From Owenia fusiformis (Eukaryota > Annelida > Polychaeta > Sabellida > Oweniidae), in assembly GCA_903813345.2 (NCBI GenBank), contig CAIIXF020000003.1:7151815-7215814 (forward strand): a stretch of DNA of 64,000 nucleotides. The letters are read 5' to 3'. This document shows, one piece after another, positions 1-64,000 of the stretch; the first letter of the stretch is position 1; every line of letters begins with the position of its first letter. The position numbers and the translations under genes are program-made. The notes under the pieces are model-generated. The model was not told the origin of the DNA. It saw only the letters and a list, made by a program, of their open reading frames with translations, and did not search any database.

Positions 1-404
1 TCAGGGTCAGGTCGAGCCAGAAAAAGTGTCGGGTCAGGTAATTTCGGGTGAGGTCAGAAGACAACAGAAAAATGAATTAAGTACTAGCAACTGAAACGAT
101 TTTGTGGTGAATAAAAGGCACATATAAGACTGTTTAAGTCTGCATTACTAAATGTTATGCTTTGATTAAATTGTTAGAGAAGAACTGTAAATTATTTTAT
201 GTTCATAATTTTTAAGTATACACGAAATAGGCCAGCTAAAAGTTTACAATTTTTGCCGGGAATATAACAGTGTAACACATTTTACGACAATTTATGATAT
301 TCCTAAGTGTGCTGACCCAACCTGAAATTGATAAGTAGGTGTTTGTGACCCGAGCCTTCAGACCCGAGATTCGGGTTGACTTCGGGTCGGTGTGACACCT
401 CTAG
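1..404. mobile_element. Possible end of a hAT-like DNA transposon
   Basis: Both 1-60 and 345-404 carry repeated GGGTC/GGGTCAGG and CGGGT motifs in the same orientation, and the segment stops at GTGTGACACCTCT near 402. Dispersed GACCCG motifs close to a GAGGTGTCAC terminus are seen in some hAT-type elements. The other end lies outside the window and no transposase is visible, so the class is a guess. Confidence 0.28.
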
Positions 405-1001
405 TTGTGAATGAATGTTCTTAGATTAATAATGTTACGTTGAGGTGCAACCTTTTATGAGTGACTATTGGATCATGATCAACAGTTTTGGTAAAATGAA
501 GTTCATGAAGCCCTCCACCCCTGTAACAAAACTTGAGAAGTGCTCATTTTTCCAAATTTTGATTGTGATTACAATTGTTCAACTTGACTAGTATTTTAAT
601 ATTTAGATATGTGTGGCTTTCATAAATTCATCAGATCTAACTTCAACTTCTTAATAAAAGTGCATCATTCTAATATTACTTTTTTCCAGGAGCAAGGGAC
701 CAATTTTCACACAAATAAAACTGCCATTTAACCCCTCCCACTCAAACCTTGCAAACTTTCTTATTCAACAAATGTAGACCTTTTCCCTATATCAGTTGAC
801 TAATATGATCAGTGTACAAAATAGCTAACATTGATTGAGGATCTTCAATGGTGTTTTGATTTTAATTTTTGACCTTTTGAAGAGTATTTTAGAGTCATTT
901 TTTGGGGTTTAGTTGACAATCAATCAGTAAAATACAAATGTTAAGTAAATTGAATATATTGTTAATCAATAAAAGTAGTAAAAATAAATTAAACTCCTTA
1001 C
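405..1001. other. No gene recognised; probable intron of the 1002-1246 gene or intergenic DNA
   Basis: AT-rich sequence with no long open frame. If the exon at 1002-1246 is real, its intron begins at 1001 on the minus strand and this stretch would be intronic. I could not identify the next exon. Confidence 0.4.
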
Positions 1002-1246
1002 CTTGAACACCTTTTTATTATTTTTTTAGGGTCATATTCTTTGTATTCCATTACTATTTGAATTATGTAATTGTAGTTCACCCCATATTTCTTTCCTGGT
1101 TTTTGTTGATTTGTCGGGAAATATCCTTGTGCTTGTTTTGTATCAATTTTGGAGTACACTGCTTCAACGGTCTTTTTGAACTTTTCAAATTCTTCCTCTT
1201 CTTTTTTTTGAGCATCTAGCGACTTCTTTTTCCTTGATCTACCCAT
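1002..1246 (-). CDS. Candidate first coding exon of an unrecognised gene (partial)
   Basis: Reading the minus strand from ATG at 1246 gives 81 codons plus two bases of a strongly charged protein. The first 30 residues are rich in K, R and E (MGRSRKKKSLD...), followed by a tyrosine-containing stretch (YGVNYNYII). The reading ends at a good donor, CAAG|GTAAGG, with the intron starting at 1001. About 26 bases upstream of the ATG lies a plausible acceptor (TTTGTACAG at 1273), and the short leader between them has an in-frame TAA, which supports this ATG. The pattern is a first coding exon behind a 5' UTR intron, the same build as the zinc-finger gene at 10644. I do not recognise the family. The downstream exon is unidentified, and a chance ORF remains possible. 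Confidence 0.42.
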
Positions 1247-1278
1247 TTCAACTTCAGTTGCTTGGATTTATTCTGTAC

Positions 1279-2934
1279 AAACAAAGCTGTTACTGACCCA
1301 GCTTATAACCTTGTTTATTTTCTGTAAAATATCAGTCTGAATATTTAATAATTTTACTTCATTAATTCAACAGCCTATAGATTTTTTCAAAGCAAACATA
1401 TAACATAACATATGTTACTTAACGATTTAAGCCTTAGACTCAGTGCAATGTGGAATTGATTATTTCTTGAAGGTGTTGCTCTCCAAAATTTGCACGAGAT
1501 GCTTATCATCGACTGTAAAGGTCCATGTGCATTGTGCAGTATGGCAAGTGATTTTAGATTGTCATATCTTTCATCATGGGTACTTTCTGGCCATCAATAC
1601 AGTGGTTTTTATTAAAACAATATTTTTTTCTTTCAAGTGAAGCGCCCAACCCGCTTCACAGAGTTCCAAAAATAACGAGGAATGACCAAGTATTAACGAA
1701 TATATCAGAAAAAAATCAAAGGATGGGTATCGATATGGCAAACTTTTTGAACACACGTTTCTCTTAAACCAGTCATCAAAAAATTCTGAAAATTTTACAC
1801 ATTGTCAATTTAATGGTCATCCTTTAAATGGTAACAATATAATTTGAAATACGGTAGATATATATACTTTTCTCTGTATTGTTTTAGAAAAAACATCGGA
1901 CACTTTTTTTGGTCTTGGTATCATATGTTCGGAATGATATGAAACATCTATCTGAACCTCATTGGAACAAAATGACATAAACACAACGTGTTTAAGTCTC
2001 TCAATATTGTAAGTATACAAAGGAAAGTTTGGTTGATTTAAAAAAGTATCTTGTTAATGAAATTAAAGGTTAATCTTAGTTTTTATCTTTTTCGGGGGTT
2101 TTTGTTTTAATTTTTTGAATACTTTTTGTTGAATCAACCAAAATTTCCTTTGTACAACTATAATATTGGAAAGTCTAAGAAAATGTTGTATATGCTATTT
2201 TGTTAAAACAAGCTTCGGAAAGATATTTTATCTCATTCTCAAGAAATGGTAAAAAGGAACAAAAAACTATTGCACTAAAAAACAAAAAAAATTAACAAAA
2301 ACAGTTATATAAAATATATAAAAATTATTTTCGCATTAAATTGTTGTCAATCAGTCAACATTACATAAAAGACCGTGTTTTTTACAGAATGTTTTCAATA
2401 ATTGGTTTAAGAGAAAAACATTGTTGAATTCAGTTCTCCATATCGATACCGATCCTTTCCAAAGAAATATAGTGGGCTATAATAGAAAACATGACGCATT
2501 TTGTAAATCGATTCTTTTTAAGATTTCTCGACTTTTACAAGAAAAAATGATGATCTGTCATCAAATTAAAAAAACAAGGTATAACTTTAGATCGATATCT
2601 AACAGTCTATAGTGGAAATATAGGAGATAATCGTGGAAAACAATTCCTTCACCTCGAGGGGCTCTGCTGGGGAGTTCTTCAATCACAGTGTCAATATAGT
2701 TAGATTCTTGCTTTATTTTAGCGATCTTTACCGTATTCTCTCCAATAATGATACATATCATTATTGTAAAAATATGCTGTTACTTTCGTTGCAAATAAGG
2801 CATTTTTGGCAAGAAAAATTCCCATATATGAAATTCCCGGGGATTTTTGACTTCTCTCATATATGGACGCTCTTTGTAATGGGTTACAATGGGAATTTCA
2901 ATTTCAAAAGCGCCTTGGGCGCTTATTATGGCGA
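1279..2934. other. Intergenic, no gene recognised
   Basis: Short ORFs on both strands look random and carry no domain signature. Positions about 1520-1556 hold a reverse-complement fragment of the repeat found at 2935 and 4513 (the TGCAGTATGGCAAGTGATT motif). Nothing else is recognised. Confidence 0.5.
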
Positions 2935-3090
2935 ATATGGTATCTAGAATCACTTGCCATACTGCACATGGACCTTTAGGAAATAATGCCTGAAAGGAAT
3001 GTTCATTATCCCATTGAACGAAGTTCGGAGGGATATAGGGAACACCTCCGTCCGTCCGTCCAGGCAATAACTCAAATACCGTTGGCCCGA
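2935..3090 (+). repeat. Dispersed repeat with hairpin head and CCGTCC run, copy 1
   Basis: This copy matches 4513-4668 almost base for base. It contains ATCCCATTGAACGAAGTTCG, then a GGGATATAG motif, a CCGTCCGTCCGTCC run and GGCAATAACTCAAATACCG. The second half is a diverged version of the 5' end of the element at 43059-44260. The 70 bases before the hairpin are also shared between the two copies, so they belong to the repeat. Confidence 0.7.
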
Positions 3091-3249
3091 TTTTGTTCAT
3101 ATTTTGTACACATATATCTTTAGTGCCGATTTTACAGTAATTTAGGTGCAATATGTAAAACTGTAATAGCAATATGTTTTATATGTTAAAAAATTATATA
3201 GGACATTAATAAATCTAGAAATGTAGATATTCAAGAAGCACATTCGTCT

Positions 3250-4330
3250 ACGCGGTAGCTAGGCGTCGTCGTTGGTTAAAGTCCCTGTCTAAAGTTTGAA
3301 AATATTTTTTTATCATTCATTTACTATTTGACAGGACTTAAAAAGTGATTTTAATTTTTTTTTGAAAAAAAAGTTGTGAGCATTTCATTTCTCAAATATT
3401 CAAATTTCCCGCCATTTTTCAAAAAAAGTTGAAATTTCTTAATCATCAAATATTTCTTAATGCATTTCAAAAAAGATTATATTTTTAACACCAATGCAAA
3501 GGTTGAACAAAAGACACACTATTTCAACAATAAAATCATATTAAATGGGCCACTTCAATGTTTTAGCTTATCAAAAATATTTTGAAACATTAGTGATGTC
3601 ACTAAGGTAACAAAAACTTTTTGAAAAAAATTGAATTTTTTTTTTCGATGTTAATCTTTTCTAAATATGCTAGACTTTCATAGAAAACCAATATTGATTG
3701 TCTAACCAGGTTAAAAGGAAGAATAAATTATGTTTTAGATATCATTGTACCATTGGTCTCTATGAGAACTAAAATTTTGAAATGCATTTTTCTCAGAACC
3801 ATTTTCATGCACTGATAAGTTCATTTCTCGCTTGTTTATTAACTGATTTTCTTGATTTTTTGGGCAAAAAACATGAGAGGATGTATGCTATGCATTGGTA
3901 TGAATTGTGGCTAATTAGAAGATATGAGTGACCTCTAAAAGTTGGTTTTAAATAAATTCACAAATTTTGGAACAAAAAGTCTATCAAAAACCACTTTTTG
4001 AAATTAAAAAAAAAAGTTTCACATATCACACTTTGATAACATTGGGTATAAGCCAAAGTGGTTTAAACTTTACATGGGGCCTTTAAAAACAAAACAAAAC
4101 AAACAACAAAGCAATGAGCGTTTGTAAAATATAGTTACTTTTTTATAATTGCATTACAATTAGGTGCTAGGCCAATCTTGGTCGGCGGCGTGCATCTACG
4201 CGGTAGCTAGGCGTCGTCGTCAGTTAAAAAGCAACAACATTGTTTGTTTGTAAATAATGATTATTTTCAATTTAACATAAATTGTATACATGTATCTCCT
4301 TTATATAAAGGGCAATAAATATATACATAC
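3250..4330. repeat. AT-rich stretch with dispersed repeat pieces
   Basis: TCTACGCGGTAGCTAGGCGT occurs near 3248 and again near 4193. The block around 3780-4090 is related in reverse complement to 61975-62345: the motif joining AAAGGCCCCATG to CACTTTGGCT and the motif TTCTGAGAAAAA-TGCATT are shared. No coding potential is seen. Confidence 0.45.
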
Positions 4331-4668
4331 ATACATACACATGGCAGCCATCTTGAAAAATGGCGGTCTTTACGCGTTATTTTACAATTTTTGCTGTAAC
4401 TCATAAAGTAGTGGAGCGATTTTGTTCATATTTGGTTTGTGAATAATATAAGCATGGCACACTGTCCAATGACACTTTTGGTAGAAGGCGGTCATTTTGA
4501 AAAATGGCCCCCATATGGTATCTAGAATCACTTGCCATACTGCACATGGACCTTTAGGAAATAATGCCTGAAAGGAATGTTCATTATCCCATTGAACGAA
4601 GTTCGGAGGGATATAGGGAACACCTCTGTCCGTCCGTCCAGGCAATAACTCAAATACCGTTGGCCCGA
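4330..4668 (+). repeat. Dispersed repeat copy 2 with element-C-like monomer upstream
   Basis: Positions 4513-4668 duplicate 2935-3090. Positions 4330-4512 hold two AAAATGGC-type segments with the order 'taactcataaagta...gcgattttgttcat', like a diverged monomer of the 43059-44260 element. The region looks like a rearranged fragment of that family. Confidence 0.55.
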
Positions 4669-5885
4669 CTTTTTGCAAAGGTCAAATTGGCAACTCAGTC
4701 CAGTTCCATCACCATGGCAAGGACATAAAACAAATGCGCTATTGATTATTTCATGCTCTGCTGTCATATGAAATACTTTGTTTGGATTAGCTGGAATCAG
4801 ACACACCTTACTTAGCTATGTGTGAATTTAATATCAAGATTAACATTACATGTTTTATAGTTGAATCAATAACTGAACAGTTCAAAAGAACTTTTTGGAA
4901 TTCAAATTGATAATGATAACATGCACATTTTTAATATCATTGAATATAATCACAAAATGCTTACCTCTTTTTGCGTCATCTACAAAGCTATGATTGACAC
5001 ATAGATTTATATTACATTGTAAAAAATAGAATTAAGAGTTCTGAGAACTGTAGGTAATTATTAACTTATCTACATCCATTGTGTTTTATCAGTTGTAAGT
5101 GCTATCATTCTGATATTGTATTTGATATATAAGGTATACCATGTTAAAGGCTAATATAAAATAACACATGAAAATAGTTATGAAGAAGAAAGGTAATATT
5201 AGTATTATATGTGACATATATTTGAATCAGTAATGTTAACTCACAAATCAATGGGACAGATGGGATACAAGGAGGGGGGGGGGTCAATGACCCCAAATTC
5301 AAAGATGACATACGCTTATAATGTAAACCTGTATTGAGATGACATACGTCTCCGATTGGTCAAAATCGACAAGCAAAATAGCGGCCTCAAAATTTTCGAA
5401 ATATGCTTCAAATAATATTGTGTTCATTTCTGGTGTGTTAACCAATACCAGAGTTTCTTATTTCATATCAAGATAAAGAAAAGTGAACAGAATATACATC
5501 AATTAAAACATCGCATCGAAGTTTAGTATTTGGAAACTAGCCAGTGAAAATTCAAACAGACTAAGGTGGTTAGCAAGAGAGATGTACTTTTGTTTGTTAT
5601 CTCTAACATGTCCTTCATTTGAAAAAGATAGTTACTGCTATATGGTTCTATATCTCTTAAGATAAAACTTTTTAACATTCAATGTCATGATTCAAATTGG
5701 AAATAAAACCTTTTTACATTTAACGACAAGGTATATCCAGTGTGAGTCAGACAAAATGCTACCTACCCACATAATGTTGCATAACTTTTTCTATCTGCAT
5801 AAATTCTGACTTGTCCTTTTGCATAGTAAAACTTTACTCCATGGAGCAGCTCCAGAGGAAGTTTTAGATTACTAGCTGAATTACT
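4669..5885. other. Intergenic, no gene recognised
   Basis: No ORF with a recognisable domain. A G-homopolymer tract lies at about 5272-5283. Confidence 0.5.
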
Positions 5886-6312
5886 CAGATGCGAGTAGGT
5901 AGTTACCAGTTCCGCCACCAGGTGGCTGGTTCTGGGGAATTAACATGGCAGGGTATTACAAAATTCCCTTAAACTTGAATATGCATCAGTTTTAGTGGTT
6001 CACTTTTTATATTACCCTTATGTATCTGATAGTTATACAAATTAAAATATGTCCAGTAAAAGAAAATATTATCTGCCCAACACAAGAAAAGATATTTCAC
6101 TTTTTGTGGTTTTACAACATGGGGTCTACGGGGAATCTCCCCGACCTAGAAGTTATATTTTCAAAGAAAATTAAATTTTCAAAGTTGATAAACTCTTTTC
6201 AAAACCATAATTTCTAAAGGTAACTTTACATGTAGATTCCAAATATGACATCAGTTTGACTGAATTATGAATTTTTGATGACGTAAATCAAGATTATTTC
6301 TACTCGCATCTG
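5886..6312. mobile_element. MITE family G, most complete copy (427 bp)
   Basis: The element is bounded by a perfect 13-bp terminal inverted repeat, CAGATGCGAGTAG and CTACTCGCATCTG. It has no coding capacity. Internal landmarks are GGTAGTTACCAGTT near the left end and GATGACGTAAATCAAGATTA near the right end. Diverged copies lie at about 16575-16676 (inverted), 33748-33986, 50284-50610, 55899-56227 and 59735-60121. Confidence 0.75.
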
Positions 6313-6825
6313 GGATATTAGATGCACCTTTATGAGCATTACAAGATGTTTGGTCTATTCCTTTGCAGGCACGCCTGGATTTTACACAAAAATGGCATCC
6401 ACCTTTTGTAACAGAATTGTGTAAAAATGTTATAATGACTTGTCATGTTCGATCTGGATAGATAAAAGGTTACCCTTCGCAATAGTGCGGCTTGCTTCTG
6501 TAAATATAGCTTCATCTAATTGACAAGCACTGTATTCCAGGGTAATAAAAGGTTCTATCTCATTTAAACTCATTGTTGTGTTACAGATGCAAAAGGTTCT
6601 ATCTCCAAAACTATTTTCTTTAAAAGTAGCCTTAAACGTTGACATTTCTTGCCATCCTGATCAGGAATGATTCATCTTGGCTATATGATGCATAAGCATT
6701 TATGTGAAAATTCTACTTTACTGTATCACAAAGATAGAGGAACCTAAATGTTTGTTCTCTGTTTTCTCAAATATGGTACAAGTGGACATAGAACCTTTTA
6801 ATAGTGAAGGGACGATATTATGAAA

Positions 6826-6874
6826 TGAAACGTTATAATGGTCCTCAATGGGATTTTTAACTGCAATAGCAAAT
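6826..6874 (-). repeat. Inverted fragment of the 452-bp repeat end
   Basis: About 47 bases match, in reverse complement, the first bases of the direct repeats at 29239 and 30559. The match starts at TTGCAGTTAAAAATCCCATT. It marks that sequence as the mobile or recurrent terminus of an element. Confidence 0.65.
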
Positions 6875-6964
6875 ATTAGTAACCTGCCATCTATATGAAG
6901 ACTGCATCACTCATTGGATAAACGATAAAAGACCATTGACACAGAAATGATATATTATGAGGTT

Positions 6965-7287
6965 ATATAATGGTTGATTCCGTATATCGTGTTTATACTC
7001 AAGTGAGTATATGATATATTCACGAGTGACTGAAGGGAATGAGTGAATATATCATATACTCGCGAGAGTATAACGATATACAGAATCAACCATTATATGA
7101 TCTTATTATCCCACCCTTATCTTTAATCAATAAAATATTACTCTAAATTGAGCAATTGTATATCAAGTCGAAGAGTTGTATACGCTATCCAGGAGTTGTA
7201 TATCGTTCTCAATAGTTGTATACGATGAGTGTATTGCAGTTATACAATGCTATTATACAATCATATAAAGCACTTAGGGTGGGATAA
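6965..7287. mobile_element. Palindrome plus inverted-repeat element (non-coding)
   Basis: A long imperfect palindrome spans 6965-7098, with ATATAATGGTTGATTC at one end and its complement at the other. Its central loop is GTGACTGAAGGGAATGAG. Next to it, TTATCCCACCCT (7106-7117) and AGGGTGGGATAA (7276-7287) form a perfect 12-bp inverted pair. Between these are several short GTTGTATA repeats. The same two-part build appears at 49367 and 61029. Confidence 0.6.
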
Positions 7288-7884
7288 ATAAATGATACAA
7301 CATGTAATATGATCATAGTAACTATAAACACCTGTATGGGTGTCAATTGGCTGTAAACTGAATACTGATGAAATTGACAACTAAAACAACTATGCAAACT
7401 GAAAAATATGAATTTCTTGACATGTTGTGTTCTAAGAAGAAAAAAATCATTTTTGAAGATTTTTAACAAGGAATAGAAAACTTCAACGCAAATTCATTTT
7501 TTCTCTTAACAATAATTTTATTTAGAGCAGTAGTAAAACAGTTTATTTACATTTCACACATCCATGTTAAAAATATTTTTTAAAAGCTAGGAATGTATGC
7601 CCAGCCATTCATTTCCCGGCTTAGGATTGTTTGACTATTTAGTTTAATTAATTTAGATATCTCGGAATGACATCCACCTTACCTTACCATTTATCTAGTT
7701 TCTATCTCTTTTTTGGTTGCCCCTATAAGCTAATTCCTAGATATGGTGCAGATATAATTCATAATGTCTATAGAAAAATACATGTATATACATTTGTAAA
7801 TAATTTTTATAATCAATTTTGGATACCCTACATTTTCTATTTAAACTACCGTATATATTTTTTTATTTGAAATAGTTCATTATA
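7288..7884. other. Intergenic, no gene recognised; possible 3' flank of the zinc-finger gene
   Basis: AT-rich. The reverse strand of about 7858-7867 contains AATAAA, which could serve as the polyadenylation signal for the minus-strand gene ending at 8196. This is a weak inference. Confidence 0.35.
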
Positions 7885-8230
7885 ACTGTCACTCTCCCCC
7901 AACTATGAAACTTCCCACCCTTCCCCAACTTTGGTTCATTTTCATTTCTTGAGGGGGGTCATAACTGCTACCCTCCAAAAACTATGAACCCCCCCCCCAA
8001 ACTTTGTAACTGCCCCCTTTCTTGCTCAATGATGGGTCATTGTCAATTTCTTGAGGGGGTCATATGTACCCCCTCCGCCAACTATAAAACTCCCCCTTCC
8101 CTTCCCTTACTGTTTCATTTTTATATCTTGAGAGACAGAGTCATACCTGCCATCCTCCCTATACTATGAATCTTCCCCCTCCCTCTCTTCCCCAGTTATG
8201 GTTCATTGTCATTTCTTGAGGGGGTCACAT
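7885..8230. repeat. Irregular C-rich tandem repeat overlapping the 3' end of the zinc-finger gene
   Basis: About four degenerate units of roughly 76-100 bp each contain CCCC-rich sequence, an AACTATGAA or similar motif, GGTTCATT and TTTCTTGAGGGGGTCA. The last unit overlaps the final codons and stop of the gene at 8196-8230. Confidence 0.7.
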
Positions 8231-8419
8231 TTTGCCCCTTGTTTCCATCATTTTGCTCAGCTTCAGTTCCCTTAGCTTGTTCCTCTTCTCTTTTAGCACG
8301 ACTTTTACGTCCACCTCTTTTTCTTCTTCTCTTTTTACGCTGCTTTTTTGCGTGATCAATATTGAGTCCAGGCACATTGTCATCTGCACCATGCTTCAGG
8401 TGTTTCTCAAGGAGTTTTT
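8196..8419 (-). CDS. Zinc-finger gene, coding exon 3 (basic tail)
   Basis: The acceptor is CCTTCTTGCAG and the first two bases complete a glutamate codon. The exon encodes a short leucine-rich start (KLLEKHLKHG), a long K/R-rich block and an E/Q/N-rich end. The last ten or so residues and the TAA stop lie inside the C-rich tandem repeat. Confidence 0.72.
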
Positions 8420-10644
8420 CTGCAAGAAGGATTTTGTCAATATACAGTTTTAGTTTTTGAAGTTTGCATAAGTTTGCTTGAACACAAATGCTAATTAATA
8501 TTGAATTGGATGTACAATAGCATTCAAAATAAAATATTTTCATAGATGATAAAATCAAACAACTTCTTTTCCTATCTTAATGTATAAATGTATGAGTTAT
8601 AAACTTGGGATATTGCTTGATTTTTCGTTCATTGTAAAATAATATCTTTGTAGCCATGTACTAATATATATATTCACTGCATATAATAACACACAATTAA
8701 TTTCTATAAATGATTTATCTCATCAAGTATGCTGAACTTGTTGGCTCGTTCAGCTACTGCAGTATGGATGTTTTCAATTCCATAGGCATAGTGAGGCATG
8801 AGGCACCAAAATTTTACAGAAATGTATGTTTTCCAGACATTGTTTCAACGAAAACTTTAGAATTGAAAAGCTAAATAGTAATGTACCTCCTTTAAGTGAA
8901 ATTGACCTCGCCTATCTATATTTGCCTCACTTTATTATAGATTCTGACTATGCCTCTGCAAATCTATAAATTCTTCCATAATTATACATTTTTGATCAAT
9001 TCATTTACCTTTTTCATCCTCATTGATATATCCATCATTATCAACACGAGGTTGAATCTGATGTTCCCAGCATCTCCGTCTTTTGAAAATACATCTATCA
9101 CATAAGGAGACTTTGTGAGGCCCACCCTCATTCTCAGGCAAATCATCGATATCAAGTTCGGGAGGAGATCCATCACCAGGTTTTCTGTCCCCAGGCTCCT
9201 TAGAGTAGTAGAAGTATTCATACCTATTCACAGGAATTCAATATTAAACTGTGAACTGACAAGCTTAGTGACTTAAACAAATTCGGAAAAAGTGAGAATG
9301 TTCTCAAAATTGCTGGTTTTCATGGTAACTGCAATGTTGCCACTATTCAGACCCAAGAAATATTCTTTCAAACCATGTCATGATAAAAGTAACAATGTAA
9401 ATGTAATTTACCTAACTTTTTGAAAAAGTGTTTCTAGGATTTTAAGCTAATTGTGATGTCATAGAACTAGAAATGCTTAATGTTTTTGTGATTTTAACAG
9501 AATTTAAACATTTTATACTCTTAAAACCCTGGTGTTCGACAATCAAAAATTCCATTTATTCTCTCATTTGGCCTTATTCTTAAGTATTCCCTCTATATAT
9601 AATAAGTTAAGCCAATGCCTTATCTAGCGCCACCTACCCTTTGTCAGTTAATCACAGGAAATTGAATAGAAATCCCCTTCTCTCATATCCCGCAAATCAT
9701 TTCTCCCTCGCATTCATCTCAAATTCCAACATGGAGAGAGATTCTAAGACAATGACTTCATCGACAAATGGACTCGTCGAAACGTAGGGGACAAGGTATG
9801 TATATATCAAACGCTGCCATCTTTCTTTACATTGGAGAGTTACAAGTATAGCTCCTCATTTTATGTGGTAAAGAAGAAATTATCAGACTTGGTCATACAT
9901 CTTCACCGGGCTCTCGAGAAGGAGATGACTGAACGCAGTCAAAATAAATGTCATTTTTCACCCCTGTTAGATAAACTCGACCAATATTTGGAAATCTGAC
10001 GTCACTCGAACACAGGGCAATGTGAATTTTTCTGAAGAAAATGACTGACCTGTCCTTCGAAGTTCGTATAGATTTTGGAGTATTTCTGTTCCTAGCTATG
10101 AAATGGATAAATAAAACACTTGGCCATAAAACTCTGTGATTCATCGAATGTAAGTAGGCTGAATGATTTAGAAGGAATACGTGAACTTTTTCAGAAAATG
10201 GATTTTTCTATCGTCGAACAGCATACTTTTTAGAGTATATATGCTTCTGTAAGCTACCATATTTATATGTGAGTGTTCCTTCAGTATGAAACATGAAATT
10301 AATTACTTTTTACTGTATACTTACTTCCAAAGTGCGATTTCGACCATTGCCTCAAATATTTCTTTCGGAAAAAAGGGTCCTGTTTTAGCCGCACAGTTTT
10401 CACATCCTTGTTTGAAGAATTTTCCTGTTTTTTGGCGCCTTAAATCAATAACCACCCAACCAAATGCAGAAGTCCATCCTTTTCCACAACTTTTACACCG
10501 GAGGTAAGATTTCCCATAAACCCCCTGCTTTGCAAATTCCTTGATTATATCTTCCTGCGGGCAATATGGAGGATCGAATGATGCCATAACTTCTCTTATT
10601 ATGCGATTGTAATCTACAGGTTCGAAAAATTTCCTTCGTCCCAT
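8196..10644 (-). CDS. 3CxxC-type zinc-finger protein, ZAR1/RTP-like, three coding exons
   Basis: Three minus-strand exons (10644-10325, 9223-9009, 8419-8196) join in frame into 252 residues. Both introns (9224-10324 and 8420-9008) have GT-AG ends: donors GTAAGT and GTAAAT, and acceptors GTGAATAG and CTTCTTGCAG. The protein has three CxxC pairs, CKSC and CENC in exon 1 and CDRC in exon 2, which is the signature of the 3CxxC zinc finger. Between the first two is W-x-SA-F-x-W followed by FFKQGC, the spacing seen in ZAR1 and receptor-transporting proteins. The last exon is a lysine/arginine-rich tail with a KKQRKKRRRKRGGRK block, likely a nuclear/nucleolar or RNA-binding signal. Known members bind RNA or zinc or assist receptor trafficking; the role here is not shown. 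A 5' UTR acceptor (ATTACAG, exon base 10666) lies 22 bases before the ATG. That leader has no in-frame stop, so an upstream start cannot be excluded. Confidence 0.8.
9009..9223 (-). CDS. Zinc-finger gene, coding exon 2
   Basis: The exon starts after GTGAATAG and completes the split lysine codon. It reads YEYFYYSKEPGD, then an acidic stretch, then the third CxxC pair in SLCDRCIFKRRRCWEH. It ends at AAAAG|GTAAAT in phase 1. Confidence 0.78.
10325..10644 (-). CDS. Zinc-finger gene, coding exon 1
   Basis: This exon encodes residues 1-106 plus two bases of codon 107. It holds the first two CxxC pairs (CKSC and CENC) and the conserved aromatic core WTSAFGWVV. It ends at TTTGGAA|GTAAGT. Confidence 0.8.
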
Positions 10645-10665
10645 CTTGATAGTTCCAGTTTTTTC

Positions 10666-10668
10666 CCT
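10666..10668 (-). other. Putative 5' UTR splice acceptor of the zinc-finger gene
   Basis: On the minus strand, TTTTTTCATTACAG precedes the leader that begins at 10666, 22 bases before the ATG. This implies a non-coding first exon farther upstream (higher coordinates), which I cannot place. Confidence 0.5.
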
Positions 10669-10898
10669 GTAATGAAAAAATCATCATTTTTGTGACATTA
10701 TTCTTTTCAGTTATTTTCATTTATATATTTTTACCCAGTGTTATGGCAGTTGCCTTTGTTCTATAATGTACCACGGGCATTCAATAGATTATCTATTAAT
10801 GCCCATGAATGAACTTTGAATATTGCTATAGTTGCTATGGATTTCTAATAAAATAATATTCAATATTATGATACATGTCTTTTGAATAAATGAATATA

Positions 10899-11514
10899 CA
10901 GGGTGGGCCAAAAAAACGCCACTTTTTTTCAAGACACAACTTTTTTATTTTTCAACCTACATACACTAGATTTTGCAGTTATATAGTGCCAAGGGTTCTT
11001 AGTAATAATATAATGTAACAAGTCCTTCAACTTGGATTATATTAGATCTAAAAGGAGAGTTCAATTGGTCCGCCACCCTAATTGATGATATATTTTAGTT
11101 TTAGTCGCCTTGCTGATGTTGCAGTATCAATGAAATGTTAGCTAAGTTTTTTTCAACCTGTCTTAATTGTCAGCTTTAGTTGAGCAATTTTCTAGATTGG
11201 GTGCCTTCATACAATCCCCTGGAGACCTTCCCATACCCAATACTCACTGGGGTTTGCATCGGGGCTATTACCTTGGTGATCATCGTGCTGTATCAGTTCA
11301 GGAACATTTTTCAAATTATGCTTATTTCTCATGGCACACCACATGTTTAAGTGAGATGCTGGTGACATATTTTATTCAAGTAAAGTGTATAATTCATGAT
11401 CCATGGGTAGATAACAACCTCAAGTTTCATTTGGTATGCAAATTATGATTTAATATCAAAAACTGAAAAAGTTACAGCATTTTGAAAAAAAGTGGCGTTT
11501 TTTGGCCCACCCTG
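10899..11514. mobile_element. Mariner-like MITE (616 bp), TA target duplication
   Basis: The long inverted termini start CAGGGTGGGCCAAAAAA and extend through CGCCACTTTTTTTCAA. TA dinucleotides flank it at 10897-10898 and 11515-11516. These ends are typical of the Tc1/mariner group. The inside has no transposase; a 93-codon ORF at 11167-11448 has no catalytic motif. Confidence 0.85.
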
Positions 11515-11516
11515 TA

Positions 11517-12501
11517 CATATATATGTAAATATAAAGTTATATAAGTATTGTTTTGTATTTAATCCACACATGCATTGTTTCCTAGACTTTGCATCTGTG
11601 CTACGGCACTCATGCCAAGATCCGGAAACAACACATTAATGGAGTAAATCATCCACAATGCATTGAGTCCTGGGCTAAATCCCTTATTTGTACATGCCCA
11701 CTCTTTACTTCAGCATATTATTAATGAGTATAATCTTATTATTGCTTACTTGTATTACTCAGCCATATTGGATATCTAATTACTGTAGAAAAAAACCATC
11801 TTATCAGTAAGATGACGAAAATACATGTACAGTATATGACAATGTTAATAATCTTTTGACAAATTCTCAGTATTTACAAAATGCTTACCTCTTTGATGTA
11901 GTTTACAAAGCTATGCTGTATTATCGGGATATTGACTTACGTAGTGTGAATAAAAAATGAGTTCTGAGAACTGGTTGTTTCATCAATAACTCGTCAATAT
12001 TTAACTAGATATAAGTTCCTTATAATGTTAACTGTTTGATAGCCTATTTGTTATTATAAGAAGTAGGTGATATATTTTAACTTTGTGATTACACACCCAG
12101 TCATAAATCAATTCAAACCTATTGCACTGACATTGGAAGGGGTGGAGGTTTTGACAAAATAAAGATTGGGCAGGGAAGAAGTAATTGTAAAAATTCTACT
12201 CCATGGGATAGCACTACATGTCAAAGTCCTGATCCTTCCCACTTGGGGTGTCTCAAGCAAACCTTTGATTGGAGATGGAAATATCCCTATACTAATGGAA
12301 ATATACTAAAGAATTTACTTGAATCCATTATCAATAAATGCAGATCAGTTCTTCACATATCTTTTGTAGAATTTAGTTACCTTAGTTTGTTTTTAATACT
12401 CCTCAGTAGTAACTTTCAGAAATGTTTTTAATCCTTTAGGCTAACTATGGATTGAACTGTTCATTTATTTTGGATTTCTTTTCACTCATATTAATATTTT
12501 T
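11517..12501. other. Intergenic, no gene recognised
   Basis: No supported coding or repeat structure. Confidence 0.5.
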
Positions 12502-13208
12502 ATCACACCATCGGTGGGATATAGTCGTCATACTGGTCTTGGTCGTGATCGTGGTCGTGATCGTGGTCGTGATCGTCCCGCTTTTTGTCATCGCCGTTTA
12601 AGGAAAACTGCTCATCAGATTTTCTCCAAATTCGCAGAGATGATAGAGCATATGAAGTACTAGAGCTGATTAACTTTTGGGTGGCCATCTTGTTTTCTGG
12701 CGGCCATTTTGAAGGTTTTTCGAAAAATCTTGTCATCACCATTTTAGGAAAACCGCTCATTGGATTTCCTTCAAATTTACACAAATGATAGAGGATATCA
12801 AGTACTAGAGCTGATTATCTTTTGGGCAGCCATCTTGTTTTCTGGCAGCCATTTTGAAGATTTTTTGAAAAATCTTGTCATCGCCATTTCAGAAAATCCG
12901 CTCATCGGATTTCCTTCAAATTTACACACATGATAGAGGATATCAAGTACTAGAGCTGATTGACTTTTGGGCGGCCATCTTGTTTTTTGGTGGCCATTTT
13001 GAAGGTTTTTCGAAAAATCTTGTCATCGCCATTTCAGGAAAACTGCTCATCGGATTTCCTTCAAATTTACACAAATGATAGAGGATATCAAGTACTAGAG
13101 CTGATTAACTTTTGGGCGGCCATCTTGTTTTCTTGTTCTTGAAATTTGTAAACATAATAGGAGAACAGTTTTCCTGGTTCATAGTGTCTGCCTATTTGAT
13201 GGTGTGAT
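12502..13208 (+). mobile_element. Element E: hairpin-headed, tandem-repeat element
   Basis: ATCACACCATC at 12502-12512 is inverted at 13198-13208. The head contains CACC-ATC-GGTG and GGGATATAG, as in element C. A GGTCGTGATCGT microsatellite follows at 12539-12575, in the place of the CCGT run of its relatives. About four 142-145 bp monomers (12588-13130) then alternate 'ggccattttgaaggtttttcg' with 'atagaggatatcaagtacta' sequence. The tail has a weak GTGA/TCAC hairpin after the inverted motif. There is no coding capacity. Confidence 0.65.
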
Positions 13209-13331
13209 CTCGTTCACGTCCTGTGCCTTGTTATAGTTAGATTGTTAATCAAAACTATAACCTTCATACGCTTGATTTATTTTGCCATGAACTGAATCTA
13301 TTCGTCAATTCAATTTGTTTTATTCTTAATT

Positions 13332-15185
13332 ATGTCACCACCAAAAGTGGTGACATATTGTTATGGTCTCCGTTTTTTTTGCGACGGCGGTTGGTGGTTG
13401 GCGTCCGGCGGTTGGCGTCCGGCGGTTGGCATCCGGCGTCTGTAACAATTTCTTACAACTTCCTATAACTTAACAAATACAGTTTAGACTGACTTCAATT
13501 TTTTTCTGAATCATCTACATGTTCTCAGAAGTTCAAATCTGACTTTAGATTTGACATTTGACCTTCAATGACCTTCTCAAGGTCAAAAAGGTCTTTTTTC
13601 AACTTGCTTCACATTGACTAAATTTTTTTTCAAAATCATCTACATGTTCTCAGAAATTCAAATCTGACTTTAGATTTGACATTTCACCTTCAAATCTGAC
13701 TTTAGATTTGACATTTGACCTTCAATGACCTTCTCAAGGTCAAAAAAGGTCAAAAAGGTCTGTTTTCAACTTGCTTCAAATTGACTAAATTTTTTTTTCA
13801 AAATCATCTACGTGTTCTCAGAAATTCAAATCTGACTTAAGATTTGACTTAAGATTTGACATTTGACCTTCAATGACCTTCTCAAGGTCAAAAAAGGTCA
13901 AAAAGGTCTGTTTTCAACTTGCTTCAAATTGACTAAAATATTTTTTCAAAATCATCTACATGTTCTCAGAAATTCAAATCTGACTTTAGATTTGACATTT
14001 GACCTTCAATTACCTTCTCAAGGTCAAAAAAGGTCAAAAAAGGTCAAAAAGGTCTGTTTTCAACATGCTTCAAATTGACTAAATTTTTTTTGTAAATCAT
14101 CTACGTGTTCTCAGAAATTCAAATCTGACTTAAGATTTGACATTTGACCTTCAATGACCTTCTCAAGGTCCAAAAAGGTCAAAAAGGTCTGTTTTCAACT
14201 TGCTTCAAATTGACTAAAAAAAATTTTCAAAATCATCTACGTGTTCTCAGAAACTCAAATCTGACTTTAGATTTGACTTAAGATTTGACATTTGACCTTC
14301 AATGACCTTCTCAAAGTCAAAAAAGGTCAAAAAGGTCTTTTTTCAACTTGCTTCAAATCGACTAAATTTTTTTTTCAAAATCATCTACATGTTCTCAGAA
14401 ATTCAAATCTGACTTTAGATTTGACATTTGACCTTCAATGACCTTCTCAATGTTAAAAAAGGTCAAAAAGGTATTTTTTCATCTTGCTTCAAATTGACTA
14501 ATTTTTTTTCAAAATCATCTACATGTTCTCAGAAATTCAAATATGACTTTAGATTTGACATTTGACCTTCAATGACCTTCTCAAGGTCAAAATAGGTCAA
14601 AAAGGTCTTTTTTCAACTTGCTTCAAATTGACTAATTTTTTTTTGAAAATCATCTACATGTTCTCAGAAATTCAAATCTGACTTTAGAAAAGACATTTGA
14701 CCTTTAATGACCTTCTCAATGTCAAAAAAGGTCAAAAAGGTATTTTTTCATCTTGCTTCAAATTGACTAAATTTTTTTTCAAAATCATCTTCATGTTCTC
14801 AGAAATTCAAATATGACTTTAGATTTGACTTTAGATTTGACATTTGACCTTCAATGACCTTCTCAAGGTCAAAAAAGGTCAAACAGGTCTTTTTTCAACT
14901 TGCTTCAAATTTACTAATTTTTTTTTCAAAATCATCTACATGTTCTCAGAAATTCAAATCTGACTTTAGATTTGACATTTGACCTTTAATGACCTTCTCA
15001 AGGTCAAAAAAGGTCAAAAAGGTCTGTTTTCAACTTGCTTCAAATTGACCCAATTTTTTTTTCAAAATCATCTACATCTTTTCAGAAGTTCAAATTTGAC
15101 TTTACAAGTTCTCAGAAGTTCAAATCTGACTTAAGTTTGAACTCATAATATTGTGAGCAACTAGGTGGTGACATTTTGTCATGTT
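13332..15185 (+). mobile_element. Element B: hairpin-headed element with 11-unit satellite core
   Basis: ATGTCACCACC at 13332-13342 opens a 9-bp hairpin (TGTCACCAC/GTGGTGACA) and recurs inverted at 15164-15174. The recurrence runs into a second hairpin, TGACA-TTT-TGTCA, at 15169-15181. A GGCGTCCGGCGGTTGGCGTC run follows the head. The core is about 11 monomers of 132-168 bp, each with CTTGCTTCAAATTGACTAA, ATCATCTACATGTTCTCAGA and repeated GGTCAAAAAGGTC. No ORF is conserved. Confidence 0.75.
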
Positions 15186-15429
15186 AATGCCTTGTTTTGT
15201 TTGCATTCAGTCCAAAAAATATGTCTTTGAAATTGCATTTTATAGTCTTATGTCAGTTACCTTAAGTTTAGTTTTTATACTGTGAATGTCACGACAGGTT
15301 TAATCTTTTCTTGAATGTAGTCAATTGACACTATGTATGTGTTGCCATGAATGTTGAATGTCATAGGGTTAATTTAATATTAGCAAAACAAGAACTGTTC
15401 AACTATTTAGGGACTTACACTATTTGATT

Positions 15430-15575
15430 CTAGGGAAATAAAATGAACATGAAAATGCACCATTTCATTCTCAGCACATAAAATGCACCTTTTTATTCTA
15501 GGGTCATAAAATGCACCTTTTTATTCTAGGGTCATAAAATGCACCTTTTTATTTTAGGGTCATGAAATGCACCAT
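15430..15575. repeat. Minisatellite, about 29 bp unit
   Basis: About five units contain AAAATGCACC, TTTTTATTCTAGGGTCAT or variants. The middle units are nearly identical. Confidence 0.8.
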
Positions 15576-16574
15576 TGTATTTAACCATGATAACAAGATG
15601 TTAATCAAGATGTTAATCATATTTTAAGTATCACATCATAAACTGACTCATATATTCTAATAATTCTTTTAGGGGATACGTTTCTGTTTCCATTATATTG
15701 AATATATATCAGAAATTAGTCTTCTATAACATAAATAGATGTCATGCTCAGCATGATCCATTGTAACTTAGTAGCTTTTAAGTCAAAGTCAGCATCATCT
15801 ATACATTAGTATGAAAGTGAAGTTTTGCAACTCTTCTTCATTATTGAATATTTTGATGGACAGCAATTTTTCAAACTTAGAATTCCACTTAAAGTCACTC
15901 ATTTTTCACTGAATTGATGCATTGCAAGTTTCATAAATCATTTGAAATCTTGAGTAAAGTACTTCTTATAAGTTGACCAGCATGCATAATCAATGAAGTT
16001 ATCCACAAGTGGTTCAAGTTCTGAGCAAATTTTGGACATTGGACAAGACTTGCATTTTTGACCAGAAGATCATGTGATTATCTAAGAGACAATTACGCAT
16101 CCAATTGGAAGGTTAAATTAATTCATGATTTTAAAAACATTTGAATTGTGAGAAATGGAGAGTACATGTAGTTACTGGATCTTTGCTGTTAAATTTGGGG
16201 ATGCTTGAGCATGGGTGACGAATTTACCTAAATTGTGACAAGTTTTTCTCATAATTTCATTTTTGAAAATATGACTTCTATTTTTCATATGCCAAGCTGT
16301 GTACTAATATGTTATAGGGAAATTTAGATGTCAATTTTTCTTTATCATACACAAATAGAAGATCCCGAAACTTCACCCATAAATGTGAAATTGATTTGTC
16401 AAAATAAAAATCTCCCTTTTATAAATGTGTGACGATCAATAATATACTAATGCAATCTAACAGTTAGAGGTGTTGACACAACGACCTCGAGCTGTGAACC
16501 CTTGAGTATTATTCCGGGATCAGGCCTTTTATACTAAATGAAACCAGAAACGAGCGTTCGATTTGCTAAACTCT
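15576..16574. other. Intergenic, no gene recognised
   Basis: No supported feature; AT-rich single-copy-looking sequence. Confidence 0.5.
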
Positions 16575-16676
16575 TTTAAAGGGAACTTTCTGCTATACTT
16601 TCTACTATACCCGTCATGTTATGTGACCCAAATGAGCCATCTGGCGGTGAACGTGGTAACTACCTACTCACATCTG
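16575..16676 (-). mobile_element. MITE family G, truncated inverted copy
   Basis: The reverse complement reads CAGATGTGAGTAGGTAGTTACC and continues with the landmarks of the 5886-6312 left half (GGTGG/GATGGCT, GGGTCA-ATA-CATG, GGGTATAG). Confidence 0.7.
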
Positions 16677-16734
16677 AGTTATTCTTCGGTTATTCAACTA
16701 TAACTTCATATTTCAGTTTTCCATTCTTTTTATT

Positions 16735-16890
16735 TCACAATATGAACACATTTTAGCATTTGTACATATACATTATGAACACATTTTAGCATTTGTACAT
16801 ATATGAACACATTTTAACATTTGTACATATATGAACAGATTTTAGCATTTGTACATATATGAACAGATTTTAGCATTCGTACATATATAA
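16735..16890. repeat. Minisatellite, about 28-36 bp unit
   Basis: Five units of TATGAACA-ATTTTAGCATTTGTACATA occur with small changes. Confidence 0.8.
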
Positions 16891-17019
16891 TGCCATAATC
16901 ACAGATTGCACTTTACAATAAATACAATTAATAATAAAGAGATAAAATACTACACAATTTACTTCCATATTAACAATTAATTCAGTTATTAGGCCCAGGA
17001 AATGCAAATTCTCTACATA

Positions 17020-17393
17020 CAAGGTGTCCCCCAAAAATTGTACACAATTGAAACATAAATAATGGGTTTTTTTCATCAAAAAAGCTGAGCTTTGCACATT
17101 ATAAAGAGAATTTATTTTCCAATTTGCTATTAAGTATGTATAGAAATTTGTAATTTACTTACGAAAAATTTTAACATTTTAGATGACATGCTCTTAATGG
17201 TCTCCATAAGAGCCGAATGTGATTCCAAAGGTGGAAAAATGGGTGACAATACTAAAACAAGTTTTTTCCTAGAACTATAGAGTTATACTTCGTGAAACTT
17301 TCAGATATTTATGATAATTTGAGCTTGTCAGATGTCCAAATTTCAAGAATATTCATGTTTTGTCTCTGGTCCAGTGTATTTTGAGACACCCTG
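17020..17393. mobile_element. Mariner-like MITE (374 bp), TA target duplication
   Basis: The left end CAAGGTGTCCCCCAAAA and the right end TTTTGAGACACCCTG are imperfect inverted repeats flanked by TA (17018-17019 and 17394-17395). There is no transposase reading frame. Confidence 0.7.
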
Positions 17394-17395
17394 TA

Positions 17396-19446
17396 ATTAC
17401 ACGAAGTATGAGTACCTTTCACATGTGTGCCTGGGGACTCAAATATTACACTGTAATGTAAATGTAGCACATTCTGTCTTAGTATGAGTATATACAATAT
17501 GTTGCACCTATTCCCAGTATTCCAGTGTACTTTTCACTTATGATATGACATTTCTAAGGTATTTATGTTACTTTATGTTAGAAAATTATATTCAGAATTT
17601 TTAATCATGAGTATACTTAAGTATAATGTACCTCCATCCAATCAGTCTTCTGTCTCCTTGTATATCCCCAATGTCACTTCCTGCCCTACCCCCCCCCCTC
17701 TCCCCTTTACCCAACCCCCTGTTTTTATTATTTCCATAACAGTGCTTAATCATACTTTTGACATAAGTTTAGTATAATAGAATATTATGTTCGTCTCAGA
17801 TTCTAAACCTCTTTATCAATTGCCATTTCAAAAATATTTATTAACACATTCAAGGAACTCATTTTGACATGCAGACGTAATAATTATGCATTTCCTTTAT
17901 TCTTGGAAACTAAAGGTCTCCATGGCAATAAATCATTATTGAAGCAAATATTTTTTTGGCATCTCATCAAGGATTTCAATGAATTGATTGATTAATAGTT
18001 GTCCCTCAAATAATTATTTCTTGAAATTGTTTTCTTGGTCTGTTTTTTATCACTATCCATATCCTATTTTTATATCAATTTTGATGACTTCAAACTTGAT
18101 GACTGGGAAATTCATAATAATTCATAATATTTCATGAAATTCATACAATTCATGAAAGTCTATTGTTACAAAAATCATTGAATTTAATTTTCAATAGTGG
18201 CTTTGAGAAAAAGCTCATGTTAGAATAGAATATTCAGTGTACGTTAAGATTTGACAAAAATCCTGCCTTAAATTGATGAACATCTAAAAACACTGACTAT
18301 AGTGTACATTATTTCTCTGTTCTTTGCTACATATCTAGTTTTCATATCTACATAAATGAACTCTACAAAAATAAACAATATTACATTAAGAGAGAAACAA
18401 TTAAACCTTAGGAACCTGACAATGTATCTTACACATTTTTCTGGACATCTTGACCAGCATCATTTTCCTCTGTTTTGTCCAATCTTAACATTTATTTTTT
18501 CACAAATCTGATAGCATGATGTCTTCTTAACCTCTTGAATCCCAGGCTTTAAATTGGTTTGAAAGCAGAGAATTTTAATTTTTTCCAGTTTTTGACATTT
18601 TACTAGACAAATATACAATAGGTGATGCTCATCTTAGTAAAATTAGGCAGCAGAGGTCATTTCTACACATTTTTTATGAACTGGATGAAGATTGTTCAAA
18701 TTAGAGCAATTTTTGTGAAACATTTTGTGACCGATTATCTCGTCATTCTACAGTAGGTTTCAAGGTCATTTCGTTGGTAACAAGAAATCTTGTCATTCTG
18801 GGTAGTCAAGATGTTAAATAGGTTATGGTTCCCTAAGATCCTAGAATACATTCCTTACATAAATTATGCCATGTCTTACAGTACATGCACAGATAAACAT
18901 GTTCGTATATGAACAATTCTCTAATAATTTGAAATACACATATTAGCCAATCTCATACATGTATAATTTCACGTTGACTTTGTATTTTGGTACTTTTCAT
19001 TGTACAGTAATGTATGATTTTCTGTTTTAAGTTCACTTTAACAATACTCTATACACAAATACATATTTCCTTAACTCTCTTTTCGACCTATATCTCTATA
19101 ATTATGTCATATGGAGTTGTCTTTTTATTGATATCTTTCTATATTCCTTCATAGTTCTTGTGTATGTACATTTTTACACTTTTTGGACAGCCCTCGTACT
19201 TTTGATTTTACAACATAATCACCATTCAATTGTTCTCCATACTAGGCTACTGATTTAACCTTATACAGAGTACAAGGTTGTATAATAATATTTACACACA
19301 CAATAAGTAGGACTAGAGTTTTCTCTGAGCGTCTGCCTCATTTATATTGTATGAGGCTATGAACACAGCCAATCCAAATCCAAGTTGAATCCATTACCGA
19401 AAATCCACAGGGATTCCATGTGGATCAGATTATCGCTGTATGTCAG
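17396..19446. other. 3' flank of the receptor gene, no other gene recognised
   Basis: AT-rich. The 3' UTR of the receptor gene (minus strand) should lie in the right part, but I could not fix its end. A C-rich tract lies at about 17685-17720. Confidence 0.4.
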
Positions 19447-20712
19447 CTACTGTGGGGTGGTAGCAATCTGGGCTTCAGCCCCATTTATAGTATATACCCC
19501 CTCATCTTGTTCATACTCTACTGGTCCATCCTCAACCTTCTCTTCAGCTCCTTTTGGTAGCAGCTCCTCTTGCTGCTTTGTCTTCATCATTGGGCTTTTC
19601 TCAGAAGTACAATCTGCCATGATTTTGTCCAGATTTTTAGGATTACTGGGTGTGCGGTCAATGTAGAGACTGCTGAATTGTGTGAACGATACACTCGAAC
19701 CCTTAACACGGGATAGTGATTTAAGGGGTGTGCCTCGTCCTTTGTGGAGGATAATGTATCTCCATTGTTGGACCATATGCTTCATTGTCTTTACAAATTT
19801 TTGATTGAATACACAATATAAGATGAAATTAAGGGATTGATTAATGTTAACGAGAATGTTGCTAACTATAGCAAGAGCACGGAAAAACGTAGATCCGACA
19901 AAGTTATTGTAGCTTTCTCCTTTCCCGAAGATTCCTCTCGCGATGTGCCGGTTGGCAATCACCGAGGGTGTAAAACAAATGAGGAACAGGATAACGATGC
20001 TTATAAGAGTGACCGTTAGTCGTTTCTGGTCTCTTGTTTGATATTCAGTTGATGATGACATTTTGGGTTTGAGACTTTCACGTCGTGTCTGGGCCCGCCA
20101 AACAATAATAATGAGACAGATATTCAGTATGCCCAAAATGAAGATTGGGATAAGCTGTATTGTAGTAACATGGAACCATGTAATTCCGTGATAGATTGAA
20201 CTTTGTTCAAATGCCGTTGAAGCGTATTGGTACTTCACTGTACTATTTGGCTTGTTTTCAACATCCATACAAAAGAATAGAGGAATGTTGATCAGACAGG
20301 CCACAAGATAGGTGATGATTATCGCGCGTTGTGCTATTGTCTTTGTGCAAATGTCTTTCGCATGTAGCGGATACCTGACAAAAATAAACCTCTCTAGGGT
20401 GAGAACAACGGTGATGAATATTCCCGTAGTTGAGGTCATGTTCGCAAGTGGGAAATACACCTTGACATCGAATACTTTCCATTCATAACTAGTGTCATCA
20501 GATGCCCTTGAGAAAGTACCATGTATAAAGGTCAAGGTCAAAGTTGAAAGGTCAGCCACAGCAAGGCCTGTGAGATAGCTGTATGGAGATTCGTGAAGAC
20601 GCTTGCGTGTCAGAACCAAAAGGTTAAATATGTTACAGATGATGCCAAATATGCAAATGCAGGGATTGATAAACGTGAAGACCACCCTCTCGAATTCTTC
20701 AATGTCACTCAT
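19447..20712 (-). CDS. Rhodopsin-family GPCR, FMRFamide/peptide-receptor-like
   Basis: A single uninterrupted frame encodes 421 residues with seven hydrophobic segments at about 11-35, 44-66, 85-110, 128-148, 182-205, 231-254 and 277-301. Typical landmarks are N28 (CNIFNLLVL) in helix 1, LAVAD at 50-54 in helix 2, LTLERF at 104-109 in place of DRY, a CFTP motif at 246-249 in helix 6, and NFILY at 295-299 in place of NPxxY. The NFxxY form and the NPCICIFGIICN start resemble invertebrate FMRFamide-type neuropeptide receptors; the exact ligand cannot be told. A glycosylation site N156-S-T lies in extracellular loop 2. The long cytoplasmic tail (about 305-421) is Ser/Thr-rich, then acidic. The ATG follows an in-frame TGA at 20773-20775, so the start is well set. 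The receptor should act in the plasma membrane through G proteins. I see no cysteine at the usual top of helix 3. Confidence 0.88.
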   Translation of the reverse strand: MSDIEEFERVVFTFINPCICIFGIICNIFNLLVLTRKRLHESPYSYLTGLAVADLSTLTLTFIHGTFSRASDDTSYEWKVFDVKVYFPLANMTSTTGIFITVVLTLERFIFVRYPLHAKDICTKTIAQRAIIITYLVACLINIPLFFCMDVENKPNSTVKYQYASTAFEQSSIYHGITWFHVTTIQLIPIFILGILNICLIIIVWRAQTRRESLKPKMSSSTEYQTRDQKRLTVTLISIVILFLICFTPSVIANRHIARGIFGKGESYNNFVGSTFFRALAIVSNILVNINQSLNFILYCVFNQKFVKTMKHMVQQWRYIILHKGRGTPLKSLSRVKGSSVSFTQFSSLYIDRTPSNPKNLDKIMADCTSEKSPMMKTKQQEELLPKGAEEKVEDGPVEYEQDEGVYTINGAEAQIATTPQ

Positions 20713-22563
20713 GGCTCTGTTGTTGTTGGTTATCTTGCTTTTCGGTGTATAGATATTCCTGTCTCTATTACCTCATTCACGTAAACAATCCTCTTTATGT
20801 ATACTGTTTTTATTACTATATCCAGTTATACACAACAGAATCGGCAATTGTGCAGTGTAATTAAAAGTTGAACATTACATGTAAGTCTGCTGTTAATTGC
20901 TGTAGTTTCATTACCATTTCAGTTATCTCACCTTCATCGTTAGCATTTGTACAGCTCATTTTGAATGTTTCTTTTCATATATTGGCTTTTTGAATTTGTC
21001 TCATTCACAAGCACTGTGGAATTAAACCTTTGTTCTATTTGTTTAATATCTCTTTATATCACAGTTGTATGTATCACTATTTGATCTTGTCTTAAACACA
21101 AGCTCTTTGTGGAATTAAACTGTTGTTCTATTCTTCTATTTGTTTAGTGTCTCTTTATACGGCAGCTGACGATGATGATTGCATCATATCCCAGTCTAAA
21201 GTGCACAGTTGTTATGATAATTATAGTCTTTATTTTAGCGGCTGTTACTCCGTAATAACACCCTAATGATCCTTCCTAACTTCGATTAACTTATTGACGC
21301 ATTTGATGTAGTCATTTATCAAGTCTTAAGTTACAAAGTACATTTAGTATGGAGACTATAGACTTAACTTAATGTCTCTGATATCTAACACTGTTTCGCC
21401 CATTATATTCCTCCGCACCTTAATTACTGTTTTTACCATCCATTAGGGGCTTTAATAATGGATATATCTGCTTGTTGTCAATTTGTTAATGTCGGACCCG
21501 AGGTTCTTCAAATTGTTACCTGGAATCATAAAAAGATACAAAACTCTTGAATGTGCTTATTATCTCTTTAAAGAAATATTGTGTAATTTACAGGTATTAA
21601 CCAGAGGCCATTAAAAGAACATTCGTAAAGTAAGGAATTCCTACAGTCCGTTTTTCTGACTTACAATGACATCATTGCATCCAAGATAGCAATAATGGAT
21701 TTAAGAATTCTTTAACTTTACGAAGTTTCTGTTAACCCTGAGCTTTATCATTGCAGCACTTAAATGAGAATTTCAAAAAGGAGTAGTCATTTACTTAAAG
21801 GGTCTGTACAAGTTTCAGATCAGATAAAAAAATACCTACTGAAATATACATGCAAGGAAAACAAGATATATGATTTTTATTTAACTTCTGATTTTAAGTC
21901 TAAGAAACCTTAAACTATACAGAAAGTGATAACTTCTCGTGGTATTTTGGTGGGCAATACCTCATTGGTATATTCCATATTTTGTGTTTCTTACTCAAAG
22001 ATAGAGCCCAAACCCCCTCCTGATGATTTAGCCCGGAAATCTTTCATGTGACGCCATACACAGACATGCAAGTATACTCCACAATATTTTATATAAATTT
22101 CAGACCTCTCGTCAAACACCCTGAATTACATAATGGCAAACTAACTTTGCCTGAACAGTAGACTCTCATTAGACTGCCCTTATATCTCAATGAAATATAA
22201 TATTAGTTCACTTTAGAATTATTGTAAATCATACCTAGCTATAATACTCAATAATGCCAGTTGTATATAATTACCATGACGATTACATGACATAATTTGA
22301 ATTACACGAACTAGAAATTAGTTTCATTATGTTTAGTCAATGAAAGTGGCATTTTTATAGTTCATAATTGTCTGACAGGGATTAGAAAAGCACACATTGT
22401 ATGCCACCTCCTTGTTATTAATTTTCCCAATGCAAGGTTACAAAATCATCTGCCTCTTATAGCCCAAGCCATTGTGACCCCTCACCCACTACTTGAGGCT
22501 TTCTCACACACATATGAGTAAAGGAAACAGGGGTCCATTATAGTCTTGGGGCAAACCTAGCCT
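20713..22563. other. 5' flank of the receptor gene, no gene recognised
   Basis: The receptor's promoter or 5' exons should lie here, but no signal can be fixed. Two diverged copies of a roughly 110-bp segment (landmarks GTGGAATTAAAC, GTTCTATTTGTTTA and TCTCTTTATA) lie at about 20995-21060 and 21095-21160. Confidence 0.45.
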
Positions 22564-25500
22564 CTTTTTTTTTTTTTTTTTTTTTTTTATATTTAAAATT
22601 TATTTTCATATACTTTTAAAATTTTACAATTACAATACAATGTTTCTTTTTTCAAGTTCTATTTTAAAATTATGTAACATATTATTATTTTGGTACAATT
22701 TCAACTTTTGCTTGTGGATTGTCCACTTAGCAACAATTATAACTTGGTTAATATACTCTTTATCTTTACCTAAAATACCTTTAAAGATGGTTTGTTCATT
22801 TAAAATTATTTCACAATTGTTTCTTATAAAGTCCCATATTGGGAGTACAAAATTGCATGTTATAAATCTGTGAGCTAAATCATCCTTATTTTCATTACAA
22901 AAATTACAATTTGGCGTTTCCTTTATTTTCATTTTAAAAAGTTTATCATTTGTTATCACAATATTGTGTAAAAATTTCCATTGAAAAACTATTAACTTAG
23001 TCTCTTTAGTGACATTATGTGCTAAGCACCAATGAAAGTATTTATCTACATCTGTATCATCCTTTAATAAACTGTTTGTTGGTTCTAAAAATAAATTCTG
23101 TATGTAACTAGAATAAACTTGTTTTGTTGTAAGGATTTTGACACTAGCTGTCTCTCTTTTGTGCAGAGCTCCTCTTAAAATGTTATATTCTAATGTGCAA
23201 TTAATAGCGGTTTTTGTATTGAGATCATTTAAAGACAAAAGATTATTTTCATCATCAAAAATATCTTGAAAGTATAATATATCTTTTTTAACCAAACGTT
23301 CTAAAAGGATACATTTGTTCTTGTACTGAAAATCCTTATTCAGCCATACACTTTGAGCTACTTTATCAATTACTTTATATGCTGAGTTATTAAAAGAAAT
23401 CCAAGATTTTAATACATCTTTGTAAAATTGTGGAACACTTTTGTGTATATACTTTTGAACATTGCTAAAAGTGTCACTTGCTTTTAAAAGTACATCATTT
23501 CCACATATTTTGTTAATATAATGTTTGGGTAAAATGCTCCATGAATTATCATGTGTTTCCAGTAAATTCAGTGCCCATTTACACAATAAACTGTTGATTT
23601 TACTTTTTAGATCAACCATTTTATAACCACCTTGTTCATATGAACCTATTAAAGTTGACCTTTTGACTTTATCTGGTTTACCATCCCAAATAAATTCATA
23701 CATTGATTTTTCTAATTCTGCTATAACTTCACATGGGGTACATTTCACTGATGCTAAATATAATATTTTTGACAGTGCTGATGTTTTTATGATTGTGATC
23801 TTTCCATGTATTGTTAATTTACGTTTTTTCCATTTTGTGAGTTGGTTTTTAAAATGATTAACTCTACTTTCCCATGACTTTAAATTTGCTTTTACAATAT
23901 CAGTACAAAAATAAACACCAAGAGCTTTTATTGGCTCTCTTGTCCATTGTATATCAGCTAACTTATAATTTCTGTTTTCTGGATTTTTTCCTATAAACAT
24001 GGCTTCAGTCTTTTGTTTATTTACTGCTAGGCCAGATAACTTTTCAAAATCTTTAAAAATATTCAAAACATTCTCAACTGATGAATCATTGCCAAGGAAC
24101 AAAGTTGTATCATCAGCTAATTGAGCTATTTTGATTTCCTTGTTACCAGGCAACAATATTCCATTAACATCCTTATCTTGCCTAATTCGACAAGCAAGTA
24201 TTTCAGCACATAAAATATACAAAAGTGAACAAATGCTACAGCCCTGCCTTATTGAGCGTTCAAGGCCAAAATACTCTGTTTTTGATCCATTAGTATTTAC
24301 AATACAACTTTGAATATTAGTATATAAAATTTTGATCCATTTTTTAAAGGATGGTCCGAAGTTACATTTCTCTAGTACTTGATGCATAAAATCCCAGTTT
24401 AAACTGTCGTACGCAGATAAAATGTCAACATAAACAATACTTGCATTCCTTAATTGCTTCTCATTTGCATAAAATATTACATCATCTATTTTTCTAATCA
24501 CTTCATCAATGTGTCTACCTTTGAGATATCCAACTTGATCTGAATGTACAATGAGATTTAAAACCTTTTTTAACCTAGTTGCTAAAGCATGTGCTATGAT
24601 TTTATAATCTACACAGAGTGGACTTAATGGTCTCCAATTTTTTTAAATAGAGAGGGTCACGATTCTTCTTTTGAATCAGAGATATCATGCCTCTTCTCTG
24701 AGAAATTGAAAGTTCACCTTCATTAAAGCTTTCCTCAACTGATTCTATGAAAAATAATTTGATATTATTCCAAAATTTACGATAAAACTCAGCAGGAAGT
24801 CCATCTCCACCTGGTGTGCGATTTAGTTTCATTTTTAGCATTGAGTTATGAAGTTCTTTTTCTGCCAGCATTCCTTCACAAATATCACTTTTGTTCTTGC
24901 TAAGTTTAGGAAATTCAGCTCCTTTTAAAAAGGTTTCCATATCAGTTTGTGTAGGCCTTTCTTTATAAAGGCCTTTAAAATGCTGAGACTGTTCATGTAA
25001 TATGTCCGCTAAATTGGTCAGTTTTTGATTTTGATTATTAATAAGTACTGAAATGTTTTTATTTGCTGCTTTGGCTTTTTCTAGCCCAATAAAATAAGAT
25101 GTTGATCGTTCTCCTTCCTCGACCCACTTTTGACGTGATCGTATTTGATAACCTCTAGCTTTTTGTAAAAACATGTTATTAAGTTGAGTTTGTAAGGAGT
25201 CTCTATTCTGAATAAGTGTAGGCGTTTCTGATCCAGAATTAATTAGCTTATCATATTTTATGATTAAATTTTCCATTTCAGACTGCTCTCGTCTTTGATC
25301 AGCTGCTTTTAGTCTGGAGTGATCCTTTGCGATAGTTTTAATTTCATTTTTTATCAGTTCCCATTTAAGCCTTTTAGAGCCAACATTGAACTTGGCATTA
25401 GTTTCAATATTTTGTGTCATATCATTAATCTTTTTCACAAAAATATCATCCTTTAACAGACTTACATTAAATTTCCAGTTTTCAAAATATTTTGCTGAAT

Positions 25501-26447
25501 TGTTACTATCTTGGAATTCAAACATCCCTTTTACAGATTTATGGTCAGTTAAAACACTTGGAATTATATTACAATCTACACAAAACTGCAGTAAATCTGC
25601 TGTACAAAATATATAATCTAACCTACATTGCACAAAAGGTTTATTTTGTTTCCAGGTAAACTGCTGCTCTTTATCATGCTTCATATGCCATAAATCTGAT
25701 AAATTAATGTTTTTTATTATTAAATTGATTGCATCAGATCCTTTTCTGTTATCATTCGTAGTTTTTACACCATATTTGTCTAACTTAGTGTTAACCAAAA
25801 TATTAAAATCACCACCACAAAAACAGTTATTAAAAATATTATTTGCTATGAAAAAGTTATTGACTTCTTTAAAAAAGCTTATTTTGTCTTTTGTATTGTT
25901 GGGCCCATAAATATTGCAGATGTTTAACAATTTTCCATTACACTGGCCTTGAATAAGTAACAGTCTTCCTTTATAGATGTCACTAGCTTGATTTAAAGTC
26001 AATATGTTTTGAATGTTAAAAGTACATGCTGGGTTAATTAAAATAGCTACTCCTCTACTGTCATTGGATCCATGATTAAAGTAGATCTCACCACCCCATT
26101 GATCTTTCCACTTCTGCTCACACTGTGGTGTTGAATGAGTCTCTTGCAGTAGACAGACACTGGCTTTTGATTTTTTAAGATAGTTAAATACTGCAAGGCA
26201 TTTTACAGGCTCACACAAGCCTCTAACATTTAGTGTGATAATACTGAAAGCATTAGTCATTTTATTTTTTATATAATTTTTATGGTTATTTTGAAATAAA
26301 ATAAAAATTAAAGGGAAAAAGAACAAAATTCTTAAATATATACACTATATACAAAATAACTGATTAGCTTTCAATATTTGCACTTCTAATTTATTTAATG
26401 GCGCATCGTTATTATCTTTAGTCTAGATTTGAAGCCAGTGATACCTC
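22564..26447 (-). mobile_element. LINE retrotransposon, Tx1/L1-like, 5'-truncated
   Basis: On the minus strand the element ends in a poly(A) tract (T run at 22564-22588), about 40 bases past the ORF2 stop. ORF2 encodes an AP endonuclease, a reverse transcriptase and a C-terminal zinc finger. CTAGCCTC occurs immediately before the T run (22556-22563) and again near 26449. This may be an 8-bp target-site duplication, placing the 5' end near 26447, but the match is short. No full ORF1 is present. Confidence 0.85.
22630..26260 (-). pseudogene. LINE ORF2 (endonuclease-reverse transcriptase), one frameshift
   Basis: From ATG at 26260 (MTNAFSIITLNVRGL) the frame encodes an AP-endonuclease domain with QETH, NIYGPNN, GGDFN and TDHKSV motifs. 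It then encodes the start of the reverse transcriptase (RTPGGDGLPAEFY). The frame is lost at a run of seven A (T run 24638-24644): removing one base would continue the expected LKNWRP block into the second frame, whose first ATG is at 24501. That frame carries SIRQGCSICSLL and the catalytic LADDTTLFL (about 24109-24120). It ends with a C-x2-C-x8-H-x4-C finger near 22870-22915 and a stop at 22630. Total length would be about 1209 residues, normal for this clade. A real mutation or a homopolymer sequencing error are both possible. Confidence 0.85.
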
Positions 26448-26624
26448 ACTAGCCTCAGGACATTCTTTGGATTTCTTTATATCTTCACGTGTTGGAGGTG
26501 TGGGTGGACTATGGCTAATCGCTCTACTGAAGAAGGATGTTATTTTGGAGTTGCCAGATGTTCGAGGTTGTGTTGGGGTATCTGGCGCATCAACAAAATC
26601 TGGCGATTTTGGAGTCTCACGCAT
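26418..26624 (-). CDS. Short proline/serine-rich ORF upstream of ORF2, possible ORF1 tail
   Basis: Sixty-eight codons (MRETPKSPDFVDAPDTPTQP...) end 157 bases before the ORF2 ATG. The frame is open for about 17 codons farther upstream, to a TGA near 26676. The Pro/Thr/Ser-rich, lysine-containing sequence would suit the C-terminal end of a LINE ORF1, but no finger or RRM motif is present. If the CTAGCCTC duplication is real, most of this ORF is host DNA and the match is accidental. Confidence 0.25.
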   Translation of the reverse strand: MRETPKSPDFVDAPDTPTQPRTSGNSKITSFFSRAISHSPPTPPTREDIKKSKECPEASEVSLASNLD

Positions 26625-26676
26625 AACATCTAATTTGTTGGTACTATATCTTTCTGCACTGTGATAAACTGTTCAT

Positions 26677-27490
26677 ACAGGCTAAACAACACCCTGGACA
26701 AAACTTTATTTTATCATAACTTATTGAACAGCCCTCAAAAATACTTAAATGTAAAAGTTAATTATCATGCCATAATAGAATCCAGAAAATATAAATTGAT
26801 TGCATTGAAAGAATTACAAAGACCATAGCTTTTAGACAGAGTCATCCATGATAGAGTTGCTTCCTGTCTCGGACCCCCCCCCCCCCTTATACCCCCCCCC
26901 CCTTATTTACTTCACCACATGTGGTAAGGTGTGTAGGGGAGGGGGTTATAAGGTATTGTTTAGCTTGCCTACACCCATAATAGAATTGTCACATAGTCAT
27001 GTTTTAATTTTAAAATATTGTTAATTTTTTATATACCCCCATTAAATAGAGTAAATATATGTGATATCATCGTTTCTCATATTTTTAAAGAATATGAGAA
27101 AGCTAACTTGGTTTTTCAAAGAAAATGATTCAATTCAGCAATTTTGATTTTCAAGATTTTCTATTGAAGATAAAACATTTCATCATTGTCTCATCTAATG
27201 TCGGAAAGCACGTTTGATTTCTCTAAGGGGAGTGGTTGTTTTAAGATGTTCTATTCCAAATTGAAGCCATTATCAACACACCCATAGGGCAATGATTACT
27301 TGGTAGTTAAATTGTTTTTTAAAACTATTTGCTTTTTGTGAAATCCCCTAGTGGGAAATTCATGTAATAAAAGGTGTGTTATTACTAAGTCTCCTTAAAA
27401 CTGAATAATTAACGCAGGGCAAGGTGGCCATAGATATGCAATGTACAGTCTAACCTCTGCTAATAAATTGACATTGAGGCCGTTAATTTC
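26677..27490. other. Intergenic, no gene recognised; poly-C tract
   Basis: Two C homopolymer tracts lie at about 26874-26903. No other supported feature. Confidence 0.5.
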
Positions 27491-27985
27491 TGAGAAAATC
27501 CTGTGATAGATTGTTTCAAGTATGGAATAAAGTGGAGAGGGTGAAATAAGCAAGGAATCCCCATGGTAGATTGTTTCAAGTAAGGAATAGAGTGGAGAGG
27601 GTGAAATAAGCAAGGAATCCCCATGGTAGATTGTTTCAAGTAAGGAATAGAGTGGAGAGGGTGAAATAAGCAAGAAATCCCCATGGTAGATTGTTCAAGT
27701 AAGGAATAGAGTGAAGAGGGTGAAATTAGCAAGGAATCCCCATGGTAGATTGCTTCAAGTAAGGAATAGAGTGAATAGGGTGAAATAAGCAAGGAATCCC
27801 CATGGTAGATTGTTTCAAGTAAGGAATAGAGTGAAGAGGGTGAAATAAGCAAGGAATCCCCATAGTAGATTGTTTCAAGTAAGGAATAGAGTGAAGAGAG
27901 TGAAATAAGCAAGGAATCCCCATAGTAGATTGTTTCAAGTAAGGAATAGAGTGAAGAGGGTGAAATAAGCAAGGAATAACATTAT
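27491..27985. repeat. 60-bp minisatellite, about 8 units
   Basis: The unit contains GTAGATTGTTTCAAGTAAGG, GAATAGAGTG, GAGGGTGAAATAAGCAAG and GAATCCCCATG. Because 60 is a multiple of three, the minus strand stays open for 170 codons (27460-27972) as a 20-residue repeat. There is no independent sign that it is translated. Confidence 0.9.
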
Positions 27986-28246
27986 TTGATATAAAGTTGA
28001 CACTCTAAATTGTACTTTTGAAGAAAATCGGAATGTTAATTGACATTCAAAAGAGAAAAGGTTGATGTGCAGTTTTCAGGACATGGATGAAGAAACATTA
28101 TTAAAGGCACGTTCACCCATAAGGGATTGTCCTTTTAATGAGGGTAATAGATGAGGTTTTAGACCCTCAAAGAAAAATGGGTGTCAATGTCTCATCCTGT
28201 GTTACATTTTGATAATATACATTTGATTATTCAAACAATAATGTTT

Positions 28247-28485
28247 ATCCCACTTTGAAAATGTGCTCTGTTGTCATCATCTTTAGCTGCCGGGTCGGAG
28301 TGTCGGTGCACATTGGCAGGTGGGAATACGAAGGCGCTACAAAAATCATGTCATCAAAATTCCAGGAAATCTGCTTACCTTTCAACTTGAAATTTCTACA
28401 GATGCAAGAGCAGACTAGACTCTGATTAGGTTTTGGGCATGCTGGGTAAATTACATGGTGGCGATTCTGCTCATCAAAGTGCGAT
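28247..28485 (+). mobile_element. Element F: short, degenerate hairpin-headed element
   Basis: ATCCCACTTTGA (28247-28258) is matched inverted by TCAAAGTGCGAT (28474-28485), 11 of 12 bases. Inside are a GGTCGGAGTGTCGGTG segment, where the relatives have CCGT runs, and one monomer-like stretch ending CTGATTAGGTTTTGGGCATG. That stretch is similar to the monomers of element A. Confidence 0.45.
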
Positions 28486-29238
28486 ATTTATTACTGTGTG
28501 TTTCTTGTTTGTATTACCTTTATTCATTTTTGAAGCTGTAGATCAAATCCAAACCTTATTGAACATGCTCATCAGCTAAAAGGGGAAAGTAAAGCTTTCA
28601 ATGACTAACTCGACTACAGACATCCATTGTATTTAACAGATATCTTTAAGAAACATGAAGGGACATTGACTTTATTAGTTGAGCTATCTCTCCAAAAATG
28701 TCAAAATATGATACATGTACTTGTAATCGGCACTATGGATGGTATAACATATAAAATTATTTTTTGGAATACCTCACTCTGATTTTTTCTTGATTCTTTT
28801 TCTAATGCTTTAAAGGGCCAGAAACCAAAGGAATTCTACAATGAAATTATCCCTCATCTAGAAATCTTGATATAGATACAAAAACCAAACCCAAATAAAT
28901 TATTTCCTAAATCTAAAATATATTAATCACACAATTACCATCTTCGTCATTATTTTTCACAAATGCAGCTAATAAAAAGCTGTCAGTGACAGTGACACTT
29001 TAAGTGAAGCGGAACCTCACGATTCAATGTCACATTTCCCAAGTAATGATGTCACATTTATTCATGTCACATTTTATATTGTAGATATGGCCAATCGTGG
29101 AGAATGCCCTTCAAGATGAAATTAATAATATCAAGCCATAGTCAATTCCAAATCAGCCATGATTTAAAAGAATGGGGACAATATTAACAATACTAATCTT
29201 TTTTGCAAATGGCTGATACATTTAAGTCATTCCACATT
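28486..29238. other. Intergenic, no gene recognised
   Basis: No supported feature. Confidence 0.5.
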
Positions 29239-29690
29239 AAGATTGCAGTTAAAAATCCCATTGAGGACCATTATAACGTTTCATGTCATAATATATTCAT
29301 GGGCACAGATCTAGCTCAGCGAAACAGTGCCTAGTGTTCATTGGAGTCTTGTCTAGCTTGCCGTTACAAAATAATGATACGGTGACCACACCGTTTTTGA
29401 GATAACTGAATCTGGAGAGAGCTACCACGGTAAAGCTACCTGTTTCAGAAAATTATTCTGCTCTACATAGTCTTGAAAATCACTCCGCCATCTCTAAAAA
29501 TTCTGTTTCTAACCAAACTTGTAAATTTTTCCTGATAGATTAGTACCTACCCTATCGAGAATAAACATTGATTCATTTATCAAACACTAGATGGCGCTGC
29601 GATGGGCCGGAAAAGGAGAGAAGGTATTTTTATACAGGAAACCAAATAACCAACGGTAACCGCTAGTATCCCTACTCCGAACTATATTCT
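29239..29690. repeat. 452-bp direct repeat, copy 1
   Basis: The repeat starts AAGATTGCAGTT and ends CCGAACTATATTCT. It is the same length as copy 2 at 30559-31010, with about seven substitutions and no indels by eye. Its first 48 bases recur inverted at 6826-6874. Confidence 0.9.
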
Positions 29691-30558
29691 AATAGTGACA
29701 CGGTTGAATGATTTTGTGCCAGAAAGTTTGTTTTTCTTAAACATTAGAGTGTTTCTAAACTTTTTGTGCAATTTAAGCCCGATCGCAGCAATAGAAAAGC
29801 TTTAATAGCTACTTTGTTAACCCCGGGGTCATTCATTTTAGGACCATGCAATTTTATACTTAACTGACCATTTTTGCAATAGAAATACTGCTACTCGCAA
29901 TGGCTCTACAAAAATTCACAATATTTAGCATGCCAAAACGTTTATTCGTAGTTCCATAATGTTTATTGCCAAAATCACTGAACCATGAAACAAAAAATGG
30001 TCAAATTTGGTCATTTTCGATCAAAAATCACCCCAAACTATCCATCATTTAGTGATTAATTTTCAGTAAATGAGCTTCTAAATTTGAAAATAATATCAGT
30101 TTTGCATAGAAATGTTCTTGTTTTAATTGCATGCATATTAGTAGCTGTTTTCCGCCATATTTAGTCATTCTATGGGGTTAAAAGTGTCAATTTTGTCATC
30201 TATTTTCAAGAAAAATTCAAACACAAAGGAAAAAGCTGTATTTCATGTTATGATAATGGCTAAAACCTTAAATTTCATAATAATTTCATGAAAGCCTGTC
30301 AACAACCTCTCAAAACCAGCACTAACAGCCCTCTTGCGCCATCCTGTAACAAAATACAGGCCAAAAATGGTCAAAACCTGTGATTTTTAGGTAAAACATG
30401 AAAAATGCTGAATCAGCGAAAATCTAAATGGCTAATTCTTCGGATTATTTGATATTTCTTAGAGATGCAAGGTACACATTGCAAAGAAAGTGAATTTTTT
30501 ACAAAAATAATGTGATTTCCCACCCTAGTACTGTCACCACCCTGTTGCTAATAGGGTC
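29691..30558. other. Interior between the 452-bp direct repeats
   Basis: 868 bp without an ORF of note. There are no tRNA-like primer site, gag/pol motifs or polypurine tract that I can recognise. If the pair is an LTR-type element it is a non-coding one. Confidence 0.5.
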
Positions 30559-31010
30559 AAGATTGCAGTTAAAAATCCCATTGAGGACCATTATAACGTT
30601 TCATGTCATAATATATTCATGGGCACAGATCTAGCTCAGCGAAACAGTGCCTAGTGTTCATTGGAGTCTTGTCTAGCTTGCCGTTACAAAATAATGATAC
30701 GGTGACCACACCGTTTTTGAGATAACTGAATCTGGAGAGAGCTACCACGGTAAAGCTACCTGTTTCAGAAAATTATTCTGCTCTACATAGTCTCGAAAAT
30801 CACTCCGCCATCTCCAAAAATTCTGTTTCTAACCAAACTTGTAATTATTTCCTGATAGATTAGTACCTACCCTATCGAGAATAAACATTGATTTATTTAT
30901 CAAACACTAGATGGCGCTGCGACGGGCCGGAAAAGGAGAGAAGGTATTTTTATACAGGAAACCAAATAACCAACGGTAACTGCTAGTATCCCTACTCCGA
31001 ACTATATTCT
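30559..31010. repeat. 452-bp direct repeat, copy 2
   Basis: Nearly identical to 29239-29690 at a constant offset of 1320. The ends do not carry TG...CA, and no matching short duplication flanks the pair. Confidence 0.9.
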
Positions 31011-31163
31011 TAGCGCAAAAAATGTGAGATGTGAAAGACACAAATGCTCATTAACAGTATTCTATGATTGATTTAATATGTTGGATACAACTGAGCATTA
31101 TCATTACCCATTTAAAATCATGATGATTATGAAGTTTTAGAGGTTTAAAAATAAAAGATAAAA

Positions 31164-31258
31164 CTACAACTTGTACCCAAACTACAACTTGTACCCAAAC
31201 TACAACTTGTTCCCAAACTACAACTTGTACCCGAACTACAACTTGTACCCAGTTTGAC
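31164..31258. repeat. Minisatellite, 18-bp unit
   Basis: Five tandem units of AAACTACAACTTGTACCC occur with single-base changes (TTCCC, CCGAAC). Confidence 0.9.
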
Positions 31259-31954
31259 ACTTATTGTCTAGATATTTAGAATTTTGGAACAAATGGTCAA
31301 GATATGTCACCTCCCTGTGTAGATTTCAAACTTTGAAAGAAGTTCCAAAATAGCATATGTGACATGTGTTGATGACTTTGATCTTGATCTTGATCTTTCA
31401 GGTTTTACTTCTTCTGAACATTCAAAGGTCAGCAATATTTCAATTAACTTCACTTCAGATGTGATTTTTTGGAAACTTGAACATATGTAGATGATGAATT
31501 CAATTAAGCTTTGTTAAAATGAAAACAATTATTGATATTTTGACACAGCCCCTAACCAAATAAAACTTACACCTGTCACTATTTTGACATAGCCCCTGTT
31601 CAAATGATATTTCCACTTAACGTCAATATCTCCCCGGGTACGGCAGTTCTGATAAACTAATTCGCGTTGAAACTAAAACAATGTTTTTCTAAGCATCTAA
31701 ATAGCTTGTTTACCTTAGTTTTCCCCAATCGAAGAATCTGTTGAGCAAGTGTGTTAAATTTCACACCCTTTCTTATGCATTTGACATTTACACTTTGCAA
31801 ACATATTCACATTTTCTTATATGTTTCACCCTATTTGCAAAAAAAACATTTACATAGTTATCGTCATTACATATAATTAGATTACATATTGCATGTACTT
31901 TTCATATATTTTCTCATATTGACATTACCACATAGCCATGTAGAATACTAGTAT
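31259..31954. other. Intergenic, no gene recognised
   Basis: No supported feature. Confidence 0.5.
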
Positions 31955-32445
31955 AAACATACTAGTATAATACACTCAAACTTACATTCACTCAAATCAC
32001 TTATCCTAGTATAACACACTCAAACTTATATTCACTCAAATCATTTATCCTAGCATAACACACTCAAACTTACATTCACTCAAATCATTTATCCTAGTAT
32101 AACACACTCAAACTTACATTCACTCAAATCATTTATCCTAGCATAACACACTCAAACTTACATTCACTCAAATCACTTATCCTAGTATTTCACACTCAAA
32201 CTTACATTCACTCAAATCACTTATCCTAGTATAACACAGTCAAACTTACATTCACTCAAATCATTTATCCTAGTATAACACAGTCAAACTTACATTCACT
32301 CAAATCACTTATCCTAGTATAACACAGTCAAACTTACATTCACTCAAATCATTTATCCTAGTATAACACAGTCAAACTTACATTCACTCAGATCACTTAT
32401 CCTAGTATAACACAGTCAAACTTACATTCAAATCACTTATCCATT
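31955..32445. repeat. Minisatellite, about 45-bp unit, 10-11 units
   Basis: The unit contains TTATCCTAGTATAACACA, CTCAAACTTACATTCACTC and AAATCA. Two variant classes (ACACTC and ACAGTC) are grouped, with the ACAGTC class in the right half. The last unit is shortened. Confidence 0.9.
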
Positions 32446-33747
32446 TCATCCACTGAATTACACTCGGCCTACAATGCCCAGGTTAGTTGTCTGGCTAAGT
32501 AAATAAACCATCAAACATGGGAAGTGCAAAATCCTGCTCTGTCATTAAGTTTATAAAACACCATGCATCAAGTTAAGGCTTTTTCCTCCTTTCTTGCTCA
32601 TTATATGTCTTTCTACATATAAAGGGTTATTTTTGTATCGGAGAAAGTGAATTTGATACAGTTGCGTAATATTAAACTGTTTTGACTGCGAGTATCATTC
32701 ATTCAATCTTACCATAATCTAGATAATTTAGGATTAAAATCTTCCTCAAGGTCAAAATATCTGGACAAAAATGCAGCCAAAGCCTCATTGTTCCATTGTA
32801 AAAGCAAAATTAGATGAAAGAAATGGAATAAGCAAGAAATAAAGTAAAAAGGCATGATTTCTAAGTTTAAAAAAAGGCGAGGAACATGAGATGCAAATTG
32901 TGAAATATGATTGGATGGCTGTTAAAGATTGATATAAACAACTTGTGCGTGAAGTATAATTTTCCCTTGTTTGAAATGCTTTGGCTAACATCATATAAAG
33001 TAAAAACATCCTAGGAATAGTTATTTTATTTTGGGGGGTTGTATCTAAAAAATTCACTAAAAACAAGTTGATAGTACATTTGCATTGATTATTCATTCAT
33101 TATTTTTCATTTTATCACTGAATGGTTAAAAATGAATAATAATTTCAAATAAGTCAGGGTAAAAGGTAAAAATAAGAGAAGTGGTAATCTAACACTCTTT
33201 GAGTTTCAAAACAATAGAGGTAATTGCCTACTACTTTGTAGCTCTCAGATATACAGGTAGATAATGGTATCAATTTAATGGACTTTTCCTCTTGCTGACA
33301 TTTGGCAAATACTAATGTCGCTGTTGTTAATATTCTCTCTTTCCTGCCTATTCCATGGTTTTGCTCGAAAATGTGATAAAACTGACTCATTTTTCTGGGT
33401 TACAATTTGAAATTTTGACTATGATGCATTTTTTTGCTTTATTTTTCACTGACGTAGTTTATTCGTTTTTAAATTGTCGTAACGTTTTCTGGTTGGTTAA
33501 AGACAATACCCTCCTTTTGACCTTAGGAACGCTCGATTTGTCACTTTAGAAATAGCAATTATTGTAATGTGTGGCGATTCGGGCACTTTTAAGTGTTCAT
33601 AAATATATTGACATTTTGGACTTGTTTGTGTTTCATTTAACCCTTTCCTGTCGTGAATATAAGAGAAAAAAGCTGATATTTACCACTGTGTGTCTTGTTC
33701 AAAATTAGTTTTTTGCTTTTTTCTATTTGTTAAAATATGTTCACGTA
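32446..33747. other. Intergenic, no gene recognised
   Basis: Short ORFs without domain signatures. AGCAAGAAATAAAGTAAAAA near 32829 resembles part of the 60-bp minisatellite unit and a segment near 37888. Confidence 0.45.
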
Positions 33748-33986
33748 AAAGAAAATTATCTGTTCAATACAAGAAAAGATATTTCACTTTTTATGATGTA
33801 ATAACATGGGATCTATGGGGAATCTACCCATCCTAGAAATCACATTTTGAAAGAAAACTTAAATTACAAACAATTTTAAAATCGTAATTTTAGATGTAAT
33901 TTTGTTAGTAGCTATCAAGTAATAAGTTCCTTTTGTAATTTTTTATCTTTCATGATAAAAACCGAGATTATTTGTACTCACACCTA
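33748..33986. mobile_element. MITE family G, partial copy
   Basis: It shares AAGAAAATTATCTG, ACAAGAAAAGATATTTCACT, an ATGGGGAATCTACCC-like segment and the eroded right terminus GTACTCACACCT with the copy at 5886-6312. The left end is missing. Confidence 0.7.
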
Positions 33987-34553
33987 AGTCTGTTAAATAG
34001 CTCAATTGTCAAAATAATTTTTTTGTATTAACACAAGCAGCCAACCATGTTGCATGAGTACGGATGAATGGTTTAGATTAGTGATTCTCTTGTGTATTAG
34101 TTCATTTGTTCTTGCTTACACAGCCATGTTAGTTTTTCAAGATTCAATTTACTCTTTTATGATTTTAACTCGATCAGACACACTTGGGAAATCACTGTTA
34201 CATCATACTCATTACGGTTACATGACTGTACGGTTTAATGTATAATTATGTAAAATCTGAGAAAAAATTGTTATTGTTTAAAATGGAAAATCAGATTTTT
34301 GAAAAACAATTAATTATAATTACTATAATTATTTTGAATATGTTCATATGTCATGGTTGGTTTAGGTAGATTTTACTTCAAATCCAGTTTCTTCATTCAA
34401 TCAGCTGTTGTTCCTTTCCTGTTAAGCCACAATCAATTTTCTTGTTTTCTATAAAAAATGGATCGCAAAAATCAATCGAGTTGGTTCTCAACTTGATATG
34501 ATTACTTGCCATTTTCTCATATGTTTACGCTAATTGGTTCTGGTTTTATTATT
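33987..34553. other. Intergenic, no gene recognised
   Basis: No supported feature. Confidence 0.5.
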
Positions 34554-36214
34554 ATGTCCCCACCACATAGTGTGGGGCCATATTGTCGGCCTAGGCGCAT
34601 CCGTCTGTCTGTCCGTCCATCCGTCCATCTGTCCATCCGTCCGTCCGTACGTCCGGGAGTTTTCTCCAAATCCGCTACAGATATCACCTTCAAATTTTCA
34701 GGGATAACTTATGAGTGCATACAGATGTGGATGAAAGAATTTTAACTCGATACCTACTTCCTGTCGGCCATTTTGAAGTCAAATGCTAAAATCCTTGTCT
34801 GCAAACTTTAAGAAAAACGGCTTCACAGTTGCTCTTAAAACTTTAAAATCTTGTTCAGCTCACTTCATTCTAGATCTGATTAGGTTTTGGACCTGTTAGC
34901 TCAGTCATGTCAGCCATTTTGAATGTCTTAAGAAAAGTTAGCGCACGATAATACTTTGTATCATATTGAATGGTGTTTTTGAGTTTTCATACTTTAACTA
35001 TTTAGTAGCTTTATAAATAATTTCAGATGTACTTTGTTGTAAAAGCCTATGTTATTGTTAACAGTAGTTATATGTGATAATTTTGTAAGAAGAAATCAGC
35101 AAAAACACATAATCACTTTTTTATTGTCGGCCATTTTGGATTTTTCCGTCCTAAAATCTTGTCTGTGAAGTCTTGTCTACGTGTTTTCAGGTGAACCGTT
35201 TGGTGGATCAATTTCAAATTTTCAGGGATGATTCTTAGTATAAAAATCTAGATCTGATTTGTTTTTTGGCATTCTGGGTAAATGTCAAGGCAGCCATTTT
35301 GGATTTTCCGTCCTAAAATCTTGTCTGTAAAGTCTTGTCTACGCGTTTTCAGGTGAACCGTTTGGTAGATCAATTTCAAATTTTCAGAGATGATTCTTAG
35401 TATGAAAATGTAGAACTGATTAGTTTTTTGGCATTCTGGGCAAATGTCAAGGCAGCCATTTTGGATTTTCTGTCCTAAAATCTTGTCTGTAAAGTCTTGT
35501 CTATGCATTTCCAGGTGAACCGTTCTGTAGATCAATTTCAAATTTTTAGGGATGATTCTTAGTATGAAAATCTAGATCTGATTAGTTTTTCGGCATTCTG
35601 GATAAATGTCAAGGCAGCCATTTTGGATTTTCCGTCTTAAAATCTTGCCTGTAAAGTCTTGTCTACGCGTTTTTAAGTGAACCGTTCGGTAGATCAATTT
35701 CAAATTTTCAGGGATGATTCTTAGTGTGAAAATCTACATCTGATTAGTTTTTTTGGCATTCTGTGTAAATGTCATGGCAGCTATTTTGGATTTTCTGTCA
35801 TAAAATCTTGTCTGTAAAGTCTTGTCTACGCGTTTTCAGGTGAACCATTTGGTAGATCAATGTCATATTTTCAGGGATGATTCTTAGTATGAAAATCTAG
35901 GAACAGATTAGTTTTTTGACATTCTGGGTAAATGTCAAGGCAGCCATTTTGGATTTTCCATCCTAAAATCTTGTCTGTAAAGTCTTGTTTACATGTTTTC
36001 TAGTTAACTGTGTGACGGATCAGGGGTGGTTCTTAGTTTGAAAATCTAGAACTGACTAAATTCTTGGCAATATGGGTAAATTTTAAGGTGGCCATTTTGG
36101 ATTTTCCGTCCTCAAATTGTGTTGGTAAAGTCTCAGTGTCTACTCATTTTCAGGATAACCATTTGATGGGATCACCCATTGGTGGGGACATTTTGTACAC
36201 ATTTGTGTTCTTGT
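34554..36214 (+). mobile_element. Element A: hairpin-headed element with 162-bp monomers
   Basis: ATGTCCCCACCA (34554-34565) opens a CCCCAC/GTGGGG hairpin and recurs inverted at 36180-36191. A CCGTCCATCCGTCC run follows at about 34610-34655. The core has about seven units of 150-168 bp from 35124 to 36180, each with GGCAGCCATTTTGGATTTTC, CCTAAAATCTTGTCTGTAAA and GGGATGATTCTTAGTATGAA. After the inverted motif come hairpin ACACA-TT-TGTGT (36197-36208) and TCTTGT. The truncated copy at 50815-51181 matches through this tail, so the element ends near 36214. Confidence 0.78.
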
Positions 36215-36694
36215 GTTCTTTGTTTTTCTTAAGAATTTATTGTGACAGCCCTTCTCTCTGGATTGACTCTTCAGTCTCACTTTTTCATATTTTTGCAAAG
36301 TCATCCTAACAATCTCCCTGTTCTCGATATTTTGTAAATATTTTCTGCAAATACTAAATTGACATTGGATATATTGACATTGACTCTTATTGACAATTTT
36401 ATATTTGGCTATATTGATAATTTGACTTGTTTTTGTAGATATTGATACTATCGTGGGGGTACACTATTGATAGCTACTTTCCTTTTATAGATTTCATTAA
36501 TGACTTCTTCTTTTGTTACAATTGTTCAACTTTCCACATTAGCTCTTTGTAAGAGCTCAGTTTGGTGTATCCTCCTCTTAAATTGAAGATGATTAATGGA
36601 TCTAGTCTTGTCCAATCAGTTAGGATATCAACACACTAAATTTTCTGAGTTGAAGTTCAGTTACACTTGTCTGAAACTGAATACAATTTTGAAC
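36215..36694. other. Intergenic, no gene recognised
   Basis: No supported feature. Confidence 0.5.
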
Positions 36695-37060
36695 AAAATA
36701 TTCAATCGACCAGGCACCAGCCAATGATTCGGAGCAAATGTGATCCAGACATAATTGGAACACCTTTGGTACTTCTAAAGAGTGTTCCACTTGGGAGGTG
36801 TTCTACTTTTAGAGGTTCGTTTAACATTAAGTCAGTTGGTCTTGAGACTTTGAAAAGTGTTGGTTTTCCACTTTATAACAAACAAAATATTCAATCGGCC
36901 AGGCACCAGCCAATGATTTCGGAGCAAATGTGATCCAGACATAATTGGAACACCTTTGGTACTTCTAAAGAGTGTTCCACTTGGGAGGTGTTCTACTTTT
37001 AGAGGTTCATTTAACATTAAGTCAGTTGGTCTTGGGACTCTGAAAAGTGTTCCACAAACA
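36695..37060. repeat. Tandem duplication, about 193-bp unit
   Basis: Two copies (from about 36698 and about 36891) share CAAAATATTCAATCG, CCAGGCACCAGCCAATGATT, GTTCCACTTGGGAGGTGTTC and GTCAGTTGGTCTTG. The second has one extra base in GATTTCGG. The GTTCCACTT/AGAGGTTC wording resembles the interior of MITE family H. Confidence 0.85.
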
Positions 37061-38410
37061 TAGGTGTTCTACTTCTCAAGGTTTTCTAATTTATAATCTG
37101 GTTTTACGTAATACTTTTTCATTTTTTTAAAAGGCTAATATTTGAGATGATTGAGATAAGCATCAAATCTGTGAAATCATTTTTAGAAGTCAGAGTTAGT
37201 AATTTAGAGAAATGTAATGTAATAGCCAATAGGGAATTAGAATAGGGTTTTACTTGCTTATTCAGTTAAATTAACAAAGATAACTTCTCTTTTTGACAAG
37301 ATTTTTGATAAAAGTGATTTCTCTAAATCCCAATGTATTGATGCCATATAAGTACACCACTGTTTTCCACATTAAACAATAAAAATCAAAAAATTTCAAA
37401 TCTATTTCAAATTTAAAGAGCCTCATATTTTTGTGTCACCCTGTTACAAAATATGATGTCAAATTCTCCAATTGGCGACCTAAAAATATTCAAAATAGAC
37501 CCTATTTTCTCACCCTCGCATATGCCTCAACTTTCTAAAGCGATGAGAGCTCAATATGCCATTGATTTGACCTCTGGCTCTCTAATGGATTTTCAAATCC
37601 ACTCTTGTACAAAAAACCACTTGTGCAAATAATGAAATACACCAATGGCCGTGAGCGAAATTAAGTAAACTAACCAAATTATCATTCTTGTTTTCAACTA
37701 GAAAGGTCAAAGAGACCATTAATTTGTATTGTTTCAATGTCACATAAGTAAAATGAATCTAGTATTTTGAAAAATCAATATATTGGTGACATTTTCCCTT
37801 TAATTTAAAGTACAAAAAGTGCATACCCACAGGAAATATCTCAGAAGGGTCATTTTCAAAGTGGAACAGTGAGAAAAAAGTGAAATCAGCAAGGAATAAA
37901 GTAAAAAACATTTAGTGAACCTCCTTAATTATACAGAACCCCATGATCGCTGGTGTGAAATTTATTGAAATTTTCAAGAAATTTAAGCGTGAAATAAGCG
38001 TGAGAAACGGAAAATTCAGGCATATTATTTGATGGAATTTGGATCTGTTTGTAACGTAGGACTCCACCATGTAGACTAATATCTCTATGCTAATTGGACA
38101 CATGGTTGCTATTAGCGCGATCACTTTGTAATTCTTAGGTAAATACTGACTGCTCTAAAAAGGCAGAATCTTCCAAAAATATTTGCAATTTCTGTTTTTT
38201 TGTAAGCCAAATGATAAAATAAATAGTATTCTGTTCAAGAGTATTTCATATAGATAATATTTGTTTACTTGCCCATTTTTATGTATTAAATATTAATATT
38301 TTACCATGATAAAGTGTAGGATAGAATACATAGATTGTGTGGGCCTTAAGAGTTCTCAATTAACAATCGCTTGTATCTCAGCTAGCTCAAACCAGCACAC
38401 TATTCCTATA
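37061..38410. other. Intergenic, no gene recognised
   Basis: No coding signal. A short stretch near 37880-37910 (GAAATCAGCAAGGAATAAAG) resembles the 60-bp minisatellite unit at 27.5 kb. Confidence 0.5.
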
Positions 38411-38594
38411 CAGTAAAACCTGTCTAATGTAAACACCTCATGGACCATTCAAAAGTGTTCACATTAGCAGGTGTTCACATTTCAAGGCTTTTTAACATGT
38501 AAGTATATGGCAGATGGAAAAAACAGGACCAAAAAAGTGTTCAAATTGAGAGGTGTTCAGATTGACGAGGCGTTCAAATAAACAGGTTTCACTG
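38411..38594. mobile_element. MITE family H copy (CAGTAAAACCTGTCT ends)
   Basis: The left end is CAGTAAAACCTGTCTAATG and the right end AACAGGTTTCACTG, an imperfect inverted pair. The inside has repeated GTGTTCACATT/AGGTGTTCA phrases. TA precedes the left end. Confidence 0.75.
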
Positions 38595-39470
38595 TTCTGA
38601 TAAAATATTTGTTTAATTCTCAGACTTTAATAATCTGTAGTATACTCCGTTAAATGGCATTACCTGTTTTTGATATTGATCATTTTGTAAGTCATACTTC
38701 TCATGTTCTTATTTTGTTTTTGAGTTTGTAGGAGTTTCTTTTAATGGATTACACTCCTCCGGTACAACTTTTTGAATAATTAGGATATAGTTACGCTCAT
38801 GTTCTTCTTTTTTTCTTTTTATTTATCTGAGTCAACATATTTGACTTTAAGATTTCACTTTCTTTAATCATACATTGCTTTTGATTTATTCTTAATTTAT
38901 CAGGCCAAACCATTTCGATGAACTGTTCTTAACTTTTAAGTTTTTTAGTATGAATGTTTTTTTTGCATTCTGGGTATTACCAGCCCCCCTCCTTTTGCGG
39001 GCCTAGAAACATTTTTAGGGTCCCAAAAATTTTTAGGCCCAAGAATTTTGTAGGGCTTCATAAAATGGGCCTTTTGGGCATAGTTTGGCCTTTTTAGGGA
39101 TGTTGCATGGTTTGAACTGATTTGCTTTTTGGGCATTTTGTTTTTTTCAATTTTTCTTTTTATTCTCTTCAAGGGTGCAATATTGTTCACCCTGTATCTT
39201 GTTTCATCTTAGTTTCTTGTTTTTGAAATTCTCCAAATTAAATGGAACTTTGGATGAGCTTCATAATGGTGCATAACACTTATGTCTGTCTACATCTCTA
39301 TATATTAAATCAATGGAGAATGCTTACAAAGTGCCTGGCTTGTTTATAGCAATGGTCTAAGCAGAAAGCAAGATTTATGGTCAAAACTTGTGAATAGACT
39401 CAATTATACTTATCTATGAGGAATGCATCATAGGCTTAGACTGATTGAAGGAATCAACGCGCAGGCAATA
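38595..39470. other. Intergenic, no gene recognised
   Basis: No supported feature. A local run of GGGCC/TTTTAGGG phrases occurs at 38990-39080. Confidence 0.5.
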
Positions 39471-39478
39471 TATGAGAA

Positions 39479-39660
39479 CAGTAAAATCTGTCATCTAAAT
39501 ACCACTGGCACTGGTCAAATGTGTTTGGATTTGCAGGACTGCTCTCATTTCAATGTTGTTTTAATGGAAGTTTATGGCAGATTAGGAAATGGGAAAAAGT
39601 GTTCACATTGCAAGGTGTTCAGATTTTGAGGGGGGTTTCAGATATACAGGTTGTACTGTT
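39479..39660. mobile_element. MITE family H, degenerate copy
   Basis: It starts ACAGTAAAATCTGTC and ends ACAGGTTGTACTGT, with GTGTTCACATTGCAAGGTGT inside. A further fragment (GTGTTCCACTTATAGAGGTG ... ACAGGCTTTACGGTAC) lies at about 39890-39972. Confidence 0.6.
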
Positions 39661-40196
39661 CTTCAGCCATGGACACCAGGGTACTCATAAAAACCCCAGT
39701 ACCCTGGAGAACTGACCAATGTTATCATTATGTGCCTGAATTTAATGTTATGAGGGTGTGTTGAGTTTGGACATAAAGATTATACTGGTATTTTGGAGTT
39801 CTTCATGGATTTTGAGATTTGGTAGCTATTTTTGTATAAGTATTGAGCGAGAGATATATGGATACTTTTATATGTCTCCAAATTCTGAAGTGTTCCACTT
39901 ATAGAGGTGTTCCACTTATAGAGATTCCACTAATCTTACAGATGTGTTCCAATTTACAGGCTTTACGGTACTTGATCATGAATATACTTTGATACAACCC
40001 CTCTTTTCTGTCAATGTTAAAGGTTATGAAAGATGTTATGAAAATGATTGCTCACCAGGCCTATTAATTGCAATGACTAGCGCTAATTTTAAGACGATTA
40101 AATCACTTACAACATCAGCAGATCTCTCAAATAACTGTAATATTTACAGATAAGAAGGTTGGAATCGAAGTCTATATTTTACGGTGATTTTTTATT

Positions 40197-41195
40197 GGCT
40201 CACACAGTGAGCCTATGGGATCGACCAGGCGTCCGTCCGTCTGTTGGTCCGTCCGTCCGTCCGTTGGTCCGTACGTCTGTCCGTCCGTCAACATTGGCCG
40301 CACAAATTAAAACTGCTATTCGGATTGAGTCATATCCACAATCATTTTATGCATATCCATAATGGCTATTTGACCTATCATCGCCATTTCCCAAGTTCGC
40401 CCGCTTTCCGAGAAATTGCTGATTTTGACGTCAAAAAGTCAAATTTTCTGTAAATACTAGACACTTTGTTGAAGTAGAACTTTCAAATAACTTGTAGTAG
40501 TTGCTGTATATGCAACTTATGTCCTCTGAAGATTTCAAAGCTCTTGGAATTACAGTTTTTGGTGCTTACTCTATAAAATTTGACAAAAAGTAGGACTTTG
40601 TCATTTTCAGGAAACTTTCTTATGTATAAAGTCAATGGCAGGTTTTGTGATTGACAAGTTTCTCAAAGTTTGCCTTATACTTGATCATTTCTTGCAATGA
40701 ATTACATCATAACTAGATTTAAGCATTCCCTACATATTGCTCAATATATGTCAGCATCAATTTTTTACCGTTTTTGAGATATTTGACGTAAAAAAACAGT
40801 AAAAATAAGTTATTTTTCAACTTGCTTCAATTTGACCAAATTTTTTTGTGAAAATCATCTACAAGTTACCAGGAGTTCAAATCTGACATTAGTTTTAGGA
40901 TTTGACCTTTACTTGACCTTCAGTGACCTTTGAAAGGTCAAAAAGTTGATTTTTCAAATTGATTTTTGGATGTAAATTTTGGTCAGCTTAATCACAAAAG
41001 ACCTTACTGAGCTCTAAATAAGTTAAATTTTCAAGGTCAAAGATCATCAAACTAGGTCACACAACTGTGCTGTCTAAGTTTCTCAAAGTTCAAGACTACA
41101 AATCCAAATCAATATTTTTGTTTCAAAGTCAGGATATACATTCCTCTGAAGGTTCCAAACTGTGTGAGCACAGGACCGTGGGTCCTATTTTTTAT
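40197..41195 (+). mobile_element. Element D: hairpin-headed element with single satellite-like monomer
   Basis: The head is a perfect 7-bp hairpin, GGCTCAC-ACA-GTGAGCC (40197-40213). GCTCACACAGT (40198-40208) recurs inverted at 41159-41169, followed by hairpin AGGACC-GTG-GGTCCT (41172-41186) and a T run. A GTCCGTCCGTC run with GTTGGTCC variants lies at 40230-40290. Positions about 40815-40950 are one monomer homologous to the array unit of element B (CAACTTGCTTCAA-TTGAC, AAATCATCTACA, TTCAAATCTGAC, GACCTTCA). No coding capacity. Confidence 0.72.
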
Positions 41196-41214
41196 GTGAA
41201 TTTTACATCACACT

Positions 41215-41450
41215 CATGTCCCTTTAAGTGATATCTGTGAAAATTGAGCCTCTTTATGCAAGCCCATTTAAGTGATAACTGAATCCCTTTCATTTAGCCT
41301 CTTAAAGTGATAACTGAATTCATTTAAATGTCCCTTAAGTGATAACTGAATCCCTTTAATAAAGCCCCTTTAAGTGATAACTGAATCCCTTTAAGTGATA
41401 ACTGAATCCCTTTAAATGAGAATTGTCATAGCTGAACCCCTTTATAGAAA
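41215..41450. repeat. Irregular minisatellite, about 21-25 bp unit
   Basis: About nine units of CCCTTTAAGTGATAACTGAAT occur with insertions. They start right after element D. Confidence 0.8.
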
Positions 41451-42090
41451 TGAAAACCTATAGGAAGATTGCTAAGTTTGTATGATCTAAGAGATCATGT
41501 CCCCTCATTGTTAAAACCTTATGAAATCTATATGAAAACCATATCATAATCTATATGATCATATTCAATATTAATAGGAACTTATATAATGTCCCTTATC
41601 AAATGTGAGATGGCAAATTTCCCAGTTCGTGAGTTCATATTCATATTATATTCGAACCTTTTATCATTATCATGATATCCTAATATATTTACAAGAGTTG
41701 GATATCTTTATCTAAATTTTATCGTATAAGTATTGGATAAATAATTTGTAAAGACCTACCTGTATTATATTGTACATATATTCCAGGATTGGAACTTTTA
41801 AATATTGTTAATCGTAATTGTAAGCTACAATTACATTTCTTTCTTTACGATCTCAGATCAGCGTAACTCTACTCGATCAAACTCTTTCATTATTTTCTAT
41901 AACAATCGTAAATGAATTGTTTGCATAAGAGCACTTTCCTGGTATAACTGATGGTTTTCATTAATTGATATATTTGTAGTTCATTAATCCATTTTTTAAT
42001 GCATTAAATCGCTGTGAATTATGATGACTTTACTTCAACTGCCTATTCTCAACTGAAGGCTTTAACCAGAGAATTCAGAAGACTATTATT
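41451..42090. other. Intergenic, no gene recognised
   Basis: No supported feature. Confidence 0.5.
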
Positions 42091-43060
42091 GTTAAAGGGA
42101 TCGTTTCAAAAATTTATAGATTCAGGGGGCTTGTCAAAACATAGTTGATCTCCAAGGGATAAACTATTACTGCTAAAAGGACCGTATCAAGTATTGATAG
42201 ATTCAGGGGACTTGTCAAAACATAGTTGATCTCCAAGGGATCAACTATTATTGTTAAAGGGACCGTATCAATCATTCATAGATTCAGGGGTCTTATCAAA
42301 ATATAAATATACTTCAAAGGATCAATTATTATTGCTTAAGGGACTGTATCAAGCATTGATAGATTCAGGGGACTTGTCAAAACATAGTTGATCTCCAAGG
42401 GATCAACTATTATTGTTAAAGGGACCGTATCAATCATTCATAGATTCAGGGGTCTTATCAAAATATAAATATACTTCAAAGGATCAATTATTATTGCTAA
42501 AGGGACTGTATCAAGCATTAAAGGTTCAGGGGACTTGTCAAAACATAGTTGCTCTCCAAGGGATCAACAATTATTATTAAAGGGACCATATCAAGCATTC
42601 CTAGATTCGGGTGACTTATCAAAATATAAATATACTTCAAGTGATCAATTATTATTGCTAAAGGGACTGTATCAAGCATTGATAGATTCAGGGAACTTGT
42701 CAAAACATAGTTGCTCTCCAAGGGATCAACTATTATTGTTAAAGGGACCGTATCAATCATTCATAGATTCAGGGGTCTTATCAAAATATAAATATACTTC
42801 AAAGGATCAATTATTATTGCTTAAGGGACTGTATCAAGCATTAAAGGTTCAGGGGACTTGTCAAAACATAGTTGCTCTCCAAGGGATCAACGATTATTGT
42901 TAAAGGGACCATATCAAGCATTCCTAGATTCGGGTGACTTATCAAAATATAAATATACTTCAAGTGATCAATTATTATTGCTAAAGGGACCGTATCAAGC
43001 ATTGATAGATTCAGGGAACTTGTCAAAACATAGTTGCTCTCCAAGGGATCAACTATTATT
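42091..43060. repeat. 81-bp satellite array, left part
   Basis: About twelve units of roughly 81 bp built on AAAGGGACCGTATCAAGCAT, ATAGATTCAGGGG and GGATCAACTATTATTG. Two types alternate, one with AAAACATAGTTG and one with AAATATAAATATACTTCAA, giving a 162-bp higher-order period. The unit is 27 codons, so both strands keep long open frames (for example 42535-42903 plus and 42518-42760 minus). The array resumes at 44261. Confidence 0.92.
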
Positions 43061-44260
43061 ATCCCACCGAACGAAGTTCGAGGGGGATATAGAAAAGCCG
43101 TCCGTCCGTCCGTTTGTCCGTCCGTTCTTCCGTCCGTTCTTCCGTCCGTCCGTTCGTCCGTCCGTCCGTTCGTGTGTCCGGGCAATAACTCAAATACCGG
43201 TCGACGGATTTCATTCTAATTTTATAGGCTTATGCCTTATGGGTGTAGGACCTCTGCTCGAGAAGGAATTTTCAATATGGCCACTTAATTCAAAATGGCG
43301 GCCATTTTTCGGAAAAAATATAATCTTTAATAACTCAAATACTAGTGGATGGATTTGGTTCAAATTTTATATGCTGTTGCCTGGGTACAAAGGAGCCTTG
43401 CTCAAGAAGACATTTTCAAGATGGCCACCAAATTTCAAAATGGCGGCCATTTTTCGTAAAAATCCGTTATCTTTGATAACTCAAATACCATTTAATGGAT
43501 TGGTTCAAATTTTAGATGCTGATGCCTAGGGACATAGGAGCTCTGCTCGAGAAAGGATTTTCAAGATGGCAGCTAAATTTCAAAATGGCGGCCATTTTTC
43601 GTAAAAAAACATCTTTGATAACTCAATTACCATTGAATGGATTTAGTTCAAATTTTACATGATGATGCCTAGGAACATAGGAGCTCTGCTCGAGAAGTGA
43701 TTTTCAAGGTGGTAGCTAAATTTCAAAATTGCCGCCATTTTTCATAAAAGAACGTAACCTTTGATAACTCAAATACCAGTTGACGGATTTGGTTCAAATT
43801 CTATATGCTGATGCCTAGAGACAAAGAAGTTCTGCTCAAAAATTAATTTTCAAGATGGCCCCTGAATTTCAAAATGGCCGCCATTTTTCGTAAAAAAACG
43901 TAATTAATGATAACTCAAATACCAGTGGATGGATTTGGTTCCAATTTTATATGCTGATGTTTAGGGAAAAAGGAGATCTGCTTCAGAAGAAATTTTAAAG
44001 GCGTTAGCTGAATTTCAAAATGACTGCCATTTTTCATTAAAAAAGTAATCTTTGATAACCCAAATACCATTGGACTGACATTCTCTGCTAAAGAAGAAAT
44101 CTAAAGATGACAGCTGAATTTCAAAATGGCAACCATGTTTCATAAAAACATAATCTTTGATAATTCAAATACCAGTGGATGAATTTGGCTCAAATTTTTT
44201 ATCAAAACATGTTTTGTTCGGTGGGATTTGCTACTCCGTGGAGTTGCTGTTTTTCTAGTT
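43059..44260 (+). mobile_element. Element C: hairpin-headed element inserted in the 81-bp satellite
   Basis: ATCCCACCGAAC (43061-43072) leads into hairpin CGAAC-GAA-GTTCG and recurs inverted at 44216-44227. A CCGTCCGTCCGTTTGTCCG-type run covers 43098-43172. About seven monomers of roughly 130-150 bp follow, each with ATAACTCAAATACCAGTGGA, TTCAAGATGG and AAAATGGCGGCCATTTTTC. The tail is hairpin ACTCC-GT-GGAGT (44233-44244), then TGCTGTTTTTCTAG. Both flanks are satellite, so the empty site can be read: only TT is shared at the joins. Confidence 0.82.
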
Positions 44261-44745
44261 GTTAAAGGGACCGTATCAATCATTCATAGATTCAGGGGTC
44301 TTATCAAAATATAAATATACTTCAAAGGATCAATTATTATTGCTAAAGGGACTGTATCAAGCATTAAAGGTTCAGGGGACTTGTCAAAACATAGTTGCTC
44401 TCCAAGGGATCAACAATTATTATTAAAGGGACCATATCAAGCATTCCTAGATTCGGGTGACTTATCAAAATATAAATATACTTCAAGTGATCAATTATTA
44501 TTGCTAAAGGGACTGTATCAAGCATTGATAGATTCAGGGAACTTGTCAAAACATAGTTGCTCTCCAAGGGATCAACAATTATTATTAAAGGGACCATATC
44601 AAGCATTCCTAGATTCGGGTGACTTATCAAAATATAAATATACTTCAAGTGATCAATTATTATTGCTAAAGGGACCATATCAAGCATTCATAGATTCCGG
44701 TGTCTTATCAATTCAGGAGCCTTTTATCAAAGTATAATTGCTATT
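44261..44745. repeat. 81-bp satellite array, right part
   Basis: The array resumes in phase with GTTAAAGGGACCGTATC after element C. It contains about six units of the two alternating types and ends in a degraded unit near 44740. Confidence 0.9.
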
Positions 44746-44837
44746 CAATTCATCGGAATGCTATCTTAGTACACACACACGTACTATGCATTTTTTATCA
44801 GAGTAAAGGTGAACTAAAAACTAAATGTACATGTATC

Positions 44838-45045
44838 ACTAATCTCCACAGGATTTTTTCTCAAGTGGGTGCATAATTCTCATTTTCACAATTCAGACCA
44901 AAATTGGTCAAAATATGCCCATTTTACATGATTTTTCTCATTTTCAAGTGGGTGCGAATGGATTTTCAGGTGGGTGCAAGCCTGTTTTTAAAATCTTGGG
45001 TGGGTGCCGCACCCACTTGCTTTAATGCTGGGGAGATCACTGTGT
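44838..45045. mobile_element. MITE with GTGGGTGC motifs, cut by the duplication start
   Basis: The left end ATCACTAATCTCCACAGGAT and the right end ATGCTGGGGAGATCACTG are imperfectly inverted. GTGGGTGC repeats and hairpin GGGTGC-CG-GCACCC lie inside. Only its right part (from TAAAATCTTGGG) is present at 51181, the start of duplication copy 2. Confidence 0.6.
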
Positions 45046-46738
45046 ATTCATTATAGAAGCAGTGTATTTATTAAACAATCAAAGTATTCATTAAACAAAC
45101 AATGTATTCAATCAAGCAACAATTACTAAACACTTAATGCCTTTATCATAAACTAGTAGATATATTGTGAGAATAGAAGTGGGAATGCATAAATTGTTGA
45201 TTGGGAATAGCTACACCTTTGGTTGTAGCGCTGAATTCTATTTGTTAAAAGGACTAAGTATAAGTGTTTATTGTTATGTAAAGACCACAGAATGTTTCCT
45301 GCCAAAGAGTCAGGTCAGAACATTGATTGATTAAGTGTTGATGGATTTAAAGGGTCGTTTGAAAACATCAAGGGTTGTTATGGGTCAGATGAGGTGCCTC
45401 ATGGCTTGTAAAACTGAACTTAGTAGATATTTTCTTGCATCATAAATATTATAACAGACAGAAATATATTAGGTGCGAACATAAGTAGATTGAAATCCTT
45501 TATGAAGATTGAATATGGGGTTTACTCCTCTTTTAGTATTCTCTGACATTTGTACTTTTATTTGATAGTACATGTATATATTTAGGGGTTATTTACTGGG
45601 AGGGATTGGATATGGATTTTATTCCTCTGGCAGTATGATATTTTCCTCTAGAGTTATGTCCTAAAATGCTTCTTTTGAGTTTAAGAATAATCAATTAGGG
45701 ACATCTATATCTCATCTCTTGTAATAACTCTAGTTTCTTCAAACACATTGACCGCATCAATAATAAGACATTTACTTTGCAATCTCTAATTATTTGTGAA
45801 ATCCTCTATTTAGAGTCTCTAATTATCTAATTAATTTGATCTAATTACTTCAATCAAAGATCTATACCTGGATTCTTTCAAAAATTGCAAATGTGATTTT
45901 AATGATCACGATCATTTCAAAATATTTATATTCAACTTAAAAGCAATCGATGGCTTTCATCTCAAATCAATTTGCAGATCCAATTTTTCGATTCTCATTC
46001 CAGATTATTTATTTGCAAGCTCAATTCTTTTTATTTCAAATCTTTGAATTTTTATCTCAAATCTGCTGTGATTTGCTACTACTTGAAAGGTAAGGAATTT
46101 GCAAACAAAAATTGTACTTTTTCAGATACCTTTATTCATGATGAACAGATAAAGAAACATATTTTTTCAGATGGGTTAAAAGTTGGTATGTTTTTATTAA
46201 AACAGGTCAAAATTCACACACATTTGATATCATAAATGACTACAATGTCTTACGTTTTTACTCTTAACAAGAAAATATAAGATATATTTTGAAAATGTAT
46301 AAGTCATAATAGTAGCATAATTATATTAAACACAGAAGTATATTTCAAATATGCAATTAAATATCATCTTGAAGTTTTACCTTTAATCTTAAAGATGAAG
46401 CTTTAAGAAATACTACAACTGTAGAAATTGTGCTGATTGATCCACTCTCAACTTCGGAATGTTATTTACGGGATTGTTGTGGTAATATTACAACTTATGT
46501 TTTCATTCTTAATGCATAATTCATCTCTAATTTCAATTTTCCATAGTATTTTGTAATAAAAACCCAGATTGAGCCTTGTTTACTTTCTTAACTCCATTTC
46601 ACATCCTAATGGATATTTGATGCGCACAACCTGGCTTATGTCATGGCCCTGGTTACATGCACTCCCACTTCAGTTCAGATTGTTTTGATATTTTTCAGCG
46701 GTTCCTATTTTTTAATCCTCATGAACACTAAGAAACTA

Positions 46739-46902
46739 CAATAAAACCTTTATATTCGTATACATCTATTTACAAAAAGTTCTCAATGTGAACACTTTTT
46801 CTTGGTCCCAAATCTCCCAGTGATTCCTATATTAAGAAGCCTTGAAATGTGAACACCTGCTAATCTGAACACTTTGGACTTTCGATGAGACAGGTTTTAC
46901 TG
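46739..46902. mobile_element. MITE family H copy in duplication copy 1
   Basis: Ends are CAATAAAACC and ACAGGTTTTACTG, with AATGTGAACAC and GTGAACACCTGCTAATC inside. The matching copy in the second duplicate is at 52921-53098. Confidence 0.7.
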
Positions 46903-48992
46903 TACTATAGTGCTTCTTATTTGATCAATGAGAAGGGATATTTGCCTTTCAACCTTGTTAATTAAGTACTTATTCCAATTTATGTGTTATGTTTTGTTAG
47001 ATTTAATGCATTATAGGCAGCATTTGTTAAATGGTCAAATTGAAGCAATTAAATCAACCAAAAGAGAGAAAAATGTCACTGTTTTTAGAAATGCTTTTTA
47101 AGAGTTCTTACTGATATGATGCGATCCTTCCAATGGTCAGGGATAATATAAACAATATATCAACATATTGTAAAGAATCGTGAGGAGCTGGGACAAGCCG
47201 GACTGACTAGCAAGCTAGCCTAATGTACACTAGGTGCACCACGAATGTGTATGAATCCCACTTGATCCTTCTGATAAATGGTCAGGGATAATATAAACAA
47301 AATATCAACTTATCCATATGTTAAAAATAATGCATTTTATTGTTGTTTAGTATTGTTGATATTGTAACCATAACCTAATTGCAATTAATTTGTTTGTTTG
47401 TTGACTATAACAATTTTAATGACTTAAAAATATGGTTCAAATGGCAACAATAACAACAGATTTTAACAAACATAACAAAATTATTTCTTTTTGCCTGGGA
47501 ATAGTTTGATTTCAATGGAGATAAACTTATGTGATCAGCTTCCAGATGTGTGTTATTGCAATTGGATCCTTACAAGACAGCCAGTGATTAAAATGTCCGT
47601 CTGCTCATGCTTATTCCACTCAATTTCTCTCTAAAATTTGAATGAGCTTTCTGATTTTCTTGCATTTCTATACAATTTAGAGTGTCTATTACATGCTTAT
47701 TCATTCAATTTCTCAAAAATTTCCACTCTTTTTGGTTTATTTGGCATTTTAAAATATGACCACCGCAAGCTTTTTCCCATCGGTGCATCCTCAACTGACC
47801 AACATCAAAGACCATATCTCCTAGTATTTAGTTTTAACACTTATATCAACACCACTAACCCTTCACAGTAAACAATTAACAATTTCAGCAATGTTATGAT
47901 GGAATATTTAAATTCAAATTTTAAAAAGTTAGAAGTGACACACAAAATTTGAAAGACTACAATCATAAAAATAAGACTGCTGAGCCAAGATTGTCAAGTA
48001 GTTTTATCACAAATTGTTATGCTTAGAAAAAATTGTGAGAGATTTGTGTTTTGAAGTCCAAGAAAAAGAAAAGGTCTGTCAAAATGATTTAATTTTCTCC
48101 AATTTAAATTCATTTTTGCTCTAGAATTCAAGTCATAATATGCATAATTTCACGTTCAAATTAGATCTTATTTTTGCCTACATATAATATGGATCTATTT
48201 TTCATTGATATGTTTTAGAAGTTATGCGGGAAGTGTGCAAATATCAGCTTACCTTTCATGGGTGGTACATTGTACGTGTCCTCATAATTTCCACATACCT
48301 GACGACTAATTGTTTGAACATTCAATCTATTTATTTACACCTTGCTGGCGAGGATCTCTCTAATTCAATACTACTGCTGACATGTTTATAAGGCTGTCTT
48401 ACATTGCTGGGGGTGTGAAATCCTCAGTAGCATCAGTTAACCCACGACCAGATCAGAATCACCTCTGGTAAGGTTATACAGTAAAACCTGTATATATCGG
48501 AACACCTCTCTAATTCGAACACTTCTCAATGTCGTTCTTTTTTCTGTTTCCATTTTTGTAAACCCATTGAAAAATTAAATGTCGGAAGAGTAGTAGAGCC
48601 CCATTTTCAGAATGTTAAACCCAGATTTTCAAAAATGGTAGAATTTTGAGTATTTTTGTCCCAGATTACATTGTCAGGTCTGCCGCCATTGTGAATTCCA
48701 CAATATAATTATTATTCAAAAAAAGATTAAGAAAATCTCATTATATTGAGAAGGAATCATTAAATAACATATAATTTCATTCTGAAGCGTATGTAGAAAT
48801 CCCATTTAACATGCAATTTTACCACATTAGACTAATTTCGTTTTTATTAATTTGTTCGAAACTAAAATAGAAGAGATTATATTGCAACTTGATCGCTAAA
48901 CTCATGAAAACTCCTCAATCACTGGAAAGACAATTAAGGTGGGACTGGAACAATAAAAAATCTGAGTACCTTTTCCAAACAAGCTTTTGATA

Positions 48993-49175
48993 CAGTAAAA
49001 CCTGTCTATTTCGAACACCTCTCGAATTTGAACATCTCTCATTGTGAACACCTTTTCTTAGTCCCATTTGTTATCTCTCATCGATTGATTCGTATGAAAT
49101 ATTGAAATATGAACACCTGTTAATCTGAACACTTATGACTGGTCCCTGTAGTGTTCAGATTAGACAGGTTTTACT
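48993..49175. mobile_element. MITE family H copy in duplication copy 1
   Basis: It starts CAGTAAAACCTGTCTATTTC and ends AGACAGGTTTTACTT, with the last base eroded. The counterpart at 55212-55394 is intact and flanked by TA. Confidence 0.75.
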
Positions 49176-49366
49176 TTATGAACATTTGAAGGTTGTCTAA
49201 CTCTCTCTCTATACTACATATTGGACACAAAGTCACACCATGGGCTTTCCCATGGACACACAAAATAAAATAAATGTTATTTTTATATTTTCTTTACTCG
49301 CTGAGACTTTTTCGATGAAATTGAATTTTTTTGATATTTGGAACATATTGCAATGAAATAAGAAAT

Positions 49367-49751
49367 ACATAAGGGTTATGTACTAGGAGGTTTTGGATAT
49401 GGGGTTTATCCAGAGGGAGATATGCATATCTACCTGAGGGACCGTAGGGACCAAAGGTAGATGTGCATATCTCACGAGGGATGAACCCAATATCCAAACC
49501 GACCGTACATAACTGCTTTATCCTATACCAAGTAGAGTTTCCAGGGCCATTTCAATAGTTCAAGGTGTCAAAATAAACAAATCATTCATATGCAAAGTCA
49601 TTTTATTGCATTACCAGAAGCGGGAAGATATGCACCGAAGCGGGAGATATGGCAGGAGAGCTGGAGGTTCTGGATATGGAAACCTCAAAATCAGGATACA
49701 GGATATATCTTACCAACTTATCTCCCTAAAACTCTACTTGGCATAGGATAA
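49367..49751. mobile_element. Palindrome plus inverted-repeat element, present only in copy 1
   Basis: The palindrome (about 49377-49505) has TTTTGGATATGGGGTTTATC against its complement, with centre GAGGGACCGTAGGGACC. It is followed by TTATCCTATACCAAGTAGAG near 49519 and its near-perfect inverse ending near 49749. Duplication copy 2 lacks the whole block at about 55517, so it inserted after the duplication or was lost from copy 2. Confidence 0.65.
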
Positions 49752-50283
49752 TAGGGTTTATGAACCCTATGTCAAAAATCAAGTGATTTAAAGAATAATC
49801 TGGGGTTCCTTGATACCTTGATTTACAACATTTATATAAATGGCTGCCAAGCCAAATGTTCATTTCAATTTTTTTCCACAAAAAATGAACAAGATAAAAA
49901 TCAGTAAATCTTTAATTCAAAGTGAGTTTTTCTTCCATGAGTAGCGAATATTTATATGGCACAAATTGTTGTTAATAGAATTCACGGTCATTAAGTCAAT
50001 TTTTCTGCTGTTCCATATTCCAACGTTAGATATGAAACAGATTGGTTTTGGTAAAGCTGTGATAAATGGAGAAGGGGAAATACTTCCAATTAGGCCCCTA
50101 ATTAGTTAGCTCAATTTCCCTGTGCTAATTAAGGGACTTACATATTTCATTCTTGGTGTATTATACAACTCTCAACCTCCATCCTTTTGGAACAAATTGA
50201 CTATTAGTATAATACTTAAATAATTTGGTGTTAATTACAGTAAAACATATGAATTTGAATACCTCTCTAAGACCATAAAAACC

Positions 50284-50610
50284 CAGATGCCAGTAGGTAG
50301 TTACCAGTTTCACCACTAGGTGGCTGATTTGGGTCAGATAACATAGCAGATATAGTAGAAAGTTCCAATACTTTAAAAGAAAATATTATATGTCAAACAC
50401 AAGAAAAGATATTTCACTTTTTGTGATTTTATAGCATCGGGTCTACTGGGAATCTGCCCGACCTAGAAGAATTATATTTTCAAAGTTAATGAAAAAAATT
50501 TTAAACCATATTTGTAAATTTGCATTTTACATTTAGATTTCAAATATGATATCACTTTTGAATTTTGAATATTTGATGACGTAAATCAAGATTATTTCTA
50601 CTTGCATCTA
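50284..50610. mobile_element. MITE family G copy in duplication copy 1
   Basis: It begins CAGATGCCAGTAGGTAGTTA and ends TTCTACTTGCATCT. It shares GATGACGTAAATCAAGATTA with other copies. Confidence 0.75.
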
Positions 50611-50814
50611 GTCATTTAAAGTGTGTCCTCATTCCTATTTCTTCCCCTTTGGCATCTTGTCATGATGTTATATGAATGCCCCCCTCCCGAGAAAACACCC
50701 TGAATTTAATTAATCAATGAGATTAGATGCCATGTCCTTACCAGATGCAATTCAGGACCAAGCCCTTCTAATACCATTGTTATGATACATTTAGATTAAA
50801 TTCTGATTCTGATT

Positions 50815-51181
50815 CTAAAAATATTTTCAGGGATGATTCTTAGTTTGAAAATCTAGAAAGAAATTAGTTTTTTGACATTCTGGGTAAATGTCAAGGCAGC
50901 CATTTTGGATTTTCCGTCCTAAAATCTTGTCTGTAAAGTCTTGTTTACATGTTTTCTGGTTAACTGTGTGACGGATCAATTAAAAATTTTCAGGGGTGGT
51001 TCTTAGTTTGAAAATCTAGAACTGACTAAATTTTGGGCATTCTGGGTAAATTTTAAGGTGGCCATTTTGGATTTTCCGTCCTCAAATTGTGTTGGTAAAG
51101 TCTTGTCTACTCATTTTCAGGATAACCATTTGATGGGATCACCCATTGGTGGGGACATTTTGTACACATTTGTGTTCTTGT
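50815..51181 (+). mobile_element. Truncated 3' end of element A between the duplicates
   Basis: Two monomers, the inverted motif TGGTGGGGACAT and the tail hairpin match 35870-36214 closely. The match stops at TTCTTGT, exactly where duplication copy 2 begins. The 5' half of the element is missing. Confidence 0.88.
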
Positions 51182-52920
51182 AAAATCTTGGGTGGGTGCC
51201 ACACCCACTTGCTTTAATGCTGGGGAGATCACTGTGTATTCATTATAGAAGCAGTGTATTTATTAAACAATCAAAGTATTCATTAAACAAACAATGTATT
51301 CAATCAAGCAACAATTACGAAACACTTATCAATGCCTTTATCATAAACTAGTAGATATATTGTGAGAATAGAAGTGGGAATGCATAAATTGTTGATTGAG
51401 AATAGCTACACCTCTGGTTGTAGCGCTGAATTCTATTTGTTAAAAGGACTAAGTATAAGTGTTTATTGTTATATAAAGACCACAGAATGTTTCCTGCCTA
51501 AGAGTCGGGTCAGAACATTGATTGATTAAGTGTTGATTGATTTAAAGGGTCGTTTGAAAACATCAAGGGTTGTTATGGGTCAGATGAGGTGCCTCATGGC
51601 TTGTAAAACTGAAGTTAGTAGATATTTTCTTGCATCATAAATATTATAACAGACAGAAATATATTAGGTGTGAACATATTAAGGAGATTGAAATCCTTTA
51701 TGAAGATTGAATATGGGGTTTACTCCTCTTTTAGTATTCTCTGACTTTTGTACTATTTGATAGTATATACCTAGGGGTTATTTACTGGGAGGGATTGAAT
51801 ATGGATTTTATTCCTCTTAAGTATGATATTTCCCTCTAGAGTTATGTTCTAAAATGCTTCTTTTGAGTTTAAGAATAATCAATTAGGGACATCTATATCT
51901 CATCTCTTGTAATAACTCTAGTTTCTTCAAACACATTGACCACATCAATAATAAGACATTTACTTTGCAATCTCTAATTATTTGTGAAATCCTCTGTTTA
52001 GAGTCTCTAATTATCTAATTAATTTAATCTAATTACTTCAATCAAAGATCTATACCTGGATTCTTTCAATAATTGCAAATGTGATTTTAATGATCACATC
52101 ATTTCAAAATATTTATATTCAACATAAAAGCAATCGATGGCTTTCATCTCAAATCAATTTGCAGATCCAATTTTTCGATTCTCATTCCAGATTATTTATT
52201 TGCAAGCTCAATTCTTTTTATTTCAAATCTTTGAATTTTTATCTCAAATCTGCAATGCTTTGCTACTACTTGAAAGGTGAGGAATTTCAAACCAACATTG
52301 TACTTTTCAGATACCTTCATTTATGTCCAACAGAAAAAGAAACATATTTTTTCAGATGGGTTAAAAGTTGGTATGTTTTGATTAAAACAGGTCACCATTT
52401 ACACACGTGTTATAATGTTATATCATAAATGACTACTACGTTTTTACCCTTAACAAGAAAATATAAGATATATTTTGAAAATGTATAAGTCATAATAGTA
52501 GCATAATTATATTAAACACAGAAGTATATTTCAAATATGCAATTAAATATCATCTTGAAGTTTTACCTTTAATTAAAGATGAAGCTTTAAAGAAATACTA
52601 CTGTAGAAATTGTGCTGGTTGATCCACTCTCAACTTGGGAATGTTATTTACGGGATTGTTGTGGTAATATTACAACTTATGTTTTCATTCCTAATGCATA
52701 ATTCATCTCTAATTTCAATTTTCCTTAGTATTTTGTAATAAAAACCGCGACTGAGCCTTGTTTACTTACTTTACTCCATTTCGCACCCTAATGGATATTT
52801 GATGCGCACAACCTGGCTTATGTCATGGCCCTGGTTACATGCACTCCCACTTCAGTTCAGATTGTTTTGATATTTTTCAGCGGTTCCTATTTTTTAATCG
52901 TCATGAGCACTAAGAAACTA

Positions 52921-53098
52921 CAGTAAAAACCTGCATATTCGTATACATCTTTTTTTTAAATTTCTCAATGTGAACACTTTTTCTTTGTCCCAAATCTGCC
53001 AGTGATTCACATATTAAGAAGCCTTGAAATTTGAACACCTACTAATCTGAACACTTTGGACTGGTTCAAGTAGTGTTAAGATGAGACAGGTTTTACTG
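52921..53098. mobile_element. MITE family H copy in duplication copy 2
   Basis: It starts CAGTAAAAACCTGCATATTC and ends GACAGGTTTTACTG. Confidence 0.72.
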
Positions 53099-55211
53099 TA
53101 CTATAGTGCTTTTTATTATTTAATCTAGGAGAAGGGATATTTTCCATTCAACCTTGTTAATTAAGTACTTATTCCAAAGTTATGTGTTATGTTTTGTTAG
53201 ATTTAATGCATAATAGGCAGCATTTGTTAAATGGTCAAATTGAAGCATTTAAATCAAACCCAAAAATTAAAAAATGTCACTGTTATTAGAAATGCTTTTT
53301 AAGAGTTCTTACTGATATGATATGATCCTTCCAATGGTCAGGGATAATATAAACAATATATCAACATATTGTAAAGAATCGTGGGGAGCTGGAGGGGGAC
53401 AAGCCGTACTGACTAGGAAGCCTAATGTACACTAGGTGCACCGCAAATGTGTTAGAATCCTACCTGATCCTTCCGATAAATGGTCAGGGATAACATAAAC
53501 AAAATATCAACTTATCCATATTTTAAAAATAATGCATTTTATTGTTGTTTAGTATTGCTGATATAGTAACCATAACCTAATTGCAATTATTATGTTTGTT
53601 TGTTGACTATAAAAGTTTTAATGACTTAAAAATATGGTTCAAATGGCAACAATAACAACAGATTTCAACAATCATAACAAAATTATTTCTTTTTGCCTGG
53701 GAATAGTTTGATTTCAATGGAGATAAACTTATGTGATCAGCTTCCAGATGTGTGTTATTGCAATCGGATCTTTACAAGACAGCCAGTGATTAAAATGTCC
53801 GTCTGCACATTCTTATTCCACTCAATTTCTCTCTTAAATTTGAATGAGCTCCAGAATTTTCTTGCATTTCTATACAATTTAAAGTGTCTATTACATGTTT
53901 ATTCATCCAATTTCTCAAAAAATTCCACTCTTTTTGGTTTATTTGGCATTTAAAAATATGATCACCGCAAGCTTTTTCCCATCGGTGCATCCTCAACTGA
54001 CCAACATCAAAGACCGTATCTCCTAGTATTTAGTTTTAACACTTATATCAACACCACTAGCCCTCCACAATAAACAATTAACAATTTTAGCAATGTTATG
54101 ATGGAATTTTTAAATTTGAATTTTAAAAAGTTAGAAGTGACTCACAAAATCTGAAAAACAACAATCATAAAATAAGACTGCTGAGCCAAGATTGTCAAGT
54201 AGTTTTATCACAAATTGTTATGCTTAGAAAAAATTGTGAGAGATTTGTGTTTTGAAGTCCAAGAAAAAGAAAAGGTCTGTCAGAATGATTTAATTTTCTC
54301 CAATTTAAATTCATATTTGCTCCAAAATTCAAGTCAAATTATGCATAATTTCACGTTCAAATTAGATCTTATTTTTGCCTATAATATGGATTTATTTTTC
54401 ATTGATATGTTTTAGAAGTTGTGCGGGAAGTGTGCGAATATCAGCTTACCTTTCATGGGTGGTACATTGTACGTGTCCTCATAATTTCCGCATACCTGAC
54501 GACTAATTGTTTGAACATTCAATCTATTTATTTACACCTTGCTGGCGAGGATCTCTCTAATTCAATACTACTGCTGACATGTTTATAAGGCTGTCTTATA
54601 TTGCTGGGGGTGTGAAATCCTCAGTAGCATCAGTTAACCCACGACCAGATCAGAATCACCTCTGGTAAGGTTATACAGTAAAACCTGTATATATCGAAAC
54701 ACCTCTCTAATTTGAACACCTCTCTAATCGGAACACCTCTCTAATTTGAACTCCTATCAATGTCATTCTTTTTTTGTTTCCATTTTTGTAAACCTATAAA
54801 GACTTAAATGTTAAAAAAGTAGTTTTTAGAATGTTAGACCCAAATTTTCAAAAATGGTAGAATTTTGAGTATTTTTGTCCCCGATAACATTGTCAGGTCT
54901 GCCGCCATTGTGAATTCCACAATATAATTATTATTCAAAAAAAGATTAAGAAAATCTCATTATATTGAGAAGGAATCATTAAATAACATATAATTTCATT
55001 CTGAAGCGTATGTAGAAATCCCATTTAACATGCAATTTTACCACATTAGACTAATTTCGTTTTTATTAATTTGTTCGAAACTAAAATAGAAGAGATTATA
55101 TTGCAACTTGATCCCTAAACTCATGAAAACTCCTCAATCACTGGAAAGACAATTAAGGTGGGACTGGAACAATAAAAAATCTGAGTACCTTTTCCAAACA
55201 AGCTTTAGATA

Positions 55212-55394
55212 CAGTAAAACCTGTCTATTCGAACACCTCTCGAATTTGAACATCTCTCATTGTGAACACCTTTTCTTAGTCCCATTTGTTATCTCTCATC
55301 GATTGATTCGTATGAAATATTGAAATATGAACACCTGTTAATCTAAACACTTTTGACTGGTCCCAGTGGTGTTCAGATTAGACAGATTTTACTG
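55212..55394. mobile_element. MITE family H, best-preserved copy
   Basis: CAGTAAAACCTGTCTATTCG and TTAGACAGATTTTACTG form the inverted ends. TA at 55210-55211 and 55395-55396 is consistent with a TA target duplication. Confidence 0.8.
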
Positions 55395-55898
55395 TATAAA
55401 CATTTTAAGGTTGTCTAACTCTCACTGTATACTACATATTGGACATGAAGACACACAAAACAAAATAAATGCTGAATTATTTTGATATTTGGAACATCTT
55501 ACAATGAAATAAGAAACACTAGGGTTTGTGATGCCTATGTCAAAAATCATTGATTCACAAGATTTATATAAAGGTGTTCATTTCAATTTTTCAATTTTCT
55601 TTTTTACAAAAAATAAACAAGATAAAAATCAGTAAATCTTATTCCAAGTGAGTTTTTCTTCCATGAGTAATGAATATTAATATGGCACAAAATGTTGTTA
55701 ATAGAATTCACGGTCATTAAGTCAATTTTTCTGCTGTTCCATATTCCAAAGTTTGATATGAAACAGATTGGTTTTGGTAAAGCTGTGATAAATGGAGAAG
55801 GGGAAATACTTCCAATTAGGCCCCTAATTAGTTAGCTCAATTTCCCTGTGCTAATTAAGGGACTTACATATTTCATTCTATGTGTATTATACAACTTC

Positions 55899-56227
55899 CA
55901 GATGCCAGTAGGTAGTACCAGTTTCACCACCAGGTGGCTGATTTGGGTCAGATTCAACATGGTAGGTAAAGTAGAAAGTTCCAGCACTTTAAAAGAAAAT
56001 ATTATCTGTCAAATTCAGGAAAAGATATTTTACTTTTTGTGATTTTATAGCATGGGGTCTACTTGGAATCTACCCGACCTAGAAGAAAATTACATTTTCA
56101 AAGTTATTGAAAAAAATGTTAAACCATATTTGTAAATGTATATTATACATTTAGATTTCAAATATGATATCACTTTTGAATTTTGAATATTTGATGACGT
56201 AAATCAAGATTATTTCTACATGCATCT
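55899..56227. mobile_element. MITE family G copy in duplication copy 2
   Basis: It begins CAGATGCCAGTAGGTAG and ends TTCTACATGCATCT. It is colinear with 50284-50610. Confidence 0.75.
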
Positions 56228-56422
56228 ACTCATTTAAAGTGTGTCCTCATCCTTATTTCCCCTTTGGCATCTTGATATGATGTAATAGTGAATGCCCCCC
56301 TCCCCAGAAAACACCCTGAATTTAATTAATCAATGAGATTAGATGCCATGTCCTTACCAGATGCAATTCAGGACCAAGCCCTTCTAATACCATTGTTATG
56401 ATACATTTAGATTAAATTCTGA

Positions 56423-57652
56423 GGTGAAATTGATTATTTATAAAGACAATGTACATGGGGTGCAATCAAATAATTTAGGCAACTGGCCGGAAGATGAACT
56501 TTTACTCAGAATTAGTAAAAATTTTGCACAATTTATTTTCTAACTTGAAATCTATTTCAACTTCGACAAAATAAAGCACTCCATGCAATTGCTATTTCAT
56601 TCATGATTTCGTTGGAACCCAGTTCCGATCCATTATAAAGTTATTGAAAACGGTGCAGATGTCCTTTGCTTTTTGATATAACATTTAAATAAAGGCTTCT
56701 AAAAAATAAAAATATCTGGCATAGTCCTAATGTAATTGATAACACCTGTTATTTCCAATTAATGTGTTCCTGTTTTGTTTAATTAAAAAAAAATTAAAAG
56801 TTCTACAATACAAAATTTCACAATAATAAATTTAAAATATATCTTCAAATAAATAAGAATGTGCAAATCTCTCAAAATACAGTATCATTAAAAATAAGGC
56901 TTCATATTTCTGTAGCAAACCCTTTGTTTAATTCAAATCACTGGCAGTCTCTGAATAATATTCCACATGGTGTCAATGAATTTCTAGACCCGATCTGACC
57001 CTATATGTAAGATAAAAACGGAAGATTCCAGAAAATCAGGAAATTCATTCTAATGTTTGATATAAACTCATGTAACAGTCACCAGACTAATCATGCATAC
57101 CAGGACTCTGTCCTCACATACCATATTAATCTGAGAGTTAATGTAGAATGATCTATTGTGTGTATTATGATGTTAATTAACAATGTATTTAGTCAATAGT
57201 CTTACAATTTTAAGGACAGAGGTGTCTCCAATACCTGATATTAAGTCATGGATGAAAGTGTTTGACTTTATTGTAATGACTTAATATTTAGGCATATTGT
57301 ATTGTAGGGGTCTGAGAAGTCAAATTTATAGGAACCTTCTTCTGTGTCATTTTACGATTCTTTCATATGATATTTTTAAGATTTTTAATTTTGAATAGAA
57401 CTCTGTTTGTTCTGAGTAAATGCAGGATTTCGATGCAATGGGCTCACATCTGAGCAATGGTTTTTGAACTTTATCAATATTTTGTGTCTTGCGCTGTGTT
57501 TTATCATAATAGCATATTTTGATGCATCGCTACAGGTTGGGTTGAGTTAGCATAGCATGTTGTCTTCAGGATCACAAGTGATAGAATTGCTGTATGAAAA
57601 ACATACTACCGGAGGAAAATTATTTCAAGTGAAACAAGACATCTTTGTTATA
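56423..57652. other. Intergenic, no gene recognised
   Basis: No supported feature. Confidence 0.5.
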
Positions 57653-57863
57653 CAGGGTGAGCCAAGGTCACTTAAACATATTTTAACTCGAAAGTTTAGC
57701 ATTTGTTTAAGATCAGACTTGGTACAATAAAACTATTAAACCTTCATCAATGATTCTTTCATTCTACCAAGTTTCACCTGTCTATTACAAATGGTCACAA
57801 TTTTATGGCCATTTTACTATGAATGACAGACATTTGTTTGGGTTACTTTTTTGGCTCACCCTG
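57653..57863. mobile_element. Mariner-like MITE (211 bp), TA target duplication
   Basis: The ends CAGGGTGAGCCAAGGTCACT and AGTTAC... (right end TTTTTTGGCTCACCCTG) are inverted, with TA at 57651-57652 and 57864-57865. Non-coding. Confidence 0.82.
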
Positions 57864-57865
57864 TA

Positions 57866-58975
57866 TTCAGGTTATATACAGTATGTATGTTACAGGAAGA
57901 ATTCTCAAAATCTTTTGAAAACATTAAAAGTATTACAAAGAATGCTATGAATAATTTCATCATGAAGTACTTTTACAAATGATTTACCTTTTCCAGTTCT
58001 GTTTTGTGTGTCTTAGATCTTAAAGGAAAGAGCTCATCTTGGGGATTTATTGAAGGTCAATTGGTTCTATCTGCTCACAGTTTTTAAGTCAAAGATTAAT
58101 TGAGGTGGAAATTGATCAAGATTTTGTCTGATAGATTGTTGAACAACAAAGCATTTATTCTGATTTGTGAGAAAATAATGCCAGGAAGATTTTATGGATG
58201 GATGTTTTACAGATAGGGGCAGCCGGCAACGTAACATGACTGTAAAGAGAGTTGAGTCATTGAAGATCTTTAATTAAAGATTGTGTGAATTTTGGTGAAG
58301 TCTATCAAAAAGATGAAATTTTGCCTTTTTCATCATGGATAACATTTGAAAACTACAATATCATTTTTAACATTTTAACACCTACAGTGTACCCATCATT
58401 GATCCTACGATATAAAAAAAATATTGTGAAATAATTCCATTAGGAATTAATAGGACACTAAATCGTCAAATTGTTTTAAATACTCTTGTAAAATTCCTCG
58501 TTTAAGAAAAACATGCTTATGGTGTGATTGTGAGACCCATATATAGTAGATTTTAAAACAATGTGTTTCTTGTAAAAAACAATATAGTAATATACCCCCA
58601 AGTTCAAAGTTGTTCACAAAGTTACGCATCTCATGAATATTCATAGTTTGAAATACCAGCAAATGAATCACTTGTTCTGCTTAACCAGGGTGTAATCACC
58701 ACCCTTACAAAAATGTAATTAGAGGATATTGGAAAATATTATCTTTATGGCATCATATTATAACTTAAGGAGAGGTTGCACTGCCTGATTTTGTTTGAAT
58801 TGCTCTTGTATTTCTCAATTTAGACTTACGCATTGCCATGGCAACTTAATAGTTTACACATTCTCAAAGATCTTTCAACAATTTATTGTTGAATGTAATG
58901 ATAAGCAAATCTTGAATCATAGCCCAATCAGCTTAACTGAATCAGCAACTTAATTTGTTGTGTAATTGCTATTGA
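57866..58975. other. Intergenic, no gene recognised
   Basis: No supported feature. Confidence 0.5.
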
Positions 58976-59728
58976 TGCTCATATTGGACCATGTTAGGTC
59001 TACCCATTTGACTACCATTGCTCATATTACACCCTTTTAGGCTCACTTATTTGACTATCAATGCTCATATTACACCCTTTTTAGGTTCACTTATTTAACT
59101 ATCAATGATCATATTACACCCTTTTTAGGTTCACTTATTTGACTATCAATGATCATATTACACTCTTTTAAGGTCCACCTATTTGACTACCATTGCTCAT
59201 ATTACACCCTTTTAGGTTCACTTATTTGACTATCAATGTTCATATTACACCCTTTTTAGGTTCACTTATTTGACTACCATTGCTCATATTACACCCTTTT
59301 AGGTTCACTTATTTGACTATCAATGTTCATATTACACCCTTTTTAGGTTCACTTATTTGACTATCAATGATCATATTACACCCTTTTTAGGTTCACTTAT
59401 TTGACTATCAATGATCATATTACACCCTTTTTAGGTTCACTTATTTGACTATCAATGATCATATTACACCCTTTTTAGGTTCACTTATTTGACTATCAAT
59501 GATCATATTACACCCTTTTTAGGTTTACTTATTTGACTATCAATGCTCATATTACACCCTTTTTAGGTTCACTTTTTGACTATCTATGATCATATTACAC
59601 CCTTTTTAGGTTCACTTATTTGACTGTCAATGATCATATTACACACTTTTTAGGTCCACTTATTTGACTATCAATGATCATATTACTCCTTTTTTTAGGT
59701 TCACCTATTTGACTATCAATGCTCTTGT
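58976..59728. repeat. 44-bp minisatellite, about 17 units
   Basis: The unit contains ATCATATTACACCCTTTTTA, GGTTCACTTATTTGACTATC and AATG. The central units are identical and the edge units diverged (CTCATATT, CTACCATTG). Confidence 0.93.
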
Positions 59729-59734
59729 GAAAAA

Positions 59735-60121
59735 GGTCTATAGGTAGTTACCAGTTTCACCACGAGGTGGCTCGTTCGGGTCAGATAGCATGGCGGGTAT
59801 AGAAGAAAGTTCCCTTTAACTTAAATTACATCTGTTTTAGTTGTTCAATTTTCATATGACCCTCATGTATCTTATAGTTATACAAATCAAAAAATGTCCA
59901 GTAAAAGAAAATGTTATCTGTCCAATACAAGAAATGAAATTTTACTTTTTGTGATTTTGTTTTGTAACATGGGCTCAATGGGGAATCAATCCGAACTAGA
60001 ATCCACATTTTCAAAACCATATCTCTAGAAGTACTTTTACATGTAGATTTCAAATATGACATCACTTTGACTGAATTTTGAATATTTAAAGACGTAAATC
60101 AAGATGATTTCTACTTGCATC
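59735..60121. mobile_element. MITE family G copy
   Basis: It contains TAGGTAGTTACCAGTTTCAC, GAGGTGGCTCGTTCGGGTCA and the right end TTTCTACTTGCATCTAG. The left terminus is eroded. It abuts the 44-bp minisatellite. Confidence 0.75.
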
Positions 60122-60385
60122 TAGTCTATTGGCAGTCAGCCAGCTGTCAGTTGTCAACTGTCAGTCAACTCATTTTTCCAAGTTTATTGGCAAGAATGAA
60201 AAGTGTTTGCCATTGGCAGCCAGGCAGCTGTAAGTTTCAAACCCAAAAGGACATATATCAGATATCCTTTAACATATTGGCAATCGGTACACTGCCGAAT
60301 GGGCAACTCATTTTTCCAAGTTCATTGCCAGGAATGAAAAGAGATTGCAAATGGCAGTTAAGCAACTGTAAGTTTCGAATCCTGT
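60121..60385. repeat. Tandem duplication, about 125-bp unit
   Basis: Two copies share CAACTCATTTTTCCAAGTT, ATTGGCAAGAATGAAAAG or a variant, and GCAACTGTAAGTTTC or a variant. Confidence 0.75.
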
Positions 60386-61028
60386 AATATGTCCTGACAA
60401 GCAAAACAGAAAACATTCAAATGTACCACTACGTTGTCCAGACATGCAACATTATTCAATTTCACCGAGATTTTACACCATATTATCAACGGTGTGTACA
60501 TGTATGTTTGAGTAATTAATCCAATAATCGTATAGGCGGTGTGTACGTTTGAGAAATCGATTGAATAATCGTGTACCTAAAAATACCCAGTGCTTTTATT
60601 GATGGTTGATCATAGAAAATGTTTATAAATGATGTATTAATTCTTTAAATTATATACGAAAAATGTGATTTTGAGGCAGAAAGTAAAAGAAATACTCTGT
60701 TGTGATAATCAAATAATTTTTTAGAAGTTTGTTCGAAAAAAGAGGTCTAGTTTATTTTATGCTCCTACCTCTGGAACATGATTTGCTAATATTTGAGAGA
60801 ACTCATTTTAAAGCAATCTTTAGAACAATTAACCTAAAAAATGATGAAATGAAAATTGTCAGATTAACATACTTTCATTCAAAATAAGCCACTCCCAGAA
60901 AAAATGTAGAGAGTTTGAGAATATTCTTTCATTCAAAATAGCCACTCACGTAAAAATAAAGCAGAGTTTGAGACTTGGAAAAAGGCAAGATAATATCCTT
61001 AGGAACCCTTTGGAGATAGAACATATAT
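60386..61028. other. Intergenic, no gene recognised
   Basis: A GTGTGTAC/AATAATCG segment is repeated at about 60490-60570, and TTTCATTCAAAATA repeats near 60870 and 60928. Nothing more. Confidence 0.5.
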
Positions 61029-61478
61029 AGGTTATTTACTGGGAGGGATTGAATATGGGTTTTATTCCGAGGGACAATATGATATTGACCGAAGGGTTAT
61101 ATGATATTGACCGAGGGAGCGCAGCGACCGAGTGTCAATATCATATTTCCCAAGGTCAATATCATATTTTCCGAGGAATGAAACCCATATTCAACCCCGA
61201 CCAGAAATAACCTATTTATTCCATAATACAGTCCTCTAAAATTTTACATTTTGAAAATGCCTTTATCAATTAGCCAAGGTTAAAAATAACAGGAAAACCA
61301 AAAATAGGTTAACACGTTCCAATACGATTTTTTTCCCGGGGACAATACGATTTTTTCATGTAATACGCTCCAATACGGTTTTTTCCCGGGGACAATACGA
61401 TTTTTTCATGTAATACGATTCAATACGATTTTTATTCCTTCATATTTCCCTGGGAAAACAGTAGTATTATGGAATAAA
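61029..61478. mobile_element. Palindrome plus inverted-repeat element, most complete
   Basis: A long palindrome runs from AGGTTATTTACTGGGAGGG (61029) to its inverse ending AAATAACCT (61213). Its centre is GAGGGAGCGCAGCGACCGAG and there are repeated ATATGATATTGACCGA phrases. Directly next to it, TTTATTCCATAATAC (61215-61229) and GTATTATGGAATAAA (61464-61478) are perfect inverse copies. They enclose a two-unit tandem repeat of about 53 bp containing CCCGGGGACAATACGATTTT. Confidence 0.72.
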
Positions 61479-61554
61479 TGTTCATTATCTTACTGATATA
61501 CTGATTTTTGACAGATTTAAGAATATATGAAGCATTTGTCCAATAATTGCGTTA

Positions 61555-61702
61555 GATATTGACACGTTTCATAAATCATGCCTACAATGATTTGTACAGA
61601 TAATAGACGGTCTAGTTCATTGTCTAATGGACACGTTTCATAAAGCATGCCTACACTGATTTGTACAGATAAAAGACTGTCTAGTTCATTGTCTAATGGA
61701 AT
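61555..61702. repeat. Tandem duplication, about 68-bp unit
   Basis: Two copies contain ACACGTTTCATAAA-CATGCC, ATTTGTACAGATAA and GTCTAGTTCATTGTCTAATG. Confidence 0.85.
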
Positions 61703-61974
61703 GCCTTAATTGGCATTAAACTTAAGATAAGTTTTGTTCAAATAAAGAAGAGGTGTTTCAAATAACATTCCCGCAGTTCATTGGTTTGCTTTTGTGATTC
61801 CAAGATCTGTCCTTATTGACATGAACAATATACTCAGAGTTATAAAAGTGTGAAATGATAGCATCGTCCTAATGGTCACGCATTTCGAAGTGTGTTTCAT
61901 GCTTTACTAACAATCAGATATCTTTTATGAAAAATATCAATAATAAAATGATCTGACTCAATTCCAATGTTAAA

Positions 61975-62345
61975 GGCCCCATGAAAAGTTTAAATCACTT
62001 TGGCTATAGATAGTTCTGAGAAAAAATGCATTAAAGCATTTAGCATAAGTAGTTCAGCACTAATAAAAAGTGATGAAAATCTCACGTTGTTATATATCAA
62101 AAGTTCACAATATTAAGTAAGATTTTTTCAGATTTTTTCAATGTGTTACTTATGAAATTAAATGTGAAATGAATGATTCAAGTAAGTAAATAACTCATCA
62201 AATTCTTCCAGAAGTGTTGTAAAAATGCCAAGAAAATCAAAAATTTGAAAATAATTTTTTTATAACATATTTTTCTTAACATCCTGTTAGGGCTTGAGAA
62301 ATAATATTTAGATGATAAAAATGATGCATAGTACCTTTAAGTGAC
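61975..62345. repeat. Dispersed repeat related (inverted) to 3780-4090
   Basis: AAAGGCCCCATG-AAAGTTTAAA-CACTTTGGCT and TTCTGAGAAAAAATGCATT correspond to the reverse complement of the block at 3780-4090. Most of the rest is too diverged to align by eye. Confidence 0.45.
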
Positions 62346-62753
62346 AGAAACGTTATCTCTTTTCTGAAATACATCCAGGAAATCCATATTTAAAAAGAAA
62401 GAAGAGAGTGTTTGGTTAAGAGTAAGAATACAACATGGATAGTTTAAAAGCATGTGCCTTGCAGGCAAACATGTAAAAGATACACATCTTATAACTTAAC
62501 TGCCATATCTGGTTTACGCCATGTCCTTATATCAACTAACAAACAAACAATGCTGAACCTTATTCACAGTTGAAGAGATATAAGAAGATACATGTTGCAG
62601 GAGACAAATAAACAAAGGCCAGCTATAGAGTATCTTCTGTCCTTATATTGAACTTACTTTTTGTATTTTAATATATTACGTTTTTTATTAATTTCATATT
62701 AACAGTTTTGATCGCAAGATACAGCTATATATAATAAGAAGCACTCAAAATTA

Positions 62754-62970
62754 GCATGTATAGGTTACGCTGAGGTAAATTACTAAAATGATTTTTGTTG
62801 TTATTTTATAATTTGATTTATGTATTTTAATATTCATTTTGTTATAATGATAATATAAGAAAATAAGCATGTATAGGTTCGGTGAAGTAAATTACTAAAA
62901 TGATTTTTGTTGTTATTTTATAATTTGATTTATGTATTTTAATATTCATTTTGTTATTATGATAATATAA
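62754..62970. repeat. Tandem duplication, about 115-bp unit
   Basis: Two almost identical copies contain GCATGTATAGGTT, AAATTACTAAAATGATTTTT and TTTATGTATTTTAATATTCA. Confidence 0.9.
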
Positions 62971-64000
62971 CAACATATTTATCTTTTTAAGTCCTTTCCT
63001 GTGTGTCTCACTGCAGAAAAAGCCAGTATAATTAAAAAAGACATAAATATAGCCATTTAGTTTTCAATCTGCGGTCTACACCTTACCATATCGTTTTAAT
63101 AGTTCGTACAGGTTCTGTGAGATAACTCTTTATGAGTGCTTCATTTCCTATAAAACGCCATTGAAGTCGTATTAGTCTGAACAAATGTGCTCAAGTATAA
63201 TGAAGGATCATTTATAAATATGCAACGGCAATAATAATGTGACTTTGGCAAAGAAAACACTAGTTTAATGCCATCAAACCGGGAAATGAAAGAAAAACTT
63301 GTTAGTATGACATTAGTTGAACAGACGAATTCCAATTACGAGCCCCAAGTCATTAGCTTCTGTATAAAGGGGTAAGACATTAAAAGCGATCTAAATTACA
63401 TTAAGGCATCAGCGTTTAAGAGCTGCAGAGGCAAAATAAATGTTATTTTTCAGATTTATTTAAGCTACGTGCAATATAAAAGTTACTGGAGCATTTGGGC
63501 ATTTTAATTCCTATTTCATTTATATGTTGACACTATTTTGACCTTGAACTCAATGTCAGGCTGTTTTTGAAGGTCAATACTTTTGTATATACTGTTTTGT
63601 TTTTTTATTCAATTAATTAATGAAACACCTCCTTTGAAGGTAAGTTGAGTTGTCACAGAACAAATAGAATATCCTCTAAAAACTCTCAAATAAAAGTTGA
63701 GTTCAATCTCGGAATTATTTTATTACTGTCAAGATTCAAAGTATTCATTATTCCAGGAGATAATGTGTTTTCTATGTCATGCTTACAGTTGAAACATTTC
63801 TTTCTTTTAAGGTTATTGTATTCTTGGAAGAAAACATTGGTGAGCATTTTTGTTTTGATTTATTTCATGAAGATTTATCTCTGCAATGTATTTACAAAAA
63901 AGTAACTAAAATCACATTTACACCTCCTCCAATCATCCCTTCTTTAACGCCATTTACACGTTAGCAATTGTAACTATTGCATACAACACATACACTCCCC
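62971..64000. other. Intergenic, no gene recognised
   Basis: Short ORFs (for example 63645-63905) lack domain signatures or splice context. No repeats are obvious. Confidence 0.5.

Follow-up and report, generated by a model that had tools for sequence, protein, structure and literature searches.

The window analysed here, a stretch of 64,000 nt from the genome of the annelid Owenia fusiformis, carries on its + strand elements of six repeat families, A to F, whose spans are given from the first base of the opening motif to the last base ahead of the 3′ T run. The complete family A element lies at 34554..36213 and has both ends in common with copies L001-L008. It opens with the 5′ subTIR ATGTCCCCACCA (34554..34565), which starts a 5′ hairpin, and continues through a GTCC-type microsatellite (34598..34655) and a tandem array of 5.4 monomers of 162 bp (35130..36000), both found with TRF, to the 3′ subTIR TGGTGGGGACAT (36180..36191) and a 3′ tail ending in CTTG ahead of a T at 36213. 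A second, 5′-truncated A copy at 50821..51181 has the same tail (35/35). The complete family B element (13332..15194; both ends common to copies L031-L037) has the 5′ subTIR ATGTCACCACCA with a strong 5′ hairpin (13332..13343), a short tandem run of a 14-bp unit (13396..13438, TRF), an array of about ten monomers of ~135 bp (13697..15101, TRF) and a 3′ subTIR (15163..15174), its tail likewise ending in CTTG ahead of a T at 15194.

The family C element (43061..44258) is inserted within an 81-bp satellite array, and its ends are those of copies L010-L015 and of an empty site. Its 5′ subTIR ATCCCACCGAAC with 5′ hairpin (43061..43072) is followed by a CCGT microsatellite (43098..43173, TRF), an array of 146 bp × 6.1 (43185..44069, TRF) and a 3′ region (44216..44258) in which copy ends, folding and the inverted match define a 3′ subTIR (44216-44227), a 3′ hairpin and a tail ending in CTAG ahead of TT. 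The complete D element (40197..41187; both ends common to copies L017-L022) has a GTCC microsatellite (40230..40289, TRF) and a lone B-like monomer segment (40792..40964; 77% over 175 bp against B monomers), with no array of ~130-165 bp monomers in the TRF listing; its 3′ region (41159..41187) consists of a 3′ subTIR (41159-41170), the hairpin AGGACC/GGTCCT and a T run. The complete E element (12502..13230, ends from genomic copies) has subTIRs at 12502-12513 and 13197-13208, an array of 145 bp × 3.8 (12585-13133, TRF) and short tandem units (TRF) other than GTCC/CCGT, and the F element (28247..28507; subTIRs at 28248-28259 and 28473-28484) is a short copy with one monomer, of which each of its relatives (L038-L044) holds several matches.

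A common build of the six families is thereby confirmed. In every window element the 12-bp opening motif returns inverted 17–31 bp ahead of the 3′ end, also in F, and the tail past it is found on the 3′ side only. The inverted 12-mers match at 12/12 positions in A and C, at 11/12 in B, D and E and at 10/12 in F, and among 500 dinucleotide shuffles each an equal or better match came up 0 times for A and C, once for B, D and E, and four times for F. Single-strand DNA folding, compared with shuffles, gave 5′ hairpin z-scores of −5.5 (B), −3.8 (F-like copy), −3.2 (D), −3.1 (C), −2.0 (E) and only −1.25 (A). A 3′ hairpin is well supported in C (−3.2) and D (−2.6) only, with A (−0.5), B (−1.1), E (−1.2) and the F-like copy (−0.9) at shuffle level. 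An earlier note on this DNA had placed the six element starts within 0–2 bp of the ends now set by genomic copies. In giving one complete layout to A, B, C and D alike it goes too far for the 3′ hairpin, since A and B fold near shuffles there. The CCGT/GTCCG-like run it described for these four can be made out clearly in A, C and D; B has other short tandem units.

Insertion occurs in T-rich sites, adjoining T, and without target duplication. The left flank is TT in 46 of the 48 copies with both ends, while the right flank is T in all 48 and TT in 39; these counts omit six of the 44 fetched HINE copies (L009, L016, L024, L025, L026 and L030), in which an end is missing, cut or too divergent. 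Apart from two copies of the 48, in which the same word of at least 3 bp, T's aside, stands on both sides, we found none of the 2–10 bp target duplications that the earlier note had named as evidence against its reading. Six usable empty sites (86–98% identity) agree with T-site insertion lacking a duplication: the net gain is two T's at three C sites and one B site, six T's at one D site, and four letters (three T's and one A) at another D site, L021, which was counted against a paralogue of 86% identity. A C empty site in neighbouring 81-bp satellite monomers is 98% identical over 200 bp. Left uncounted were the matches for L034 (the head of its own neighbour) and for L003, L028, L036 and L042 (68–81% identity); that for L042 has differences beyond T's.

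The note had proposed a search for a Rep-helicase element bearing the ends of any of these families, and such elements are present for B, in three complete loci, and for A, whose link to a coding partner consists of one complete locus. The three coding B elements, B1, B2 and B3 (12,116, 11,609 and 11,857 bp), encode Rep and PIF1 helicase and share with HINE-B the head, the ~135-bp array and the tail, in the order head, array, frame, tail. Their flanks differ, yet they are 99.3–99.5% identical over ~8.2 kb, with alignments that end at the B tail, as does that of a fourth, 5′-truncated coding copy. Against B1, HINE-B is identical over the first 36 bp (36/36), at 118–120 of 120 positions of the single-copy head (8 copies compared) and over the last 33 bp in 8/8 copies; one HINE-B copy, L033, keeps ~27 bp of the B1 3′ flank beside its tail (score 35; shuffles 0/1000). 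The coding A element, A1, spans 12,201 bp and comprises the A head (33/33), an array of the A monomer type, a frame of 2,053 codons and the A tail (33/35), head and tail having the order and orientation seen in HINE-A. The single-copy head of HINE-A matches that of A1 at 414–418 of 430 positions (9 copies compared), and over the ~550 bp ahead of its tail there is no collinearity with A1. Another A-type locus, on C2 and including R68, is decayed; it matches the A1 3′ region to 1–2 bp before the subTIR, past which it jumps into an A head region. Stronger conservation of termini than of the interior was discarded as a sign of trans-mobilisation, because the termini are no better conserved than the single-copy head, as seen in B.

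The coding frames have the Rep signature of Helentrons, in whose proteins a PIF1 helicase is followed by a C-terminal AP endonuclease. The Rep HxH and the Helentron-diagnostic S in RGS(P/V)HxH are found in A1 and B1–B3, the two-Tyr motif Y...Y..K is present in A1 and B1, and Pfam places PF14214 in all four frames and a DDE domain, the mark of a transposase relative that the note had held against a Helentron assignment, in none. The A1 frame has Rep, PIF1 and a C-terminal endonuclease (Exo_endo_phos, PF03372) above the Pfam cut-off; the whole B1–B3 frames have PIF1 above cut-off, but an endonuclease is missing from them at E 0.01. When the C-terminal part of B1 is scanned by itself, it matches PF14529 below cut-off (E 0.0017); this part is homologous to the A1 C-terminus, the two proteins being 50% identical over 1,496 aa that include it. 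We saw no RPA on the + strand, where Pfam recognised nothing in two side frames of A1 (171 and 206 aa) and B1 has no further frame of at least 150 aa. Helentron families are defined by identical subTIRs of at least 11 bp and subfamilies by 80% identity over the last 60 bp (PMC4067079). HINEs have subTIRs of 12–15 bp, or of 11–12 bp in oyster; their 5′ subTIR is palindromic or has an inverted repeat behind it, and a palindrome stands between the 3′ subTIR and the 3′ end. In A and B the subTIRs are identical between HINE and coding partner, and the last 60 bp give 47–48 identities with 12–18 gap positions, a borderline value for a common subfamily. Canonical Helitrons begin with 5′-TC, end with CTRR-3′ and insert between A and T. 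They were rejected as a match, given ends of the form TTAT/GG...CT(T/A)G or CCTA and an S instead of L in Rep, CTAG and, in 6 of 7 copies, A-T insertion being fitted by C alone.

For C, D, E and F, what supports a probable place in the Helentron class is structure, ends and target. A listing of Rep matches in the genome has 58 entries, 57 of them above cut-off, and within 13 Rep loci and the stretches downstream of five more (21 of the 58 matches) there is no coding partner for these families: their ends were not found in loci R45-R48, R51, R52, R67 and R68, in the B-type locus C47, or downstream of the five Rep fragments, and the subTIR pairs around R45-R48, R51 and R52 gave no convincing ends.

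Taken together, the six families are very probably non-autonomous rolling-circle transposons of the Helentron class (HINEs), with resident coding parents for A and B. An inverted pair of 10–12 bp in each family could also belong to ordinary TIR cut-and-paste elements, MITEs with slightly internal inverted repeats and a DDE transposase as mover, and Pearl was initially named a MITE (PMC7492417); we reject this as highly implausible, since only T's are duplicated in 46 of the 48 copies, the tail extends past the motif on the 3′ side alone, there is no TSD, and the coding relatives of A and B encode Rep/PIF1. Nor are the RepHel genes beside the A and B ends at all likely to be chance neighbours, the HINE copies simply adjoining a coding sequence that belongs to a different element. 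HINE tails do occur in large numbers (a rough first pass gave 1,583 A-tail candidates), A has a single complete locus, and the decayed locus on C2 is without a clean tail, but this reading is rejected for B, whose three nearly identical loci have unlike flanks and alignments that, with the fourth, stop at the tail, and is improbable for A, where A1 has the A head (33/33) and the A tail arranged and oriented as in HINE-A. Somewhat less remote, though still doubtful, is that family C, and perhaps others, owes its movement to a proto-Helentron or Helitron-like protein and not to a Helentron that carries an endonuclease. The C ends are 5′-TTAT...CTAG-3′, an A-T insertion is readable in 6/7 copies (P ~0.005 against base composition), and the genome has a RepHel, R51 (L065+L051), with RGS and a frame ending at the helicase; against this, C resembles the other families in its subTIRs, microsatellite and array, no C ends lie in the 14 kb around R51, and an A ahead of TT is frequent in B (6/11) and A (5/10) as well.

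On the Helentron reading, the Rep/helicase(/endonuclease) protein of a coding element would nick at the 5′ end, one strand would be peeled off during copying, the 3′ subTIR and tail would be recognised as the stop, and the single strand would be inserted at a T-rich site, with HINEs using the protein in trans. As head, array and tail are common to them and the resident coding Helentrons, A and B appear to derive by internal deletion from elements that already bore the satellite array; HINE-B, and with a weaker case HINE-A, may have arisen from a coding copy that lost ~10 kb including the frame and kept head, array and tail, the array length changing afterwards by slippage or unequal exchange. 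C to F would move likewise, their partners being lost, decayed or outside the loci read.

The layout is that of published HINEs (PMC4067079), above all of the Cg_HINEs of Crassostrea gigas (PMC7492417), which are described with an 11–12 bp 5′ subTIR and a complementary inverted repeat directly behind it, a microsatellite (GTCY, GTCC or GTCK in several), a satellite-like array of 140–180 bp monomers, a 3′ subTIR, a 3′ palindrome, a TT target without TSD, and several unrelated families occurring together. In contrast to these, the host here is an annelid, A, B, E and F have a weak 3′ palindrome or none, and two families have coding partners, whereas none of the ten oyster autonomous elements was relatable to Cg_HINEs (PMC7492417). 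With the HINEs and Helentrons of mite, Culex and Drosophila (PMC4067079) our elements share subTIRs, T-run ends, the apparent origin of HINEs by deletion from a coding partner, the Rep-diagnostic S, PIF1 and a C-terminal endonuclease (here above cut-off in A1 only); they differ in the satellite-like array of 135–162 bp monomers within A1 and B1–B3 themselves and in the absence of a visible RPA from the + strand frames of A1 and B1. By description, bivalve elements such as Pearl, CvA, MgE and DTC84, short and with ~160-bp central repeats, are also similar and were later put in Helentrons (PMC7492417; PMC11136912), and the Phytophthora proto-Helentron resembles family C in its 5′ TT, 3′ CTAG and A-T insertion but has a Helitron-like structure, for which subTIRs and arrays go unmentioned in the account consulted (PMC4067079). 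Helitron-type elements are estimated at 8.7–12.6% of four oyster genomes (PMC11136912), and many oyster satellites reside in them; the movers were not identified in the Cg_HINE study, which left open whether the arrays were captured or home-grown (PMC7492417). Here, two satellite-carrying families stand beside coding parents with the same array type, making mover and array source testable in one genome. The element class itself was already known, and what the present families add to it is a coding parent that itself bears the array; among the titles, abstract openings and open-licence texts consulted, we found no coding partner for such a satellite-carrying HINE beyond the partners in PMC4067079.

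In A1 and B1–B3 the array lies between head and Rep frame, and monomer-like stretches stand close to the tail. The A and B monomers (162 versus ~135 bp) are unrelated, yet occupy the same place, between the 5′ hairpin and microsatellite and the Rep frame. Since this position recurs in lineages 50% identical in protein, rolling-circle replication may generate arrays there, or the array may serve the element, for instance through iteron-like binding of Rep or of a replication factor, or as a promoter; we put forward only tentatively that the satellite-like array belongs permanently to the autonomous Helentron instead of being cargo, in which case Helentrons would make dispersed satellites rather than merely carry them. 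To the same limited degree the cores could be foreign tandem repeats, filler DNA captured by empty Helentron frames and traded among families. Capture by the HINEs is needless for A and B, whose coding elements already contain the array, although a coding ancestor may have captured it. An exchange of cores between families, as the note had suggested, is not established, common descent being the alternative; the cores are related between B and D, as given above, and between E and the F-like copies (72% over 170 bp), in both cases with ends that are not alike.

Searching the Owenia fusiformis genome (498 Mb in 525 contigs, including twelve of 32-62 Mb) with PF14214, we obtained 58 Rep matches; in 42 cases the match lies in an open frame of at least 1,400 codons. 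Of the 10-kb pieces read around eight of these matches, one carries the tail (3' end region) of repeat family B (34/34) and another that of family A (33/35), in both cases downstream of the frame and on the same strand, and the heads of both families (B 36/36, A 33/33) lie in the pieces upstream of the two frames. Rep-helicase elements bounded by family-specific ends, for which the earlier note had proposed a genome-wide search, are thereby found for A and B. Three B-type elements are complete: B1 on contig C6 (12,116 bp, frame of 2,508 codons), B2 on contig C10 (11,609 bp, 2,576 codons) and B3 on contig C11 (11,857 bp, 2,424 codons). In the same order, their arrays contain 13.3, 8.3 and at least about 8 units of ~135 bp. 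Their flanks differ, they are 99.3-99.5% identical over ~8.2 kb, and their alignments stop at the B tail, where a fourth, 5'-truncated coding copy with a stop, on contig C47, also ends. In B3 (pieces L073+L056), 48 bp of the 5' end are duplicated in tandem, so that two heads stand at 771 and 819. The A-type element A1, on contig C1, spans 12,201 bp and holds a 162-bp array of 3.1 units; a second A-type coding locus, on contig C2, is decayed and rearranged. This decayed locus (L068+L071, near 15696-15703) matches A1 until 1-2 bp before the 3' subTIR, the inverted 12-bp motif, and then runs on as an A element, starting at that element's position 111.

DUF6570, Rep and PIF1 domains are present in all four complete elements, as is motif 2 in the form RGS, and the Y...Y..K motif was seen in A1 and B1. 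Between A1 and the B proteins, 1,496 aa that take in the C-terminus align at 50% identity. Exo_endo_phos exceeds the cut-off in A1 (25.9 vs 24.5 bits) and was not found above it in B1-B3 by Pfam domain search. Helraiser (7lcc) ranks last of 19 solved-structure matches to A1, with a match that runs through the helicase.

The non-autonomous elements (HINEs) of both families can be aligned with these partners. In HINE-B, head and array are collinear with B1, and the single-copy head is identical to it at 118-120 of 120 positions in the eight copies compared, from which their split looks recent. In the HINE-B copy checked (L033), the array is followed by about 27 bp from the 3' flank of B1 and, right after these, by the tail; a monomer-like stretch present at this place in the four coding B copies is missing. 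HINE-A is collinear with A1 over the first ~1,090 bp at 90-91% (single-copy part, 414-418/430) and shares its last 37 bp (33-35/37 in nine copies), with only patchy monomer similarity in between. These alignments place the array and the short tandem run within the coding parents. In PMC7492417, Cg_HINEs have the same anatomy, and for 10 autonomous elements no relationship to them could be established. PMC4067079 defines HINEs and their partners and mentions tandem repeats in some copies. The coding parents found for A and B, both satellite-carrying, are what deserves specialist attention.

The first reading of the window (contig C3, 7151815-7215814) proved correct and careful overall, and all six elements lie where it placed them, with ends now set by genomic copies. 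In queries run beyond each 3' end, the best 40 copies, T's included, stop at about 36214 (A), 15196 (B), 41193 (D), 13232 (E) and 28509 (F), and 39 of the 40 best family C matches reach the query end at 44260. Rough first-look numbers of candidates are 1,833 for the A head, 1,583 for the A tail, 2,090 for B, 2,131 for D, 2,695 for C, 301 for E and 1,290 for F. Exact ends, taken from 44 fetched copies (slash, junction), read TT / AT + motif ... CTTG / T in A, B, E and F, ... CTAG / TT at the 3' end of C, and TT / GGCTC ... CCTA / T-run in D. When inverted motif and hairpins were compared with shuffles, the 3' hairpin was well supported in C and D and not in the other families.

Flanks were counted in the 48 copies that retain their two ends (38 fetched, six from the window, A1 and B1-B3): TT stands on the left in 46, T on the right in all 48 and TT in 39, and a word other than T's is repeated on both sides only in L037 (TATT) and L039 (TTTATT). 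Six empty sites were recovered, for the window copy of C, L012 and L014 (C), L037 (B), and L021 and L022 (D). T's are the sole difference between empty and filled site in five; L021 has three T and one A more than its 86% paralogue. The L037 empty site has one T where two precede the element in the filled site, so that the element itself contributes one T or more, unless the paralogues differ there; PMC4067079 describes terminal T's as the element's own and variable in number. Adjacent monomers of 81 bp form the empty site of window C, with 98% identity along 200 bp; they belong to a satellite array at 42082-43060 and 44259-44711, with 162/323-bp higher-order periods, which element C interrupts.

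Pairwise comparison of the window elements gave no matching ends apart from a microsatellite run of A, C and D. Cores are alike between B and D monomers (77% over 175 bp), E and the F-like copy L040 (72% over 170 bp), and A and the F-like L038 (79% over 61 bp), which is compatible with the core exchange suggested earlier or with old common descent. Family C, in which A precedes TT in 6/7 copies and the 3' end is CTAG, resembles proto-Helentrons in these features and may be closer to them in its ends. A 1,873-codon RepHel on contig C6 (L065+L051, 27.11-27.13 Mb), with a Helentron-type RGS motif and a frame that stops at the helicase, appears proto-Helentron-like.

A separate Helentron group (L045-L048 with L057-L064, on contigs C3, C5, C6 and C12) has frames of 3,164-3,259 codons, followed in three of four by arrays of 90-154 bp units (about 5 kb at Rep locus R47); element ends looked for around these loci were not found. 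A-like monomers lie upstream of the frame in R45 and R47, the latter also with an A-type tail (33/35). GGC(G/A)GCCATTTTG-like words are common to the monomers of the A, C and E window arrays and may resemble YY1 sites. Outside the window, three matches to the erythrocruorin linker domain, each above the domain's cut-off (best E 5e-7), cluster on contig C6; the domain is typical of annelids, and the matches suggest an annelid genome. Within the window, a segment of about 5 kb occurs twice in direct orientation (44986-50806 and 51178-56422; main block 93% over 4,327 bp, two smaller blocks 91-93%), and the two copies join at a 5'-truncated A element (50821-51181).
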